A DNA stretch of 64,000 nucleotides. Source: Actinosynnema sp. ALI-1.44 (GTDB lineage Bacteria; Actinomycetota; Actinomycetes; Mycobacteriales; Pseudonocardiaceae). Location: NCBI RefSeq assembly GCF_001984155.1, contig NZ_MTQO01000054.1:62001-126000 (forward strand), in the 5' to 3' direction. The position numbers and the translations under genes are program-made. This document shows positions 1 through 64,000 of this stretch, piece after piece (positions within the stretch are counted from its first letter, which is position 1; the number at the start of each line of letters is the position of its first letter). The notes under the pieces were generated by a model. That model saw nothing but the letters and a program-made list of their open reading frames with translations, was not told the DNA's origin and did no database searches.

Positions 1-590
1 CCGACGATGGCGCGGACCAGCAGGTACGCCACTGTGGACAGCAGGAGGTACGCGGGCAGCCCGCCGATGACCTGGTGCATCATCTTGGCCAAGTCGGTGT
101 ACGGGGTCGGTGCGGGCATGGCCATCGACGGATCGCCGAAGTGGTGCGTGATCAGGTTCGCGAGCGGGGTTCCCCGCGCGACAAGCAGATCGTGCACGAG
201 CGGGCCGGGGATCGTCACGACGGTGAACAGCCCGCCGAGCAGCACGGGGAACACCCATCGGGGTTTGCCGAGAGCGAATCGGGTCGTCAACGGCAGCAGG
301 ACGGCGATGGCCGGGGTCAGGCCGACGAACCCCACGGTCGAGTCGATGAACCAGTGCAGGTACGGGCTGATGGCCGGCCCGCCTTCGTTGAAGTAGATGC
401 CGTGCACGTAGAACATCGCCGCGCCACCGACGTAGCACAGCAACACCGACGTGATGACCAACGTCAGTCGCGCGACCGGGTCGCGGTAGAACGCGATGAA
501 CGCGCGCAGGAATCCTTTGTGGATACCGAGGTCCACCGAAGTCCTGCCGAACACGGGGCGGATATCTGGAGCGGCAACGGGTTTCGTCAT
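1..590 (-). CDS. Integral membrane protein, 3' end outside window
   Basis: The reading frame starts at ATG 590 and runs off the left edge with 196 codons visible. A second in-frame ATG lies three codons upstream at 599, and neither has a clear ribosome binding site. After a polar N-terminus of about 30 residues, hydrophobic stretches at roughly residues 33-53, 70-92, 103-125 and 178-196 look like membrane spans. Histidines sit in or next to spans (YLHWF, PGPLVHDL, KMMHQV). I do not recognise the family, and the neighbouring minus-strand ilvD gives no clue to function. The membrane assignment is firm; any function is unknown. Confidence 0.7.
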   Translation of the reverse strand, partial: MTKPVAAPDIRPVFGRTSVDLGIHKGFLRAFIAFYRDPVARLTLVITSVLLCYVGGAAMFYVHGIYFNEGGPAISPYLHWFIDSTVGFVGLTPAIAVLLPLTTRFALGKPRWVFPVLLGGLFTVVTIPGPLVHDLLVARGTPLANLITHHFGDPSMAMPAPTPYTDLAKMMHQVIGGLPAYLLLSTVAYLLVRAIV

Positions 591-692
591 TTGACACATT
601 TCTGTGCGGTCCGGTGACAGGGCGCGCCGATGCCTCAGAGTGCAACACAGAGTAGTGGTGCGCAAATGACGTGAAGACCTGACAAAAAACGC

Positions 693-721
693 TGTGCCGA
701 CACGAGAGTCGTGTCGGCACA
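693..721 (-). terminator. Rho-independent terminator of ilvD
   Basis: Thirteen-base perfect inverted repeat (TGTGCCGACACGA, 3-nt loop) followed on the minus strand by GCG and six T residues. It lies about 20 nt downstream of the ilvD stop codon and should end the minus-strand ilvD transcript. Confidence 0.9.
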
Positions 722-743
722 ACGGTTTCTGGAGTCGTTCGGA

Positions 744-2585
744 TTATGGAACGCGCCGCACCGCGCCGGTGGAGGCGTCGGTGGCCATGTGCGCGTAGGC
801 ACGCAGCGCGGTCGTGACCGGCCGCTCGCGGTCGACCGGCTGCCACGGCCGTTCGCTCGATTCCATCTTGGCCCGCCGCTCGGCCAGCACCTCGTCGGGC
901 ACAAGCAGTTCGAGGGTGCGGGTGGTGACGTCGATCAGGATCTCGTCGCCGTCCCGCACGAGGCCGATGGTCCCGGCGCCAGCCGCCTCGGGGGAGATGT
1001 GCCCGACCGACAGTCCCGACGAACCGCCGGAGAACCGGCCGTCGGTGATCAGCGCGCACTTCTTGCCGAGCCCGGCGCCCTTGAGGAACGCGGTGGGGTG
1101 CAGCATCTCCTGCATCCCCGGGCCGCCTGCCGGGCCTTCGTAACGCACGACCAGCACGTCACCCGGCTGGATCTCCTTGTTCAGGATCACCGAGACGGCC
1201 TGCTCCTGGCTTTCGACCACGCGGGCCGGTCCCTGGAACCGGAACAACGACGGGTCGATCCCGGCGGACTTGATGACAGCGCCGTTCTCGGCCAGGTTCC
1301 CGCGCAGCACGGCCAGGCCGCCGTCGGCGGTGTACGCGTGCTCCTTGTCACGGATGCAGCCGCCGGCCGCGTCGGTGTCCAAGGACGACCAGCGGTTGGT
1401 GGTGGAGAACGCCTCGGTGGTCCGCACGCCGCCGGGCGCCGCGTGGAAGAGTTCGATGGCCTCGTCGGACGCGTGGCCGGACCGGACGTCCCACTCGGAC
1501 AGCCACTGCTCGAGGTTGGGGCTGTGCACCGAGTGGACGTCCCGGTTGAGCAGTCCGGCGCGGTCGAGTTCGCCGAGGATCGCGGGGATGCCGCCGGCCC
1601 GGTGCACGTCCTCCATGTGGTAGTCGGAGTTCGGCGAGACCTTCGACAGGCACGGCACGCGGCGGCTGGTCGCGTCGATGTCGTCGAGCGTGAAGCCGAC
1701 CTCGCCCTCCTGCGCGGCGGCGAGGATGTGCAGGACCGTGTTGGTCGACCCGCCCATCGCCATGTCCAGCGCCATCGCGTTCTCGAACGCCTTGCGGGAC
1801 GCGATCGAACGCGGCAGGACGCTCTCGTCGTCCTCGCCGTACCAGCGCTTGCACAGTTCGACCACCGTCGTCCCGGCCCGGGAGAACAGCGCGCGGCGGG
1901 CGGCGTGCGTGGCCAGTGTGGACCCGTTGCCCGGCAGGGCGAGACCGAGCGCCTCGGTCAGGCAGTTCATCGAGTTGGCCGTGAACATCCCGGAGCACGA
2001 GCCGCACGTCGGACAGGCCGATTGCTCCACAATGGACAGACCGGTCTCGTCGACGGAAGGGTTGGCCGACGCGGCGATCGCGGTGATCAGGTCGGTCGGC
2101 GCCTGCGCGACACCGTCGACGACCACCGCCTTGCCCGCCTCCATCGGCCCGCCGGACACGAACACGGTCGGGATGTTGAGCCGCATCGCGGCGTTCAGCA
2201 TGCCCGGGGTGATCTTGTCGCAGTTGGAGATGCAGACGAGCGCGTCGGCCTGGTGCGCGTTCACCATGTACTCGACCGAGTCCGCGATGATCTCGCGTGA
2301 CGGCAGCGAGTACAGCATCCCGCTGTGTCCCATCGCGATGCCGTCGTCCACCGCGATGGTGTGGAACTCGCGCGCCACGCCACCCGCTTCGCGCACGGCT
2401 TCGGCGACGATGTCACCGAGGTCGCGAAGGTGGACGTGGCCGGGCACGAACTGGGTGTAGGAGTTGGCGATCGCCACGATCGGCTTGCCGAAGTCCGAAT
2501 CGGTCATCCCGGTCGCGCGCCAGAGCGCGCGTGCTCCTGCGGCGTTGCGGCCGTGTGTGGTCGTGCGGGAGCGCAACTGGGGCAT
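744..2585 (-). CDS. ilvD: Dihydroxy-acid dehydratase
   Basis: IlvD removes water from 2,3-dihydroxy-isovalerate and -methylvalerate to give the 2-oxo acid precursors of valine and isoleucine (and, via 2-oxoisovalerate, leucine). The 613-residue length is normal for the family. The iron-sulfur cluster cysteines are visible in [10 protein letters not shown] (about residue 120) and [17 protein letters not shown] (about 190-206), and the C-terminal [13 protein letters not shown] motif is present. The ATG at 2585 is preceded by a GGAGGGG binding site. The small PH-domain gene lies 45 nt upstream on the same strand, so the two may be co-transcribed. The gene runs away from ilvBNC, so the two ilv units have separate promoters. 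Confidence 0.97.
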
Positions 2586-2630
2586 AGCCCCTCCAGAATC
2601 AGCTGAAGAACAAGAGGAACAGCGAAGACG

Positions 2631-3062
2631 TTACTCCCCGGAGGTGTCCGGTGTGGCCGGAGTTTCCTCGGTGCCGGGAGCGTCGGGGGTGGCAGCGGGG
2701 TCGGGGATGCGGCCGTTGCTGACCTGGGAAAGCAGTGACATGTGTCGCAGTCGGACGCCGGGCAGCCGGGTCACGGTGCCATGGGTGTCGACCGCGGACA
2801 CCTTGCCGCCGTCGAGTTTCAGCGACGCCAGCTCGTCCCACTCCAGGGTCTTGCTGGTGAACATGTCGCGTGCGGTGATGCCGTCGTTGTCGGCCGTCGT
2901 GCGGTGCCGGACGACCCACAGGACCATCGCGATCGGCACGACGTAGATGCCGAACAAACCCGGTGCGGCGAACGCGAACGGCGTCGCGGCGACGGCGAGC
3001 AGCAGTGCACCCAGGTGTGCGGTCGGCGGGGTCCGGAAGACGACCTTGTTGACGGCTGTCAC
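2631..3062 (-). CDS. Small membrane protein with PH-like domain
   Basis: A 143-residue protein starting at GTG 3062. Two adjacent hydrophobic segments (about residues 15-33 and 37-50) are followed by a soluble part containing ITARDMFTSKTLEWDELASL, the pattern of actinobacterial PH-domain proteins related to low-molecular-weight antigen CFP-6. The last 25 residues are Pro/Thr/Glu-rich and probably disordered. Such proteins are often found beside ilvD in this order, but their role is not known to me. It is divergent from the ilvB leader, with only about 60 nt between its start and the ilvB promoter, so regulation may be shared. Confidence 0.8.
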   Translation of the reverse strand: MTAVNKVVFRTPPTAHLGALLLAVAATPFAFAAPGLFGIYVVPIAMVLWVVRHRTTADNDGITARDMFTSKTLEWDELASLKLDGGKVSAVDTHGTVTRLPGVRLRHMSLLSQVSNGRIPDPAATPDAPGTEETPATPDTSGE

Positions 3063-3125
3063 AGGGAAGATGGTGCACGTTTGGCTGTGACCGCCTGCGC
3101 GCGGGTCCCCCGATCGGGTCCACTA

Positions 3126-3178
3126 TGCGGGATAACTGTCCCGCAGATTTGACGCGCGCGCGGGATCCGCACTACCGT
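3126..3178 (+). promoter_or_regulatory. Probable ilvB promoter with upstream palindrome
   Basis: TTGACG at 3149-3154 and TACCGT at 3173-3178 are separated by 18 nt and resemble actinobacterial -35/-10 boxes. The predicted start point falls at or within a base or two of the leader-peptide ATG at 3185, which would make the leader transcript leaderless. Immediately upstream of the -35 box is a perfect 7+7 inverted repeat (TGCGGGA at 3126-3132, TCCCGCA at 3139-3145), placed where an activator such as an Lrp-type protein could bind. The regulator is inferred, not identified. Confidence 0.55.
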
Positions 3179-3184
3179 CGCCCT

Positions 3185-3232
3185 ATGTTCAAGTTGATTG
3201 GTCTCGTACTTCCCAAGCGCGTCGACGCTTAG
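3185..3232 (+). CDS. ilvB leader peptide
   Basis: A 15-codon reading frame, [15 protein letters not shown], with Leu-Ile-Gly-Leu-Val-Leu followed by another Val, so all three branched-chain amino acids are represented. Several codons (TTG, ATT, CTC, GTA, CTT) are uncommon in this high-GC genome, which would favour ribosome slowing when the charged tRNAs are scarce. Its end overlaps the first arm of the attenuator stem and it sits directly downstream of a promoter. It has no Shine-Dalgarno sequence, as expected of a leaderless message. Leader peptides with this role are known for ilvBNC of Corynebacterium. Confidence 0.8.
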
Positions 3233-3293
3233 GAGTTACCGACTCGTCGACGCGCGACCCTCGTGCGACCTATCCGGTCGACGAGGGTTTTTT
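3217..3293 (+). terminator. ilvBNC transcription attenuator
   Basis: Three mutually exclusive stems are visible. Stem 1:2 pairs GCGCGTCGACG (3217-3227, inside the leader peptide) with CGTCGACGCGC (3245-3255), 11 bp. Stem 3:4 pairs 3258-3270 with 3276-3287, with one bulged G, followed by six T residues at 3288-3293: a terminator. Alternative stem 2:4 pairs CTCGTCGAC (3243-3251) with GTCGACGAG (3277-3285), 9 bp, and would break both others. A ribosome stalled on the leader codons would cover arm 1, free arm 2 to capture arm 4, and allow read-through into ilvB. The pairing is seen; the switching is inferred by analogy. Confidence 0.82.
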
Positions 3294-3339
3294 CGTGTCC
3301 GGACCCATACCCGAACCACCGACTCACGAGGCAGAACCG

Positions 3340-5193
3340 ATGACGAGCGCTACATCGCGACCCGCCGCGAAGCCCGGGGCGCCGAAACAGGGAGCAGACA
3401 GCTCTGCCCCGGCCAACCGTCCTAAACCCGCGCCACCGTCGGGTGCGCCGGTGCGCGTCACCGGCGCCCAGTCGCTGGTCCGCTCGCTCGAGGCAGTCGG
3501 TTGCGAGGTGGTCTTCGGCATTCCGGGCGGCACCATCCTGCCGGCGTACGACCCGCTGCTCGACTCGACCAAGGTCCGGCACGTGCTGGTCCGCCACGAG
3601 CAGGGCGCCGGACACGCGGCGACGGGGTACGCGCAGGCCACCGGCAAGGTCGGCGTCTGCATGGCGACCTCCGGCCCCGGCGCGACCAACCTGGTCACCC
3701 CGCTCGCCGACGCGAACATGGACTCGGTCCCGGTCGTGGCCATCACCGGCCAGCAGACCAGGGCCCTGATCGGCACGGACGCCTTCCAGGAGGCGGACAT
3801 CTGCGGCATCACCCTGCCGATCACCAAGCACAACTTCCTCGTCACCGATCCGGCGGAGATCCCGCGGACGATCGCCGAGGCGTTCCACCTGGCATCGACC
3901 GGCCGACCGGGCCCGGTGCTGGTGGACATCCCCAAGGACGTGCTCCAGGAGACCACCAGCTTCTCCTGGCCGCCCGAGATCCACCTGCCCGGTTACCGGC
4001 CGACGACCCGGCCGCACGGCAAGCAGGTGCGCGAGGCCGCGAAGCTGATCGCGTCGGCCCGCCGCCCGGTGCTCTACGTCGGTGGCGGCGTGATCAAGGC
4101 GCAGGCGTCGGCCGAGTTGCTGCGCCTGGCCGAGCTGACCGGTATCCCGGTGGTCACCACGCTGATGGCGCGTGGCGCGTTCCCCGACTCGCACCCGCAG
4201 CACCTGGGCATGCCGGGGATGCACGGATCGGTGGCGGCGGTGGGCTGCCTCCAGCGATCCGACCTGATCATCGCGCTCGGCGCCCGGTTCGACGACCGGG
4301 TCACCGGCAAGCTCGACTCGTTCGCGCCGGACGCGCAGGTCGTGCACGCCGACATCGACCCGGCCGAGATCTCCAAGAACCGCAAGGCCGACGTGCCGAT
4401 CGTGGGTGACTGCAAGGAGATCCTCACCGAGCTGATCACCGCAGTGCAGAGCGAGCATGACCGGCACAAGGCGGATCTGACCGCGTGGTGGGCGCAGATC
4501 GACAGCTGGCGCGAGGCGTTCAAGGCCGGTTACGAGTGGCCGTCGGACGGGACGCTGTCGCCGCAGTACGTGATCGAGCGGATCGGCCAGCTGGTCGGCC
4601 CGGACGCGATCTACACGGCGGGTGTCGGCCAGCACCAGATGTGGGCCGCGCAGTTCGTGAAGTACGAGAAGCCGATGTCGTGGATCAACTCCGGTGGTCT
4701 CGGCACGATGGGCTTCGCGGTGCCGGCCGCGATGGGCGCGAAGTTCGGCATGCCGGACAAGGAAGTCTGGGCGATCGACGGTGACGGCTGCTTCCAGATG
4801 ACCAACCAGGAACTGGCCACGTGCGCGATCGAGGGCGCGCCGATCAAGGTCGCCGTGATCAACAACGGCAACCTCGGCATGGTCCGGCAGTGGCAGAACC
4901 TCTTCTACTCGGAGCGCTACTCCAACACGGACCTGGGCACGCACAAGCACCGCATCCCCGACTTCACGCTGCTCGCCGAGGCGCTGGGCTGCGCGGGCCT
5001 GCGCTGCGAGACCAAGGAGCAGGTCGACGCGGTGATCAAGCGGGCGCTGGAGATCAACGACCGGCCGGTCGTGATCGACTTCGTGGTCGGCAAGGACGCG
5101 CAGGTCTGGCCGATGGTCGCGGCGGGGACCGGCAACGACGAGATCATGGCGGCGCGCGGGATCCGGCCGCTGTTCGACGAGGATGAGATCTGA
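3340..5193 (+). CDS. ilvB: Acetolactate synthase large subunit
   Basis: The ThDP enzyme condenses two pyruvates to acetolactate, or pyruvate with 2-oxobutyrate to acetohydroxybutyrate, the first common step to valine, leucine and isoleucine. The 617 residues begin with a disordered Ala/Pro-rich segment of about 35, then the N-terminal ThDP domain with the catalytic Glu in [11 protein letters not shown], a central FAD-binding domain, and the C-terminal ThDP domain with the GDG...NN motif ([10 protein letters not shown]...VINNGNLGM). I chose ATG 3340, preceded by GAGGCAG, over GTG 3295, because the latter touches the attenuator T-run. The ilvN start follows the stop by one base. Confidence 0.96.
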
Positions 5194-5194
5194 G

Positions 5195-5701
5195 ATGTCC
5201 ACCCACACACTGAGCGTCCTCGTCGAGAACAAGCCGGGTGTGCTTGCTCGCGTTGCCGGGTTGTTCTCCCGGCGTGGCTTTAACATCGAGTCGCTCGCCG
5301 TCGGACCGACCGAGCACCCGGACGTGTCCAGGATGACCATCGTGGTCGCGGTCGAGGAACTGCCACTCGAACAGGTGACGAAGCAGCTCAACAAGCTGGT
5401 GAACGTCATCAAGATCGTCGAACTCGAACCGGGTTCGGCGGTGCAGCGTGAACTGCTGCTGGTGAAGGTGCGGGCGGACGCGACCGTGCGCAGCCAGGTG
5501 TTGGAGACGGTGCAGCTGTTCCGGGCGAAGGTGGTCGACGTCTCGCCGGAGGCGCTGACCATCGAGGCGACCGGCACCGCGGACAAGATCGAGGCGCTGC
5601 GCCGGATGCTGGAGCCGTACGGCGTCCGTGAAATGGTGCAGTCGGGCATGGTCGCCATCGGCCGAGGGCCGCGATCGATCACCGCCACAGCAGTTCGTTG
5701 A
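5195..5701 (+). CDS. ilvN: Acetolactate synthase regulatory subunit
   Basis: The 168-residue small subunit activates IlvB and gives it feedback inhibition by valine. An N-terminal ACT domain is plain (HTLSVLVENKPGVLARVAGL, then SRRGFNIESLAVG), followed by the ALS small-subunit C-terminal domain. The start ATG 5195 lies one base after the ilvB stop, with GAGGATGAG upstream as the likely binding site, so the two subunits are translationally coupled and made in balance. An alternative in-frame ATG at 5183 overlaps ilvB and would add four residues ahead of the conserved MSTHTLSVLVEN. Confidence 0.96.
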   Translation: MSTHTLSVLVENKPGVLARVAGLFSRRGFNIESLAVGPTEHPDVSRMTIVVAVEELPLEQVTKQLNKLVNVIKIVELEPGSAVQRELLLVKVRADATVRSQVLETVQLFRAKVVDVSPEALTIEATGTADKIEALRRMLEPYGVREMVQSGMVAIGRGPRSITATAVR

Positions 5702-5738
5702 GGATCGAATTCCACAGGTTGATTAAGGAAATAACTAG

Positions 5739-6752
<1,014 letters not shown>

Positions 6753-6771
6753 GAAGGTCTGAAGGCTCAAC

Positions 6772-6825
6772 AACCCTCGTGAGTGTTTCGTCCGGTTGGA
6801 ACCGGCCGAAACACCCACGAGGGTT
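6772..6825 (+). terminator. Terminator after ilvC (AACCCTCGTGAGTG family)
   Basis: A long imperfect hairpin: AACCCTCGTGAGTGTTTCG at 6772-6790 pairs with CGAAACACCCACGAGGGTT at 6807-6825 with one mismatch, and the inside carries CCGGTT/AACCGG. CTTTG follows. Its outer arm AACCCTCGTGAGTG is identical to the arm of the hairpin after ddl at 38492, so both appear to be copies of a repeated intergenic palindrome used as a terminator. Confidence 0.85.
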
Positions 6826-6844
6826 CTTTGCTATACCTAGCGTC

Positions 6845-7120
6845 ATGAGTGGTGACAGCGCGCCGATCTATGACGACAAAGCGCACGTTCGAGGAAATCT
6901 CGACCTGACGAAGGCCGAGTGGCAGCGCGCCGCGGAACCCGGTGCCGATCCCGACGGGGAGTACGTTGAGATCGCGTTCGTCGAGCACACGGACGGAGTC
7001 ACCTACACGGCGATGCGCAACTCCAAGTACCCGGATGGCACCATTCTGGTGTTCACTCCCAGTGAGTGGGAAGCGTTCGTCCAGGGAGTCCGCGCTGGTG
7101 AGTTCGACGAGCCGTGGTGA
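6845..7120 (+). CDS. DUF397 domain protein, stand-alone
   Basis: A 91-residue acidic protein ending in the DUF397 pattern (AMRNSKYPDGTILVFTPSEW followed by FVQGVRAGEFD). DUF397 proteins usually sit next to an XRE/DUF5753 regulator in actinomycetes and are thought to work with it, as in WhiJ-like systems. Here no such regulator is adjacent: it lies between ilvC and serA, just past the ilvC terminator, with its own upstream space. An N-terminal stretch of about 40 residues precedes the domain. The partner may be one of the XRE proteins further along. Function is unknown. Confidence 0.85.
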   Translation: MSGDSAPIYDDKAHVRGNLDLTKAEWQRAAEPGADPDGEYVEIAFVEHTDGVTYTAMRNSKYPDGTILVFTPSEWEAFVQGVRAGEFDEPW

Positions 7121-7248
7121 TGACCCGGTAGTGCCCCATAACTCACTCGTAACCTGCGCGTGAGGCTTTAGACTCCTCCGCATCCGGGCCCGGCGTTGTT
7201 CCCGGTCTGTCTCCCACATCATGAAATGACCATTTGGAGTGCGTTGCC

Positions 7249-8847
7249 GTGACTGCAACCAGCCGACCTGTCGTTCTGATCGCCGAGAAGCTGGCTCCGT
7301 CCGTCCTTGACGTGTTCGGCGCGGAAGTCGAGGTCCGGCACGTCGACGGCACGGACCGTCCCGCATTGCTGAGCGAGGTGGCGAACGCGGACGCGCTGCT
7401 CGTCCGTTCGGCGACCAAGGTGGACGCCGAGGTGCTCGGGGCCACGTCGAAGCTGAAGGTCGTCGCCCGCGCCGGTGTCGGGCTGGACAACGTCGAGGTG
7501 CCCGCCGCGACCGAGCGCGGTGTGCTGGTGGTGAACGCGCCGACGTCGAACATCGTCTCGGCCGCCGAACACGCCGTCGGCCTCCTGCTCGCTGTCGCCC
7601 GCCGGATCCCCGCGGCCGACCAGAGCCTGCAGGGCGGGGCGTGGAAGCGCAGCTCCTACTCGGGCGTGGAGATCAACGGCAAGACGGTCGGTGTCGTCGG
7701 CCTCGGCAAGATCGGTCAGCTGTTCGCCGCCCGCCTGGCCGCCTTCGACACCAAGCTGATCGCGTACGACCCGTACGTGTCGCCCGCGCGTGCCGCGCAG
7801 CTGGGCATCGAGCTCGTCGAGCTGGACGAGCTGCTGGCCAGGGCGGACTTCATCTCGGTGCACCTGCCCAAGACCCCGGAGACCAAGGGCCTGATCGGCG
7901 CGGACCAGCTCGGCAAGACCAAGAAGGGCGTGCTGATCGTCAACGCCGCCCGCGGTGGCCTGATCGACGAGCAGGCGCTGGCCGACGCGATCAAGTCGGG
8001 CCAGGTCGGCGGTGCGGGCATCGACGTGTTCGCCACCGAGCCGACCACGTCCAGCCCCCTGTTCGGCCTGCCGAACGTCGTGGTCACGCCGCACCTCGGC
8101 GCCTCGACGGAGGAGGCGCAGGACCGCGCGGGCACGGACGTGGCCCGCAGCGTCCTGCTGGCGCTGCGCGGCGACTTCGTACCCGATGGTGTGAACGTCG
8201 TCGGTGGCGCGGTGGGCGACGAAGTCCGCCCGTACCTGCCGCTGACGCACAAGTTGGGCCTGGTGCTGGCCGCGACCGGCAACGGCACGCCGACGTCGCT
8301 GACGGTCGAGGTCCGCGGTGAACTGTCCAACGAGGACGTCTCGATCCTCGCTCTCGCCGCCGAGCGCGGCGCCTTCCACGGCCTCGTGGACACCCCGGTC
8401 ACCTTCGTGAACGCGCCGCGGCTGGCCGACGAGCTCGGTGTCCAGGTGGACATCGTCAAGGAGTCGGAGAGCGCGGCCCACCGCAGCCTGGTGACGCTGC
8501 GCGCGGTCTACCCGGACGGCGGGACGATCACGGTGTCCGGCACGGTGTCGGGCCTCGCGCAGGTGGAGAAGCTGGTCGGGTTCAACGGCCGCAGCTTCGA
8601 CCTGCGTGCCGAGGGCACGGTGCTGCTGGCGGCGTACCCGGACCGCCCCGGTGTGATGGGCACGGTCGGCACCCTGCTCGGTGAGGCGGGCGTGAACGTC
8701 GAGGCGGCCCAGATCAGCCAGACCAAGACGGGCAACGACGCGATCATGATCCTGCGTGTCGACCGCCAGGTGGACGCCTCGGTGCTCGACTCGATCGGCC
8801 TGAGCATCGCGGCCACGAACATCCGCGCCGTGCAGTTCGACGACTGA
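7249..8847 (+). CDS. serA: D-3-phosphoglycerate dehydrogenase
   Basis: SerA oxidises 3-phosphoglycerate to 3-phosphohydroxypyruvate with NAD+, the first step of serine synthesis. The 532 residues match the long mycobacterial type: substrate and nucleotide-binding domains with GLGKIG, the catalytic region NAARGGLID and VVTPHLGAST, then an intervening allosteric domain (about 320-450) and a C-terminal ACT domain (YPDRPGVMGTVGTLLGEAGV) that binds serine. I chose GTG 7249, which has TTTGGAG about nine bases upstream. A strong terminator follows, so it is probably monocistronic. Confidence 0.96.
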   Translation: MTATSRPVVLIAEKLAPSVLDVFGAEVEVRHVDGTDRPALLSEVANADALLVRSATKVDAEVLGATSKLKVVARAGVGLDNVEVPAATERGVLVVNAPTSNIVSAAEHAVGLLLAVARRIPAADQSLQGGAWKRSSYSGVEINGKTVGVVGLGKIGQLFAARLAAFDTKLIAYDPYVSPARAAQLGIELVELDELLARADFISVHLPKTPETKGLIGADQLGKTKKGVLIVNAARGGLIDEQALADAIKSGQVGGAGIDVFATEPTTSSPLFGLPNVVVTPHLGASTEEAQDRAGTDVARSVLLALRGDFVPDGVNVVGGAVGDEVRPYLPLTHKLGLVLAATGNGTPTSLTVEVRGELSNEDVSILALAAERGAFHGLVDTPVTFVNAPRLADELGVQVDIVKESESAAHRSLVTLRAVYPDGGTITVSGTVSGLAQVEKLVGFNGRSFDLRAEGTVLLAAYPDRPGVMGTVGTLLGEAGVNVEAAQISQTKTGNDAIMILRVDRQVDASVLDSIGLSIAATNIRAVQFDD

Positions 8848-8859
8848 CCGGTTCGAACG

Positions 8860-8890
8860 AAAGCCCCCACAGCGCGGCTGTGGGGGCTTT
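8860..8890 (+). terminator. Terminator after serA
   Basis: Perfect 14-bp inverted repeat AAAGCCCCCACAGC with a 3-nt loop, ending in CTTTCC, 13 nt after the serA stop. Confidence 0.9.
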
Positions 8891-9014
8891 CCGCGTCTTC
8901 GGCTGCCACTTTCGTGTCAACCCGAAGAGTTGACGTTCGCCCGGATGTCCTAGGTGATGCCCCCGATCACGGATAGGTTGCTTTCCGGCATCACCAGTGC
9001 GCGGAGAGTGAGGT

Positions 9015-12000
9015 ATGGCTGTGGCCCGTCGGACCGGGTGGAAACGACGACGTCCGATGATCGCGGTGCTCACCCTCGCTCTTGTCGCGAGTGTGTCCAC
9101 GGCGGGTACCGCCACCAGCAGACCGCGCGATCTCCCGTTGGCCAAAGCTCTGCCGGTCCGCGCGTTGCCTGACTCGACTGCCGACAAGGTCTCCGAACTG
9201 TTCAGCACCAGCGGGCCGACGACCGCGTTCGTCGAGCTGGACCGTCGTCCCGCTGTGGACGTCTACAACGAACAGTCCAGCCGCGCCGGTGGCACCCAGG
9301 AACAGGCCGCGCAGGCGGCGCGTGCGGCCGTCGCCGACACCAACGCGACGGCCGAATCCCTGTCCACCGCCCTGCGGTCGCGGGACACGAGCGCCCAATT
9401 CCTGTTCACCACAGTGAACGCGGTCGCGGGGATGGTCGTCAGCGGTGAGGCCACGGCCATCCGCGGCCTGGCGGCGCGGGCGGACGTCCAGTCGATCCGG
9501 CCCGTCCTGGCCAAGACGCGCACCAACGCCAGTGCGGTCCAGGTCACCAAGACCTTGAACGTCTGGCAGAACACCGGCCGCCTCGGGGACAAGATCCGGA
9601 TCGGCGTGATCGACGACGGTGTCGACTACACGCACGCCACGTTCGGCGGCCCGGGCACTCCCGAGTCGTACACCGCGATCGACCGGACCAAGGTCGATCC
9701 CAGCTACTTCCCGACCGCCAAGGTCGTCGGCGGTTACGACTTCGCCGGGGACCAGTACGACGCGTCCGGCAAGAACGGGTCGAAGACGCCTGCCCCTGAC
9801 CCGAACCCGATTGCCTGCGGTGAGCACGGCACCCACGTCGGCGGGACGACCGCGGGGTATGGCGTGAACGCGGACGGCACCACGTTCCGCGGCGACTACG
9901 CCAAACTCACCCCGCAGGCTCTCGACGACATGCGGATCGGCCCCGGCACCGCGCCGATGGCGTCGATCTACGCCATCAAGGTCTTCGGCTGCTCCGGCGG
10001 CACCAACCTGACGGCGAAAGCACTCGACTGGGCGCTCGACCCCACCGGTGACGGCGACTTCTCCGACCACCTGGACGTCGTGAACTTGTCGCTGGGCAGC
10101 AACTACGGTGCGCCGGACGACCCGGACAGCCTGTTCGTCCGCAAGCTGGTCCGCAACGACGTGCTGCCCGTGATCGCGGGCGGCAACGGCGGGGACATCT
10201 ACGACATCGGTGGCGCACCGGGCAACACGCCCGAGGCACTGACTGTCGCCAGCACACTCGACCCGTTCGTCATGCGTGACGCGGTGACGGTGACCGCGCC
10301 ACCGGAAGCGGCCGCGGATGTCGGCGGGCAGTACGGATTGGCCTACACCGCATACGACAGCCTCGATCTGACCCAACCGGTCGTGCGGATGTCCAGCCAG
10401 GCCAACGCGGACGGCTGCGACCCGTTCGCCGAGGCGGACAAGACCGTTGTCGCGGGGAAGATCGTGTGGCTGGAATGGGATGACGCCGACAGCACTCGCC
10501 GCTGCGGCTCGGCGGCCCGGGCGACGAACGCCAAGAACGCCGGGGCGGCAGGGGTTCTGCTGCCGTCGGGGACGGACCAGTTCGCCGCGGGCATCGCGGG
10601 CGTCGACGGCATTCCGTCCTTCCAGTTGACCGCGACGGCGACGAAAGCAGTGCTGCCCGCTTTGCAGGCGGGCACGCTGACTGTCCGGATGCACGGTGCG
10701 AAGCGCGGCACGCTGAAGACCAAGTCGCCCGAGATCAACGACACGCCGAGCCGGTTCACCTCACGCGGGGTGCGCGGTCCCGCCGTGAAGCCGGACGTGG
10801 CCGCGCCGGGGGACACCATCGCGTCCGCACTGGCCACCAGCGGCAACCAGGTCCTGGTGATCAGCGGCACCTCGATGGCCACGCCGCACGTCGCCGGGAT
10901 CGCCGCACTGGTCCGCGAGACCCGTCCGGACTGGACGCCGGAGGAGGTCAAGGCCGCGGTGATGAACACCGCGACCGAGGACGTGCGCACCGAGCCGAAC
11001 GGGATCGTCCTCGCACCGCAGCGGACCGGCGCCGGCCGGGTGAACGCGCAGTCCGCTGTGGACACCGAAGTGCTCGCGATGGTCCAGGAGGCACCCGGTT
11101 CGGTGAGCGTGTCGTTCGGCGCGGTCGAGGTGCTCAACCCGGTCTCGGTCAGCCGAACGGTGAAACTGGTCAACAAGGGCAGCCAGCCGACCGAGTTCAA
11201 AGCCGCCTACCAGGACGTCACCACGATGCCGGGTGTTCGCTACGAGGTTTCCCCGTCGCAGGTGGCGCTCCCGGCGAACGGCACGGCCGCCGTGACTGTC
11301 ACCCTGCGAGTCGACGACCCGCTCGCCCTGCGCCGGACGATCGACCCGACTGTCGCCAGGAAACAGCAGGACGTCGCCCGCCAGTTCGTCGCGGACGCCT
11401 CCGGAAGGATCGTGCTGACGTCGACCGCGGGCAAGGAACTCCGTGTTCCGGTGTACGCGGCGCCGAAGCCCGTCGCCAAGGTCAGCACCGAACCGGTGGT
11501 GAGCTTCGACAGCACGGACCAGGGGCTGCTGCCCATTCTGGGCAAGGGGCTCGACCAGGGCGAGGGCAGTGAGGCGTACCGCTCGCTGATCAGTGTGCTG
11601 GAACTGCAGGGCACGTCGCCGCAGCTGCCGTCGTGCCGCCGCGTCCGCGTCAAGAGTTGCACGGTCAACGACACCGCGAAGGGCGGCGACATCCGGTACG
11701 TGGGAGTCGCGTCCACCGCGCCGTGGGCGATCGAGCACGGCAAACCGGACACGGCGTATCTGGCCTTCGGCGTCGTCACGTGGGGCAACAGGTACAACTC
11801 GGGCGGGAACACGATCCCGTACGTCAAGATCGACAAGAACAACGACGGCACCATGGACTTCCAGTCGTACGTGACAAAGCTCACCGGTACCGATGTGTGG
11901 GTGGTGAACACAGTGGACTTGGCGAAACCGGACAGGCCGTCGGTGGCCCGTACCGCGTTCAACGGCCTTTTCGGCGACACGGACACGAACGCGTTCGACA

Positions 12001-12353
12001 GCGACGTGGCGCTGCTGCCGGTGCCGCTCAGAGTGCTGGGCGTCGACCTCGCCGCGGGATCGGCCCGATTCTCGTACTCCGTCGGGGTCGTCGGCTTCTA
12101 CAGCCCGCCGGGTGAGGAGGCCGGTTTGATTGACAGCGTGGCCGGGATGTCGTTCGATCCGCTCAAGCCCGCGTTGCGGGCGACCGGGCAAGGCAAGGAC
12201 GCGCTCGTGTTCGACGCCAAGGCGAACACCGTGCTGTCCATCAAGCGGGACAAGTCGGTCATGGCGACCGATCGGACGGAAGGGCTGCTGGTCCTCAACC
12301 ACCACAATGCGAGCGGTGATCGTGCCGCGGTGGTGCGGGTTCCCGCGAGCTGA
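9015..12353 (+). CDS. Secreted subtilisin-like serine protease (S8) with PA domain
   Basis: A 1112-residue exported protease. The N-terminus (RRTGWKRRR then a hydrophobic run to about residue 33) is a signal peptide, followed by an I9-like propeptide to about 170. The catalytic triad is visible: Asp200 in GVIDDG, His271 in EHGTHVGG and Ser620 in SGTSMATPHVAG. A PA insertion lies between His and Ser (about 440-560, with cysteines in DGCDPF and RRCGSA). The last 400 residues form beta-sandwich-like repeats. It is an accessory gene inserted between serA and leuB. The ATG at 9015 follows GTGAGG. It probably degrades extracellular protein; the substrate is unknown. Confidence 0.93.
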   Translation: MAVARRTGWKRRRPMIAVLTLALVASVSTAGTATSRPRDLPLAKALPVRALPDSTADKVSELFSTSGPTTAFVELDRRPAVDVYNEQSSRAGGTQEQAAQAARAAVADTNATAESLSTALRSRDTSAQFLFTTVNAVAGMVVSGEATAIRGLAARADVQSIRPVLAKTRTNASAVQVTKTLNVWQNTGRLGDKIRIGVIDDGVDYTHATFGGPGTPESYTAIDRTKVDPSYFPTAKVVGGYDFAGDQYDASGKNGSKTPAPDPNPIACGEHGTHVGGTTAGYGVNADGTTFRGDYAKLTPQALDDMRIGPGTAPMASIYAIKVFGCSGGTNLTAKALDWALDPTGDGDFSDHLDVVNLSLGSNYGAPDDPDSLFVRKLVRNDVLPVIAGGNGGDIYDIGGAPGNTPEALTVASTLDPFVMRDAVTVTAPPEAAADVGGQYGLAYTAYDSLDLTQPVVRMSSQANADGCDPFAEADKTVVAGKIVWLEWDDADSTRRCGSAARATNAKNAGAAGVLLPSGTDQFAAGIAGVDGIPSFQLTATATKAVLPALQAGTLTVRMHGAKRGTLKTKSPEINDTPSRFTSRGVRGPAVKPDVAAPGDTIASALATSGNQVLVISGTSMATPHVAGIAALVRETRPDWTPEEVKAAVMNTATEDVRTEPNGIVLAPQRTGAGRVNAQSAVDTEVLAMVQEAPGSVSVSFGAVEVLNPVSVSRTVKLVNKGSQPTEFKAAYQDVTTMPGVRYEVSPSQVALPANGTAAVTVTLRVDDPLALRRTIDPTVARKQQDVARQFVADASGRIVLTSTAGKELRVPVYAAPKPVAKVSTEPVVSFDSTDQGLLPILGKGLDQGEGSEAYRSLISVLELQGTSPQLPSCRRVRVKSCTVNDTAKGGDIRYVGVASTAPWAIEHGKPDTAYLAFGVVTWGNRYNSGGNTIPYVKIDKNNDGTMDFQSYVTKLTGTDVWVVNTVDLAKPDRPSVARTAFNGLFGDTDTNAFDSDVALLPVPLRVLGVDLAAGSARFSYSVGVVGFYSPPGEEAGLIDSVAGMSFDPLKPALRATGQGKDALVFDAKANTVLSIKRDKSVMATDRTEGLLVLNHHNASGDRAAVVRVPAS

Positions 12354-12479
12354 GATGGTCGTGATCCGAAAGGGGGACCCCGTAAGCGTGGTCGAGGTAC
12401 GGATGACCGGGTGGGTGCGGGTAGCCTTCCCTGAACTGTGTGGCCCGAACGCTGGGCCTGTATCCACGGAGGTGTCTGC

Positions 12480-13520
12480 ATGCGGCTCGCGGTGATCCCC
12501 GGTGACGGGATCGGGCCGGAAGTGATCGCCGAGGCCCTCAAGGTGCTCGGCGAGGTCGTTCCGAGTGCTGAGATCACCCGGTACGACCTTGGGGCCGCTC
12601 GATGGCACGCGACGGGGGAGTTGCTGCCGGAGTCGGTTCTCGGCGAACTCCGGGAACATGACGCGATACTGCTCGGCGCGGTGGGTGATCCTTCGGTGCC
12701 GAGCGGGATCCTGGAGCGCGGTCTGCTGCTGCGGCTGCGGTTCGAGCTCGACCACCACGTGAACCTCCGGCCGGCGAGGCTGTACCCGGGTGTGCGCAGC
12801 CCGATCGCCGATCCGGGTGACATCGACATGATCGTGGTCAGGGAAGGCACCGAAGGTCTGTACGCGGGCAACGGTGGCCTCCTGCGCAAGGACACGCCGC
12901 ACGAGATCGCGACCGAGGTCAGCGTGAACACGTCTTTCGGCGTGGAGCGCGTGGTCCGCGACGCGTTCACTCGTGCGTCGGCCCGTCCGCGCAAGCACCT
13001 GACGCTCGTGCACAAGACCAACGTGCTCGCGCACGCGGGCTCCTTGTGGTCGCGGGTCGTCGAAGAGGTGTCGTTGCAGCACCCGGACGTGACGGTGGCC
13101 TACCAGCACGTGGACGCGACAACCATTCACATGGTGACGGACCCGGGCAGGTTCGACGTGATCGTCACCGACAACCTGTTCGGCGACATCCTCACGGACC
13201 TCGCCGCGGCGGTGACGGGCGGAATCGGCCTCGCGGCATCAGGGAACCTCGACATCACCCGCCGCAACCCGAGCATGTTCGAGCCGGTCCACGGCAGTGC
13301 CCCGGACATCGCGGGGCAGGGCATCGCGGACCCGACGGCGGCTGTGCTGTCGGTGGCGCTGCTGCTCGACCACCTCGGGGAGCGGGAAGCGGCACGCCGG
13401 ATCGAGGCGTCGGTGGCGTTCGACCTGGCGACCCGTGATCACGCGTCGCCGGGCGGCACGTACGCCATCGGTGACCGGCTGGCGGCGCTCGTCTCGTCGA
13501 ATTCACGGACGACCGCGTAG
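12480..13520 (+). CDS. leuB: 3-isopropylmalate dehydrogenase
   Basis: LeuB oxidatively decarboxylates 3-isopropylmalate to 2-oxoisocaproate in leucine synthesis, and also acts on 3-methylmalate in the citramalate route to isoleucine. The 346 residues start [11 protein letters not shown], carry the substrate-binding arginines ([15 protein letters not shown]) and metal-binding [11 protein letters not shown], and end with the NAD motif [21 protein letters not shown] 12480 is preceded by ACGGAGG, so I preferred it to upstream in-frame starts. A terminator follows. Nearby cimA and leuCD complete the citramalate branch. Confidence 0.95.
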
Positions 13521-13533
13521 GTTTCAGCAGCTG

Positions 13534-13567
13534 AAGGCCGCCGTCACGATCCCGTGGCGGCGGCCTT
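13534..13567 (+). terminator. Terminator after leuB
   Basis: A 15-bp stem with one T-G wobble (AAGGCCGCCGTCACG at 13534-13548 against 13553-13567), loop ATCC, followed by TCG, 13 nt after the leuB stop. Confidence 0.85.
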
Positions 13568-13588
13568 TCGCTGTGCAAGAATTGCAGA

Positions 13589-14410
13589 ATGCTGAGACCG
13601 TCTCAGGACGATCGGCGCAGGCTCGGGGCCGAGTTGCGTCACCTGCGGGATCAGGCCGGTCGCACGCTCGACGAGGTCGCGGCCCGGCTGGAGTGCTCGT
13701 CGGCCAAGGTCAGCAGGATCGAGACCGGGCAGGTGGCCGTCCGGCCCATCGACCTGCGCGAACTCCTCGACTACTACGACGTGTCCGGCGCGCAGCGGAC
13801 GGTGTTGCTCGCGGTGGTTCGGCACGGCAAGCAGCGGTGGTGGCGTGACTACGCCGACGTGATCTACCCGGGCTACGACCTCTACGTCGGCTACGAGGAC
13901 GAAGCGACCGAGATCCTCGAATACCAGCCACAGTGGATTCCCGGCCTGCTGCAGACCCACGCGTACGCCCAGGCGCTCGGGGAGGCCTTCGGCCGTCCGT
14001 CCGAGGTCGCGCGCCGGTGGGCTGATCTGCGGATGGCCAGGCAGGCGATCCTCGTCCGCGACACACCGCCGTCGCTGTCGGTCGTGCTCGACGATTCGGT
14101 CCTGCACAGGGTCGCCGCCGTGCCGCGGCTCGCGGCGGAGCAGTTGCGGCACCTGATGACCGTTGGGTCGAGCGTGCGGATCCAGGTCCTGCCCGCGTCC
14201 GTCGGGTTGCACGCGGGGCAGGCCGGTGGGTTCATCGCGTTGCGCTTCGCGGGCGCGGATGATGTGCCGGTCGCATATACGAACAACCTGACCGAAGGGC
14301 ATCTGATCCGCGACGGTGTGAACGAGTACCTGTCGGTGTTCGACAAGCTTCGGCAGGACGCCCTGTCGCCGGAGGATTCGCTCGCCTTCGTCGAAGGGCT
14401 GCTCCCATGA
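13589..14410 (+). CDS. XRE-family regulator with DUF5753
   Basis: A 273-residue transcriptional regulator. Residues about 10-65 form a helix-turn-helix (LRDQAGRTLDEVAARLECSS then AKVSRIETGQVAVRP), and the rest is the DUF5753 ligand-type domain with the signature ILEYQPQWIPGLLQTHAYA. In actinomycetes such proteins usually pair with a DUF397 gene immediately downstream. Here the downstream space holds the cimA leader and no DUF397 protein, so this copy is unpaired. Its stop codon lies about 50 nt before the leader peptide, so the cimA promoter must lie within or near its 3' end, or cimA is read from this gene. Target genes are unknown. Confidence 0.9.
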   Translation: MLRPSQDDRRRLGAELRHLRDQAGRTLDEVAARLECSSAKVSRIETGQVAVRPIDLRELLDYYDVSGAQRTVLLAVVRHGKQRWWRDYADVIYPGYDLYVGYEDEATEILEYQPQWIPGLLQTHAYAQALGEAFGRPSEVARRWADLRMARQAILVRDTPPSLSVVLDDSVLHRVAAVPRLAAEQLRHLMTVGSSVRIQVLPASVGLHAGQAGGFIALRFAGADDVPVAYTNNLTEGHLIRDGVNEYLSVFDKLRQDALSPEDSLAFVEGLLP

Positions 14411-14460
14411 AGTGGGAACTCGGGCCCGCTGGTTGGTATGGCGGCGGTGAGTGTGGTTTC

Positions 14461-14514
14461 ATGCTCACCATGACCGCGTATGCCGTGATCATTATCGACC
14501 AGCGCACTGGGTAG
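14461..14514 (+). CDS. cimA leader peptide
   Basis: A 17-codon frame MLTMTAYAVIIIDQRTG ending at TAG 14512-14514. An internal ATG at 14470 would give 14 codons, and an upstream in-frame ATG at 14407, overlapping the regulator stop, would give 35. The run Ala-Val-Ile-Ile-Ile (GCC GTG ATC ATT ATC) is the expected sensor for isoleucine. The last codons and stop overlap the first arm of the downstream stem, the usual geometry of a ribosome-mediated attenuator. The position directly upstream of citramalate synthase supports this. The exact start is uncertain. Confidence 0.75.
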   Translation: MLTMTAYAVIIIDQRTG

Positions 14515-14567
14515 CCGAGCTCCACCACCCAGTGCGCCGACCTCTCGCATCCTGCGGGAGGTTTTTT
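14502..14567 (+). terminator. cimA transcription attenuator
   Basis: A perfect 11-bp stem 1:2 (GCGCACTGGGT at 14502-14512, ACCCAGTGCGC at 14527-14537) begins within the leader peptide. A terminator stem 3:4 follows (ACCTCTCGCA at 14540-14549, TGCGGGAGGT at 14553-14562, one T-G wobble) with a T-run at 14562-14567. A short 2:3 alternative, GTGCG (14532-14536) with CGCAT (14546-14550), would block the terminator if arm 1 were held by a stalled ribosome. The first two stems are plain; the antiterminator is short and less certain. Confidence 0.78.
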
Positions 14568-14608
14568 GTTGTTCCGGCACTGTCTCGAACCCACCACAGG
14601 AGAGTCCC

Positions 14609-16240
14609 GTGACCCGCAAGAGCCCGGCAGGCACGCCGCTCGGCGACGACTTCCACGTGTACGACACGACACTGCGGGACGGGGCCCAGCGCGAGGGAAT
14701 CTCCTACTCGGCCGCGGACAAGCTGGTCGTCGCCCGGTTGCTGGACGAACTGGGCGTCGGGTTCATCGAAGGCGGCTGGCCAGGCGCTTTGCCGAAGGAC
14801 ACGGAGTTCTTCGCCCGCGCGGCCGAAGGGGAACTGGAGCTCAAGCACGCCGCGCTCGTCGCGTTCGGATCCACCCGCAAGGCAGGGACGACGGCGGCGC
14901 AGGATCCGCAGGTGAAAGCGCTGCTGGACTCGCAGGCGCCGGTCGTCACGCTGGTCGCCAAGTCCGACCGGCGGCACATCGAACTCGCGCTGAAGACCGA
15001 TGTGGACGAAGCCTGCGAGATGGTCCGTGACACGGTGGCGTTCCTGACCGGCGAAGGGCGGCGGGTGTTCCTCGACGCGGAACACTTCTTCGACGGCTAC
15101 GCCTTCGACCCGGACACGGCGTTGCGCGTGCTCACCGCCGGTGTGGACGGTGGCGCGGACGTGGTCGTGTTGTGTGACACCAATGGTGGCCAGTTGCCGC
15201 TGGGGCTGGCCGAGACCGTCAGGGAAGTGATCGCCCGGACCGGCTTCCGGGTGGGGATCCACTGCCAGGACGACACATCGTGCGCCGTCGCGAACACCAT
15301 CGCGGCGGTCCAGGCGGGCGCCAGCCACGTGCAGTGCACCGCGAACGGATACGGCGAACGGGCGGGTAACGCCGATCTGTTCGCCGTAGTGGGAAACCTC
15401 GTGACCAAGCTCGCCATGCCGGTGCTACCCACCGAACGCGTGGCCGAGCTCACCCGGGTCTCCCATGCCCTTGCCGAGATCGCGAATCTCGCACCCGACA
15501 CCCACCAGGCCTACGTCGGGTCGTCAGCGTTCGCCCACAAGGCGGGCCTGCACGCGAGCGCGATCAAAGTCGATCCGGAGCTGTACAACCACATCGATCC
15601 GGACGTCGTCGGCAACGACATGCGGGTACTGGTCACCGAGATGGCCGGTCGGGCCAGCCTGGAGCTCAAGGGACGTGAGCTCGGGGTTGACCTGGCCGGT
15701 CGGCCCGCCGCGCTGACAGGCGCGGTGCGGAAGGTGAAGGAGATGGAAGCACGGGGCTGGTCCTTCGAAGCCGCGGACGCGTCGCTGGAGCTGTTGCTGC
15801 GGGCGCAGGTGGCGGAAGCCGACCAGTCGCCAGTGGACACACCACCGTTCGTCCTGGAATCCTACCGGGTCATCCTGGACCACCACGTCGACGGGACAGT
15901 GGTGTCGGAGGCGACGGTGAAGGTGCACGTCAACGGCGAGCGCATGATCGCGACGGCGGAAGGAAACGGCCCGGTCCACGCACTGGACGCGGCGCTGCGG
16001 AAAGCGTTGCTGCCGCACCTGTCCTGGCTTGACCAGGTGGAGCTGGCGGACTACAAGGTCCGGATCATGACCGAACACCCGGGAACGGACGCGGTGACCC
16101 GGGTGCTGGTCGAGTCGACGGACGGTCAGCGCGAATGGACGACAGTGGGAGTGCACGGCAACATCGTGGAAGCCAGCTGGCTGGCGTTGTGCGATGCGTT
16201 GGTCCACAAAGCGCTGCGGGTCAGCACAACGGTGTCCTGA
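14609..16240 (+). CDS. cimA: Citramalate synthase
   Basis: CimA condenses pyruvate with acetyl-CoA to citramalate, the entry to threonine-independent isoleucine synthesis; LeuCD and LeuB then give 2-oxobutyrate for IlvBN. The 543 residues have the HMGL-type catalytic barrel (FHVYDTTLRDGAQREG at about 16-31, GIHCQDDTSCAVANT as the metal region) and a C-terminal LeuA-type regulatory domain (about 400-540). The length and opening motif match the CimA/LeuA2 branch rather than ordinary 2-isopropylmalate synthase. GTG 14609 follows AGGAGAG. The isoleucine-rich leader upstream independently supports this assignment. The 3' end overlaps the convergent next gene by 20 nt. Confidence 0.92.
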   Translation: MTRKSPAGTPLGDDFHVYDTTLRDGAQREGISYSAADKLVVARLLDELGVGFIEGGWPGALPKDTEFFARAAEGELELKHAALVAFGSTRKAGTTAAQDPQVKALLDSQAPVVTLVAKSDRRHIELALKTDVDEACEMVRDTVAFLTGEGRRVFLDAEHFFDGYAFDPDTALRVLTAGVDGGADVVVLCDTNGGQLPLGLAETVREVIARTGFRVGIHCQDDTSCAVANTIAAVQAGASHVQCTANGYGERAGNADLFAVVGNLVTKLAMPVLPTERVAELTRVSHALAEIANLAPDTHQAYVGSSAFAHKAGLHASAIKVDPELYNHIDPDVVGNDMRVLVTEMAGRASLELKGRELGVDLAGRPAALTGAVRKVKEMEARGWSFEAADASLELLLRAQVAEADQSPVDTPPFVLESYRVILDHHVDGTVVSEATVKVHVNGERMIATAEGNGPVHALDAALRKALLPHLSWLDQVELADYKVRIMTEHPGTDAVTRVLVESTDGQREWTTVGVHGNIVEASWLALCDALVHKALRVSTTVS

Positions 16241-17225
16241 CCCAACTGTGAAGGAGGCGTCGGGCCGAGCCACCGACCGGCCCGACGGCATCCTTGAGGA
16301 CGGCGTCGCTGGGCAGATGTGCCTGCTCTACAGCCGACACGGCCCGCTCGGCGCTGTCGATGGTGGAAGAGCAAACGGCACGCAGGTAGTCGGGCACGGT
16401 GAGCTTGGGGTCGGTGCAGCCGACAAGCGGAGTCCCGACGGCGGCGACGAACGGAAAAACGGTGCCGGGAATCCCAATGGCGGCCTCGGCGCGTGCGGAG
16501 GCCTGGAGGGTGGGAACAGCGCTGATCTCGTAGCGCTCCCAGAGCTTGCGGTTCTCACGGGGGTGCAGGCCGACCAGGATCTTCTTCCCCGCAGCGGCAA
16601 GCTTCTCGGCGGCGGCCAGTAGCAGTTCGGTACCGGGCGCGGAGCTTCCCGTGCCGTCGGGGTGCGTGACGCTGGTGATGACGAGGACGAGGTCCTTCTC
16701 CGGTGCCCGCTTCGGCAGGTTGTCGGTCTGCGGGGAGCCGACGACCTTGACGGTTCGCTTGGTCCCGAAGTACTTGCCGAACGAACGCGCCTCAGCGGGG
16801 GAAGAGGCAGTCAGAATCCTCAGCCGGTGCCGGAACTCCCTGGCCCTCGCCGCCTCCACGGGCTGTAGGTAGGCGAGGGAACTCGCGATGACAGGCAGGC
16901 GACGGAAGTGCTTGGCACAGTCGGCAGGCCACGTCTCGGCCCCGTTGACAACCAGGAGGTCGGCTTGGGGAGCGTCGGCGAGAGTCGCCACGGGGACAGG
17001 ATCGCCGGGCTTGACCTGTGAATAGTCAGGAACGAGTTGCGTGATCCGGATACCGAACCGCGCGGCTTCGGCCAGCAAGGGCTGGACGTGGTACGTGCCC
17101 CACGGTTCGTTGGTCGCGATCAGCACTCGCTTACGCCTGGTTGTCGTTGCGGCGGCCGTGCCGCTACCAAGTCCGAGGAACGTGGCAACGGCTCCGCCCA
17201 GTACAGCACGCCGTGAGGAGTCCAT
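16221..17225 (-). CDS. Tat-exported protein of unknown function
   Basis: A 334-residue protein with a twin-arginine signal (MDSSRRAVLGGAVATFLGLG, then GSGTAAA), so probably exported folded. The mature part alternates Rossmann-like strands and helices (KRVLIATNEPWGTYHVQPL; KDLVLVITSVTHPDG; KKILVGLHPRENRKLWERY; GIPGTVFPFVAAVGTPLVG), an arrangement reminiscent of GT-B glycosyltransferases or CDP-glycerol transferases. No known catalytic motif is certain. A glycosyltransferase-like protein with a Tat signal is odd, because nucleotide sugars are not available outside. It is downstream of, and transcribed with the same orientation as, the DUF397/XRE pair, and overlaps the 3' end of cimA by 20 nt tail to tail. 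Confidence 0.72.
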   Translation of the reverse strand: MDSSRRAVLGGAVATFLGLGSGTAAATTTRRKRVLIATNEPWGTYHVQPLLAEAARFGIRITQLVPDYSQVKPGDPVPVATLADAPQADLLVVNGAETWPADCAKHFRRLPVIASSLAYLQPVEAARAREFRHRLRILTASSPAEARSFGKYFGTKRTVKVVGSPQTDNLPKRAPEKDLVLVITSVTHPDGTGSSAPGTELLLAAAEKLAAAGKKILVGLHPRENRKLWERYEISAVPTLQASARAEAAIGIPGTVFPFVAAVGTPLVGCTDPKLTVPDYLRAVCSSTIDSAERAVSAVEQAHLPSDAVLKDAVGPVGGSARRLLHSWVRTPLC

Positions 17226-17251
17226 GATCGGACTCTAGGAGATGGACCAGG

Positions 17252-17425
17252 TCAGCGCGTGACGGTCGTGAGGGTCGTGAGGAAGGTCGCCCAGGCCGGG
17301 TGGTTGAAGGTGAGGATGGGGCCGGTGGCGTTCTTGGAGTCTCGAGCCGCAACCTGGTGAGGAGAGACGGACACCTCGACACATTCGCCGTTGTTGCCGC
17401 TGAAGCTGCTCTTCCTCCACCGCAT
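17252..17425 (-). CDS. DUF397 domain protein
   Basis: A 57-residue protein from ATG 17425, preceded by CTGGAGG. It opens with the typical DUF397 pattern (MRWRKSSFSGNNGECVEV), continues with VAARDSKNATGPILTF, and ends with HPAWATFLTTL. It lies 19 nt downstream of an XRE/DUF5753 regulator on the same strand, the standard pairing seen in WhiJ-like actinomycete systems where the small protein is thought to modulate the regulator. It is short enough to be missed by length cut-offs. Confidence 0.9.
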   Translation of the reverse strand: MRWRKSSFSGNNGECVEVSVSPHQVAARDSKNATGPILTFNHPAWATFLTTLTTVTR

Positions 17426-17444
17426 GGCGCCTCCAGGATTCAGA

Positions 17445-18281
17445 TCAGTCGATCAACCCCTTGATCAGGCTCAGCGACTTCGCGGGGGACAGAGCGACCG
17501 ACTTGAGATTCTCGACTGCCATTTTATAGGTCCGGACATCGTCTGGATCCTGGATGTAGACGCCTCCATCGACCCGTTCGGCGTAGGCGATGGACTGCGC
17601 TTGGGGGAAATCCAGCACGACGAGGTGGCCGGTGTTCGCGGCATGCGGGCCATCCTCGGGCCGCACGACTTGAATGGTCACGTTGGGCCGCTTGGCCAAG
17701 GTCAACAAATGTTTGAGCTGGCCGCGCCGGGTTTCGGCATCCCCGACCGCCAATCGCAAGGCGCCTTCGGCTATGACTGCGTGCAAGTCCAACGGGTCAT
17801 CGTCGTTGAGCCGCTTGGCTCGAGCCAAGCGGAACGACACGAACCGATCACTGTGGTCCTGCCGGACGAAGCCGGTGGCGCTGGTCACTGCCTCGGCGTA
17901 GGCGGCTGTTTGGAGCAGTCCCGGCAACTGGAGAGGACCGAACACGAACTCGCTCTCCGCCAAGCCCTCAAGGCCCACGAAGGTCCTGAACCAGTCCGGT
18001 ACCACGTTCGACCAAGGTGCCACCCAGGATCTGCCGCCCGCCGTGCCCGCCAACGTGGACAGGCGGTCGACATCGTGGGGCGGGGCGCCATAGGTCAACA
18101 TCAGCGTCGCGACATCCGCAGGCCACTGGATGTACTTGCTGGTCTCCATGTGGCCGAGCTTGGCGCGGCCGATACCGGACTTCGCGGCTGCTTCCTTGAG
18201 TGTCAGCCCCGCCTGCTTGCGGTAGTGCGCCAACTCGACTCCCACGAGCCAGCGCAATGCAGTGGGGTCATTCCTTGCCAT
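17445..18281 (-). CDS. XRE-family regulator with DUF5753, paired with DUF397
   Basis: A 278-residue helix-turn-helix protein. The HTH (YRKQAGLTLKEAAAKSGIGR then AKLGHMETSKYIQWP) lies at about 20-55 and the DUF5753 domain at about 90-270 (FGPLQLPGLLQTAAYAEA). The DUF397 gene follows by 19 nt, so the two form an operon. The Tat-exported protein further downstream is on the same strand and could be a third member. The gene is divergent from the small hypothetical gene at 18369, with 87 nt between them. Confidence 0.9.
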   Translation of the reverse strand: MARNDPTALRWLVGVELAHYRKQAGLTLKEAAAKSGIGRAKLGHMETSKYIQWPADVATLMLTYGAPPHDVDRLSTLAGTAGGRSWVAPWSNVVPDWFRTFVGLEGLAESEFVFGPLQLPGLLQTAAYAEAVTSATGFVRQDHSDRFVSFRLARAKRLNDDDPLDLHAVIAEGALRLAVGDAETRRGQLKHLLTLAKRPNVTIQVVRPEDGPHAANTGHLVVLDFPQAQSIAYAERVDGGVYIQDPDDVRTYKMAVENLKSVALSPAKSLSLIKGLID

Positions 18282-18368
18282 GACTCAATTTTCCCGATGC
18301 CGGACCGGCTTGTCGTCACTCGATCCGGTCATTGCGGCGTATAGAACATCTAGCCTAACGTCCGGTAG

Positions 18369-18632
18369 ATGAATCTGGCGGAAGAAGTACTGGAAGACCT
18401 TGCCGAGGCCGCGTATGAGTGCGCTCCACGCCTGTTCGCCATCTATGGCGTTCGCCACGACCGCCTCGGCGACGAATCCGACTACTTCGTCGCGTACGGC
18501 ATGGAGCTGAGCGACCCGCCCCTTGCCGTCCTCACCTACACCGACGGCACCACCCACGTGTCCACCACCGCCGAGCGCGCCCTCCGCTCCCACCAGATCG
18601 GCGCCGAGGCACGCCTCGTCTGGCTCAGCTAG
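18369..18632 (+). CDS. Conserved hypothetical small protein
   Basis: An 87-residue acidic protein starting at ATG 18369. It reads as a folded domain (YGVRHDRLGDESDYFVAYGM, ELSDPPLAVLTYTDGTTHVS) with no signal or membrane segment. I do not recognise a named family. It lies nine bases upstream of the FAH-family hydrolase and is probably co-transcribed with it. TAGCCT about 14 nt before the start resembles a -10 box. Confidence 0.7.
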   Translation: MNLAEEVLEDLAEAAYECAPRLFAIYGVRHDRLGDESDYFVAYGMELSDPPLAVLTYTDGTTHVSTTAERALRSHQIGAEARLVWLS

Positions 18633-18641
18633 TGTTCTGCC

Positions 18642-19412
18642 GTGCGTATTGCTCGTATTGCTCACTCCGAGGGGTTCGCCTACGCCGCCCTCGGCGATGC
18701 CGACGGCCAGGAAATGGCGTTGGAGATCGCCGAGCAGCCGTTCGTGAAACCGACGTTCAGCGGCCGCAAGTGGCCGCTGGCCGACGTCCGCCTGCTCGCT
18801 CCCATCCTGCCGACCAAGGTCGTCTGCATCGGCAAGAACTACGCCGACCACGCGCGTGAGATGGGCGGGGAGCCACCGGCCGACCCTGTGATGTTCATCA
18901 AGCCGTCCACCAGCGTGATCGGCCCCAACGCCGCCATCAGGCTCCCGGCCGACTCGTCCCGTGTGGACTACGAGGCCGAGCTCGCCGTCGTGATCGGCCA
19001 GCCGTGCAAGGACGTGCCCGCCGAGAAGGCTTCGTCCGTCATCTTCGGCTACACCGTCGGCAACGACGTCACCGCCCGCGACCAGCAGAAGGCCGACGGG
19101 CAGTGGACGCGTGGCAAGGGCCACGACACGTTCTGCCCGCTCGGCCCGTGGGTCGAGACCCAGCTGGACGCGTCCGATCTGGCCATCCGCGCCGAACTCG
19201 ACGGCGAGGTCAAACAGGACTCGCGCACTTCTCTTCTCCTGCACGACGTGCCGAAGCTCATCGAGTGGATCTCGAGGGTGATGACCCTGCTGCCCGGTGA
19301 CGTCATCCTCACCGGGACACCGGCCGGTGTCGGCCCCATGACCGACGGCCAGAGCATCTCGGTCACCGTCGAGGGCATCGGAACGCTGACCAACCCCGTG
19401 GTGGCCAAGTAG
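18642..19412 (+). CDS. Fumarylacetoacetate hydrolase family protein
   Basis: A 256-residue member of the FAH/YcgM family, which hydrolyse or decarboxylate acylpyruvates and related 2-oxo acids using a divalent metal. The metal and catalytic motifs are clear: CIGKNYADHAREMG (about 65-78), VDYEAELAVVIG (metal-binding Glu residues), GYTVGNDVTARDQQ, KGHDTFCPLGPW and LTGTPAGVG. An orthologue is next to gltX in M. tuberculosis (Rv2993c, from memory), so this belongs to the conserved backbone. GTG 18642 is nine bases after the upstream gene. The true substrate is not deducible; oxaloacetate decarboxylase-like activity is possible. Confidence 0.9.
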   Translation: MRIARIAHSEGFAYAALGDADGQEMALEIAEQPFVKPTFSGRKWPLADVRLLAPILPTKVVCIGKNYADHAREMGGEPPADPVMFIKPSTSVIGPNAAIRLPADSSRVDYEAELAVVIGQPCKDVPAEKASSVIFGYTVGNDVTARDQQKADGQWTRGKGHDTFCPLGPWVETQLDASDLAIRAELDGEVKQDSRTSLLLHDVPKLIEWISRVMTLLPGDVILTGTPAGVGPMTDGQSISVTVEGIGTLTNPVVAK

Positions 19413-19415
19413 GCC

Positions 19416-20639
19416 TTAACGCCTTGCGAAGTCCGGGGCGTGCTCCGGCCGGACCCCGATCGCCACCACGTACGCAGGCACCGCGCGCAACGGCGGGATC
19501 AGCCGGGTCACCATCGCCGGTCCCTTCGGGTACGTGCTCCGCTTGCCGGTCAGCACGGGTTCCAGGACCGCCTTGTGCAGAAGCCGCTGCAGGCCTTGGG
19601 CCACGACCATCGGCAGCCACCGGCGACGGCGGACCTTCGCCAGGTCCGCCGTCCGGACGCGGCCATGGCGCAGCGGCATCGCCAGGAGTTTCGCCGTCGC
19701 CGTCGCGTCCTGCACCGCGAGGTTGATACCGACTCCGCCGATCGGGGACATCGCGTGGGCGGCGTCACCTATACAGAGCAGGCCGTCGGTGTGCCACTGG
19801 TGCAATCGGTTCAACTTGACGTCCAGCATTTTCACGTCGTCCATGCTCTTAATGGCGTCGACCCGGTCGGCCAGCCACGGCACTGTCCGGCCGATCCGTT
19901 CCCTGAACGCCGCGAGACCTTCCGCGCGCAGCCGCGGATCAATCCCTTTTTGCGCCAGCAATGCCACCTGGTAAAAGCCTTCCCTGGTGATGGCGATCGC
20001 CATGTTCCCGTCGGCGAACCCCAGTCGGAGAGAGCTGGCCGTGCCGGATTCGTCCTCGTGTCGCGGCAGCCGGAACCACCACGCGTCCAACGGCACCGGG
20101 AATTCCTCCGGGACCAGACCGGCTTGTTCGCGAAGCAATGAAGTGCGGCCGTCACAGGCCACGGTGAGGTCGGCGTGCAGTTCTCCTTCCACGCCGTCGG
20201 CCGTGCGATAGCGCACCCCGATCACCTTCGAATCACGTTCGACCAGACCGGTGACCTCGGTGTTCATCCGCAGCGTGTACGTGGGCTCCGCCTGGCCCGC
20301 CTCGGCCAGCAGGTTGAGCAGGTCCCACTGCGGGACCATCGCTATGTAGTTGTACGGCTCACGCAGCTTGCCCGCGTCTCCGATCACGTACATCCCGTCG
20401 TCGCTGGGGAAGCCGATCGTCTGCAGCCTGGACTGCGGCAGACGGCGGAACTCCCGCCCGAGGCCCAGTTCGTCGATCAGCCTGATCGTCGACGCGTGCA
20501 CGGTGTCGCCGCGGAAGTCGCGCAGGAAGTCGGCGTGCTTCTCCAGCACCGTCACCTCGATCCCCGCCCTCGCCAGCATCAGACCGAGGACCATCCCCGC
20601 CGGTCCGCCCCCAACGATCGCGCAGGTCGTGCGCTCCAT
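19416..20639 (-). CDS. FAD-dependent aromatic-ring monooxygenase family protein
   Basis: A 407-residue flavoprotein of the p-hydroxybenzoate hydroxylase class. The FAD motif [17 protein letters not shown] is at about residues 9-25, the mid-chain DG motif appears in [18 protein letters not shown], and the GD motif in [23 protein letters not shown] 20639 follows GGGAGGG, so longer frames upstream are not needed. It is convergent with the FAH-family gene, with stop codons three bases apart, and divergent from gltX. A palindrome just upstream of its start may be an operator. The substrate is unknown. A phenolic compound or quinone is the usual kind. Confidence 0.88.
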
Positions 20640-20655
20640 CTCGAACCCTCCCGTT

Positions 20656-20671
20656 TTCAACGGTCGTTGAA
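20656..20671. promoter_or_regulatory. Candidate TetR-type operator
   Basis: TTCAACGGTCGTTGAA is a 7+7 inverted repeat around GT, 16 nt upstream of the monooxygenase start and about 60 nt upstream of gltX. Its size and symmetry fit a TetR or MarR-family operator. No such regulator is adjacent, so the binding protein is unknown. Confidence 0.5.
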
Positions 20672-20729
20672 TACATCCAGCATGCTCCTGTCGGGCGGGA
20701 ACGTCAAACGAGCTAGCCTCTCCTCTGTT

Positions 20730-22214
20730 ATGAACACGACACCGCTCGCGGGCGTGAGAGTCCGCTTCTGCCCGTCCCCGACGGGGACCCCGCACGTCGG
20801 GCTGATCCGCACCGCCCTGTTCAACTGGGCCTTCGCCCGGCACCACGGCGGCGAACTGGTCTTCCGGATCGAGGACACGGATGCCTCACGGGATTCCGAG
20901 GAGAGCTACAACGCGATCATCGAGGCGTTGAACTGGCTCGGCATCGACTGGGACGAAGGGCCCGAGGTCGGCGGCGACCACGGCCCGTACCGGCAAAGCC
21001 AGCGCGGCGAGATCTACACCGACGTCGCCCGTCGCCTGCTGGAAGCGGGCGAGTTGTACGAGTCGTTCTCCACGCCGGAAGAAGTGGACGAGCGCCGCAA
21101 GGCAGCCGGGCAGGACACCAAGCTCGGCTACGACAACTTCGACAGGCACACCACCGACGAGCAGAAAGCGGCGTTCCGCGCGCAAGGCCGTGAACCGGTG
21201 CTGCGCCTGCGGATGCCCGACGACGACATCACGTTCGCCGACCACATCCGCGGCGAGGTGACGTTCAAGGCGGGCAGCGTGCCCGACCCCGTGCTGGTCA
21301 GGGCGAACGGCGCCCCGCTGTACACCCTGACCAACCCGGTCGACGACGCCATGATGCGCATCACGCACATCCTGCGCGGCGAGGACCTGCTCCCGTCGAC
21401 CCCGCGGCAGATCGCGCTTTTCCAGGCGCTCAAGCGGATCGGCGTCGCCGAGTCCATTCCGGACTACGCGCACCTGCCCCTGGTCAGGGGCGAGGGCAAC
21501 CGCAAGCTGTCCAAGCGGGATCCGGAGTCGAACCTCTTCACCTACCGGGACCGGGGTTTCCTGCCGGAAGGCATGCTGAACTACCTCGCGCTGCTCGGCT
21601 GGGCGATCGCCGAGGACCGGGACATCTTCAGCATGTCGGAGATGGTGCAGGCCTTCGACATCGGCAAGGTCAGCTCGAACCCCGCGCGCTTCGACCTGAA
21701 GAAGGCCGAGGCCATCAACGCGACGCATCTGCGCGCGTTGACGCAGGAAGACTTCGTGAACCGCACGTTGCCGTACCTCTCGGCCGCGAATCTGGTCGCG
21801 GAGAAGCCGACCGACGAGCAGGTGGCGCTGTTCACCGCGACCGCGCCGTTGATCCAGGAGCGGCTGGTCGTGCTGTCCGACGCGGTCGGCATGGTGCGGT
21901 TCCTGTTCCAATCCGAAGAGGACTTCGCGCCGGAGCCGGATTCCGCGGCGAAAGCACTGGGCGAGGACGCGAAACCGGTGCTGGACGCGGCACTGGCGGC
22001 ACTCGAGCCGCTGGCCGACTGGACCACCCCGGCCATCGAGGACGCCTTGAAGGGCGCGCTGATCGACGGACTGGGTCTTAAGCCCCGCAAGGCGTTCGCC
22101 CCGGTGCGCGTCGCGGTGACCGGGCGGACGGTGTCCCCGCCGCTGTACGAGTCGATGGAGTTGCTCGGCAAGGAGCGCACCCTCACCCGCGTGAGGCATG
22201 CCCGTAACACCTGA
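20730..22214 (+). CDS. gltX: Glutamyl-tRNA synthetase
   Basis: GltX charges tRNA-Glu with glutamate; in actinomycetes it probably also mischarges tRNA-Gln for conversion by GatCAB. The 494 residues carry the class I signature [20 protein letters not shown] at about 13-32 (HIGH region) and [10 protein letters not shown] (KMSKS region) near 255. TAGCCT about ten bases before the start resembles a -10 box, which would give a very short or absent 5' leader. The tRNA-Gln and tRNA-Glu genes lie 1 kb downstream, a fitting neighbourhood. A hairpin follows the stop. Confidence 0.96.
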
Positions 22215-22242
22215 GGGCTGTCGATCCGATACAGGCTGTTTG

Positions 22243-22264
22243 GCCCCCTTGGCAACAAGGGGGC
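22243..22264 (+). terminator. Hairpin after gltX
   Basis: Perfect 9-bp stem (GCCCCCTTG at 22243-22251, CAAGGGGGC at 22256-22264) with loop GCAA, 28 nt after the gltX stop. The T-run is weak (TTAACC), so termination is likely but may be partial. Confidence 0.75.
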
Positions 22265-22340
22265 TTAACCGTGTCAGTGACCGAGCAATTCACCTCGTCA
22301 GACGAATCGAAAACCAGGGGCAGACGCCTATCGTCTCTGG

Positions 22341-23117
22341 ATGGCATCAGCGGTGGAGTTGCGGGCGGGACATGAAAGACTGGTGGGGAAACCACCGGAA
22401 ATCTCGGCGGTCTGTCTTGACATCGACGACACCCTCGTGGATTTCACGTCGGCCGCGAGGTCCGCATTATTCACGCTGATCGGCCGGGACGACATGTGGC
22501 GGGCGTGGCAGCACACGACAGACGAGTACGTGGCGAGAGCGGTGGCGGGTGAACTCGACCCGACAACCATGCGTATGCAGCGAACCAAGGCATTCCTGAC
22601 CGACATGGGCGTCCTGCTCGACGACGAGACCGTCCAAGTGCTGGAGGACCGCAGGCTGACCGAGATGAACAGCGGCTGGCAACTCTTCGCGGACGCGCTG
22701 CCCTGCCTCGACTGGATGCGGGCGGCGGGGCTGAAGCTGGCCGCTGTGACGAACGCCTCGGGCCCCGCCCAGCGGGACAAAATGGCGGGACTCGGCCTGA
22801 CGCGCTTCTTCGACGCGGTCGTGATCGCGGGGGAAGTGGGCGTGGCGAAGCCGGAGCCGGAGATCTTCCACACCGCCTGCCAGGAACTTCACGTGAAGCC
22901 GGCCAGCGCGGTGCACGTCGGGGACAGGCTGGACCTCGACGCGATCGGGGCGAGGGACGCAGGCCTGCACGCCGTCTGGCTGAACAGGGAAGACGAGGGC
23001 GCCGACAGCCGGACCCCGGAGGACGTCCAGGTCATCGCGGACCTGACCGAGCTGCCGTCGTTGCTCGTCAGCGAGTACGTGACCCCGTCGACGGCGGTCC
23101 CGCAGCCCCGCGGCTGA
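22341..23117 (+). CDS. HAD-family phosphatase
   Basis: A 258-residue haloacid dehalogenase-type hydrolase. Motif I is VCLDIDDTLVDF (catalytic Asp residues), motif II lies in KLAAVTNASGPAQ, motif III is the Lys in VAKPEPEIF, and motif IV is HVGDRLDLDAIGARDAG. The subfamily resembles YjjG/PynA-like or phosphoglycolate-type enzymes, so a small phosphorylated metabolite is the likely substrate. It lies between gltX and the two tRNA genes on the same strand. Confidence 0.88.
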   Translation: MASAVELRAGHERLVGKPPEISAVCLDIDDTLVDFTSAARSALFTLIGRDDMWRAWQHTTDEYVARAVAGELDPTTMRMQRTKAFLTDMGVLLDDETVQVLEDRRLTEMNSGWQLFADALPCLDWMRAAGLKLAAVTNASGPAQRDKMAGLGLTRFFDAVVIAGEVGVAKPEPEIFHTACQELHVKPASAVHVGDRLDLDAIGARDAGLHAVWLNREDEGADSRTPEDVQVIADLTELPSLLVSEYVTPSTAVPQPRG

Positions 23118-23189
23118 CCCCGGTTTTCAACCTGCGGCACCCATCGTCTACTATCTGTTCCGGCGCCACGGAGAGATCCGAGACGCCGG

Positions 23190-23261
23190 TGGGGTATGGT
23201 GTAATTGGCAGCACGACTGATTCTGGTTCAGTTAGTCTAGGTTCGAGTCCTGGTACCCCAG
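23190..23261 (+). tRNA. tRNA-Gln (CTG)
   Basis: A 72-nt cloverleaf. The acceptor arms TGGGGTA and TACCCCA pair over 7 bp, the anticodon stem ACTGA/TCAGT encloses loop TTCTGGT with anticodon CTG, and the T loop GTTCGAGTC is present. The CCA end is not encoded. It decodes CAG, the main glutamine codon in a high-GC genome. Confidence 0.95.
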
Positions 23262-23322
23262 CGAGAGAGACCCAAGCAGCATCTGCTAAGCTTCTCTCAA
23301 CAAAAGAAAACAGAAAGTTCCT

Positions 23323-23395
23323 GGCCCCGTCGTCTAGCGGCCTAGGACGCCGCCCTCTCAAGGCGGTAGCGCGGGTTCAAATCCCGTCGGGGCTA
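23323..23395 (+). tRNA. tRNA-Glu (CTC)
   Basis: A 73-nt cloverleaf with acceptor arms GGCCCCG and CGGGGCT (first pair G-T wobble), anticodon stem CCGCC/GGCGG and loop CTCTCAA giving anticodon CTC, and T loop GGTTCAAATCC. CCA is not encoded. It lies 61 nt after tRNA-Gln and may share its transcript. The spacer contains a small hairpin (GCAG CAT CTGC). Confidence 0.95.
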
Positions 23396-23403
23396 CGTGG
23401 GTG

Positions 23404-23445
23404 GTGGGCCTTGGTCAGTTGCTTCGCAACTTTTCCAAGGCCCAC
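23404..23445 (+). terminator. Terminator-like hairpin after tRNA-Glu
   Basis: Perfect 11-bp stem GTGGGCCTTGG / CCAAGGCCCAC with a nested GTTGC-TTC-GCAAC hairpin in the loop, starting eight bases after the tRNA. TTCGCTTTTGTTTT follows. It probably ends the tRNA transcript. Confidence 0.8.
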
Positions 23446-23456
23446 TTCGCTTTTGT

Positions 23457-23479
23457 TTTGGGGGGCCGAGCCCCCCAAA
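23457..23479 (+). terminator. Second hairpin after tRNA-Glu
   Basis: TTTGGGGGGC pairs perfectly with GCCCCCCAAA around a CGA loop. It follows the first hairpin and may act as a back-up or as a terminator for both strands. Confidence 0.65.
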
Positions 23480-23723
23480 CCCCCCACGGTGCGTGCTCCT
23501 TCCGACCCAGCTTGGGCACTTTTTCTTTTTACCAGCTTCTTTTCTTTTAGCTTGGTACTTCAGGTTTTGGGTTTGGCGTCTGAGTGCTGGGGCACCCTCG
23601 GGTGGTGGGGTATGTCACATGACGTGGACAGGGTGAGGTCCGCCCACGGTAATCAGCCCCGGTGATAGTCCTACGGACCTCGCCTATCCCCGAAGCGCGT
23701 CAGCGCAGTCCCCGCCTTCGTGT

Positions 23724-23863
23724 CCCCTTCCTCCCGTATGGCCTGGGCGCAGCCCAACCATGGGTGTCAAGGGGTCCGCCTACGCGAAGCAACCCGGCTG
23801 GGAGTCATACGGATCCCCTTGACGCCCATGGTTGCCTTTGGCAGGCCATACGGGAGGAAGGGG
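23724..23863. repeat. Large imperfect palindrome A
   Basis: Outer arms 23724-23745 and 23842-23863 pair perfectly over 22 bp. After an internal loop (9 and 7 nt), CAACCATGGG (23755-23764) pairs with CCCATGGTTG (23825-23834), then TGTCAAGGGG (23765-23774) pairs with CCCCTTGACG (23815-23824, one wobble), then TCCG pairs with CGGA with one bulged T. In all, 46 bp close a 31-nt loop. The same architecture and much of the arm sequence recur at 48072-48214. It contains no gene. It could be a structured RNA, a mobile palindromic repeat or a recombination by-product. Confidence 0.85.
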
Positions 23864-23890
23864 GCGCGGCCCCCTCTCCTCTTGGTGGTC

Positions 23891-24135
23891 TGCCCGTCGG
23901 CGAGGCATTTCTGTTCAGTGTCTGCGGGCGAGGCGCTTCGTTCGGGCTTGTTGGTGAGGCGCTTCTGTGTGGGTGTCCGTCGGCGACGCACTTCCTTCGA
24001 GACAATTCACCCGCCAGCGACGCGTGGTTGCAGTGGCCTGGCGCCGACAAGGCGCCTGCCGTGACAGGCACTCTCCTGCGGCAGTTCACCCGTCGGCGAA
24101 GCGCTCATCTGCGGCCCATCCGTCAGTGGGGTGCT
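23891..24135. repeat. Degenerate tandem repeats, about 28-nt unit
   Basis: The pattern GTCGGCGAGGCGCTTCTG recurs in decayed form near 23896, 23924, 23950, 23980, 24012, 24092 and 24122, with the first four or five copies spaced 26-32 nt. The copies are too divergent and the gaps too short for a CRISPR array. Function is unknown. Confidence 0.5.
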
Positions 24136-24175
24136 TCTGGTGACCGTTGATCCACTGTGGATGTCTTATGGGGAC

Positions 24176-24877
24176 TTAGAGGCGGTTGTGGAGGGCGTCT
24201 GCTGCTGCCAGTAGGTCTGCTGCCCAGCGGGAGCCTGGTCGGCGGCCCATTCTGTCTATGGGGCCTGAGACCGAGACCGCTGCTACGACGTTTCCCGCTC
24301 CGTCTCGGACCGGGGCCGAGACGCTGGCCACTCCTGGTTCTCGCTCCGCCACGCTTTGGGCCCAGCCTCGGCGGCGGACTTCGAGGAGGGCTCGTTCTCC
24401 GAAGACCGCGTCGTTCAGGAGTGCTCGCTGGGTTCCCGGGTCCGCCCATGCCGCCAGGACCTTCGCGCCTGAGCCCGCCGTCATGGGGAGGCGGGCTCCG
24501 ACTGGCACCGTGTCCCTCAGGCCTGATGGCGGTTCCGCCGAGCAGACGCAGATCCTGTGCATCCCGTCACGGCGGTAGAGCTGGACGCTCTCCCCGGTTA
24601 TGTCCCTGAGGCGGGGCAGTACCGCGTTCGCCGCGTCCAGCAGGGGATCGGTCGCCCCGCCCGCCAGTTCCGAGAGCGCCGCCCCCGGGCGCCAGCGTCC
24701 GTCGGATCCCCGGCGCAGCAAGCGATGCACCTCAAGGCCTACCGCGAGCCGGTGCGCCGTCGCCCTGGGCAGTCCGGTCTTCGTGCAGAGTTCCGCCAGA
24801 CCACAGGGTTCTTTGGCCACGGCTTGCAGCACCGCCATTGCCTTGTCCAGTACACCGATTCCGCTATGCTGTCCCAC
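24176..24877 (-). CDS. ndgR: IclR-family regulator of leuCD (NdgR-like)
   Basis: A 233-residue IclR protein with an N-terminal winged helix (VLDKAMAVLQAVAKEPCGLA then ELCTKTGLPRATAHRLAVGL) and a C-terminal effector domain (about 75-230, GARLPMTAGSGAKVLAAWAD). Its divergent position to leuC is conserved in actinobacteria. The Streptomyces NdgR/AreB orthologue binds the leuC promoter and responds to leucine-related signals. Its 3' half borders the T-rich repeat region, and the plus strand opposite its coding strand is also T-rich there. The symbol is assigned from context and is less certain than the family. Confidence 0.88.
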   Translation of the reverse strand: MGQHSGIGVLDKAMAVLQAVAKEPCGLAELCTKTGLPRATAHRLAVGLEVHRLLRRGSDGRWRPGAALSELAGGATDPLLDAANAVLPRLRDITGESVQLYRRDGMHRICVCSAEPPSGLRDTVPVGARLPMTAGSGAKVLAAWADPGTQRALLNDAVFGERALLEVRRRGWAQSVAEREPGVASVSAPVRDGAGNVVAAVSVSGPIDRMGRRPGSRWAADLLAAADALHNRL

Positions 24878-24891
24878 AGAACGATACTAGC

Positions 24892-24924
24892 TTCCCGATA
24901 TCTGAGATGTCCAGTATCTGGGAA
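24892..24924. promoter_or_regulatory. Candidate operator between ndgR and leuC
   Basis: An imperfect inverted repeat, TTCCCGATATC at 24892-24902 and GTATCTGGGAA at 24914-24924, lies midway in the 76-nt divergent gap. It is the best candidate binding site for the IclR protein, which usually autoregulates and controls the divergent gene. Confidence 0.5.
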
Positions 24925-24953
24925 CCCACCACGAAATCTGCGTTGGAGGAGCG

Positions 24954-26390
24954 ATGGGCCACACGCTCGCTGAGAAGGTGTGGAACTCACATGTCGTACG
25001 GCGAGGCGACGGTGACGAACCGGATCTGCTGTACATCGACCTGCACCTGGTCCACGAAGTCACCAGCCCGCAGGCGTTCGACGGATTGCGTCAGGCTGGC
25101 CGCCCGGTCCGCCGTGTCGATCTCACCGTCGCGACCGAGGACCACAACGTCCCCACGATCGACACCGAGCTGCCGATCGCCGATCCGGTGTCGCGCACGC
25201 AGGTCGAGACGCTTCGCCGCAACTGTGCCGAGTTCGGTGTCCCGCTCTACCAGATGGGCCACGACGAACAGGGCATCGTGCACGTCATCGGCCCGCAGCT
25301 CGGGCTGACCCAGCCGGGGACGACCGTGGTGTGCGGCGACAGCCACACCTCCACGCACGGCGCGTTCGGTGCGATGGCGTTCGGCATCGGCACGTCCGAG
25401 GTCGAGCACGTGCTCGCCACGCAGACCCTTCCGCTCAAGCCGTTCAAGACGATGGCGATCAACGTCGCCGGGTCGCTTCGCGCCGGTGTCACCGCGAAGG
25501 ACATCATCCTCGCCGTCATCGCCAAGATCGGAACCGGCGGCGGACAGGGATATGTATTGGAATATCGGGGCAGTGCCATCGAGGAGCTGTCGATGGAAGC
25601 CCGGATGACCGTGTGCAACATGTCCATCGAAGCGGGTGCGCGCGCCGGTCTGATCGCGCCCGACGAGACGACGTTCGCGTATCTGAAGGGGCGCAAGCAC
25701 GCTCCTCGAGGCGCGGACTGGGACGCCGCGGTCGAGGCGTGGCGGCAGTTGCGCACCGATGATGACGCTGTCTTCGATGCCGAGGTGGACCTCGACGCCG
25801 ACGACCTCACCCCGTACGTGACGTGGGGCACCAACCCCGGTCAGGGCCTGCCGTTGTCTGAAAAGGTTCCTGACCCGGAACGCATCGCCGACGAGAACGA
25901 GCGCGCCGCCGCCGAGAAGGCCCTGTCCTACATGGACCTCAAGCCGGGCACCCCGCTGAGGGAGATTCAGGTCGACACCGTCTTCCTCGGATCCTGCACC
26001 AACGGGCGGATCGAGGACCTGCGGGCCGCCGCCGACGTGCTGCGAGGGCACAAAGTCGCCACCGGCGTGCGGATGCTGGTCGTCCCCGGCTCGATGCGGG
26101 TCCGCGAGGCCGCCGAGTCGGAGGGGCTGCACGAGGTCTTCCTGTCGGCGGGCGCCGAGTGGCGGTCCGCGGGTTGCTCCATGTGCCTTGGCATGAACCC
26201 GGACCAGCTCAAGCCGGGCGAGCGCAGCGCATCGACATCAAATCGCAACTTTGAGGGCAGGCAGGGCAAGGGTGGGCGCACGCACCTGGTCTCCCCGTTG
26301 GTCGCCGCGGCGACCGCCGTGCGCGGAACCCTGTCGTCTCCCGAAGACCTGCTCGCAGTCTCCAGCACTGGCACCGCAGGCACGGACTGA
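24954..26390 (+). CDS. leuC: 3-isopropylmalate dehydratase large subunit
   Basis: LeuC with LeuD isomerises 2- to 3-isopropylmalate, and in the citramalate route converts citramalate to 3-methylmalate. The 478 residues have the aconitase-fold 4Fe-4S cysteines ([10 protein letters not shown] near 345 and [13 protein letters not shown] near 405-410), [16 protein letters not shown] and the substrate loop [22 protein letters not shown] 24954 is preceded by GGAGGAG. leuD follows 18 nt after the stop, so the two are an operon. Confidence 0.97.
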
Positions 26391-26408
26391 AGGAAGAAAA
26401 AGCACGTC

Positions 26409-27002
26409 ATGGAGCCTTTCACCAAGCACACGGGGGTCGGCGTACCCCTCCGCCGGTCCAACGTGGACACGGATCAGATCATCCCGGCCGTCTACCTGAA
26501 GCGGGTCAGCAAGACCGGCTTCGAGGACGGTCTGTTCGCCGCGTGGCGGCAGGACGAGCAGTTCATCCTCAACCAGGACCCCTACCGCGCGGGCAGCGTC
26601 CTCGTGGCCGGTCCGGACTTCGGCACCGGCTCGTCGCGCGAGCACGCCGTCTGGGCGCTGGCCGACTACGGCTTCCGGGTCGTCATCTCGGCCAGGTTCG
26701 CCGACATCTTCCGCGGCAACGCGGGCAAGCAGGGGCTGCTCGCGGCCCAGTGCGAACAGCACGATGTGGAGCAACTGTGGAAGCTGCTCGAGGCCGAGCC
26801 GGGCACGGAAGTGACCGTCGACCTGCGGGAAAGGCTTGTCACAGCGAAGGAGTTCACCGCCCCGTTCGGCATCGACGACTACACCCGTTGGCGCCTCTTG
26901 GAAGGCTTGGACGACATCGCGCTGACTCTTCGACACGCCGAAGCGATCGATTCGTTCGAGGCTTCCCGACCCGTCTGGAAGCCCTCCACAACCCTTGCCT
27001 GA
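26409..27002 (+). CDS. leuD: 3-isopropylmalate dehydratase small subunit
   Basis: The 197-residue swivelling-domain partner of LeuC. It has the family markers [40 protein letters not shown] and [11 protein letters not shown]. It starts 18 nt after leuC with GGAAGAAAAA upstream. It serves both leucine and citramalate-based isoleucine synthesis. The hup gene follows on the same strand after 165 nt. Confidence 0.96.
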
Positions 27003-27167
27003 CGGGCTGATTCCAGGGCCAAATGTCACCCCGATGGGCGGATCGCAAAACTCATAAGGAAAAATATGGCGTGGCGCGTGGTGGTCGCGCGCTTTTCGGC
27101 ATATGGTGGCGAGAAGTCGGCCGCAAAGGCCGTAACCGTCTTGTGGTCAATAGTGGAGGACAGAAGG

Positions 27168-27746
27168 GTGAACAAGGCCCAGCTCATCGAGGCGCTCACG
27201 GAACGCCTGGGCGACAAGAAGACCGCAGGCGCTGCGGTCGACGGTCTCGTCGACGTGATCGTTCGCACGGTCAACAAGGGCGAGAAGGTCAACATCACCG
27301 GCTTCGGTGTTTTCGAGAAGCGCGCCCGCGCAGCGCGGACCGCGCGCAACCCGCGCACCGGTGAGACCGTGAAGGTCAAGAAGACCAACGTGCCAGCGTT
27401 CCGGCCCGGCACCGGCTTCAAAGAGGTTGTGAGCGGCGCGAAGAAGCTGCCGAAGGTGGCCGCCGCCAAGTCGGCGACCAGCCGCAGCACCGGCACCACC
27501 ACGCGTGCCGCCGCCACCCGCAGCACGGCGTCGACTCGTACGCGCGCAGCAGCCGCGACGACGACCGCCCGTAAGACGGCCGCCAAGCCGGCCGCCACCA
27601 AGGCGGCCGCGAAGCCGGCAGCAGCCAAGACCACGACCACCCGTCGTGCCGCTGCGAAGCCTGCTGCCGCCAAGACGTCTGCGAAGGCACCGGCGAAGAA
27701 GACCTCCGCCGCGGCCGCCAAGAAGCCGTCGACCCGCAAGAAGTAA
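27168..27746 (+). CDS. hup: HU DNA-binding protein with Lys/Ala-rich tail
   Basis: A 192-residue nucleoid protein. Residues 1-90 are a canonical HU fold ([41 protein letters not shown]). The remaining 100 residues are repeats of Lys, Ala, Thr and Arg ([29 protein letters not shown]) like the histone H1-like tail of mycobacterial HupB, which compacts DNA. GTG 27168 with GGAGGA seven bases upstream is chosen over an in-frame frame opening at 27066. The gene order leuD-hup-mutT1 matches mycobacteria. A very strong terminator follows. Confidence 0.95.
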
Positions 27747-27755
27747 GCAGTAGCC

Positions 27756-27807
27756 ACAAAGCCGTGAGGGCCACCCGGGGACGCCCGGGTGGCCCTCACG
27801 GCTTTGT
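27756..27807. terminator. Strong bidirectional terminator after hup
   Basis: A perfect 24-bp inverted repeat (27756-27779 against 27784-27807) with loop GACG, bounded by ACAAAG and CTTTGT. It separates hup from the convergent mutT1 gene. The following 174 nt up to the mutT1 stop contain no gene that I can support. Confidence 0.92.
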
Positions 27808-27981
27808 CATGGGATGCCCCTGTCAGGGCTCTCGCGGCTTCGGTCGGGTGCCAAGGTGCCCCTGGACGATCTGGCACTCCCGGACCGGCTACGGCCCAAC
27901 TGGGTGCCTTTCAAGGTCATTGCCGGGGGCGTCGCGGGCGTCCGCGCGGGATTCCCCCAACAGTGTTTCCAGACCGGGGTT

Positions 27982-28866
27982 TCACGGCTTGGGGAGCGGA
28001 CTGGGATAGTAATCGGCCGCAACCAGGCCAAGTCCCGGTTGGACGAAGGTCAGCACCACCAGACTGCCCTTCTTCGCGCGGACTTCCGGCAGGTCAAGGC
28101 CTGATTCCTTGGCGTAGGCAGAGATCAGACCGGGGATCACGCCGCCCTGGCTGGACACCACCGCGATCCCCTCGCCACCAGCGATCTCCCGCAGCGCGGC
28201 GACCGCGGCGGCCGGGTCGGCCGAATACCCCTGTTCACCTAACGACGGCTCGATCCGGACCGTCCTACCCAGATCTCCGGCCACGTCGGCAATCGTCTGC
28301 ACACACCGCACGGGCGGCGCCGAATACATCCGGTCGGCGCCGAACAGCGGCAACAAGTCCCGCAGCGCCGCGGCCTGGCGCAGGCCGGCAGGCGACAGCG
28401 GCCGATCGATGTCCGCGCCGCGCCAGCCTTCCCTCTTCCCGGCCTTCGCATGCCGTACGAGCAGCACAGTCGTGGTTTCCGGCGGCAGCTTGAGGAACTC
28501 GGCGAGCACCGCTCTGTCCTGTGGATAAGTGAGGATCTGGCGTGCTTGCGCCGGTGTCAGCCAGCGCATCTCGTCGACTTCCTCGTTCGGTTCGAAAGCC
28601 CCGTCGAGCGCCCGCGCGGCGAAGTAGTCCACGCGTTTGGGCGCCCCGCGCACCGAATACCGAACGGTGTTCAGGTGCCTGCCGAGCACGACGCGGAACC
28701 CGGTCTCCTCGGCCAGTTCCCGCACCGCCGCCCGTGGCGCCGTTTCCCCGTTGTCGATTTTCCCTTTGGGCAGGGTCCAGTCGTCGTAGCGGGGACGGTG
28801 CACGACCGCGACCGTCCCGTCCAGCCACGCGACGGCACCGGCTGCCGCGACAGAACTCTGTGACAC
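27982..28866 (-). CDS. mutT1: MutT1-like Nudix hydrolase fused to histidine phosphatase
   Basis: A 294-residue two-domain protein. The Nudix box GKIDNGETAPRAAVRELAEE lies at about 35-54, and the second domain (about 130-290) is a histidine phosphatase with the RHG-type motif VRHAKAGKREGW. Mycobacterial MutT1 (Rv2985) has this layout and degrades 8-oxo-dGTP and diadenosine polyphosphates. It lies 11 nt downstream of ppk on the same strand, so the two form an operon linking nucleotide and polyphosphate metabolism. GTG 28866 is the start. Confidence 0.93.
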   Translation of the reverse strand: MSQSSVAAAGAVAWLDGTVAVVHRPRYDDWTLPKGKIDNGETAPRAAVRELAEETGFRVVLGRHLNTVRYSVRGAPKRVDYFAARALDGAFEPNEEVDEMRWLTPAQARQILTYPQDRAVLAEFLKLPPETTTVLLVRHAKAGKREGWRGADIDRPLSPAGLRQAAALRDLLPLFGADRMYSAPPVRCVQTIADVAGDLGRTVRIEPSLGEQGYSADPAAAVAALREIAGGEGIAVVSSQGGVIPGLISAYAKESGLDLPEVRAKKGSLVVLTFVQPGLGLVAADYYPSPLPKP

Positions 28867-28877
28867 TTCTCAGCTAC

Positions 28878-31058
28878 TCAGCCTTGGGCCCCGTGCAGGG
28901 CGATCATTTCCCGTTGGTGGTCGCGGACCTGGTCGCTGCCCAGCGGGGCGGGTTCCCATTCGCCATCCGGTTGCAACACCCAGCACCGGGTACCCGGATC
29001 GAGCGCCGAATCGAACATGGCGTCCAATTGTTTTACCAAGCGTGGATTGCGGACCGGGACCTGAACTTCCACCCGGCGGTCGAGATTCCGGTGCATCATG
29101 TCGGCGCTGCCGATCCAGTGCTCGCCGCAGCCGACGAAGTGGAACACCCTGGAGTGCTCGAGGAACCGGCCGAGGATCGAGCGCACCGAGATGTTCTCGC
29201 TCAACCCCTGGATGCCGGGTTTGAGCGCGCAGATGCCCCGCACCACCACGTCGACCCGGACACCGGCCTGTGACGCGCGGTACAGCGCGTCGATGACCTG
29301 CTCGTCTACCAACGAGTTCACCTTGAACCGGATGCCCGCGGCCTTGCCCGCACGGGCGAATTCGATCTCCTGTTCGATCCGCTCCACGATGCCGCGCCGG
29401 ATTCCGTGTGGTGCCACCAGAAGACTGCGGTACGTGTTCTGCCGTGCGTATCCGGTCAGCACGTTGAACAGATCCGTGAGGTCCGCGCCGATGGACGGCT
29501 CGGCCGTGAGCAGGCCGATGTCCTCGTAGAGCCGCGCGGTCTTCGGGTTGTAGTTGCCCGTCCCGATGTGGCAGTACCGGCGGATCGTCGATCCCTCCTG
29601 GCGCACCACGAGCGAGGTCTTGCAGTGCGTCTTGAGGCCGACCAGGCCGTACACCACGTGCACGCCCGCCTTCTCCAGCGCCCTCGCCCACTTGATGTTC
29701 GCTTGCTCGTCGAACCGGGCCTTGATCTCGACGAGCGCGACGACCTGCTTGCCCGCCTCGGCCGCGTCGATCAGCGCGTCCACAATGGGCGAATCACCCG
29801 ATGTCCGGTACAGCGTCTGTTTGATCGCCAGCACGTGCGGGTCGCTGGCCGCCTGCTCGATGAAACGTTGCACACTCGTCGAGAAGGAGTCGTACGGGTG
29901 GTGCACCAGCACGTCGCCTTCCCGCAGCGTCGCGAAGACGCTCTTGGGCGTCTCGTGTTCGGCGAAGGCGGGGTGCGTGGCGGGCACGAACGGCGCGTCC
30001 TTGAGGTCCTTGCGGTCAACCGCATGCAGCTGCCACAGGCACGACAAGTCCAGCAGCCCGTTGATGACCACGACGTCGTTCGGGTGCACCTCCAGCTCAC
30101 GCAGCAGCAGCTCCTGCATGTGCTCGCTCATGTCGCTGGCGATCTCCAGCCGGACCGGCGGGCCGAACCTGCGCTGAGCCAGTTCGCGCTCCAGCGCCAG
30201 CAGCAGGTCCTCGTCGCGGTCCTCCTCGACTTCCAGGTCCGCGTTGCGGGTCACTCGAAACTCGTGCACCTCGGTGACTTCCATTCCGGTGAACAACTCA
30301 CCGAGGTGGGCACCGATCAGATCCTCCAACGGCAGGAACGTGGCGCTCCATTCGTCTCCATTGGACTGCACCTGGAGCAGCCTCGGCACGTTGTCCGGGA
30401 CCTTCACCCTGGCGAAACGCTCGGTGCCCGCCTCCGGGTCCCGCACGGTGACCGCGAGGTTGAGCGACAGCCCCGAGATGTACGGGAACGGGTGCGCCGG
30501 GTCGACCGCGAGCGGGGTCAGCACCGGGAAGACCTGATCGGTGAAGTAGACGCGCAGCCGCTGCTTGTCGTCCTCCTCCAGCTCCGCCCAGCGCACGATC
30601 CGGATCCCGCGCTGCGCCAGCTCCGGCCGGACACGCTGCTCGAACGCCGCGGAGTGCTGCTCGACGAGCTCCTGGTTGCGCTTGGCGATGTACGCCAGCT
30701 GCTCGCGCGGGGTCAGCCCGTCGGCGCTGCGCACCGAAAGCCCGGTCTCCCTGCGGCGCTTGAGCCCGGCCACCCTGACCATGTAGAACTCGTCGAGGTT
30801 GGACGCGAAGATCGCGAGGAACTTCGCCCGTTCGAGCAGCGGCTGCGACTCGTCCTCGGCCAGCGCGAGCACGCGGGCATTGAAGTCCAACCAGGACAGT
30901 TCCCGGTTGAAGTACCGGTCGTCGGGCAGGCCGTCGATCGCCGTGGCGGCTGTTGTCGCGGCAGGCGGGGCCGAGGGAGCGCTCCGTTCGGGCCGGGACG
31001 TCGCGGGTGGCGGCGCAGGCGGCGGCGAGGTCGGCTGGTCGTTGCTTTCGGTGCTCAC
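28878..31058 (-). CDS. ppk: Polyphosphate kinase 1
   Basis: PPK1 polymerises the terminal phosphate of ATP into polyphosphate. The 726 residues start at GTG 31058 with a disordered Pro/Ala/Ser-rich stretch of about 50, then the N-terminal domain from [18 protein letters not shown]. The catalytic region holds [16 protein letters not shown] and the phospho-histidine motif [13 protein letters not shown], followed by [11 protein letters not shown] longer frame reaching back into cofC is rejected. The gene order cofC-ppk-mutT1 is as in M. tuberculosis. Confidence 0.95.
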
Positions 31059-31116
31059 AGCAAGCCATTGTCCAGCACTTATCGCGGGAGTGCGCGTCCC
31101 CGTGTGGACAAGGTGG

Positions 31117-31770
31117 TTAACACTCGATCGGCCCACCGGCCATCGCGCACAGTAGCGCGGTGCTGCGGCGTCCGAGACCGAGATCACGGGCCACCGCGAG
31201 GTCCTGCGCCGTGTCGACGTCGCACCGCAACGACGGCCATTCCCCGGTGAGCGGGAGCGCGCCGGACGCCGTGTGCGCCAGCGCCGAGCCGACGCCGAAC
31301 ATCGGGTCGAGCGGATGCCCCGCCGCGGACAACAACAAGGTGGTGCCCGTCGTCTGCCTGTCGGCGCAGAAAGCGCGCCTGCCATCGGCGGTTTTGATGG
31401 CCGCGGCCAGCTCGTCGGGCCGCAGTGCGGGCAGATCCGCCTGGAGAGCGCCGATTTGTCCCCTGTTGTTCCGGTCGGGACCGTCCGACTGGCGCAGCAG
31501 CGCGGCGCCGTGCCGCAGAGCCTCGTTGAGCCCGTGGGCCGGGCCCTCCGGGACGCACTCGAACCCCTCGGCGGCGAGCACGCTCGCGACATCCGGATCC
31601 GAGCTGACGACCAGCACCCGGCGCACGCCGTCGGTCTGGGCGGCCGCGGTGACTGTGTCCAAAAGCACGGCGAGCACCAGGTTGGTGTGCTCGTCGGGCG
31701 CGACCGCGCCGCGCAGCCGTGACTTGGCGTCCGGCAGCGCCTTCACCGGCACCACGAGATCTGTCTCCAC
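31117..31770 (-). CDS. cofC: Phosphoenolpyruvate/2-phospholactate guanylyltransferase (F420 synthesis)
   Basis: CofC, called FbiD in actinobacteria, transfers GMP from GTP to phosphoenolpyruvate (or 2-phospholactate) to make the precursor of coenzyme F420. The 217-residue nucleotidyltransferase fold shows [15 protein letters not shown] at the N-terminus, [29 protein letters not shown] (metal-binding Asp) and [18 protein letters not shown] near the end. GTG 31770 is the start. It lies 58 nt upstream of ppk on the same strand and is divergent from the acyltransferase gene. Its presence implies F420-dependent redox enzymes in this organism. Confidence 0.92.
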
Positions 31771-31858
31771 CGTGACGATTCTGCATCAAAACCAGGCCGG
31801 AATGCCTGTGATGGGCAGGACCTAGACTCCTGGGGTCTTGTACTGCGGAGGAGGAGCC

Positions 31859-32575
31859 TTGGCGCGTCGTGAGAAGGATGGGATCTGGGTCAAGATCTGC
31901 GCGGCGGTGTTCTACCCGCTCACATGGCTGGGCAAGCGGGTCACCCGGGGCACCGAGCGCATCCCCCGCCAAGGCGGGGCCATCCTGGTGTTCAACCACG
32001 TCTCGCACCTCGACCCGGTGATCGACGCGGTGTTCGTGCACCGCAACAAGCGGGTGCCGAGGTTTCTCGCCAAGGACAGCCTGTTCCGCATCCCGGTCGC
32101 CGGAAAGATCATCGCGGGCGCGGGTACGATCCCGGTGTACCGGGGCACGGCCAACGCCGCGGAGAGCCTGCGCGACGCCACCAAGGCGCTGAGCGAGGGC
32201 AAGATCGTGTGCATCTACCCGGAAGGCACGATCAGCAAGGACCCGGACGGCTGGCCGATGCGGTCGTTCCCCGGTGTGGCGCGGCTGGCGCTGACCAGCG
32301 ACGTGCCGGTGCTGCCGATCGCCCGGTGGGGCACCAACCACATCTACAACGGGTACACGAAGAAGTTCAGCCCGTTCCCCCGCAAGACCGTCACGACGTA
32401 CGTCGGTGAGCCGGTCGACCTGTCGCAGTTCCGTGGCGAAGACCCGCCAACCAACACCGCGCTCGTCCGGGTCACCGAGCTCATCATGAACGACGTGAAG
32501 AAGCTGCTCGCTGAGATCCGCGGTGAAGAGGCGCCCGCCGGGTACTTCAACCCGAAGAAGAAGGCGGAGAGCTGA
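31859..32575 (+). CDS. 1-acyl-sn-glycerol-3-phosphate acyltransferase (PlsC family)
   Basis: A 238-residue membrane-associated acyltransferase for phosphatidic acid synthesis. The NHxxxxD motif is in [16 protein letters not shown] (about 45-60), and the substrate motifs are [10 protein letters not shown] and [12 protein letters not shown]. The start TTG 31859 is chosen because GGAGGAGGAG lies directly upstream. It is followed one base later by gpsA, which supplies glycerol-3-phosphate, so the pair feeds phospholipid synthesis. TAGACT at 31823 is a possible -10 box. Confidence 0.93.
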
Positions 32576-32576
32576 C

Positions 32577-33578
32577 ATGGCGCTGGCGCGGATCGCGGTG
32601 CTCGGCGCGGGTTCGTGGGGTACGACCTACGCCAAGGTGATGGCCGACGCCGGCCGGGACGTCGTGTTGTGGGCCCGCAGGCCCGAGGTCGCCGAGGCGG
32701 TGACCAGGCAGCACGAGAACCCGGACTACCTGCCCGGTGTCCGGCTGCCGGACAACCTCACGTCTACATCGGACCCGGCTGAGGCGCTGGACGGCGCGGA
32801 GGCCGTCGTGCTCGCGGTGCCGAGCCAGAGCCTGCGCGTGAACCTGTCCCGCTGGGTGCTTCCGGCCGGTGCGACGCTGGTCAGCCTGGCCAAGGGCGTG
32901 GAACTGGGCACGCTCAAGCGGATGAGCGAGGTGGTCGCGGAAGTCGCGGGCGTGCCGTCGAATCACGTCGCCGTGGTCTCCGGACCGAACCTGGCCATGG
33001 AGATCGCACGGGAACAGCCGACCGCGACCGTGATCGCGTGCGAGGACCACGATCGGGCCGTCGACCTGCAGCACGCGAGCACGACCGGCTACTTCCGGCC
33101 GTACACGAACACCGACGTGATCGGCTGCGAACTCGGTGGGGCGTGCAAGAACGTGATCGCGCTGTCCTGCGGGATGGCCGCGGGCATCGGGTTCGGCGAC
33201 AACACGCTGGCCACCCTGATCACCAGGGGACTGGCCGAGACGGCCAGGCTGGGCACGGCGCTCGGCGCGGACCCGATGACCTTCGCCGGCCTTGCCGGGC
33301 TGGGGGATCTGGTCGCGACCTGCTCGTCTCCGTTGTCCCGCAACCGGACCTTCGGCGAGCGGCTGGGCCGGGGGCAGAGCCTGGTCGAGGCGCAGGAAGC
33401 CACGAACGGGCAGGTCGCGGAAGGCGTGAAGTCCTGCTCGTCGATCAGGGCGCTTGCCGTGCGGCACGGCGTGGACATGCCGATCACCGAGGTGGTGCAC
33501 CGCGTCTGCCACGACGGTCTCGCCCCGCGCGAAGCGGGCGCCGAACTGATCGGCCGCAAAGTCAGGCCCGAAAGATGA
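32577..33578 (+). CDS. gpsA: Glycerol-3-phosphate dehydrogenase (NAD(P)+)
   Basis: GpsA reduces dihydroxyacetone phosphate to sn-glycerol-3-phosphate for phospholipids. The 333 residues begin with a Rossmann motif ([19 protein letters not shown]), then [20 protein letters not shown] and the catalytic lysine region [37 protein letters not shown]. It starts one base after the acyltransferase stop and overlaps the next gene by four bases (ATGA), so the three are an operon. Confidence 0.96.
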
Positions 33579-34651
33579 CAGAGTTGGGCGACGGGACCCG
33601 TTGCGTGCACGGTGGTCTGCCCGGCCCGACGCCGGGAACCCCTTTGCTGGCATCGCCGGTCCTGGCGACCGGCTTCCACGCCGGGCATCCGTCCTATGGG
33701 TACGGCCGGGCGGACAACCCGACCTACCGCGCGCTGGAGTCCGCGATCGGAGCCCTGGACGGCGGGGAATGCGTGGTCTTCGCCTCCGGGATGGCCGCCA
33801 TCTCGGCTGTTCTGGGACTCGCGTCCGGGAAAGTCGCGCTGCCGTCGGATGGTTACTACCTGACCCGCACCCTCGCCGCCGAACTGCCGGTGGCCGTCGT
33901 CGAGGTGCCGACGACGGGACCGTGGCCCTCGTTCGACGGCGTCGACCTGGTGCTGCTGGAAACGCCGTCCAACCCGGGCCTGGATGTGTGCGACATCACC
34001 GCGTTGGCGTCGGCGGCGCACGCGGCCGGTGCCCTTGTGGCCGTGGACAACACGACCGCGACCCCGATCGGGCAGCGGCCGTTGGAGCTCGGCGCGGACA
34101 TCGTGGTGTCGAGTGACAGCAAGGCGCTCGCCGGGCACAGCGATGTCCTGCTGGGACACGTGACGTGCCGGTCGGCGGATGTCGCCGCGAAAGTCCGCCA
34201 CACCCGCACGGTGCACGGCGGGATCCCCGGCCCGTTCGAGACCTGGCTGGCCCACCGCGGTCTCGGCACGCTGGACCTGCGGCTGGCCAGGCAGGCGCAG
34301 AACGCGGCCGCGCTTCACGCGGCGCTGCGGGGACATCCGCTGGTGTCGGACCTGCGATGGCCTGGCGCCGCGCGGGATTCGTCCTACGTATTGGCGGCCA
34401 AGCAGATGCGCAGGTTCAACGGGATCTTCACCTTCACACTTCCGTCGATCGACGCGGTCGAACGGTTTCTCGCCAGGTCGGAACTGGTGACGGCGGCGAC
34501 GAGTTTCGGCGGCTTGCACAGCACAGCGGACCGCCGCGCGCAGTGGGGCGATCCGGTGCCGGACGGGTTCCTGCGGTTCTCCGCGGGGTGCGAGGACACC
34601 GAGGACCTCGTCGCCGACGTGCTGCGCGCCCTGTCCACATCGGATGGCTAG
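33575..34651 (+). CDS. Cystathionine gamma-lyase type PLP enzyme
   Basis: A 358-residue member of the Cys/Met-metabolism PLP family. It has the opening [52 protein letters not shown] and the PLP lysine in [16 protein letters not shown], with the C-terminal [14 protein letters not shown]. It probably cleaves cystathionine to cysteine and 2-oxobutyrate, although gamma-synthase or another lyase role cannot be excluded. The chain is about 20-40 residues shorter than typical enzymes. It overlaps the gpsA stop by four bases. The cysteine dioxygenase gene downstream suggests local control of cysteine level. Confidence 0.88.
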
Positions 34652-34754
34652 TTGTCACGAACTCCCGTTCGCAACCACTAGCCCCTTTCGTCACATCTGT
34701 CACATCGGTCCACTTCTTGGACGTGATTTGACGGACATGCCGTCCGCTGCTTCC

Positions 34755-34841
34755 ATGGTTCGCATGATGCGCGCTATGGCTGACGGACGGGGTCACATCG
34801 ACCTCGGCTTCGTCGCGAGCGCACTGTGTCTTCCTCGGTGA
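34755..34841 (+). CDS. Sulfur-type leader peptide upstream of cysteine dioxygenase
   Basis: A 28-codon frame with four in-frame ATG starts (34755, 34764, 34767, 34776) ending at TGA 34841. Its C-terminal part, GHIDLGFVASALCLPR, fits the H-I/V-D-L...S-A-x-C pattern of short actinobacterial leader peptides that precede sulfur genes (recalled, not searched). Here the usual Arg of that pattern is replaced. The frame ends 43 nt before the cysteine dioxygenase start, and has no ribosome binding site, which hints at a leaderless message. I see no clear terminator hairpin, so control may be at translation. Confidence 0.62.
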   Translation: MVRMMRAMADGRGHIDLGFVASALCLPR

Positions 34842-34884
34842 TCGGCCCGCTGTCATCGACCACGCCTGCATCCGAGGAATCCCC

Positions 34885-35310
34885 ATGTTCGCCGTACCTG
34901 AGAACACCGTCGCGCTCGCTGCCGCCCCCGCGCTCAAGCACCCCGCCCGCATCGCCGTCGAATACGCGCTCGACCGGGATCGCTGGAAGAGCCACCTGCG
35001 CTACGACCCGGCCGAGCGGTTCTCGGTCCTGCTCGACCGCACCGGCGACCACGAGATCTGGTTGATGAGCTGGTTGCCGGGGCAGTCGACGGATCTGCAC
35101 GACCACGGCAGCGCGACCGGTGCGTTCACGATCGTCTCGGGTGTGCTGACCGAACGGGTCATGCGCACCGGGGACACCCTCGAACTGCGGCCGGGCCAGT
35201 CGCGGGTGTTCGCGCCGCACTACGTGCACCAGGTTTCCAACCAGGGCGCCGACCCCGCCGTCAGCATCCACGTCTACCGGGCTACGCGGGAGATGCGTAC
35301 CTATCCGTGA
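34885..35310 (+). CDS. Cysteine dioxygenase
   Basis: A 141-residue cupin that oxidises cysteine to cysteine sulfinate with a non-haem iron. The iron ligands are visible in DLHDHGSATGAFTIVSG (two His) and HYVHQVSNQG (third His). The length is typical of the actinobacterial type, which is shorter than the mammalian enzyme. ATG 34885 follows CGAGGAAT. The gene lies between cystathionine lyase and a PPOX gene. Its 3' end overlaps the convergent PPOX gene by 29 nt. Confidence 0.9.
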   Translation: MFAVPENTVALAAAPALKHPARIAVEYALDRDRWKSHLRYDPAERFSVLLDRTGDHEIWLMSWLPGQSTDLHDHGSATGAFTIVSGVLTERVMRTGDTLELRPGQSRVFAPHYVHQVSNQGADPAVSIHVYRATREMRTYP

Positions 35311-35947
35311 CGTGCTGCGGGACCGTCCACCCCGGCGAGAGGTCGTCGCTGGGTTCGGGCGCTTGCCAGTTCTGCCGCAACGGCAGCACTCCGGCCCACG
35401 CGTTGTCGTTCTCGATGTCCTCGGGTTCGTCGCCCGGGCCGCCTGCGCGGATCTTCACCGCCGCCTCGTCCAGTGACAGCGCCAGGACCTGCGTCTTGGC
35501 GAGCTCCTTCGCGTCGGGCAGGCGCGCGTGCTGCCACGAGCCGGGAGCCAGGTGTTCGGTGAGCACTTCGAGCCCGTGCAGGCGTTCTTCCTCGGATTCC
35601 ACGAGCCGGGCGCGACCGTGCACGACCGCTGAGCGGTAGTTGGCGGAGAAGTGGAAGACCGAACGGGCGTAGACGATGCCGTCGACAAGCGTGACAGCCA
35701 CACATATGTCTGTGTCCAGCGCGCTGCGCAGGCTCAGCGCTCCGGTTGAGCCGTGCAGGTACAAGGTGTTCCCGTCACGACCGTAGCCGGTCGGCAGGAC
35801 GACGGGGGCGCCGTCGATCACGACCGACAGGTGGCAGATCAGTCCGGCGTCGAGCACGGCGTCCAGGGCGGCCCGGTCGGCGACCGCTCGGTTCTTGCCC
35901 CGTTTGATGGTGCTGCGGGGCGTGGGCGATAGTGGAGTTCGGGTCAC
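35282..35947 (-). CDS. Pyridoxamine 5'-phosphate oxidase family protein
   Basis: A 221-residue flavin-binding split-barrel protein. GTG 35947 begins VTRTPLSPTPRSTIKRG and leads into AVLDAGLICHLSVVIDGAPV, VVLPTGYGRDGNTLYLHGST and YRSAVVHGRARLVE, the pattern of the PPOX (Pfam Putative_PNPOx) family that binds FMN or F420. The gene is divergent from a MocR/PdxR-type regulator with a 70-nt gap, so it is a likely target of that regulator and may act on B6 vitamers. The family alone does not fix the substrate. Confidence 0.85.
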   Translation of the reverse strand: MTRTPLSPTPRSTIKRGKNRAVADRAALDAVLDAGLICHLSVVIDGAPVVLPTGYGRDGNTLYLHGSTGALSLRSALDTDICVAVTLVDGIVYARSVFHFSANYRSAVVHGRARLVESEEERLHGLEVLTEHLAPGSWQHARLPDAKELAKTQVLALSLDEAAVKIRAGGPGDEPEDIENDNAWAGVLPLRQNWQAPEPSDDLSPGWTVPQHVTDRYASPA

Positions 35948-35984
35948 GACTACCAGTGTCTTCGGCGAAGTGGCATCATCACAG

Positions 35985-36014
35985 GGCCAAAAACATCGAA
36001 AATCGAAAGGCCAA
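35985..36014. promoter_or_regulatory. Candidate MocR operator (direct repeats)
   Basis: GGCCAA occurs at 35985-35990 and 36009-36014, 24 nt apart on the same strand, with tandem ATCGAAA between them, inside the 70-nt gap between the PPOX gene and the MocR gene. MocR/PdxR proteins commonly bind direct repeats in such divergent gaps. The site is a candidate only. Confidence 0.42.
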
Positions 36015-36017
36015 TTT

Positions 36018-37409
36018 GTGGCAGCCGACCCGCCCGCGCCCCCGGTCACCCTGGACCGTGAGTCTGACACGCCGCTGGCCGTTCAGCTCGCCGACGCGTT
36101 GCGAACCGCCGCGGCGGACGGGCGACTGCGCAGCGGCGACCGCCTGCCGTCCACCCGTGCCCTGGCCACACGCCTGAAAGTCAGCCGCACCGTCACCTCC
36201 GCGGCGTACGAGCAACTGCACGCCGAAGGCTGGATCGCGGGCAAGCACGGATCCGGCACATATATAACGACAGCCCCGCCGGGCAGCCTGCCGGAATCCG
36301 CACCACGTCCCCAACGTGGCGCGGCCGCGCCCGACCTGCTCGACCTCACGCCGGGAACCCCGTGGGCAGGCGGGATCGACCGGGCCGCGTGGCGCCGCGC
36401 GTGGCGTGCCGCTGCCGACGCGCCGCCGCTGCTGCGCCCGGAACGCGCCGGGCTGCCCGAGTACCGAGCCGCCATCGCCGAGCACCTGTTGCGCCACCGC
36501 GGTTTGCGAGTCGGCGAGGACGAAACCGTGCTGGCCACCAGCGGAACGTCGTCCGCCGTGTCCGAACTCGCGTTCGCCGTGCTCGGACCGGGCGCGACCG
36601 TCGCCATCGAGGAACCCGGCTACCAGCGGGCAGCGTCCGCGATGACCGCGGCGGGGCTCAACGTCGTGCTGGCCCCGGTCGACGTCGAGGGGTTCCGCGT
36701 CGACGCCGTGCCCGAAGGCGTCAAAGCGGTCTACTGCTCGCCCGCGCACCAGTACCCGCTCGGCGGCCGGATGCCCGCCGGTCGCCGGGTCGAACTCGTC
36801 GAACGCGCGCGGCGCGACGGGTTCCTGGTCATCGAGGACGACTACGACGGCGAACTGCGCTACGACGTGGCGCCCCTTCCCCTGCTCGCCGCACTCGCCC
36901 CGGACGTCGTGGTGCACCTCGGCACCACGAGCAAGATCCTGACGCCGACGCTGGGCACCGGCTGGATGGTGGCGCCGCCGCCGGTGGTGTCGAGGATCCT
37001 GGAATTCCGGGACCACACCGGGATCGGTCCCGCGGTCGCGGGCCAGCGTGTGCTGATCGAGTACGCCCGCAACGGCGATCTGGGCAGGCACCTGCGGCGG
37101 CTGCGGCGCGAACTGTCCGAGCGGCGGTCGCTCGTCGTCGACTCCTTGCGGGAGGCCGGTTTCGAGGTGCTCGGCGACGACGCGGGCGCGCACGTGGTCG
37201 TGCCGCTGTCCTCGGCACGCGTGGAACGGGACGTACGGGCCAAGGCCGAGGAGTTCGGCGCCCGGCTGGACGGCCTGACCAGGCACCACGGGGGCAAACC
37301 CCGCTGGTACGGCCTCGCGCTGGGCTACGCGGCCTGTTCCCGTGACGAGCTGCTTGCGGTATTGCCGCAGCTCATAGACCTGCTCAGGCAAGTGGAGGGG
37401 GACAGGTAA
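36018..37409 (+). CDS. MocR/PdxR-family PLP-dependent regulator
   Basis: A 463-residue fusion of a GntR winged helix (about 15-85, [40 protein letters not shown]) to a fold-type I aminotransferase domain (about 110-455). The aminotransferase part has [35 protein letters not shown] and the PLP-binding region [18 protein letters not shown]. Such proteins sense PLP and control B6, GABA or taurine genes. GTG 36018 with AAAGG upstream fits better than starts that run into the divergent PPOX gene. The likely target is that PPOX gene. Confidence 0.92.
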
Positions 37410-37420
37410 GGTCGGTCGCC

Positions 37421-38491
37421 ATGAGCGAGCCGAAAATCCGAGTCGCCGTCGTGTTCGGCGGCCGTAGCACCGAACACGCCATCAGCTGCGTGTCGGCAGC
37501 GAGTGTGCTCGCCAATGTGGACCCCGCACGTTTCGACGTCCTGCCGGTCGGCATCACGCCGGAAGGCGCCTGGGTGCTTGCGCCGGGCGCGTCCACGCTG
37601 GCGATCGAAGGTGGTGCGCTGCCGAGCGTGACAGCGGGTACCGAGGTCGTGCTGACCGGGCCCAAGTTCGTCGAGCTGCATCAAGCCGGGGCCAGCGAGA
37701 TCCTCGGCGACGTCGACGTGGTCATCCCGATGCTGCACGGCGCCTTCGGCGAGGACGGCACCATCCAGGGGCTGCTGGAGATGGCCGGGATCCCGTACGT
37801 CGGGTCTGGCGTGCTGGCCAGCGCCGTGTCCATGGACAAGGCATTCACCAAGCGGGTGCTCGCCGCCGAGGGCCTGCCGGTCGGCGCGTACGAACTGCTG
37901 ACCCGCACCGACCGCACGCTGTCGCAGGCGCAACGGGATCGCCTTGGCCTGCCGGTGTTCGTCAAACCGTGCCGTGCCGGTTCGTCGCACGGCATCTCGA
38001 AGGTCACCGACTGGGCCGAACTGGACGACGCGATCGCGTTCGCCCGGTCGGTCGACCCGAAGGTGATCATCGAGGCCGCGGTGGCGGGCCGTGAGGTCGA
38101 GTGCGGTGTGCTGGAGTTCCCGGACGGCCGCGTCGAGGCGTCGCTGCCCGCGGAGGTCCGGACCGCGAGCGACTGGTACGACTTCGAGACCAAGTACCTC
38201 GACGAGTCGCTGGAACTCGACATCCCCGCCAAGCTCGACGACGCGCTGATCGAGAAGATCAGGGCGTTGGCGGTCAGCACCTTCCGCGCGGTGGACGGCG
38301 AAGGCCTCGCCCGCGTCGACTTCTTCGTCACCGACGACAACGAAGTGCTGATCAACGAGCTGAACACGATGCCGGGCTGCACCCCGAGCTCGGCCTACCC
38401 GAAGATGTGGGCGGTCACCGGCATCGACTTCCAAACGCTGGTGAGCACCCTCATCGACACGGCACTGGCCCGCGGCAGCGGCCTGCGCTGA
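37421..38491 (+). CDS. ddl: D-alanine-D-alanine ligase
   Basis: Ddl joins two D-alanines with ATP for peptidoglycan precursors. The 356 residues begin [20 protein letters not shown], with [20 protein letters not shown], the ATP-grasp core ([25 protein letters not shown]) and the C-terminal [20 protein letters not shown]. It starts 11 nt after the regulator gene, which is probably accidental proximity, although read-through is possible. In M. tuberculosis the orthologue also lies near gpsA. A terminator follows. Confidence 0.96.
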
Positions 38492-38541
38492 AACCCTCGT
38501 GAGTGCCAGGGTTCTGACCCCGGCAAACACTCACGAGGGTT
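38492..38541. terminator. Terminator after ddl (AACCCTCGTGAGTG family)
   Basis: AACCCTCGTGAGTG (38492-38505) pairs perfectly with CACTCACGAGGGTT (38528-38541), with CCAGGGTTCTGACCCCGG forming an inner stem. It starts directly after the ddl stop codon and includes the last codons and stop of the convergent DUF3515 gene. The outer arm is identical to that of the ilvC terminator at 6772. Confidence 0.88.
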
Positions 38542-39079
38542 CCTTGGGGAGGGTTTTGGTCACGAGGGTGGAGATGTCCTGCAATGGGCCGGTTCCGGCG
38601 GCGGCGGGGATGGTCAGCGCTACGTAGACCGGGCGGTCGGCCAGGTACCACGTGGTCGATCCGGGGCCTTCGACCGGCAGCCATGACACGCCGTCGATCG
38701 CGCGGAGGTTCTGCGTCGTGGGCGTCAGCTCAGCCGGTTTCTCCAGGCCGCAGCGCAACACGACGGGATCGGAACGCTGGTCGGTCCACGCCACCGACGC
38801 GGGCGGCGCGGGCTCGGCCAGCGCCGCCTTGGTCAGCACCGCCTTGTCGGCCTGCAGGGTGGCGGGAACCTGCTGGATCAGGGTCGCGCAGTCGGCGGAC
38901 GCGGCAGCCGGGGCGGGCACGGGGACGAGCGGGACCGGTCCCGTCCGCAACGGCGCGGGCGGGGTCTCCGGCTGTGCCGCTTGGTCGTTCCCTGACCCGA
39001 AAACGAGGCTGACGATGATCACGCCGACAATGAGCACCACCGCGAGTCCCGCGGCTATGACAACCCTTGTCCTGTCCAC
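38531..39079 (-). CDS. DUF3515 family membrane-anchored protein
   Basis: A 182-residue protein from GTG 39079. One N-terminal membrane segment (about 6-28, VVIAAGLAVVLIVGVIIVSL) is followed by a Pro/Ala linker and an extracytoplasmic domain with cysteines in ADCATLIQQVP and VVLRCGLEKPAEL that may form a disulfide, then WLPVEGPGSTTWYLADRPVY. This is the DUF3515 family found beside ddl in actinobacteria (Rv2980 in M. tuberculosis, from memory). Function is unknown. Its stop codon is inside the ddl terminator palindrome. The GTG is only three bases from GGGGA, so the exact start is uncertain. Confidence 0.82.
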   Translation of the reverse strand: MDRTRVVIAAGLAVVLIVGVIIVSLVFGSGNDQAAQPETPPAPLRTGPVPLVPVPAPAAASADCATLIQQVPATLQADKAVLTKAALAEPAPPASVAWTDQRSDPVVLRCGLEKPAELTPTTQNLRAIDGVSWLPVEGPGSTTWYLADRPVYVALTIPAAAGTGPLQDISTLVTKTLPKEPS

Positions 39080-39098
39080 GTCCCCACTACAGCACGGG

Positions 39099-39332
39099 TC
39101 AAAGATGGACCACCGGGCAGGTGAGCGTTCGGGTGATCCCGTCCACGTTCTGGATGCGGGCGACGACCAGTTGGCCGAGCAGGTCGACACTCTCCGCTTC
39201 GGCGCGCACGATCACGTCGTACGGACCGGTCACGTCCTCGGCGGTGGTGACTCCCTGTATCCCGGCGATCTCGGCCGCGACCGCGGCTGCCTTGCCGACC
39301 TCTGTCTGGATGAGGATGTAAGCGTGGACCAC
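39099..39332 (-). CDS. Stand-alone Lrp/AsnC ligand-binding domain protein
   Basis: A 77-residue protein, from GTG 39332 with AAGGGG upstream, consisting only of the RAM (Lrp/AsnC effector) domain: VVHAYILIQTEVGKAAAVAA, GVTTAEDVTGPYDVIVRAEA, DGITRTLTCPVVHL. It has no DNA-binding helix-turn-helix. Such lone domains form oligomers that bind amino acids and may modulate full-length Lrp proteins. It is 19 nt upstream of the DUF3515 gene on the same strand and divergent from thiL. Confidence 0.88.
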   Translation of the reverse strand: MVHAYILIQTEVGKAAAVAAEIAGIQGVTTAEDVTGPYDVIVRAEAESVDLLGQLVVARIQNVDGITRTLTCPVVHL

Positions 39333-39441
39333 CGGCGTGCCCCTTCGTCTGGACAAGAATGCTCAAGGTAGGAACGTGGTCAGCAACGTACCCCAACCGG
39401 GGAATGTTTGGTGATCCGAACATTCGGTATCGGAGGCTTTT

Positions 39442-40407
39442 GTGCGATCGGACACGCCGGACCAGGCGGGCACCGTCGCCGAGTTGGGTGAGTTCAACCT
39501 GATTCAGCGGTTGACCGGCGGGCGCGCCCAGCCGCAGAGCACGCTGCTCGGCCCCGGCGACGACGCGGCCGTCGTGGTGGCGTCCGACGGGCGTGTCGTG
39601 GCGAGCACGGACGTGCTCGTCGAAGGCGTGCACTTCCGGCTGGACTGGTCCACACCGGAACAGGTCGGGCACAAGGCGGTCGCGGTGAACCTCGCGGACG
39701 TGGCCGCGATGGGCGCGACGCCGACCGCGATCCTCGTCGGCCTCGCCTGCCCGCCGAAGACCACAGTGGAACTGCTCGACGGGATCACCAACGGGATGTG
39801 GCAGGAAGCCACCCGCGCGCGGGTCGGCGTCGTCGGGGGCGACGTCGTCAGCTCGGAGACGTTGGTGATCTCCGTCACTGCACTGGGGGATCTGCAGGGG
39901 CGGCAGGCGATCAGGCGCTCCGGGGCGCTGGCGGGCGACGTCGTCGCCGTGTGCGGCAAGCTGGGGTGGTCGGCGGCCGGCCTCGCCGTGCTGGGCCGGG
40001 GGTTCCGCTCACCGGTCACCGTCGTCAGCGCGCACCGCGCGCCGGAACCGCCGTACGAAGCCGGAGCGCAGGCCGCGCTGGCCGGTGCGACCGCGATGAT
40101 CGACGTGTCCGACGGGCTGCTGTCGGACCTCGGGCACATCGCGGCGGCCTCCGAAGTGGCCATCGACGTGCGCACGGATCTGCTCGAAGTGCACCAGCGC
40201 CTGGTCGACGTCGGCACCGCCCTCGGCGCGGACCCCCGGCACTGGGTGCTGACCGGTGGGGAGGACCACGCGCTGGCCGCGACTTTCCCCGGCCCGTCGG
40301 AGGTCCCGGAGGGGTGGGTCACCATCGGCACGGTCAGACGCGGCGAAGGCGTTACCGTCGACGGCCGTCCGTACAGCGGCCCGGGCGGCTGGCAGCACTG
40401 GCGTTAG
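39442..40407 (+). CDS. thiL: Thiamine-monophosphate kinase
   Basis: ThiL phosphorylates thiamine monophosphate to the coenzyme thiamine diphosphate, used here by IlvB among others. The 321 residues have the N-terminal GPGDDAAVVVASDGRVVAS, VEGVHFRLDWSTPEQVGHKA, the AIR-synthase-like metal and ATP motifs (NLADVAAMGATP, VGGDVVSSETL) and IDVSDGLLSDLGHIA. GTG 39442 follows CGGAGG. It is first of a plus-strand series with the carbonic anhydrase homologue and ung, the same order as in mycobacteria. No TPP riboswitch is visible upstream. Confidence 0.95.
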   Translation: MRSDTPDQAGTVAELGEFNLIQRLTGGRAQPQSTLLGPGDDAAVVVASDGRVVASTDVLVEGVHFRLDWSTPEQVGHKAVAVNLADVAAMGATPTAILVGLACPPKTTVELLDGITNGMWQEATRARVGVVGGDVVSSETLVISVTALGDLQGRQAIRRSGALAGDVVAVCGKLGWSAAGLAVLGRGFRSPVTVVSAHRAPEPPYEAGAQAALAGATAMIDVSDGLLSDLGHIAAASEVAIDVRTDLLEVHQRLVDVGTALGADPRHWVLTGGEDHALAATFPGPSEVPEGWVTIGTVRRGEGVTVDGRPYSGPGGWQHWR

Positions 40408-40428
40408 AGAGTCCACTTTGGAGGAGCT

Positions 40429-40950
40429 GTGCCGATCTACGCGCTCGGTGACAAGGAGCCGATCATCCATCCGGACGCGTTCGTTCATCCGGATGCGACA
40501 GTCATCGGGGACGTGACGCTGCTGGCGTACGCATCGGTGTGGCCGCAGGCCGTGCTGCGCGGCGACTCCGGCAGCATCCAGGTGGGCGAACGGACGAGCG
40601 TCCAGGACGGCACGATCGTGCACTGCACGGAGTTCCACCCGACCGTGATCGGCAGCAACTGCGTGGTCGGCCACAACGTGCACATCGAGGGCGCGACCGT
40701 CGCCGACCACTGCCTGATCGCCTCGGGTTCCGTGTTGCTCAACGGATCGGTGGTCGAGGAGGGCGCCGTGCTCGGCGCGGGCGCGGTGATGTCCTTCAAC
40801 GGCCACATCCCCGCGCACCGGATGGCGCTCGGCGTACCCGCCCGGATCCGGGAGAACCACGAGGTGCCGCCGATGGCGTGGGCGATGATCGTCGACCGGT
40901 ACGTGGAGAACGTCAAGATCTACAAATCCGGGCTCCGACGCCTGGACTAG
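40429..40950 (+). CDS. Gamma-carbonic anhydrase family protein
   Basis: A 173-residue left-handed beta-helix protein built of hexapeptide repeats. Zinc-ligand histidines fit TIVHCTEFHPTVIG and VVGHNVHIEG, with QAVLRGDSGSIQVGERTSVQ upstream as in gamma-class enzymes such as YrdA or PaaY. It may hydrate CO2 or be a related acyltransferase. GTG 40429 follows GGAGGAG, 21 nt after thiL, so it is probably in the thiL operon. The neighbouring ung gene begins 33 nt after its stop. Confidence 0.88.
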   Translation: MPIYALGDKEPIIHPDAFVHPDATVIGDVTLLAYASVWPQAVLRGDSGSIQVGERTSVQDGTIVHCTEFHPTVIGSNCVVGHNVHIEGATVADHCLIASGSVLLNGSVVEEGAVLGAGAVMSFNGHIPAHRMALGVPARIRENHEVPPMAWAMIVDRYVENVKIYKSGLRRLD

Positions 40951-40983
40951 CCGCATTTTTGGGGTCGGCTAGTCTTTGGCGGC

Positions 40984-41658
40984 ATGGCACGTCCTCTGAA
41001 CGAAGTCATGGACCAGGGCTGGGCACAAGCGCTCGAGCCGGTCGCGGACCGGATCGCGGCGATGGGTGAGTTCCTGCGCGCCGAGGTCGCCGCGGGCCGC
41101 ACCTACCTGCCCGCCGGGGAGAACGTGTTGCGCGCGTTCAAGCAGCCGTTCGACGACGTGCGCGTGCTCATCGTCGGGCAGGACCCGTACCCGACGCCGG
41201 GACACGCCGTCGGCCTGTCCTTCTCCGTTGCCCCGGACGTGCGGCCGATCCCGAAGAGCCTGATCAACATCTACAAGGAGTACTGCGAGGACCTCGGGCA
41301 CCCCAAGCCGTCCAACGGTGACCTGACGCCGTGGGCCGAGAACGGTGTGCTGCTGCTCAACAGGGCGCTGTCGGTGATGCCTGGCAAGCCGAACTCGCAC
41401 CAGGGCAAGGGCTGGGAAGAAGTGACCGAGCAGGCGATCAAGGCGCTGGCCGCGCGTGGCAAGCCGCTCGTGTCGATCCTGTGGGGCCGCAACGCCCGCA
41501 ACCTCCGGCCGCTGCTCGACCCGTTGCCGTGCATCGAGTCCGCGCACCCGAGCCCGATGTCGGCCGCCGGTGGCTTCTTCGGCTCGCGTCCGTTCAGCCG
41601 CGCCAACGAACTCCTGACGCAGCAGGGCGCTTCGCCGGTCGACTGGAAGCTGCCGTAA
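40984..41658 (+). CDS. ung: Uracil-DNA glycosylase
   Basis: Ung removes uracil from DNA to start base-excision repair, important in a high-GC genome exposed to cytosine deamination. The 224 residues show the water-activating motif [20 protein letters not shown] (about 60-79), [26 protein letters not shown] and the DNA-binding motif [15 protein letters not shown] 14 nt before the start resembles a -10 box, which suggests its own promoter. The length is typical of the actinobacterial enzyme. Confidence 0.96.
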
Positions 41659-41663
41659 CGATT

Positions 41664-41682
41664 GTCCTCGCTCCGCGAGGAC
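41664..41682 (+). terminator. Hairpin after ung
   Basis: Perfect 8-bp stem GTCCTCGC/GCGAGGAC with loop TCC, six bases after the ung stop. A second, longer inverted repeat (CCGACATC at 41729-41736 with GATGTCGG at 41771-41778) lies in the same 171-nt gap. Neither has a good T-run. Confidence 0.6.
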
Positions 41683-41829
41683 GGGCTTGGTCGCCGGGAG
41701 CCGGTCATTGCCACCCCGCCCCACGCGACCGACATCTTCGCTGTGGCCTGCTGGCAGGCGTGGTTGGGGCGATGTCGGGCGTGTTGCGTGGCGTCAACGA
41801 CCAGCGCGACCAAGCCGCAACCAGGCATA

Positions 41830-42483
41830 ATGGCGGCAGTGGGAATCACTGCGCTCATTTTTGACTTCGACGGTCTGCTCATGGACACCGAGTCCACGCA
41901 GTTGCACAGCTGGCAGTACGAGTGGCGGCAGCACGGTCTCGAGCTCGACGTGACGACGTTCTTCGCCGATCACGGCGGAGACGTCTCCGAGCTCAGATAC
42001 GCCGCGCTGGCCGCCGCTGTCGGTTCCGGCTACGACCGCGTGTCCAGCCACGCTCGTCGTATCGAGTACCGGGATTCGCTCAACGCTGAACTGGAGCTGC
42101 GGCCCGGAATCCGGGAGTGGCTCGATTCGGCGGATGGCTTCCGGCTGGCTGTGGCCAGCAGTTCGCCCGCTGCCTGGGTTCTGCCGCTGCTGGAGAAGTC
42201 CGGCTACCGCTCCCGGTTCGAAGTCGTGGCATGCGGTGACGAGGTCGGTGCGCACAAGCCGGACCCAGCGGTGTACTCGCTCGCGTTGCGCCGCTTGGAG
42301 ATCTCCGCCGACCAAGCGATTGCCTTCGAGGACACGCCACACGGCGTCGCGGCAGCCAAGGCCGCCGGGCTGCGCTGTGTCGCGATCCCGAACCCGCACA
42401 CCGATCCGGCCCGGCTTGCCGCCGCGGACCTGGTGTTGGCCAGTGCCGCGGACATGAGCCTGGCAGAGGTCGTCAGCTCGTAG
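41830..42483 (+). CDS. HAD-family hydrolase, beta-phosphoglucomutase-like
   Basis: A 217-residue HAD subfamily IA protein. Motif I is ALIFDFDGLLMDTES, the substrate cap follows, motif II is LAVASSSPAAWV, motif III is the Lys in GAHKPDPAVYSLAL, and motif IV is IAFEDTPHGVAAAKAAGL. The pattern fits beta-phosphoglucomutase or small sugar-phosphate phosphatases. ATG 41830 is chosen as the first start directly before the conserved N-terminus; the frame upstream lacks family similarity. It has no clear ribosome binding site. Confidence 0.9.
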   Translation: MAAVGITALIFDFDGLLMDTESTQLHSWQYEWRQHGLELDVTTFFADHGGDVSELRYAALAAAVGSGYDRVSSHARRIEYRDSLNAELELRPGIREWLDSADGFRLAVASSSPAAWVLPLLEKSGYRSRFEVVACGDEVGAHKPDPAVYSLALRRLEISADQAIAFEDTPHGVAAAKAAGLRCVAIPNPHTDPARLAAADLVLASAADMSLAEVVSS

Positions 42484-42529
42484 AGAAAACAGGTTCCTCA
42501 GTCACCTCCGGCGTCAATAGCGTGGGGTG

Positions 42530-43726
42530 ATGCGGCGGGATCTGGCGTTGATCGCCACCGGGGTCGGGGTTTCGGCATTCGGCACCAGCCTCGGCAGGCT
42601 CGTGCTGATGGTCCAGTTCAAGGACCACGGCGCGTTCGCGCTGGCCGCGTTGATGATCGCCGCGCTGCTGCCCGCGTCGCTCGGCGCGCCGTTCGCCGGG
42701 CTGCTGGTCGACCGGCTGCCCAACCGCAGGCTGATGCAGCAGGCCCAGTTCCTCCAGGCGATCGCGACGCTGGCGATCGCGTTCCTGATCGACAACGTCG
42801 CGGTGGTCCTGATCGCGACGCTGGTCGTCGGGTGCGGCGCGGCCGTCGCGGACCCGGCCGCCGCCACCCTCGCGCCCCGCGCGGCCGGGCCCGGTGACGT
42901 CGCGAAAGGCTTCGCCTGGCTGGCATCCAGCCGGTGGGCCGGTTACGTCCTCGGCACGGCCGCGGGTGGCGTGCTGATCACCGTGGTCGGTGGGAAGAAC
43001 GCGATCCTGATCGACGCAGGGACTTTTCTCGCGCAGGCCATGTTGTTGCTGCTGCTCAAGGTCGACCGGGACCCACGGGTCGAGAGCGGCGAACGCGACA
43101 GCAAGAAGGGTGCCGCCATGGCGGGTATCCGGCACATGGCGCGCGACAGGGTGATCACCGTCAGCCTCGGGGGCCTCGCGGTCGTGGCGTTGTGCGTCGC
43201 GCTGATCAACGTCGCCGACATCTTCCTGATCACCGACGTCCTGCGCGGCGGGGTCGTGCTGATCGGCTGGGTCTACGCGGCGTGGATGATCGGGTCGATC
43301 CTCGGCTCGAGAACGGCCGGGCGGCTCGTGCACCAGCGGTCGATGGTCCGGACGTTGGGCTGGGCGGGAGCCGCGCTCGGGCTGGCCATCCTCATCCCCG
43401 CGGCCTTGCCGTACACCGCTGTGATGGTCGTCGCATTCCTCTGCGGTGGGTTCGCCAACGGGATGCAGAACGTCTCGCGTCAGGCGCTCGTCCGGCTCCG
43501 AACCCCGGACCACCTGCACGGTCGCGCCTTCGCGGCCACCGACTCGGTGATGCGCACGGCCAACGCCGTGGGCACGATGATCGCCGGTTTCGTGGTCACC
43601 GGCGTCGGCCCGCAGTGGGCGATGGGCGCGGCGGGCGCCGCCGCCACGCTGATCAGCCTCGGCACACTGCTGATCGCCCGTGAACGCGAACCGGCCCGGG
43701 TGGTCGAGACCACCCGGGCCGGTTGA
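42530..43726 (+). CDS. Major facilitator superfamily transporter
   Basis: A 398-residue membrane protein with about ten to twelve hydrophobic segments and the cytoplasmic loop GLLVDRLPNRRLMQQAQFLQ typical of MFS exporters of the enterobactin/macrolide type. The central linker is hydrophilic (DRDPRVESGERDSKKG). The substrate cannot be told, although drug or siderophore export is the common role. An ATG at 42530 overlaps a GTG at 42527 as alternative start. The last 12 codons encode a terminator hairpin (see 43691). It is convergent with rpmB. Confidence 0.9.
   Translation: MRRDLALIATGVGVSAFGTSLGRLVLMVQFKDHGAFALAALMIAALLPASLGAPFAGLLVDRLPNRRLMQQAQFLQAIATLAIAFLIDNVAVVLIATLVVGCGAAVADPAAATLAPRAAGPGDVAKGFAWLASSRWAGYVLGTAAGGVLITVVGGKNAILIDAGTFLAQAMLLLLLKVDRDPRVESGERDSKKGAAMAGIRHMARDRVITVSLGGLAVVALCVALINVADIFLITDVLRGGVVLIGWVYAAWMIGSILGSRTAGRLVHQRSMVRTLGWAGAALGLAILIPAALPYTAVMVVAFLCGGFANGMQNVSRQALVRLRTPDHLHGRAFAATDSVMRTANAVGTMIAGFVVTGVGPQWAMGAAGAAATLISLGTLLIAREREPARVVETTRAG
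43691..43722. terminator. Bidirectional terminator inside the MFS gene end
   Basis: CCGGCCCGGGTGGTC (43691-43705) pairs with GACCACCCGGGCCGG (43708-43722), immediately before the TGA of the transporter and 17 nt from the rpmB stop on the other strand. The hairpin is therefore both coding and structural. The plus-strand T-run is short, so its strength is uncertain. Confidence 0.75.
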
Positions 43727-43739
43727 AAGAGCGAACGCG

Positions 43740-43931
43740 TCAGCCCCGGACGACCTTGCCCGCCTTCAGGCAGGAGGTGCACACGTTCAGCCGCTTGCGC
43801 TGCGAAACGCCCAGCTTGGCGTGCACGGTCTGGATGTTCGGGTTCCACCGCCGGTTGGTGCGCCGGTGGGAGTGCGAGACCGACTTGCCGAAGCCCGGCC
43901 CTTTACCGCAGACGTCGCACACAGCAGCCAC
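43740..43931 (-). CDS. rpmB: Ribosomal protein L28
   Basis: The 63-residue L28 protein has [20 protein letters not shown] with a CxxC pair and a second CTSCLKAGK pair, so this copy is the zinc-binding type. Actinomycetes often carry a second, zinc-free L28 elsewhere under Zur control. It reads GTG 43931 and is divergent from the DAK2 gene with 212 nt between them. That gap holds the two promoters, and I see no other element in it. Confidence 0.95.
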
Positions 43932-44143
43932 GTCAGTGTCCTTTCCTCTGGGTTTGCCGCCGGATCGAGGCCGACGACGTACAGCCCGGGCCTGCCAGGC
44001 AACTTGAACAGGGTAACGGGTCGCGTCCGGCGGTTACAAACCGGCCCCGTTCTCGCCGCTGCGGGTGTGTTCGCGGTTACCCTCGCGCCGACCCAATCAC
44101 CGGTGCCCGACTCATCGGTGCCCGACAGCGGGAGGACACGACC

Positions 44144-45760
44144 GTGCTGCAGGCCCTGGATGCCGCCGCGATCCGCCGCTGGGCCGCCATGAGCGTGCGG
44201 ACACTCGACGCGCAGCGCGAGGCGATCGACAACATCAACGTCTTCCCGGTGCCGGACGGCGACACCGGCTCCAACCTGCTCGGAACCATGAGAGCAGCTC
44301 TTGAGGCCCTGCTCAGGGCACCCGTGGACCAGCGGTCCGAGGCCGGTGCGGCGCTCGCGGTCCTCGCCAAGGGAGCGTTGGCCGGCGCGCGGGGCAACTC
44401 CGGCGTGATCGTGTCGCAGATGCTGCGCGGGCTCGCCGAGTCGCTGCGCGCGGTCGACCAGGCCGGTGCGCACGACCTGGCGAAAGCCATGGTCAGGGCC
44501 GCCGAGCTGGCCGCGGAGGCGGTCGCCGAGCCGCGCGCGGGCACGATGCTGACCGTGCTGACCGCGTCCGCCGCCGGGGCCCGCCGGATCCGGTCGGGCG
44601 TGTTGCACGAGGTCACGGCCGCTGCCGCGCGGTCCGCGTCGGAGGCACTGTCGCTGACACCACAGCAGCTCGACGTGCTGGCGGAGGCGGGTGTGGTCGA
44701 TGCTGGGGGGCGTGGCGTGCTCGTACTCCTGGAAGCCCTGGTCACGGTCGTGAACGAACGTGACGAGCCGGTCGTGCCGTACTCGACGTCCCAGCCCTCG
44801 CCGGTCGCGGCGCGTGAGGCGGGGTCGACGGAGTTCGGCTACGAGGTCATGTACCTGCTGGACTCCACCAGCGACGACGCGGCCGCATCGCTGCGTGACA
44901 CGCTGGCCAAACTGGGCGACTGCGTGTCCGTCGTCGGCGACGGTGACGGGTTGTGGACCGTCCATGTGCACTGCAACGACGTCGGCGGGGCGATCGAGGC
45001 CGGTGTCGAGGCGGGCAGGCCGCATCGGATCATGGTCGCCCGGTTCGCCGACGCCGAAAGCGCGCCGTCCCGGTTCGGTCGCGCACGGGTCGTGGTCATC
45101 CCGGCCAGGGGCGCGGGCATCGCGGCGCTGTTCCGTACTGAGGGCGCGCTGGTCCTGGAGATCGGGGCGAACGACGACCCCGACGTGTGGGATCTGCTGA
45201 ACCTGATCACCTCGACCGGGGCGTCCCACGTCACCGTGCTGCCCGGCGACCAGGACCTGATGGGCATCGCCGACGAGGCCGCGGCCAGAGCCGTCGCCGG
45301 GGGGCAGGACGTCGTCGTGATCCCCTGCGTGTCGCCGGTGCAAGCGCTTGCGGCCCTGGCTGTGCACGACTCGGCGCGGCGCGCGGGCGACGACGTGGTG
45401 TCGATGGCGGAGGCCGCCGCGGCGACCCGGCGCGGCGAACTCCTGGTGGCCGACGAGGACGCGATCACGTGGATCGGCCCGTGCCGCGCCGGTGACCTGC
45501 TCGGCTTCGCGGACGGCGAGGTGATGCGCATCGAACACGGCCCGGTGGACCCGTCGACGGTGCTGCGCGGAGCCTGCGCGGTCATCGACCGGATGCTGAC
45601 CTCGGGTGGTGAGCTGGTCACGGCGTTGCTCGGCGCCGACGCCCCGGACGACCTGAGCGACGAGCTGGAGAAGCACCTGCGGAGCGAGTACCCGGCCGTC
45701 GACTTCGTGTCGTACCGCGGCGGACAGCGCGACAACGTACTCATGTTCGGTGTCGAGTGA
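44144..45760 (+). CDS. DAK2 domain protein (YloV/FakA-like)
   Basis: A 538-residue protein with an N-terminal DhaL-type ATP-binding domain (INVFPVPDGDTGSNLLGTMR; GARGNSGVIVSQMLRGLAES) and a C-terminal DegV-accessory region (about 230-530). The Firmicutes orthologue FakA is a fatty-acid kinase that works with the DegV-type fatty acid carrier FakB. Here no degV gene is adjacent. The pair DAK2-recG is conserved in actinobacteria and Firmicutes. The GTG at 44144 follows GGGAGGAC. recG starts 34 nt after the stop. Confidence 0.9.
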   Translation: MLQALDAAAIRRWAAMSVRTLDAQREAIDNINVFPVPDGDTGSNLLGTMRAALEALLRAPVDQRSEAGAALAVLAKGALAGARGNSGVIVSQMLRGLAESLRAVDQAGAHDLAKAMVRAAELAAEAVAEPRAGTMLTVLTASAAGARRIRSGVLHEVTAAAARSASEALSLTPQQLDVLAEAGVVDAGGRGVLVLLEALVTVVNERDEPVVPYSTSQPSPVAAREAGSTEFGYEVMYLLDSTSDDAAASLRDTLAKLGDCVSVVGDGDGLWTVHVHCNDVGGAIEAGVEAGRPHRIMVARFADAESAPSRFGRARVVVIPARGAGIAALFRTEGALVLEIGANDDPDVWDLLNLITSTGASHVTVLPGDQDLMGIADEAAARAVAGGQDVVVIPCVSPVQALAALAVHDSARRAGDDVVSMAEAAAATRRGELLVADEDAITWIGPCRAGDLLGFADGEVMRIEHGPVDPSTVLRGACAVIDRMLTSGGELVTALLGADAPDDLSDELEKHLRSEYPAVDFVSYRGGQRDNVLMFGVE

Positions 45761-45794
45761 AAAGTGTCGGACTGGCTCGTTAATGTGAGTTGCG

Positions 45795-47954
45795 ATGACT
45801 TCGTTTGATGACAGCTTGCAGCCCATCTTGGGCAAGAAGTCGGCCGACGCGCTGGCGGCAGCCCTCGAGCTGCACACGGTCGGCGATCTGCTGCGGCACT
45901 ACCCGCGCCGCTACGAGGAGTTCGGCGAGCTGACCAACATCGCCGGGTTGGAGATAGGCGAGCACGTCACGATCCAGGCGGAGATCACCAGGGTCACCAA
46001 GCACCAGATGCGCCAGCGGCACGGCACCCGCACCGAGGTGGAGATCACCGACGGGCAGCGCAAGCTGACGATGTCGTTCTTCAACCAGCTCGGCAAGTAC
46101 AAGGACCAGCTGAAGGTCGGCGCCCAGGGCTTCTTCGCCGGCAAGGTCGGCATGTTCAACAAGAAGCTCCAGCTGCAGAACCCGGAAGTGCAGATCTTCG
46201 AGGAAGAGGACGAGGAGCTGCAGAAGATGCGGCCCGTCTACCCGGCGGCGGCGAAGATGCCGACGTGGAAGGTCGCCAACTGCGTCCGCCAGCTGCTGGG
46301 TGTCTGGGAGGGCGCGGAGGACCCGCTCCCGCCGGAACTGCGCAAGGACCGCGGGATGATGCCGCTCGACGCGGCACTGCGCGCGATCCACATGCCCGAA
46401 GGCTGGGACCAGGTCACGGCGGCGAGGAAACGCCTCAAGTGGGACGAGGCGATCGCCGTGCAGTTGGCGCTGGCGTTGCGCCGCCAGGCGACCGCGGCCC
46501 GCCCTGCGCCGGCGTGTCCGCGGAAGTCCGGCGGGATCCTGGACGCGTTCGACGAGCGGCTGCCCTTCGAACTGACGGCGGGACAGCAGGAGGTCGGCGA
46601 GACGATAGCCGAGGACCTGACCACCCGGCACCCGATGAACCGCCTGCTGCAAGGCGAAGTCGGCAGCGGTAAGACCATCGTGGCCCTGCGCGCGATGCTG
46701 CAGGTGGTGGACTCGGGGCGGCAGGCCGCGATGCTCGCGCCAACCGAAGTACTGGCCGCGCAGCACGCGCGCTCGTTGCAGGAGATGCTCGGAGACCTGG
46801 CGCAGGCCGGGGAGCTGGGCGGTGCCGAGCAAGCGACCCGGCTGACGTTGCTGACCGGTTCGTTGCCCGCGGCCGCTCGTAAGCAGGCGCTGCTGGACGC
46901 GGCCTCCGGCGCGGCCGGGATCGTCGTCGGCACGCACGCTTTGATCCAGGACAAGGTGTCTTTCGCCGACCTGGGCTTCGTAGTCGTCGACGAGCAGCAC
47001 CGATTCGGTGTGGAGCAACGCGATGCGCTGCGTACTCGCGCTGCCGACGGTTCAAGCCCGCACGTGCTTGTCATGACCGCCACACCTATTCCCCGCACGG
47101 TCGCTATGACCGTGTACGGCGACCTGGAGACTTCCGCGTTGCGGGAGTTGCCGCGTGGCCGCTCTCCTATCGCGACGAACGTCGTGCCGGTGGCGGAGAA
47201 ACCCCAGTGGCTTGATCGCGTGTGGCAGCGGGTGCGTGAGGAAGTCGGCTCTGGTCACCAAGCCTATGTGGTGTGTCCCCGAATCGGTGAGGCGGGGGCG
47301 GAGGAGGCTGAAGAGCCGCCCCTGAACGACGACGGCCGCCGTCAGCCGCTTGCGGTTGAAGAGGTCGCGCCCATGCTGGCGTCGGGTCCCCTCAACGGGC
47401 TCCGCATCGCGGTGCTGCACGGGAAGATGCCCGCGGACGAGAAGGACGCCACGATGCGTGCGTTCGCCGCGGCCGAGGTCGATGTGCTCGTGGCCACGAC
47501 TGTCGTCGAGGTCGGCGTGAACGTGCCGAACGCCACGGTGATGGTGATCATGGATGCTGATCGGTTCGGCGTCAGCCAGTTGCACCAGCTGCGGGGCCGT
47601 GTGGGGCGGGGGAGCGCTCCTGGGCTGTGCCTGCTGGTGAGCGAGGCCTTGGACGGGACGACCACGCGGGAGCGGCTGGACGCCGTCGCCTCCACTGTGG
47701 ATGGTTTCGAGCTGGCTCAGCTGGATTTGGAGATCCGGCGGGAGGGGGACATTCTCGGGGCCACGCAGTCCGGGAAACGGTCGCAGTTGAAGATGCTTTC
47801 TCTGCTTCGGGATTCCGCGGTTATCGGGGAGGCTCGGGAGGTTGCTCAGCGGTTGGTTTCCGCGGATCCCGGGTTGGGGAGTAGTCCTGGTTTGCGGGGT
47901 ATGGCTGAGACTCTCGTTGATTCCGAGCGGGCTGAGTTTTTGCAGAAGGCTTGA
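45795..47954 (+). CDS. recG: ATP-dependent DNA helicase RecG
   Basis: RecG remodels stalled replication forks and Holliday junctions. The 719 residues comprise the wedge/OB domain (about 60-170), Walker A LLQGEVGSGKTIVALRAMLQ, the DEQH box VVDEQHRFGVEQR, TATPIPRTVAM and the C-terminal helicase motifs (VDVLVATTVVEVGVNVPNA; QLHQLRGRVGRG). The last 100 codons use more T-ending codons (GGT, GTT, TCT) than the rest, and the gene ends next to the T-rich repeat region at 47955. Confidence 0.96.
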   Translation: MTSFDDSLQPILGKKSADALAAALELHTVGDLLRHYPRRYEEFGELTNIAGLEIGEHVTIQAEITRVTKHQMRQRHGTRTEVEITDGQRKLTMSFFNQLGKYKDQLKVGAQGFFAGKVGMFNKKLQLQNPEVQIFEEEDEELQKMRPVYPAAAKMPTWKVANCVRQLLGVWEGAEDPLPPELRKDRGMMPLDAALRAIHMPEGWDQVTAARKRLKWDEAIAVQLALALRRQATAARPAPACPRKSGGILDAFDERLPFELTAGQQEVGETIAEDLTTRHPMNRLLQGEVGSGKTIVALRAMLQVVDSGRQAAMLAPTEVLAAQHARSLQEMLGDLAQAGELGGAEQATRLTLLTGSLPAAARKQALLDAASGAAGIVVGTHALIQDKVSFADLGFVVVDEQHRFGVEQRDALRTRAADGSSPHVLVMTATPIPRTVAMTVYGDLETSALRELPRGRSPIATNVVPVAEKPQWLDRVWQRVREEVGSGHQAYVVCPRIGEAGAEEAEEPPLNDDGRRQPLAVEEVAPMLASGPLNGLRIAVLHGKMPADEKDATMRAFAAAEVDVLVATTVVEVGVNVPNATVMVIMDADRFGVSQLHQLRGRVGRGSAPGLCLLVSEALDGTTTRERLDAVASTVDGFELAQLDLEIRREGDILGATQSGKRSQLKMLSLLRDSAVIGEAREVAQRLVSADPGLGSSPGLRGMAETLVDSERAEFLQKA

Positions 47955-48071
47955 TTTTTGGTTCGGTTCGGGAAGGATTTTCCCTCGCCGGGGGGCTGAC
48001 CTCTGGGCAGGAGGTTCTTCGCTGGGTGTTCTTCCGGCGCATGCTTTCTTGTCCCGGGGTTTGAGGGCGCG

Positions 48072-48214
48072 GGTGTCCCCTGCCCGTCGACCTGCCCCAG
48101 GGAACCACGGTCTATCAAGAGGATCGGTTTGGCTGTCGCTGGGGCTCTTGGGGTAGGCCGACCTCTTGACAGCCCGTGGTTGGCCTTCGCCCAGGCCGAC
48201 GGGCAGGAGACACC
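48072..48214. repeat. Large imperfect palindrome B
   Basis: The outer arms 48072-48094 and 48192-48214 match in 21 of 23 positions. After an internal loop, AACCACGG (48103-48110) pairs with CCGTGGTT (48174-48181), TCAAGAGG (48115-48122) pairs with CCTCTTGA, and TCGG pairs with CCGA after one bulged A. The apical loop is about 32 nt. Arm sequence and architecture match palindrome A at 23724-23863 (shared blocks include GGCCTGGGCG, CCAACCA and GTCAAG). The two are members of one repeat family. Confidence 0.83.
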
Positions 48215-48226
48215 CCCGAAGCCCAC

Positions 48227-48351
48227 CTCTGCGCTTGCGCGCACGCCCGCTGGGGTCGCTTTGCTGACGCGCGGTCGCAAACCCGCTGTGCCTGCGCGAT
48301 AGCCGTTGCGGGTTGCTCTGCGCTTGCGCGTGTTACCTGCTCTGCGCTTGC
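48227..48351. repeat. CTCTGCGCTTGC repeats
   Basis: The exact 12-mer CTCTGCGCTTGC occurs at 48227-48238, 48316-48327 and 48340-48351, with looser copies (CTGTGCTTGTGCGC near 48371) around them. The spacing is irregular, so it is not a CRISPR array. It flanks palindrome B on the right as the 28-nt repeats flank palindrome A. Confidence 0.6.
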
Positions 48352-48449
48352 CCGCTTGCCGCCCGGGCTGGCTGTGCTTGTGCGCGGGTGCTTGCTCTGG
48401 GCCGTGTTGTGGTCGGCTGCGACTTCGAGGTGGGTTGGGGGTGGGTGTT

Positions 48450-49541
48450 CTAGCGGCGGGTCTGCTTCTGGGTTTGCTTCTGGGGCTGCACCGGCAGTTT
48501 CTCGGTTGGGGAGTCCGCCGTTGATTTCTCCGTTGGTTTCTCCGGGGTTTTCTCGTCCGCCTCGAAGTGCTTGATGGCTTCTTGGACCGCGTCGTTCGTT
48601 GCTGTCAGGCGCTCGGCGATCCTGGTGCGGAGTTCGATGAGGCGCTTTGTCGATTCGTCTGCCTCGGTTTGCTTCTGTTCCGCTTTCGCCAGGATTTCTG
48701 CCGCTATTTCTTCCGCTCCGGATTTGGTTTCCGCCGCTACTCGTTCGGCTTCCGCCAGTTGTCCCGCGACCTTCTTGTTCGCTTCTTCTTCCAGCTTCGC
48801 CCGGGTTGCTGCCGCGTCCTCGTCGAGCTTCGTGCGCTTCGCCGCGGCTTCCTTCTCGACGGCTTCCGCCGAGCGCTTGGCGTCCGCGACGATCTTCGCG
48901 GCTTCCGCGCGCGCCTCGGTCATCAGCTGGGTGTGTTCCGCGGTCAGCTTGGTCTTCAGCTGGTCGAATTCCGCGTCCAGGTCGTTGTTGTGCTTGGTGT
49001 ACTTCTCTTCCAGCTCTTTGCGCCTGCGGTCCAGCTCCGCCATCTTCGTGTCGTGCTGCGCCTGCAGTTCGGCGGCCAGGCCGTCTGCCTTCGCGCGGAT
49101 CTTCGCGGCGTACGTGTCCGCGTCGTCGCGGATCTTCACCGCGTACTTGTCCGCTCCGAAGCGGGTTTCCGTGTTGTACTTGTCCGCCTTCGCGCGCAGC
49201 TCCTTGACGTGCTCCTCGCCTCCTCGGCGGAGCTCGGCCACTTCCTCTTCCGCCAGGCGCATCATCTCGCGCACGCGCTCGGTCATCGCCGTCGCGCTGC
49301 TGGGGTTCGTGGCCATCCGTTCAAGCCGGGCCTTGGTGTCCGTCAGCTCCTGCTGCGCGTAGTTCAGGGCTTTTGTCAGCTCCGCCACACGGGCATTCGC
49401 TTCGTCTCTCCCGATCGCCGCGTCCTTCAGGTCGCTGACGAGCCCGGTGACGCGTTCGTTCACCTGCTTCTTGTTGTACCCGTTCAGGGCAGAGTCGAAG
49501 TAGGTGGGCGTGGACTTCTGGGACTCGTTGGCAACGGCCAT
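48450..49541 (-). CDS. DivIVA-like coiled-coil protein
   Basis: A 363-residue protein that is almost entirely coiled coil from about residue 25 to 310, very rich in Ala, Glu and Lys (EEEVAELRRGGEEHVKELRA, AEAAKIVADAKRSAEAVEKE). The N-terminal FDSALNGYNKKQVNERV matches the DivIVA membrane-curvature motif, and the tail is a Gln/Pro/Thr/Lys linker. It resembles the Streptomyces cytoskeletal-type proteins FilP/Scy or annotated cellulose-binding proteins, so a role in polar growth or cell shape is likely. It is an insertion between recG and pyc relative to mycobacteria. Its 3' end borders the repeat region. Confidence 0.85.
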   Translation of the reverse strand: MAVANESQKSTPTYFDSALNGYNKKQVNERVTGLVSDLKDAAIGRDEANARVAELTKALNYAQQELTDTKARLERMATNPSSATAMTERVREMMRLAEEEVAELRRGGEEHVKELRAKADKYNTETRFGADKYAVKIRDDADTYAAKIRAKADGLAAELQAQHDTKMAELDRRRKELEEKYTKHNNDLDAEFDQLKTKLTAEHTQLMTEARAEAAKIVADAKRSAEAVEKEAAAKRTKLDEDAAATRAKLEEEANKKVAGQLAEAERVAAETKSGAEEIAAEILAKAEQKQTEADESTKRLIELRTRIAERLTATNDAVQEAIKHFEADEKTPEKPTEKSTADSPTEKLPVQPQKQTQKQTRR

Positions 49542-49776
49542 TCCACCACTTTAGTGAATCCCTCGATCGTGCGATGTGTGAGGTGTGCCCCGCAGGTGGT
49601 AGTGATCTTGGGCCGGATGGCTCAGTCGTGATCACCTTGTCGACTGACCCGTGCGCGGAGGAGTGACCCCCCTCACGGGCTGCCCGAATTAGCCCTAATG
49701 GTCCAGACCTGTCTGTCGTGGGTCGTTTACCCTGTGTCCACACCCCTACGCGGCGTGGCGGGAAGTAGGCCGCACT

Positions 49777-50604
49777 ATGTCGGATTACCGACACACGGTT
49801 GTCCTGCGTTGCGTGGACGGCTTGTTGAGGGATGCGCTCGCCAACTGGATAGCGTCACTACCCGGATACCTGGTCGCCGGAGCGGCGGCGACGGGCGACG
49901 GGCTGCTGCGCCTCTGTGCGCTGCGGTCGCCCGACACGGCTGTGGTCGAACTGCGTTCGGCCGATCCCGACGAGTTGCAGTTCGTCGGTGAACTGCGTGC
50001 GGTTCGCAGCGAACCGCACATCGTCGGTCTTCATCGCGCCTTGGACGCGCGGAGTCTCGCCTACCTGCACCACGCCGGTGTCCATCGGCTGGTCAGCACG
50101 CGATTCGGTGTCGCGGGGCTGCGGGACGCGCTCGCCGAGGCCGACGGCGGCTGGCGCCCGGCCAGCCCCGGCCACGGCCTGTCAGCGCGTGAACTGGAGA
50201 TCCTCGCGTTGATCTGCGCGGGCTGCTCGGCCGCGGAGATCGCCGCGGAACTGGGCATCAGCCCGCACACGGTGACCAACCACAAACGCCGGATCTTCGC
50301 CAAACTCGACGTGCAGAGCCGCACCCAGGCCACGGCCGAGGTCGGCAGGCTGGGCATGCGGTTACCGGGACAGCTGTCCCGCAGTCCCGGCGGCGAGGCG
50401 CCGCGCAACCTCACCAAACGGGAGCGCGACATCCTCGACTCCATCGCGCGGGGCGAATCGGTCCGGCAGACCGCCCAGGCGCTCGGCATCGCCATCAAGA
50501 CAGTCCAAAGCGAACAGCGGCAGCTGTTCTCCAAGCTCAGCGCCCGCAACAGGCCGCAGGCGCTGACCAACGCGCGTGGCTACGGCCTGGTCGATTCCAC
50601 CTGA
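49777..50604 (+). CDS. Response-regulator-like protein with two LuxR HTH domains
   Basis: A 275-residue regulator. The first 125 residues are receiver-like (VVLRCVDGLLRDALANWIAS, LGAGVHR-type loop HHAGVHRLVS) but lack a clear phospho-acceptor Asp pocket. Two GerE/LuxR helix-turn-helix domains follow: LSARELEILALICAGCSAAE with GISPHTVTNHKRRIFAKLDV at about 130-185, and LTKRERDILDSIARGESVRQ with GIAIKTVQSEQRQLFSKLSA at about 210-265. LuxR proteins normally have one. No kinase gene is adjacent. TACCCT near 49728 may be a -10 box. Confidence 0.88.
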   Translation: MSDYRHTVVLRCVDGLLRDALANWIASLPGYLVAGAAATGDGLLRLCALRSPDTAVVELRSADPDELQFVGELRAVRSEPHIVGLHRALDARSLAYLHHAGVHRLVSTRFGVAGLRDALAEADGGWRPASPGHGLSARELEILALICAGCSAAEIAAELGISPHTVTNHKRRIFAKLDVQSRTQATAEVGRLGMRLPGQLSRSPGGEAPRNLTKRERDILDSIARGESVRQTAQALGIAIKTVQSEQRQLFSKLSARNRPQALTNARGYGLVDST

Positions 50605-50708
50605 TGGACCCACGTGCATGACATCGGTCACCACATGCCGTGCCCCGGATGCCTCCGACCGGTAGCGTTCTCCGTCACGACCCCGCGCGACCAGGAGGTA
50701 TCCGGGCG

Positions 50709-53700
50709 ATGTTCCGCAAGATACTCGTCGCCAACCGCGGCGAGATCGCCATCAGGGCGTTTCGCGCAGGCTATGAGCTTGGCGCCGGAACGGTGGCCGT
50801 CTTCCCTTACGAGGACCGCAATTCGCTGCACAGGCTGAAGGCGGACGAGGCGTACCAGATCGGTACCCAAGGCCATCCAGTACGCGCGTACTTGTCGGTG
50901 GACGAAATCGTGAAGGCCGCTCGCAGATCCGGTGCGGACGCCGTGTACCCCGGGTACGGCTTCCTGTCGGAGAACCCGGATCTGGCACGGGCGTGCGCGG
51001 AGGCCGGGATCACCTTCGTCGGACCGACCACCGAGGTGCTCGAACTGACCGGCAACAAGGCCAGGGCGGTCGCCGCCGCCAAGGCCGCCGGGCTGCCCGT
51101 GCTCGAGTCGTCCCCGCCGTCGTCCGATGTGGACGAGCTGGTCGGCGCGGCCGAGCGGATCGGGTTCCCGGTGTTCGTCAAGGCCGTCGCCGGTGGTGGC
51201 GGCCGGGGCATGCGCCGGGTGGAGCAGCCCGGTGCGCTGCGCGAGTCGATCGAGGCCGCCATGCGCGAGGCCGAGTCGGCGTTCGGCGACCCGACCGTGT
51301 TCCTCGAGCAGGCCGTGGTCGACCCACGGCACATCGAGGTGCAGATCCTCGCCGACGGCACCGGCGAAGTGATGCACTTGTTCGAGCGTGACTGTTCGAT
51401 GCAGCGCCGCCACCAGAAGGTGATCGAGCTCGCGCCCGCCCCGAACATCTCCGAGGAGCTGCGCGAGCGCATCTGCGGTGACGCGGTCAGGTTCGCCAAG
51501 CACATCGGCTACCGCAACGCCGGTACGGTCGAGTTCCTGCTCGACCCGTCCGGCAAGCACGTCTTCATCGAGATGAACCCGCGCATCCAGGTCGAGCACA
51601 CGGTCACCGAAGAGGTCACCGACGTCGACCTGGTCCAGTCCCAGCTGCGGATCGCGTCCGGCGAGACCCTCGCCGACCTCGGCCTGAGCCAGGACACCGT
51701 ACGGCTGCGCGGCTTCGCCATGCAGTGCCGGATCACCACGGAGGACCCGGCGAACGGGTTCCGCCCGGACATCGGGATGATCAGCGCCTACCGGTCCCCG
51801 GGCGGCGCGGGCATCCGGCTCGACGGCGGCACGGCCTTCGCGGGCACCGAGATCAGCGCGCACTTCGACTCCATGCTGGTCAAGCTGACCTGTCGCGGCC
51901 GCAACCTGGAGACGGCCGTGGCGCGGGCGCGCCGCGCGGTCGCGGAGTTCCGGATCCGCGGTGTGGCCACCAACATCCCGTTCCTGCAGGCGGTGCTGGA
52001 CGACCCGGACTTCCGGGCGGGCCGGATCACCACCGGTTTCATCGAGCAACGGCCGTACCTGCTGACCGCGCGCAGCTCCGCCGACCGCGGTACGAAGCTG
52101 CTGTCCTACCTCGCGGACGTCACGGTCAACAAGCCCCACGGCGAACGGCCGAGGTTCGTCGACCCGGTGGAGAAGCTGCCGGACGTCGATCTCACCGGCG
52201 AACCGCCGGCCGGGTCGAAGCAGAAGCTGACCGAACTCGGCCCGGAGGGGTTCGCCCGCTGGCTGCGGGAGGCCAAGCTCGTCGGCGTCACCGACACGAC
52301 CTTCCGTGACGCGCACCAGTCGCTGCTGGCGACCCGAGTACGCAGCAAGGACCTGCTCGCGGTGGCGCCGTACGTCGCGCACACCATGCCCGAGTTGCTG
52401 TCCGTGGAGTGCTGGGGAGGCGCGACCTACGACGTGGCGCTGCGGTTCCTCGCCGAGGACCCGTGGGAGCGGCTGGCCAAGCTCCGCGAGGCGATCCCGA
52501 ACATCTGCACGCAGATGCTGCTGCGCGGCCGCAACACCGTCGGGTACACGCCGTACCCGGAGGCGGTGACGCAGAAGTTCGTCCAGGAGGCGACGAGGAC
52601 CGGTATCGACATCTTCCGGATCTTCGACGCGCTCAACGACGTCGAGCAGATGCGCCCGGCGATCGACGCCGTCCGCGAGACCGGTACGGCGGTCGCCGAG
52701 GTGTCGCTGTGCTACACGTCCGACCTGTCCGACCCGGGCGAGCAGCTGTACACGCTGGACTACTACCTGAAACTGGCCGAGCAGATCGTCGGTGCCGGTG
52801 CGCACGTGCTCGCGGTGAAGGACATGGCCGGGCTGCTCCGCCCGCCCGCCGCGGTGAAGCTGATCACCGCGCTGCGCAAGGAGTTCGACCTGCCGGTGCA
52901 CCTGCACACGCACGACACCGCCGGTGGTCAGCTCGCCACCTACCTCGCGGCCATCCAGTCCGGTGTGGACGCTGTGGACGGCGCGACCGCGTCGATGTCG
53001 GGCACGACGTCGCAGCCGTCGCTGTCGGCGATCGTGGCCGCGACCGACCACAGCGAGCGCGAGACCGGGCTGAGCCTGCAGGCGGTGTCCGACCTCGAGC
53101 CGTACTGGGAGATCGTGCGGCGGGTCTACTACCCGTTCGAAGCCGGTCTGCCCGGCCCGACCGGCCGCGTCTACCTGCACGAGATCCCCGGCGGTCAGCT
53201 GTCCAACCTGCGCACGCAGGCCAAGGCGCTGGGCCTGGGCGACCGGTTCGAGGACATCGAGACGATGTACGCGGCCGCCGACCGGATGCTCGGCCACCTG
53301 ATCAAGGTGACCCCGTCGTCCAAGGTGGTCGGTGATCTGGCGTTGCACCTGGTCGGTGCGGGTGTCGACCCGAAGGAGTTCGAAGCCGACCCCGGCCGCT
53401 TCGACATCCCGGACTCGGTGATCGGCTTCCTGCACGGTGAACTCGGCGACCCGGCGGGTGGCTGGCCGGAGCCGTTCCGCACCAAGGCGTTGCGCGGCCG
53501 TTCGGCGCCGAAGGGCGTGACCGAGCTGACCGACGACGACAAGCAGGCGCTGGAGGACGACCCGCGCGGCACCCTGAACCGGCTGCTGTTCCCCGGGCCG
53601 ACCAAGGAGTTCCTGGCCCACCGCGAGCAGTACGGCGACACGTCGGTGCTGGCGAGCAAGGACTTCTTCTACGGCCTGCGGCCCGCGCAGGAGTACCCGG

Positions 53701-54086
53701 TCGACCTCGAACAGGGTGTCCGGCTGCTGATCGAACTCGAAGCCGTCGGCGAGGCGGACGAGCGCGGCATGCGGACCGTGATGGCCACCCTGAACGGTCA
53801 GCTGCGGCCGATTCCGGTACGGGACCGGTCGATCGCGTCCAACCTGCCGGTCGCGGAGAAGGCGGAGAAGGGCAACCAGAACCACGTTCCCGCGCCGTTC
53901 GCCGGTGTGGTCACGCTGGCTGTCGGCGAGGGCGACGAGGTCGAAGCCGGTGCCACGGTCGCCACGATCGAGGCGATGAAGATGGAGGCCGCGATCACCG
54001 CGCCGAAGGCGGGCAAGGTGCAGCGGCTGGCGATCGGGTCCGTGCAGCAGGTGGAAGGTGGCGACCTGCTGATCGTGTTGTCGTAG
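50709..54086 (+). CDS. pyc: Pyruvate carboxylase
   Basis: This single-chain biotin enzyme makes oxaloacetate from pyruvate, bicarbonate and ATP, feeding the TCA cycle. The 1125 residues contain biotin carboxylase (about 1-450, FRKILVANRGEIAIRAFRAG, FVKAVAGGGGRGMR), the carboxyltransferase domain (about 520-800, GVTDTTFRDAHQSLLATRVR), a PYC/OadA domain (about 830-1030), and the C-terminal biotinyl domain with the biotin lysine in IEAMKMEAAI. ATG 50709 follows AGGAGG. rsmD lies downstream in mycobacteria; here accessory genes separate them. Confidence 0.97.
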   Translation: MFRKILVANRGEIAIRAFRAGYELGAGTVAVFPYEDRNSLHRLKADEAYQIGTQGHPVRAYLSVDEIVKAARRSGADAVYPGYGFLSENPDLARACAEAGITFVGPTTEVLELTGNKARAVAAAKAAGLPVLESSPPSSDVDELVGAAERIGFPVFVKAVAGGGGRGMRRVEQPGALRESIEAAMREAESAFGDPTVFLEQAVVDPRHIEVQILADGTGEVMHLFERDCSMQRRHQKVIELAPAPNISEELRERICGDAVRFAKHIGYRNAGTVEFLLDPSGKHVFIEMNPRIQVEHTVTEEVTDVDLVQSQLRIASGETLADLGLSQDTVRLRGFAMQCRITTEDPANGFRPDIGMISAYRSPGGAGIRLDGGTAFAGTEISAHFDSMLVKLTCRGRNLETAVARARRAVAEFRIRGVATNIPFLQAVLDDPDFRAGRITTGFIEQRPYLLTARSSADRGTKLLSYLADVTVNKPHGERPRFVDPVEKLPDVDLTGEPPAGSKQKLTELGPEGFARWLREAKLVGVTDTTFRDAHQSLLATRVRSKDLLAVAPYVAHTMPELLSVECWGGATYDVALRFLAEDPWERLAKLREAIPNICTQMLLRGRNTVGYTPYPEAVTQKFVQEATRTGIDIFRIFDALNDVEQMRPAIDAVRETGTAVAEVSLCYTSDLSDPGEQLYTLDYYLKLAEQIVGAGAHVLAVKDMAGLLRPPAAVKLITALRKEFDLPVHLHTHDTAGGQLATYLAAIQSGVDAVDGATASMSGTTSQPSLSAIVAATDHSERETGLSLQAVSDLEPYWEIVRRVYYPFEAGLPGPTGRVYLHEIPGGQLSNLRTQAKALGLGDRFEDIETMYAAADRMLGHLIKVTPSSKVVGDLALHLVGAGVDPKEFEADPGRFDIPDSVIGFLHGELGDPAGGWPEPFRTKALRGRSAPKGVTELTDDDKQALEDDPRGTLNRLLFPGPTKEFLAHREQYGDTSVLASKDFFYGLRPAQEYPVDLEQGVRLLIELEAVGEADERGMRTVMATLNGQLRPIPVRDRSIASNLPVAEKAEKGNQNHVPAPFAGVVTLAVGEGDEVEAGATVATIEAMKMEAAITAPKAGKVQRLAIGSVQQVEGGDLLIVLS

Positions 54087-54112
54087 CCGGAACACGAAAA
54101 ATTGCCATACCC

Positions 54113-54150
54113 GTGGCCGTGATGGTGGTGGGAGCCATCGTCACGGCCAC
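54113..54150 (+). terminator. Terminator after pyc
   Basis: GTGGCCGTGA (54113-54122) pairs with TCACGGCCAC (54141-54150), with TGG and CCA inside it after a 3-nt bulge. It lies 27 nt after the pyc stop and is followed by TTACTGG, a poor T-run. Confidence 0.7.
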
Positions 54151-54241
54151 TTACTGGTCAAGAGGGTCGGGGATTGGCCCGTGCATCGGGTAAAGATGTC
54201 TGCACGAAGGCTTTCGCAGCGATTCGGAGGCGGACCACCTG

Positions 54242-55027
54242 ATGCGTATTCATGCTGTCCCACAACGACAAGGCGCGTTGGTCGACAACGCGCGACTGCT
54301 GCCCGACGGGTGTCTGGCGCTGAGCAGGCTCGCCGGGGACATCGCCGGGATCGAGCCCCATGTCGTCCCTGTGTCGACTGAAGATTCTCCCGCGGTGGGC
54401 GGTGTCGCCAACCGGGCGGCGTTGATCGTCAACCGGACCGCGCAACTGGCCGCACTGGAAGCGCCGGAGGGACCGGTTCTCACGATCGGCGGCGACTGCG
54501 GCACGGATGTGGCGTCGATCGGGGTGGCGCGGTTCCGGCACGGCCCGAACCTCGGTGTGGCGTGGTTCGACGCGCACCCGGACCTCAACACGCCCGAGAC
54601 GTCACCGTCGGGCGCCTACCACGGCATGGCGTTGCGCGCGTTGTTCGGCGAGGGCGACCCGGAGTTCGTGGCCGGCCCGGCTTTGCGGCCGGGCAACGCC
54701 GTCCTGATCGGCGCGCGGGCGTTCGACCCGGGCGAGCAGACCGCGATCGACCGCGGCCTGGTCACCCGCGACTCCTTCCCCGGCGAACAGATCTACCTGC
54801 ACATCGATCTGGATGTGCTCGACCCCGGCGAGTTCGGCGGGGTGACTTACCCGGAGCCGAACGGGCTGTCGATCGCCGAGCTGGTCGATGCGATCGACGG
54901 GATCCCGGTGCCGGTCGTCGGCGTCGGGATCACCGAATGCGTCACGGCCGACGAGACCGAACTGCGCAAGCTGACCCCGGTCATCGAGGCGGTGACAGGG
55001 GCTCTGCTGCGCGGCGCTCCAGCGTGA
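54242..55027 (+). CDS. Arginase/agmatinase family protein
   Basis: A 261-residue ureohydrolase-fold protein. Manganese motifs are visible as AWFDAHPDLNTPE (about 109-121) and LHIDLDVLDPGEFG (about 186-199). The first motif, GGDHS in true arginases, reads GGDCGTD here, so one metal-ligand His is Cys. This exchange occurs in several actinobacterial members, whose substrates are not known; arginine or agmatine should not be assumed. It starts at ATG 54242 right after GGAGGCGG. It is an accessory gene between pyc and rsmD. Confidence 0.85.
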   Translation: MRIHAVPQRQGALVDNARLLPDGCLALSRLAGDIAGIEPHVVPVSTEDSPAVGGVANRAALIVNRTAQLAALEAPEGPVLTIGGDCGTDVASIGVARFRHGPNLGVAWFDAHPDLNTPETSPSGAYHGMALRALFGEGDPEFVAGPALRPGNAVLIGARAFDPGEQTAIDRGLVTRDSFPGEQIYLHIDLDVLDPGEFGGVTYPEPNGLSIAELVDAIDGIPVPVVGVGITECVTADETELRKLTPVIEAVTGALLRGAPA

Positions 55028-55208
55028 GGCACTCGTTGACGACCTCGGCCATCGCCGGGTAGTCGTGCGAGGTCTTCGCCTTCCTCGCCAGTTTCGACCA
55101 CGCCGCGCCGGACCGGCGCAAGATCCCCGCCGGTTCCGGCGCGCGGATCTCGTCGAGGACGAGCTATATCGGTTGGCGGGCTCGTCGGCAGCGGGTTATC
55201 AATGCGGT

Positions 55209-55505
55209 ATGGAATTCGGTTACGCCGACGCGCAGGCGGAGAAGGTGCTCCGGACGTTCATCCAGGACGGTCGCCTGGTCAGGTTCCCGGCCAAACGCGG
55301 TCGCAGACGCATCCTGCTCGAACACATCGCGGCCTCGTTCGAACCCGGCCGCAGGTTCCCCGAGAAGGAAGTCGACGTCGTCCTGCGCGCCTGGTGCCAC
55401 GGCGGCGAGACCGACTACGTCACCCTGCGCCGCTACCTCGTCGACGAGGACCTGCTCAGCCGCGAGCACGGCCAGTACTGGCGCACCGGTGGCTGGGTGG
55501 CGTGA
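55209..55505 (+). CDS. DUF2087 domain protein
   Basis: A 98-residue protein from ATG 55209. The DUF2087 domain fills it (VLRTFIQDGRLVRFPAKRGR; RFPEKEVDVVLRAW; DYVTLRRYLVDEDLLSREHG; QYWRTGGWV), a helical fold often attached to or next to transcriptional regulators and thought to be nucleic-acid related. An upstream in-frame start would add an Arg-rich stretch with no family similarity, so I exclude it. The 181 nt between the arginase-like gene and this gene contain no other supported gene. It is convergent with the HelR-like gene with nine bases between stops. Confidence 0.85.
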   Translation: MEFGYADAQAEKVLRTFIQDGRLVRFPAKRGRRRILLEHIAASFEPGRRFPEKEVDVVLRAWCHGGETDYVTLRRYLVDEDLLSREHGQYWRTGGWVA

Positions 55506-55514
55506 TCCGCGGGC

Positions 55515-57605
55515 TCAGCCCGGCCACTTCTCGTCTGTGGTCAGCACAGTCAGCCGCTGTGTGGCGCGGGTCAGCGCGACGTAGAGGGTGCGCGGGCCGG
55601 TCAGCGACTCGGCGACCATCTCGTTCGGTTCGACCAGGGCCACCGCGTCGTACTCGAGGCCCTTCGCCTCGATCGCGTCGACGATCTTCAGCCGGTCGTC
55701 GTCCACTTCGGACATCCAGGACCGGACGGTGTCGATGCTGGTCATCGAGGCGATCACGCCGACCGTTCCGTCCACCTGGTTCAGCAGTTCCCGTGCCGCG
55801 CGGCGGACCGCGTCCGGCAGCGCGGCCGCGGCGACCACTTCCACCGACGGTTCCACACCGGTGTCGCGGACCGCGCGGGGAAGTTCGTCGTCCGACGCCA
55901 CGTCCCGCACCACCCGGGCCGCCAGGTTGAAGATCTCCGCCGAGTTGCGGTAGTTCGTCCGCAGCGTGAAACGGCGGCGCGTGGTTCGCTTGCCCAGCGC
56001 GCTGTCCCGCGCTCCCTGCGCCTCGGCCACGTCCGGCCACGTGCTCTGCACCGGGTCGCCGACCAGGGTCCAGCTGGCGTACTGGCCACGCCGGGCGATC
56101 ATCCGCCACTGCATCGGCGAGAGGTCCTGCGACTCGTCGACCACGATGTGCGAGTAGTCCTCGTAGTTCTCCGGACGCCGTCGTCCACTCGGGTCCGGCG
56201 TTTCCTCGAGCATCGCGCGGCGGGTGCGGCGCTTGGGCGGCGGCCCGATCAGCGTCCGCAGTTCGTCCAGCAGGGCCACGTCCGCCACGGACCAGTCGCC
56301 CAGGCGCCATGACGCTGCGAGCTGGTCGACTTCACGCTTCGACAACGTCGAGCCCGCCGCTCGAGCCAACCGGCCGCGGTCGCCGAGGGAGCGGAGCACG
56401 TCGGTCGCGGTGAGAACGGGCCAGAAGACCACGACGAACCGGTGGAAGTCGATCCGCTCACCGAGGTCGACCAGCAGGTCCTTCTTCGTGACGTGGTAGT
56501 CCTCATAGGACTCCGCCTTGTGCCACAACGCTTCCAGCAGCGCCTCGGCCGCGTCGACGCGCGACCGGTTGGGCAGCCTGCCGAGGCTGTGCACCTGACG
56601 GCGGACCTTGGCCAGTTCCTGCTCGTTGAGCTTGAGCACCTCGCCGCGGTAGGTGATGCGCAGTTCCGTCGGCGCGTCCGGCGGCGTGTTGCGCAACGCC
56701 TTCTTGAGCACGCGGCGCATCCGCAGCGAGCCCTTGATCGCCGCGACAGGCGCCGGGTCCACCCTGGTCGCCTCGATGCCGTCCAGCAAGTTGCCCAGCG
56801 ACCGCAGTTCGACGCTGTCCTCACCCATCGACGGCAACACACGCGAGATGTACGAGGTGAATGCGGTCGACGGCCCGAGCACCAGAACGCCCGCGCTGCC
56901 CATGCGTTTGCGGTCGCGGTACAGCAGGTACGCCACGCGGTGCAGGGCCACGGCCGTCTTGCCGGTGCCCGGTCCGCCGGTGATCTCCGTGACGCCGCGC
57001 CACGGCGCGCGGATGGCCTCGTCCTGCTCCTTCTGGATGGTCGCCACGATGTCGCGCATCGCATCGCCACGGGCCCGGTTCAGCGTCGCCATCAGCGCGC
57101 CCTCGCCGACCACCTGCATGGTGTCCGGCTGCGCGTCGGGCATCAGCAGGTCGTCGTCGATCTCGACCACCTGTTGGCCGGTCGAGCGGATCACCCTGCG
57201 GCGCACCACACCCATCGGCTGCTCGGCTGTGGCCTGGTAGAAGGCGGCCGCCGCGGGCGCGCGCCAGTCGGTCACGAGGTTCTCGAACTCCGCGTCGCGG
57301 ATGCCGAGCCTGCCGACGTACAGCGTCTCGCCGGTGCTGTCGTCGAGACGGCCGAACACCAGGCCCTCGTGCTCCGAGTCGAGCATCTGGAGGATCCGGT
57401 TGGCGTGCCGGACCATCACGTCGCGCTCGTAGAGCATGGACGCCTGCTCGAACACGGCTTCGGTGCCGGCGCCGTGCGCGAGCCGGTCACCGCGATCACG
57501 CATCTCTTCGGCTTCGACTCGCATGTCGGCCAGGCGCGCGTAGACAACGTCAACGTGCTTCTGCTCGACAGCGATCTCAGCCTGTCGGACTGCGGCCTGC
57601 GACAC
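55515..57605 (-). CDS. helR: HelR-like RNA polymerase-associated ATPase (UvrD/HelD type)
   Basis: A 696-residue SF1 helicase-like ATPase of the HelD/HelR class. An N-terminal coiled-coil arm (about 1-60) precedes a split ATPase: ITGGPGTGKTAVALHRVAYL (Walker A), VVDESQDLSPMQWRMIARRG (motif II), LVGDPVQSTW, LRTNYRNSAEIF and LYVALTRATQRL. HelD proteins pull DNA and nascent RNA out of stalled RNA polymerase, and HelR also displaces rifamycins. I place the start at GTG 57605; upstream frames add a basic stretch. HelD versus HelR cannot be settled by eye, but the actinobacterial context favours HelR. Confidence 0.85.
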   Translation of the reverse strand: MSQAAVRQAEIAVEQKHVDVVYARLADMRVEAEEMRDRGDRLAHGAGTEAVFEQASMLYERDVMVRHANRILQMLDSEHEGLVFGRLDDSTGETLYVGRLGIRDAEFENLVTDWRAPAAAAFYQATAEQPMGVVRRRVIRSTGQQVVEIDDDLLMPDAQPDTMQVVGEGALMATLNRARGDAMRDIVATIQKEQDEAIRAPWRGVTEITGGPGTGKTAVALHRVAYLLYRDRKRMGSAGVLVLGPSTAFTSYISRVLPSMGEDSVELRSLGNLLDGIEATRVDPAPVAAIKGSLRMRRVLKKALRNTPPDAPTELRITYRGEVLKLNEQELAKVRRQVHSLGRLPNRSRVDAAEALLEALWHKAESYEDYHVTKKDLLVDLGERIDFHRFVVVFWPVLTATDVLRSLGDRGRLARAAGSTLSKREVDQLAASWRLGDWSVADVALLDELRTLIGPPPKRRTRRAMLEETPDPSGRRRPENYEDYSHIVVDESQDLSPMQWRMIARRGQYASWTLVGDPVQSTWPDVAEAQGARDSALGKRTTRRRFTLRTNYRNSAEIFNLAARVVRDVASDDELPRAVRDTGVEPSVEVVAAAALPDAVRRAARELLNQVDGTVGVIASMTSIDTVRSWMSEVDDDRLKIVDAIEAKGLEYDAVALVEPNEMVAESLTGPRTLYVALTRATQRLTVLTTDEKWPG

Positions 57606-57706
57606 CCACGACCCCCGGGTTCTTCTTTGGGACGGAAGAGCCACATTACGCTCTCTCAGCGGTTGACAAACCACTTGTCCGTTGGATGTTGGTCCAGATC
57701 ACGTTC

Positions 57707-57752
57707 CACGTACGTGAAAGCTTGACCAACTCCACGACCATCCGAACATTAT
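57707..57752 (+). promoter_or_regulatory. Promoter with palindrome before SDR remnant
   Basis: CACGTACGTG at 57707-57716 is a perfect 10-bp palindrome. TTGACC (57723-57728) and CATTAT (57747-57752) lie 18 nt apart and resemble -35/-10 boxes. They point at the decayed SDR gene and rsmD. The same palindrome is about 100 nt upstream of helR. I did not find the rifamycin-associated element (a 19-nt inverted repeat) expected for helR genes. Confidence 0.5.
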
Positions 57753-57758
57753 GCCCCC

Positions 57759-57890
57759 ATGACAGTGACCGCTGCCGTCACAGGCGCGGGGACAGCATCG
57801 GCCGCGCGATCGCATCACAGCTGGTCGGCGACGGGCTGGCCGTGGTGATCACCGGACGCAGGCCGGACGTGCTCGGTGCTGCACGTCGAC
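57759..57890 (+). pseudogene. Remnant of a short-chain dehydrogenase (SDR) gene
   Basis: Reading ATG 57759 gives MTVTAAVTGAG, and after a one-base frame change near 57791 the sequence continues DSIGRAIASQLVGDGLAVVI and TGRRPDVLGAA, which is the typical SDR nucleotide-binding start with the TGAxxxIG motif. Only about 43 codons remain of a normal 240-260; the rest is missing before rsmD at 57927. The gene is thus both frameshifted and truncated. A plausible promoter still precedes it. The decay appears recent enough that the protein is easily recognised. Confidence 0.75.
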
Positions 57891-57926
57891 GGAGGCGGCC
57901 ACAACGGCCGGTGAGATCATCACCCC

Positions 57927-58469
57927 GTGACTCGGATAGTGGCAGGTACGGCCGGCGGCCGCCGGTTGGCCGTACCACCCCGGGGGACGCGTCCGACGTC
58001 CGAACGGGTGCGCGAGGCGCTGTTCAGCGCCATCGACGCGTTGCTCGACCTGTCCAGTGCCAGAGTGCTGGACCTCTACGCCGGATCGGGTGCGTTGGGC
58101 CTCGAAGCCCTGTCCCGTGGCGCCGCGTCGGTCACGTTCGTCGAAGCCGACCGCACGGCCGTGTCCGTGCTCAGGACGAACATCGCCACGGTCGGTCTGC
58201 CCGGCACTTCGGTCGTGCACGGCAAGGTGGCCACCTTCCTCCGTGGTGAACCGGCGCCGTACGACGTCGTGCTGGCCGACCCGCCCTACGACCTGGATGT
58301 CGCCGCGGACGTGACGGTCCTGTCCGGTTGGACCGCGCCAGGTGCCCTGATCGTGCTCGAACAGTCCGCGCGGGCGGCTGATCCGGTCTGGCCGTCGCCG
58401 CTCGAACCGATGCGGAAGAAGAAGTACGGCGACACCGTGCTGCATTGGGCCGAACACCCGGAGGAGTGA
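57927..58469 (+). CDS. rsmD: 16S rRNA (guanine-966-N2)-methyltransferase
   Basis: RsmD methylates G966 of 16S rRNA during small-subunit assembly. The 180 residues begin with RIVAGTAGGRRLAVPPRGTR, PTSERVREALFSAID, then the SAM motif VLDLYAGSGALGLEALSRGA and the catalytic VVLADPPYDLDVAAD. GTG 57927 is the start. It lies 51 nt before coaD, and the pair rsmD-coaD is conserved across bacteria. Transcription may start at the promoter before the SDR remnant. Confidence 0.95.
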   Translation: MTRIVAGTAGGRRLAVPPRGTRPTSERVREALFSAIDALLDLSSARVLDLYAGSGALGLEALSRGAASVTFVEADRTAVSVLRTNIATVGLPGTSVVHGKVATFLRGEPAPYDVVLADPPYDLDVAADVTVLSGWTAPGALIVLEQSARAADPVWPSPLEPMRKKKYGDTVLHWAEHPEE

Positions 58470-58520
58470 CCGGCAACACGGAACCCGTGGTCGGCGCCTG
58501 CCGGCTGCTAACTTCGGCCC

Positions 58521-59003
58521 ATGCGGAGGGCGGTCTACCCAGGTTCGTACGACCCGGTCACCAACGGGCATCTGGACATCATCGAGAGAGCCGCGAACGT
58601 CTTCGACGAGGTCGTGATCGCGGTACTGATCAACAAGTCGAAGACCACGCTCTTCACCGTCGAGGAACGCACCGAGATGCTCCGCGACGTGACCAGCCAC
58701 CTGACCAACGTGCGCGTCGACTCCTGGCACGGCCTGCTGGTCGAGTACTGCAAGCAGCACGACATCAAGGTGATCGTCAAAGGCCTGCGCGCGGTCAGCG
58801 ACTTCGACTACGAACTGCAGATGGCGCAGATGAACCAGCAGCTGTCGGGCGTCGACACGCTGTTCATGCCGACCAGCCCGACGTACAGCTTCCTGTCCAG
58901 CTCGCTGGTCAAGGAAGTGGCGAAGTACGGCGGGGACGTCTCGCACCTGCTGCCGCCCCAGATCCACGACCGGTTGCTCAAGCGGCTGGCCGAACGCGCC
59001 TGA
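58521..59003 (+). CDS. coaD: Phosphopantetheine adenylyltransferase
   Basis: CoaD transfers AMP from ATP to 4'-phosphopantetheine, the penultimate step of coenzyme A synthesis. The 160 residues are full length, with the nucleotidyltransferase motif AVYPGSYDPVTNGHLDIIER at about 4-23 (TNGH) and the ISSTxVR-equivalent SFLSSSLVKEVAKYGGDVS. It directly follows rsmD on the same strand, as in many bacteria. Confidence 0.97.
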   Translation: MRRAVYPGSYDPVTNGHLDIIERAANVFDEVVIAVLINKSKTTLFTVEERTEMLRDVTSHLTNVRVDSWHGLLVEYCKQHDIKVIVKGLRAVSDFDYELQMAQMNQQLSGVDTLFMPTSPTYSFLSSSLVKEVAKYGGDVSHLLPPQIHDRLLKRLAERA

Positions 59004-59054
59004 CGCGCACCAGCGTCCAAGACTTCCCCGGCGCGGTCGCGGCACACTGCCGCG

Positions 59055-59708
59055 ATGAGCGACTTGGTCAGGGTGGCCGTCTACACCCACTTCGCCCGTA
59101 CTGGTGACGCGCCGTCGGTGGCGGATCTGGCGGCTGACACCGGGCTCGAGCAGTCCGACGTCCGGCTGGCATTGGCCGCGTTGCACGAGAGCCGCGATCT
59201 CGTGATGGACCGGGACGAGATCGTGATGGCACACCCGTTCGCGTCGATCCCGCTCGGCTTCTCCGTGATGGGCGCGGAAACCCTGTGGTGGGGCGGATGC
59301 GCGTGGGACTCGTTCGCCGTCCCGCACCTGGTCGAGTCCGAACCGGACGTCCTGGTCGCCACTCGCTGCCCGGCCTGCGACACCCCACACGCGTGGGTTG
59401 TCGGCAGGGAGGCGCCGCCATCGGGTGATCAGGTTGCCCACTTCCTCACGCCCGCCGCCCGCGTCTGGGACGACGTCGTGCACGCGTGCGCCAACCAACG
59501 CCTGTTCTGCTCGACCGACTGCGTCGAAACGTGGCTCGACGGCAGGGAACCCGGTTACGTGATGGATCTGGCCACCCTGTGGCGGCTGGCGCGTGGTTGG
59601 TACGCCGGTCGGATGCAGCCCGGGTACACCCGCCGCGAACCGGCCACGGCGGCCGCCTACTTCGCCGAAGTCGGGCTGCGCGGCCCGTTCTGGGGCCTGC
59701 CGAGCTGA
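59055..59708 (+). CDS. Alkylmercury-lyase (MerB) family protein
   Basis: A 217-residue protein with an N-terminal winged-helix-like segment and a C-terminal MerB-like domain. GFSVMGAETLWWGGCAWDSF holds the equivalent of MerB Cys96 and Asp99, and DDVVHACANQRLFCSTDCVE has cysteines in the region of the second catalytic Cys. All three catalytic positions therefore seem present. No merA, merR or merT is nearby, so organomercury cleavage is not assured; many actinobacterial homologues are of unknown role. It is an accessory gene between coaD and the serine hydrolase. Confidence 0.75.
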   Translation: MSDLVRVAVYTHFARTGDAPSVADLAADTGLEQSDVRLALAALHESRDLVMDRDEIVMAHPFASIPLGFSVMGAETLWWGGCAWDSFAVPHLVESEPDVLVATRCPACDTPHAWVVGREAPPSGDQVAHFLTPAARVWDDVVHACANQRLFCSTDCVETWLDGREPGYVMDLATLWRLARGWYAGRMQPGYTRREPATAAAYFAEVGLRGPFWGLPS

Positions 59709-59746
59709 GGACTGTTCTCAGGTCGGGCTCGCTACGTTGCGGGCCC

Positions 59747-60919
59747 ATGAGATCGACTTCCAGGCTGATCAGCGTGTTCGTGTTACTCGTGTGGCTGGCT
59801 CAACCCGCTCGGGCGGCCATTGACGTCAAGGCCGAGATCCAAGCGCATCTGGACGGGATGGTCGCCGCGGGTGTGCCGGGCGTCGTGCTGACAGTGCGCG
59901 ACAACGGGCGTGCGTGGCGGGCCGAGGCCGGTGTGGCCGATGTGGCGACCGGCGCGCCCCTGCCGGTGGACGGCCGGTTCCGGATCGCGAGCCTGACCAA
60001 GCCGATGGTCGCGACCGTGGTGCTCCAACTCGTGCACGAAGGCCGTCTCACGCTGGAGAGCACGCTGGGCACGGTGCTGCCAGGGCTCGTGCCCGGGGCC
60101 GAACACGTACGCGTGGAGCAGTTGCTGCACAACACCAGTGGCCTCAACGACTACGTCAACGCGCCGGAGTTCGCCGACCCGGCCGGCTACGTGTGGCGCC
60201 GGTACACGCCCGAGAGCCTGGTCCGGATCGCCAACGGGCTCGGTCACGGCGCGCCCGGCACCTGGAAGTACGCCAACACCAACTTCGTCCTGCTCGGCCT
60301 GATCGTCGAACGGGTCACCCGCGACGACCTCGCCGACCAGTTGCGGCACAGGGTGTTCCAGCCCGCCGGGATGCGTGTCACCGAACTGCCCGCGCTGCCG
60401 TTCGTGTGGGGGCCGCACGCGTCGGGCCACTACCGGATCGATCCGGGCCCACGGACCGAGCTGACCGAGCTGGATCCGTCGTTCGCGTGGGCCGCCTACG
60501 GAATCGTGTCCAGTGCCGGTGACATCCAGCGTTTCCACACCGCGCTGGCGACCGGGCGGCTGCTGCCGCGTGAGCTGGCCGACCGAATGCGTACCGACGC
60601 CGTCACGACCACCAATCCGGTGTGGCCGCGATATGGCCTCGGCGTCGAGGAGATGTCCACGACGTGCGGTGTGCGGCTGTGGGGACACACCGGCGCCATC
60701 CCCGGGTACTCGACGTTCTCGTTCGGCACGGCCGACGCCCGAAAGCAGGTGGTCGTCAGCAGTTCGTTGTTCAGTCCCAAGGACGGCACCCAGGTCCTGC
60801 ACATGGTGCACGCGGTCAACCTGGAGTTCTGCGGCGAACCGTGGCGGCCGCCGACGGGGAACGCTCAGAGCTTGAGCTTCATCCCGACGTGGCTGGCCTC
60901 GAACCCGAGCCGCTCGTAG
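59747..60919 (+). CDS. Secreted serine hydrolase (class C beta-lactamase family)
   Basis: A 390-residue exported hydrolase with a signal peptide ending near PARAA (about 20-24). The beta-lactamase/D,D-peptidase active-site motifs are SLTK (Ser82, Lys85), YAN (Tyr175, Asn177) and HTG (His314-Gly316). It resembles D-alanyl-D-alanine carboxypeptidases and esterases of the EstB type more than true beta-lactamases. ATG 59747 is the start. The last 55 nt overlap the convergent acetyltransferase gene. Confidence 0.88.
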   Translation: MRSTSRLISVFVLLVWLAQPARAAIDVKAEIQAHLDGMVAAGVPGVVLTVRDNGRAWRAEAGVADVATGAPLPVDGRFRIASLTKPMVATVVLQLVHEGRLTLESTLGTVLPGLVPGAEHVRVEQLLHNTSGLNDYVNAPEFADPAGYVWRRYTPESLVRIANGLGHGAPGTWKYANTNFVLLGLIVERVTRDDLADQLRHRVFQPAGMRVTELPALPFVWGPHASGHYRIDPGPRTELTELDPSFAWAAYGIVSSAGDIQRFHTALATGRLLPRELADRMRTDAVTTTNPVWPRYGLGVEEMSTTCGVRLWGHTGAIPGYSTFSFGTADARKQVVVSSSLFSPKDGTQVLHMVHAVNLEFCGEPWRPPTGNAQSLSFIPTWLASNPSRS

Positions 60920-61323
60920 AACCGCTGCGCGTCGGCCCTGCTCGCGTCGGTCGTCAGCTGCACCAGGCCGCAACCGCGTTCCTTGGCCTGCGCGATCGCC
61001 CACTCGAACAGGTGCTGGCCGAGGCCCGCGCCGCGGTGGTCGGCGTGCACGCGGACCGCCTCGATCGTCGCGCGCTTCATGCCGAGACGGGACAGCCCGG
61101 GCGTGAACGTCAGCTGCAGCGTGCCCGCCACCTTCCCGTCGACCTCCAGCACCGCCAGGTACTGGTTCGGGTCGGCGTCGATCTCCGCGAAGGCGTCGAG
61201 GTACCTGGGGTCGCCGGGGCTTTCGCGCTTCGCGCCGAGCTGGTCGTTGGCGATCATCTCGACGATCACGGGCACGTCCGCCGCTTGAGCTCGCCTGATC
61301 TGCATAACCACGCCGTTCATCAT
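60865..61323 (-). CDS. GNAT-family N-acetyltransferase
   Basis: A 152-residue acyl-CoA-dependent transferase. The acetyl-CoA loop is VRVHADHRGAGLGQHLFEWA (about 91-110), preceded by YLAVLEVDGKVAGTLQLTFT and followed by LTTDASRADAQRFYERLGFE. Substrates of single-domain GNATs vary from amino-sugars to protein termini and cannot be told here. ATG 61323 has several in-frame alternatives, and MQIRRAQ at 61305 also fits. It is transcribed against the serine hydrolase gene. Confidence 0.87.
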   Translation of the reverse strand: MMNGVVMQIRRAQAADVPVIVEMIANDQLGAKRESPGDPRYLDAFAEIDADPNQYLAVLEVDGKVAGTLQLTFTPGLSRLGMKRATIEAVRVHADHRGAGLGQHLFEWAIAQAKERGCGLVQLTTDASRADAQRFYERLGFEASHVGMKLKL

Positions 61324-61360
61324 TCATCCGGCCGTCACGCGAACGGGCTACATTCGGTGA

Positions 61361-61768
61361 ATGACCACCATCACACTACGCACAGTGAAGATCCTGTTCG
61401 CTCTGGTGATCGGTCTCGTCGGGGTGGCGGCTCCCGCGGGCGCGGGCCAGGTGGCCGTCCAGGCCGCGTGCGGTGACACGTCCGGGTACACCAAGGTCAA
61501 CCTCTCCGCCCTGCCCAGTCAGGCCACGGACACCGTACGGCTGATCCAGAAGGGCGGTCCGTACCCGTTCCCGCAGGACGGCACGGTGTTCCAGAACCGC
61601 GAGAAGCTCCTGCCGCTCTGCTCGACCGGTTATTACCACGAGTACACAGTCAAGACTCCCGGCAGTTCGACGCGCGGCGCGCGGCGGATCGTCACCGGCA
61701 ACGCGGGCGAGTACTTCTACACCGCCGACCACTACGCCAGCTTCAAACTCGTCGACACACGCGCCTGA
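61361..61768 (+). CDS. Secreted guanyl-specific ribonuclease (RNase Sa-like)
   Basis: A 135-residue exported endoribonuclease that cleaves RNA after guanosine. A signal peptide ends near APAGA (about 24-28). The mature part aligns by eye with RNase Sa of Streptomyces: NLSALPSQATDTVRLI, GGPYPFPQDGTVFQNRE, GYYHEYTVKTPG, RGARRIVTG and DHYASFKLVD. The catalytic set is present: Glu94, Arg105, Arg109 and His124. The cysteines (37 and 87) are not at the RNase Sa disulfide positions, so the fold may be locked differently. No barstar-like inhibitor gene is adjacent. It may serve nutrient scavenging or competition. Confidence 0.92.
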   Translation: MTTITLRTVKILFALVIGLVGVAAPAGAGQVAVQAACGDTSGYTKVNLSALPSQATDTVRLIQKGGPYPFPQDGTVFQNREKLLPLCSTGYYHEYTVKTPGSSTRGARRIVTGNAGEYFYTADHYASFKLVDTRA

Positions 61769-61859
61769 CACACCCCTCCGAAGTCCACCCCAGTCCGCCT
61801 GGTTACGGGCAGACTGGGGTGGGCGAAATCCGCTCACGGGCCTGAGGGAGACAGACAGC

Positions 61860-62627
61860 GTGTACCGGGTGTTCGAGGCTCTCGACGAGCTCGTCACGAT
61901 CATCGAGGAGGCCAGGGGCGTCCCGATGACCTCCAACTGCATCGTGCCGCGGGGGGACAGCCTCGAGCTGCTCGACGAGATCCGGGACGCCATCCCCGGC
62001 GAACTCGACGACGCGCAGGACGTGCTCGACAAGCGCGACGAGATCGTCGGCAAGGCCGAGCACGAGGCCGCGACCAAGGTCAGCAAGGCCAACTCCGACG
62101 CGGAGAACACGCTGGCCAACGCGCAGGCCGAGGCCGAGCGGATCCTCGCGGACGCCCGCGCCCGTGCCGAGCGCATGGTCGCCGAGGCCGAGCAGCAGGC
62201 CGACCGCGAGGTCGAGAAGGGCCACGCCGAGTACGAGGAGCTCGTCGGCCGGTCGCACGCCGAGGCCGAGCGGATGCTCCAGGCCGGTCGTGAGTCCTAT
62301 GAGCACGCGGTCCAGGACGGTCAGATCGAGCAGGCCCGCCTGGTCTCGCAGACCGAGATCGTCGCCGCCGCGCACATGGAGTCCAACCGGATCCTGGAGG
62401 CGACCGCGGCCGAGGCCGACCGCCAGCGCACCGAGTGCGACGCCTATGTGGACGGAAAGCTCGCCGAGTTCGAGGACCTGCTCGCGCACACGCTGCGGAC
62501 CGTCGGCAAGGGCCGCACGCACCTGCGTGCCACCCAGGTCACGGGCGTGCACGCACCGAACCCGCATGTCCAGCCGACGCTGCCGCAGCACAACGGTGGC
62601 GCGCCCTATGACTACGACGGTCAATAA
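61860..62627 (+). CDS. DivIVA-domain coiled-coil protein (Rv2927c-like)
   Basis: A 255-residue protein. After YRVFEALDELVTIIEEARGV, a region of Ala/Glu-rich coiled coil (about 60-220, AEAERILADARARAERMVAE) precedes a basic, His/Pro-rich tail. Its genomic position, directly upstream of DUF177-rpmF-rnc, matches M. tuberculosis Rv2927c, a DivIVA/SepIVA-like protein tied to cell envelope growth. GTG 61860 is the start. The DUF177 gene follows after 85 nt. Confidence 0.88.
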   Translation: MYRVFEALDELVTIIEEARGVPMTSNCIVPRGDSLELLDEIRDAIPGELDDAQDVLDKRDEIVGKAEHEAATKVSKANSDAENTLANAQAEAERILADARARAERMVAEAEQQADREVEKGHAEYEELVGRSHAEAERMLQAGRESYEHAVQDGQIEQARLVSQTEIVAAAHMESNRILEATAAEADRQRTECDAYVDGKLAEFEDLLAHTLRTVGKGRTHLRATQVTGVHAPNPHVQPTLPQHNGGAPYDYDGQ

Positions 62628-62712
62628 TCGCCCCGATTTAGCGCCTGGACTTCCAATCACGTACGCTTGTCGGGTTGACCTTTCCCGACCAACTACCTAC
62701 TTGAGTTCTGAC

Positions 62713-63303
62713 ATGTCCGAAAACCGGCAGGCCACCACCCGGAACGCCGCCGCCAGCCCGTGGGTGCTCGACACCCGTGAGCTCGGCCGCCGCCCGGGCA
62801 GCAGTCGTGCCATCCACCGTACGGTGACCCTGGAGTCACCGCTCGGCGTCGAGGATGTGATCGCCGCCCCGCGTGGCGCGGTCGTCGACGTGGACGTGCT
62901 GCTCGAGTCGGTGGTCGAGGGTGTACTGGTCTCCGGCACCGCGTCCGCGCCCGTCGAGGGCGAGTGCGCACGGTGTCTCGACCCGCTGACCAGCCGGGTC
63001 GAGGTGGAGCTGACGGAGTTGTTCGCCTACCCGCACAGCGCCACCGAGGAGACGACGGACGAAGACGAGGTCCCGCGCCTCGTCGAAGACCGGATCGACC
63101 TGGAGCCCGTGGTCCGCGACGCCCTCGTGCTCGCGTTGCCGCTGGTCCCGTTGTGCAGGCCCGACTGCGCCGGGCTGTGCCCCGGTTGTGGAGTGAAGTG
63201 GGCCGATCTCGGTCCCGACCACGGGCATGAGAAAATCGATCCCCGCTGGGCCGCGTTGCAAGACCGGCTCGGGGATTCCAGTGACCGACCTGAGGAGAAG
63301 TAG
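62713..63303 (+). CDS. DUF177 protein (YceD-like)
   Basis: A 196-residue protein with [20 protein letters not shown] (about 75-95) and a C-terminal cysteine pair set, [11 protein letters not shown], typical of the YceD family that accompanies rpmF and is linked to large ribosomal subunit/23S rRNA accumulation. rpmF begins two bases after its stop, so the two are coupled. A longer in-frame start upstream was rejected because it lies within the preceding gene. ATG 62713 is the start. Confidence 0.92.
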
Positions 63304-63305
63304 CC

Positions 63306-63488
63306 GTGGCCGTTCCCAAGCGGAAGATGTCGCGCTCGAACACGCGCTCGCGCCGCGCACAGTGGAAGACCACTGCGATCGCACTTGAGCCGTGCAGCAA
63401 CCGCGCTTGCCGCCAGCCCAAGCCCCAGCACGTCGCCTGCCCGAACTGTGGCCAGTACAACGGCCGCCAGGTCACGCAGCCTGCTTGA
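63306..63488 (+). CDS. rpmF: Ribosomal protein L32
   Basis: A 60-residue L32 with [20 protein letters not shown] and a zinc-finger-type cysteine set (CSNRAC and CPNC). GTG 63306 is two bases after DUF177, with GAGGAGAAG upstream overlapping the previous stop. The operon DUF177-rpmF-rnc is conserved. Confidence 0.96.
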
Positions 63489-63514
63489 TCGAAAAGGCGG
63501 AGGCATACAGGGCA

Positions 63515-64000
63515 ATGGGAGGTAGGGGCGGCCGGAACGGCACGGGAGATCCCAGTTCGCTGAGTGACGCGCTCGGCGTCGAGTTGGGCTCCGACTTGTT
63601 GCAGCTCGCCCTGACCCATCGCTCGTACGCGTACGAGAACGGTGGCCTGCCGCCCAACGAGCGGCTGGAGTTCCTCGGCGACTCGGTGCTGGGAATGGTG
63701 ATCACCGATCACCTGTACCGGACACACAGCGAGTTGCCGGAGGGCCAGTTGGCTCGGTTGCGGGCGAGCGTGGTGAACATGCACGCGCTGGCGCGGGTCG
63801 CCAGGGGTCTTGGCGCAGGCGGTCTCGGTGCGCACCTGTTGCTCGGCCGTGGTGAGGAGCTGACCGGCGGCCGGGACAAGGCGAGCATCCTCGCCGACAC
63901 GCTCGAAGCCGTGATCGGTGCGGTGTACCTGCAGGAGGGCATCGACGTCGCGCGCAAGGTCGTGCACAAGCTGTTCGACCAGCTGCTCGACGAAGCGCCA
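63515..64000 (+). CDS. rnc: Ribonuclease III, 3' end outside window
   Basis: The first 162 residues of RNase III, which cuts double-stranded RNA and processes rRNA. After a short Gly-rich start, the catalytic domain shows [14 protein letters not shown], the signature [20 protein letters not shown] and the metal-binding [15 protein letters not shown]. The dsRNA-binding domain lies outside. ATG 63515 follows GGAGG at 63499-63503, 27 nt after rpmF. Confidence 0.94.

What the first reader, a model, noticed from the sequence alone, without database searches (positions are those of the whole stretch)
23724..48214. Two related 140-nt imperfect palindromes in matching gene-free islands
Palindrome A (23724-23863) and palindrome B (48072-48214) have the same layout: 22-23 bp outer arms, an internal loop, inner stems of about 8-10 and 8-12 bp, a TCSG/CSGA stem with a one-base bulge, and a 30-nt apical loop. 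Their arms share sequence blocks (GGCCTGGGCG, CCAACCA, GTCAAG), so they derive from one element, and the arms of each differ in compensatory fashion, which suggests selection for pairing or recent gene conversion. Both lie in gene-free, T-rich islands with degenerate repeats on the right. It may be a non-coding RNA family, a palindromic mobile repeat, or a nucleoid or replication element.
Basis: seen in the sequence. Interest (0 to 1): 0.75.

Follow-up and report, generated by a model that had tools for sequence, protein, structure and literature searches.

The report
Repeated cross-shaped RNA-like hairpins near gene ends
The two palindromes belong to a family of about 140-base, cross-shaped hairpins that some soil actinobacteria carry in up to dozens of copies near the ends of genes, with signs that the folded transcript, not just the DNA, is what evolution preserves.

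Summary
Observation confirmed. Palindromes A (23724-23863) and B (48072-48214) are divergent copies of one family. The own genome holds 59 copies at 41 loci, 18 of them inverted pairs. The family occurs in 8 of 8 genomes of the genus (Kibdelosporangium, inferred), in 41 of 200 sampled genomes of its family (Pseudonocardiaceae), in few beyond. Forty chosen copies covary strongly (33 of 45 pairs changed on both sides). On one strand G.U pairs outnumber A.C mismatches 130 to 30, and that strand folds better as RNA in 122 of 145 copies. In the genus it is the strand read from a gene's 3' end into the hairpin (113 of 149). Divergent (promoter) gaps are avoided (3 of 108 loci). On the inner side lies a CUGCC-stem-GGCGA-stem module. 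Its 5' part imitates the hairpin's own left arm and varies with it. Best reading: a transcribed 3'-end structured RNA (terminator or 3'-end protector) that multiplies as a repeat. REP/RAYT mobility is unlikely: the most copy-rich genomes checked lack Y1 transposases. Function is inferred. Outside the genus the sense-orientation test was not significant (26 of 44), and no expression data were available.

The parts
23724..23863 (+). Palindrome A: cross-shaped hairpin. Left arm L about 23724-23745, mini-hairpin GGC-GCA-GCC about 23746-23754, long inner stem with apical loop, right arm R about 23842-23863 (sub-boundaries approximate)
   Evidence: RNA fold of 23724-23920 z -7.1
23884..23905 (+). 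Inner module of unit A (GGTGGTCTGCC..CGTCGGCGAGG). The L-imitating segment M starts upstream of it (about 23872). Only weakly T-rich after it
23631..23691 (+). Smaller outer hairpin whose apical sequence resembles that of palindrome A
   Evidence: seen by eye in sequence; not tested statistically
23323..23396 (+). tRNA-Glu whose 3' side faces the outer side of unit A
24176..24877 (-). IclR-like regulator ORF convergent with tRNA-Glu (name from appearance, not from a profile search)
   Evidence: ORF; conserved in 8 of 8 genus genomes by DNA; not called by my gene caller
48072..48214 (-). Palindrome B: cross-shaped hairpin in the reading direction inferred for the RNA (from the right-hand gene). 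L about 48193-48214, R about 48072-48093
   Evidence: RNA fold of 47965-48214 minus strand z -5.5
47982..48013 (-). Inner module of unit B (CTCCTGCCCAGAGGTCAGCC..CCGGCGAGGG); a variant that the strict patterns do not match
45816..47954 (+). recG-like gene left of unit B (name recalled from gene order and length, not from a profile search)
48450..49541 (-). ORF whose 3' end faces the outer side of unit B

Best explanation
The palindromes are copies of a lineage-specific structured RNA element encoded near gene ends. RNA polymerase leaving a gene reads, in order, the left arm, a junction with side hairpins, a long inner stem, the right arm, and then the inner module CUGCC-NNNN-GGCGA-NNNN, often followed by U-rich sequence. 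I think it ends transcripts and protects their 3' ends (terminator plus nuclease barrier), and in inverted pairs does so for both convergent genes. It multiplies and is lost as a repeat: copies resemble each other within a genome, and the hairpin can be deleted between its left arm and the similar segment M. Shown: repeat family, structure and covariation, one-strand G.U excess, position and orientation in the genus, deletion scars. Inferred: transcription, termination or protection, and how copies spread.
For: 59 places in the own genome. 40 diverse copies: 33 of 45 pairs changed on both sides, 88.4% of cells paired against 74.9% shuffled, covariation 0.424 against 0.083-0.142 for slid versions. 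G.U 130 against A.C 30 cells on the inferred RNA strand. That strand is more stable as RNA in 122 of 145 copies. Outer side faces a gene 3' end in 44 of 57 (own genome) and 69 of 92 (six relatives). Divergent gaps hold 2 of 34 and 1 of 74 loci (Fisher tests). Found after tRNA-Glu in 8 of 8 species and after tmRNA in two. Inner module downstream in 29 of 59 and 47 of 94 units, 0 on the outer side; in 21 of 27 loci found with a model that does not contain it, 0 elsewhere.
Against: No expression data. Outside the genus the upstream gene faces the unit in only 26 of 44 calls (p 0.29), although the downstream gene is convergent in 34 of 44; an earlier look at 27 such loci gave 8 against 10. The gene caller is home-made and misses low-GC3 genes. 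The gene end is a median 219 nt away (range 74-1597, 44 cases), long for a terminator. The module pattern is absent in about half of the genus units. U tracts are weak in many copies, including both window units. A one-strand G.U excess could also come from selection on single-stranded DNA or, in part, from strand-biased mutation. Copies are not independent. In G003 the mean strand preference is absent.
Confidence: 0.5

Rival explanations
1. Selfish palindromic DNA repeat (REP/REPIN- or MITE-like) moved in trans by an enzyme that recognises one folded DNA strand; position near gene ends is what insertion and purging leave behind.
For: Dispersed multi-copy family with genome-specific subfamilies, inverted pairs, site B occupied in 2 of 8 species, near-identical copies L255 and L256 in G199. 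REPs are also described as mostly between unidirectional and convergent ORFs (PMC3733652, passages).
Against: No Y1 transposase in 8 of 12 genomes searched, including the copy-rich G000, G002, G044, G081 and G199. Proteins between two widely spaced copy pairs (L243, L244; first 90 residues, judged by eye) look cellular. Site A is kept in 8 of 8 species. No match in plasmids or phages with unit A. Other transposase families were not searched, and three further intervals were seen only as gene coordinates.
Confidence: 0.25
2. Stand-alone small RNA genes with their own promoter, acting in trans or binding a protein, rather than a cis 3'-end element.
For: Strongly covarying fold plus a conserved downstream module; no common function evident among 10 neighbouring proteins, 3 of them without any NCBIfam match; sense orientation to the upstream gene not significant outside the genus; long distance to the gene end.
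Against: Orientation to flanking genes in the genus. No promoter scan was made, so this rival is weighed only on position.
Confidence: 0.15
3. No function: palindromes kept near-perfect by mutational correction (template switching) and gene conversion, surviving in neutral gaps.
For: Copies resemble each other within a genome; deletion scars through direct repeats.
Against: Does not by itself predict the G.U over A.C excess on one strand, the constant side of the inner module, or avoidance of divergent gaps.
Confidence: 0.07
4. Nucleoid, supercoiling or replication site (like gyrase-binding BIMEs).
For: Position between convergent genes; in G002, 36 of 36 loci taken from the truncated list lie within 4.2 Mb of oriC.
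Against: No fork orientation bias among 24 single units (9 of 24, fork meeting point assumed at half the contig); the origin bias may only reflect where core genes lie; a strand-specific G.U excess is unexpected for duplex DNA binding.
Confidence: 0.03

Closest known systems
REP / BIME / REPIN palindromic repeats
   Same: Dispersed extragenic palindromes, often as dimers, mostly between convergent or unidirectional ORFs (PMC3733652: abstract start in listings and passages)
   Different: About 140 nt with a branched fold against 20-40 bp; no Y1 transposase in the copy-rich genomes checked; inner module on a constant side; L-M-R three-way relation. The GTAG or CGTC tag was not tested
ERIC / NEMIS / RU-type intergenic palindromic elements
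   Same: Intergenic repeats of similar size (RU-1 127 bp, RU-2 168 bp, RU-3 103 bp: abstract start of PMC2759123); [quoted passage not shown]
   Different: Other lineages; ERIC is predicted to fold as a single long stem-loop (PMC2267715 passage); no downstream module was mentioned in what I saw
Intrinsic transcription terminators
   Same: Hairpin near gene 3' ends, often followed by T-rich sequence; inverted pairs could act on both genes
   Different: Far larger, a homologous multi-copy family, covarying fold, weak or absent U tract in many copies, usually 150-370 nt from the gene end
Transcription attenuators (trp-type 1:2, 2:3, 3:4 logic; recalled)
   Same: Right arm R can pair with L or with downstream M; M ends in the CUGCC of the final module
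   Different: Convergent rather than regulated downstream genes at many sites; L-R is the stronger predicted pairing in 50 of 50

Membership tests
REP (GTAG/CGTC) repeats | 20-40 bp unit | tested here: not met
   Units 122-224 nt, most near 140; size definition from the abstract of PMC3733652 (listing)
REP (GTAG/CGTC) repeats | RAYT (Y1 transposase) in the genome | tested here: not met
   PF01797: 0 in G000, G001, G002, G007, G044, G081, G199, G028; matches in G003, G004, G005, G006. No link of those to the palindromes was examined
REP (GTAG/CGTC) repeats | GTAG or CGTC tag at one end | not tested
   No tag search was made
Any Rfam 15 family | Score above gathering threshold | tested here: not met
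   Window: 2 matches, both tRNAs. 20 related loci: 11 matches, tRNA, tmRNA and one group II intron. Permissive search of 23400-24100: 10 matches, best E 0.098, families of animals and viruses or a weak radC RNA match (16.5 bits against 40)
Structured RNA family | Covariation beyond controls | tested here: met
   0 of 500 shuffles reach any of five measures; related rows inflate this, and the structure was derived from the same alignment
Structured RNA family | Expression as RNA | not testable with these tools
   No RNA-seq available
Intrinsic terminator | GC-rich hairpin followed by U tract | tested here: inconclusive
   T-rich sequence after the module in many printed copies, weak in window A and B; not counted, and the terminator scan tool was not run
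Integron attC site | Conserved GTT/AAC core boxes (recalled) | tested here: not met
   AACCA/TGGTT is replaced by CGAGC/GCTTG in L233, L236 and L257 (by eye); integrases were not searched
MITE / IS-derived element | Target-site duplication or autonomous partner | not tested
   No clean filled/empty pair of close strains was available; only Y1 transposases were searched

The most novel reading that the evidence does not exclude
The unit is a three-state RNA switch placed at transcript ends. The right arm R can pair with the left arm L (cross-shaped hairpin, final module free to end transcription) or with the imitation segment M, which ends in the CUGCC of the final module, so that R-M pairing would dismantle that module and allow read-through into the convergent neighbour, producing antisense RNA. 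A repeat family would thus carry attenuator logic to dozens of gene ends and couple convergent genes.
Probability: 0.15. Interest if true: 0.85.

Novelty: new variant of a known kind. Interest (0 to 1): 0.62.

Why it matters
It adds a lineage-restricted, structured element near gene ends to large actinobacterial genomes, where transcript ends are poorly understood. It offers a ready-made set of dozens of natural variants per genome, including copies that have lost the hairpin, to test whether palindromic repeats are selfish DNA or working RNA. That is a long-standing question about REPs and similar repeats.

Tried and rejected
Autonomous transposon with palindromic ends: five pairs of copies 4-8 kb apart in G044, G081 and G199 have no constant mutual orientation; proteins printed for two of the five intervals (L243, L244; first 90 residues, judged by eye) look cellular, the other three were seen as gene coordinates only. 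RAYT/REP: no Y1 transposase in copy-rich genomes. attC sites: core not conserved (by eye). Replication orientation: none. Known RNA families: none. Plasmid or phage origin: no blastn match for unit A. Common function of neighbouring genes: none evident in 10 examined. Side hairpins: the first is better than shuffled letters (40 of 40 against 25.6 expected), the second is not (40 of 40 against 38.3), so the second is not established. Origin bias in G044 not significant (16 listed loci, p 0.09, origin position assumed). Literature: eight searches were answered (one search was about hairpin loops). No listed row describes this family, but searches listed only 12 of 191, 12 of 409 and 10 of 4,480 papers, and the library holds open-licence papers only. 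Of three papers I saw passages; of the others only listings with the start of the abstract.
Full report
WHAT IS THERE. Both palindromes exist as described. Read on opposite strands they are collinear, and their arms differ by paired changes. The window lies in an 11.7 Mb genome of 54 contigs. Both named genera are Pseudonocardiaceae.

COPIES. BLAST with B found 40 scored places, and a covariance model R1 (47 copies) gave 115 strand-matches in the own genome. I resolved these into 59 places at 41 loci, 18 of them inverted pairs, two places being degenerate. The palindromes of a pair start about 430 bp apart and are joined by an inner inverted repeat. The window copies are single units: A read on +, away from tRNA-Glu; B read on -, away from the 48450-49541 ORF.

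DISTRIBUTION. R1 matched 8 of 8 genus genomes, own included, and 41 of 200 sampled genomes of the family, 16 of 46 genera. A broader model R2 (40 copies) matched 38 of 397 genomes of the order, 34 of them in the own family and 4 in three other families, and only the own genome among 396 drawn from the phylum. Only 8 to 78 candidates per genome were scored in these searches, so presence and copy numbers are lower bounds. Plasmid and phage collections gave no match with unit A.

STRUCTURE. Outer stem of about 22 bp, a junction with side hairpins, an inner stem of about 22 bp or more, and an apical loop of variable length. Across 40 chosen copies: 88.4% of cells paired (shuffled 74.9), 33 of 45 pairs with changes on both sides (22.0), covariation 0.424 (0.186 shuffled; 0.083-0.142 slid), 0 of 500 shuffles as high. 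Related rows, and a structure derived from the same alignment, inflate these figures. The first mini-hairpin often has a GNA loop (GCA 10, GAA 8, GTA 2 of 40) and exceeds shuffled letters; the second does not.

WHICH STRAND. On the strand read from outer to inner side, the 45 pairs of the 40 copies hold 1443 Watson-Crick, 130 G.U, 30 A.C and 177 other cells, 20 with gaps (by genus: Kibdelosporangium G.U 61, A.C 11; other genera 69 and 19). The same strand has the lower RNA folding energy in 122 of 145 distinct copies: 53 of 57 in G000, 32 of 44 in G002, and 4 of 6 in G003, where the means do not differ. This fits RNA; single-stranded DNA of that strand, and partly strand-biased mutation, would also fit.

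POSITION. With a simple codon-based gene caller, the outer side faces a gene 3' end in 44 of 57 palindromes of G000 (2 unknown) and 69 of 92 in six relatives; in G000 the gene end is a median 219 nt away. Loci are convergent in 16 of 34 and 34 of 74, divergent in 2 of 34 and 1 of 74. Fisher tests against other gaps of 50 nt or more in the same loci gave p from 5e-4 to 3e-12; gap length was not matched. In other genera the upstream gene faces the unit in 26 of 44 (not significant), the downstream gene is convergent in 34 of 44 (p 4e-4), and 2 of 35 are divergent (61 units, the rest unknown); an earlier run on 27 of these loci with the Kibdelosporangium codon model gave 8 against 10. So nearness to gene 3' ends and avoidance of promoters generalise, but the sense-direction rule is shown only in the genus. 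Site A (tRNA-Glu) holds the element in 8 of 8 genus genomes: clear in six, farther from the IclR-like gene in G005 and enlarged in G006. Site B (recG) holds it in 2 of 8, judged by eye on up to 900 nt after the gene. tmRNA sites carry it in G000 and G001 (20 loci examined).

INNER MODULE. On the inner side, in sense, lies C[CT]GCC-N1-8-GGCGAG: 29 of 59 units in G000 and 47 of 94 in relatives, none on the outer side in either strand; 9 relatives also show a partner's copy in antisense on the inner side. Of 17 loci from other genera, 16 have it on exactly one side; of the 13 whose strand one search prints, 12 agree with the R1 strand. With R2, which does not contain it, and a slightly looser pattern, it is downstream in 21 of 27 loci (two seen before) and nowhere else. 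Printed copies show changing but complementary bases either side of GGCGA and, often, T-rich sequence after it; I did not count either. In the own genome a strict pattern has 37 matches, the reversed control 0.

ARM IMITATION. The segment M before CUGCC resembles the unit's own left arm L more than other groups' segments do: 43 of 43 groups on average, 115 of 129 units. The predicted R-M duplex is stronger with own M (-32.7 kcal/mol) than with other groups' M (-26.4) or shuffled M (-21.8), the former in 49 of 50 representatives; the spacer before M gives -17.6 (36 cases). L-R is stronger still in 50 of 50. So M varies with the arms, by selection for an alternative pairing or by homogenisation of L and M.

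LOSS. I read ten loci of module matches without an intact hairpin of their own and the C45:377667 site. Five of these eleven (C36, C44, C49:399155, C49:459185, C45:377667) look like clean fusions of L and M with the hairpin gone; four are other truncations (C33, C45:301825, C49:387975, C32), C51:57952 is unclear, and C34 looks unrelated. Clean fusions are what deletion between direct repeats at a palindrome would leave.

MOBILITY. No Y1 transposase in G000, G001, G002, G007, G044, G081, G199 or G028; present in G003-G006. Fork orientation of 24 single units in G002: 9 with the fork. In G002, whose contig ends at dnaA, the 36 loci that I took from the truncated list lie within 4.2 Mb of that point (median 0.76 Mb; KS p 1e-7), which may only show where conserved genes lie.

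CONCLUSION. The evidence supports a lineage-specific repeat family whose one-strand fold is maintained and which sits near gene ends with a conserved downstream module. I commit to a transcribed 3'-end element (about 0.5). A selfish repeat that tolerates such sites remains the main rival.

Noticed in passing
L083 (G007 recG 3' side), L097 (G001 site A), L028 about 1310-1400: A second, shorter recurrent palindrome (CTCGTGAGTG...CACTCACGAG, about 50 nt, inner stem changing between copies) takes similar gene-end positions.
   Followed up: no
L094, L096, L099 (site A of G003, G004, G007): Another shared palindrome, CTCCACTGTGGA..TCCACAGTGGAG, follows the element at site A.
   Followed up: no
JOAA01000008/11/19/35: Records titled Rhodococcus rhodnii NRRL B-16535 have contig lengths of G003, which the tool places in the window's genus: the label looks wrong.
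   Followed up: partly
G002 single contig: Listed copies crowd towards the replication origin; 2.95-7.56 Mb holds none of the copies that were listed (the list was truncated).
   Followed up: partly
L134 521-596 minus (G000 C49): Rfam group II intron match about 2 kb from a copy of the element.
   Followed up: no
window 23896-24120 and 48230-48410: Degenerate short repeats (GGCGAGGC-like; CTGCGCTTGCGCGC-like) flank the units; the second recurs outside many B-type copies.
   Followed up: partly
L098 1087-1310 and L228 2583-2776 (G006): In G006 the element is enlarged (194-224 nt) with a much longer apical domain.
   Followed up: no
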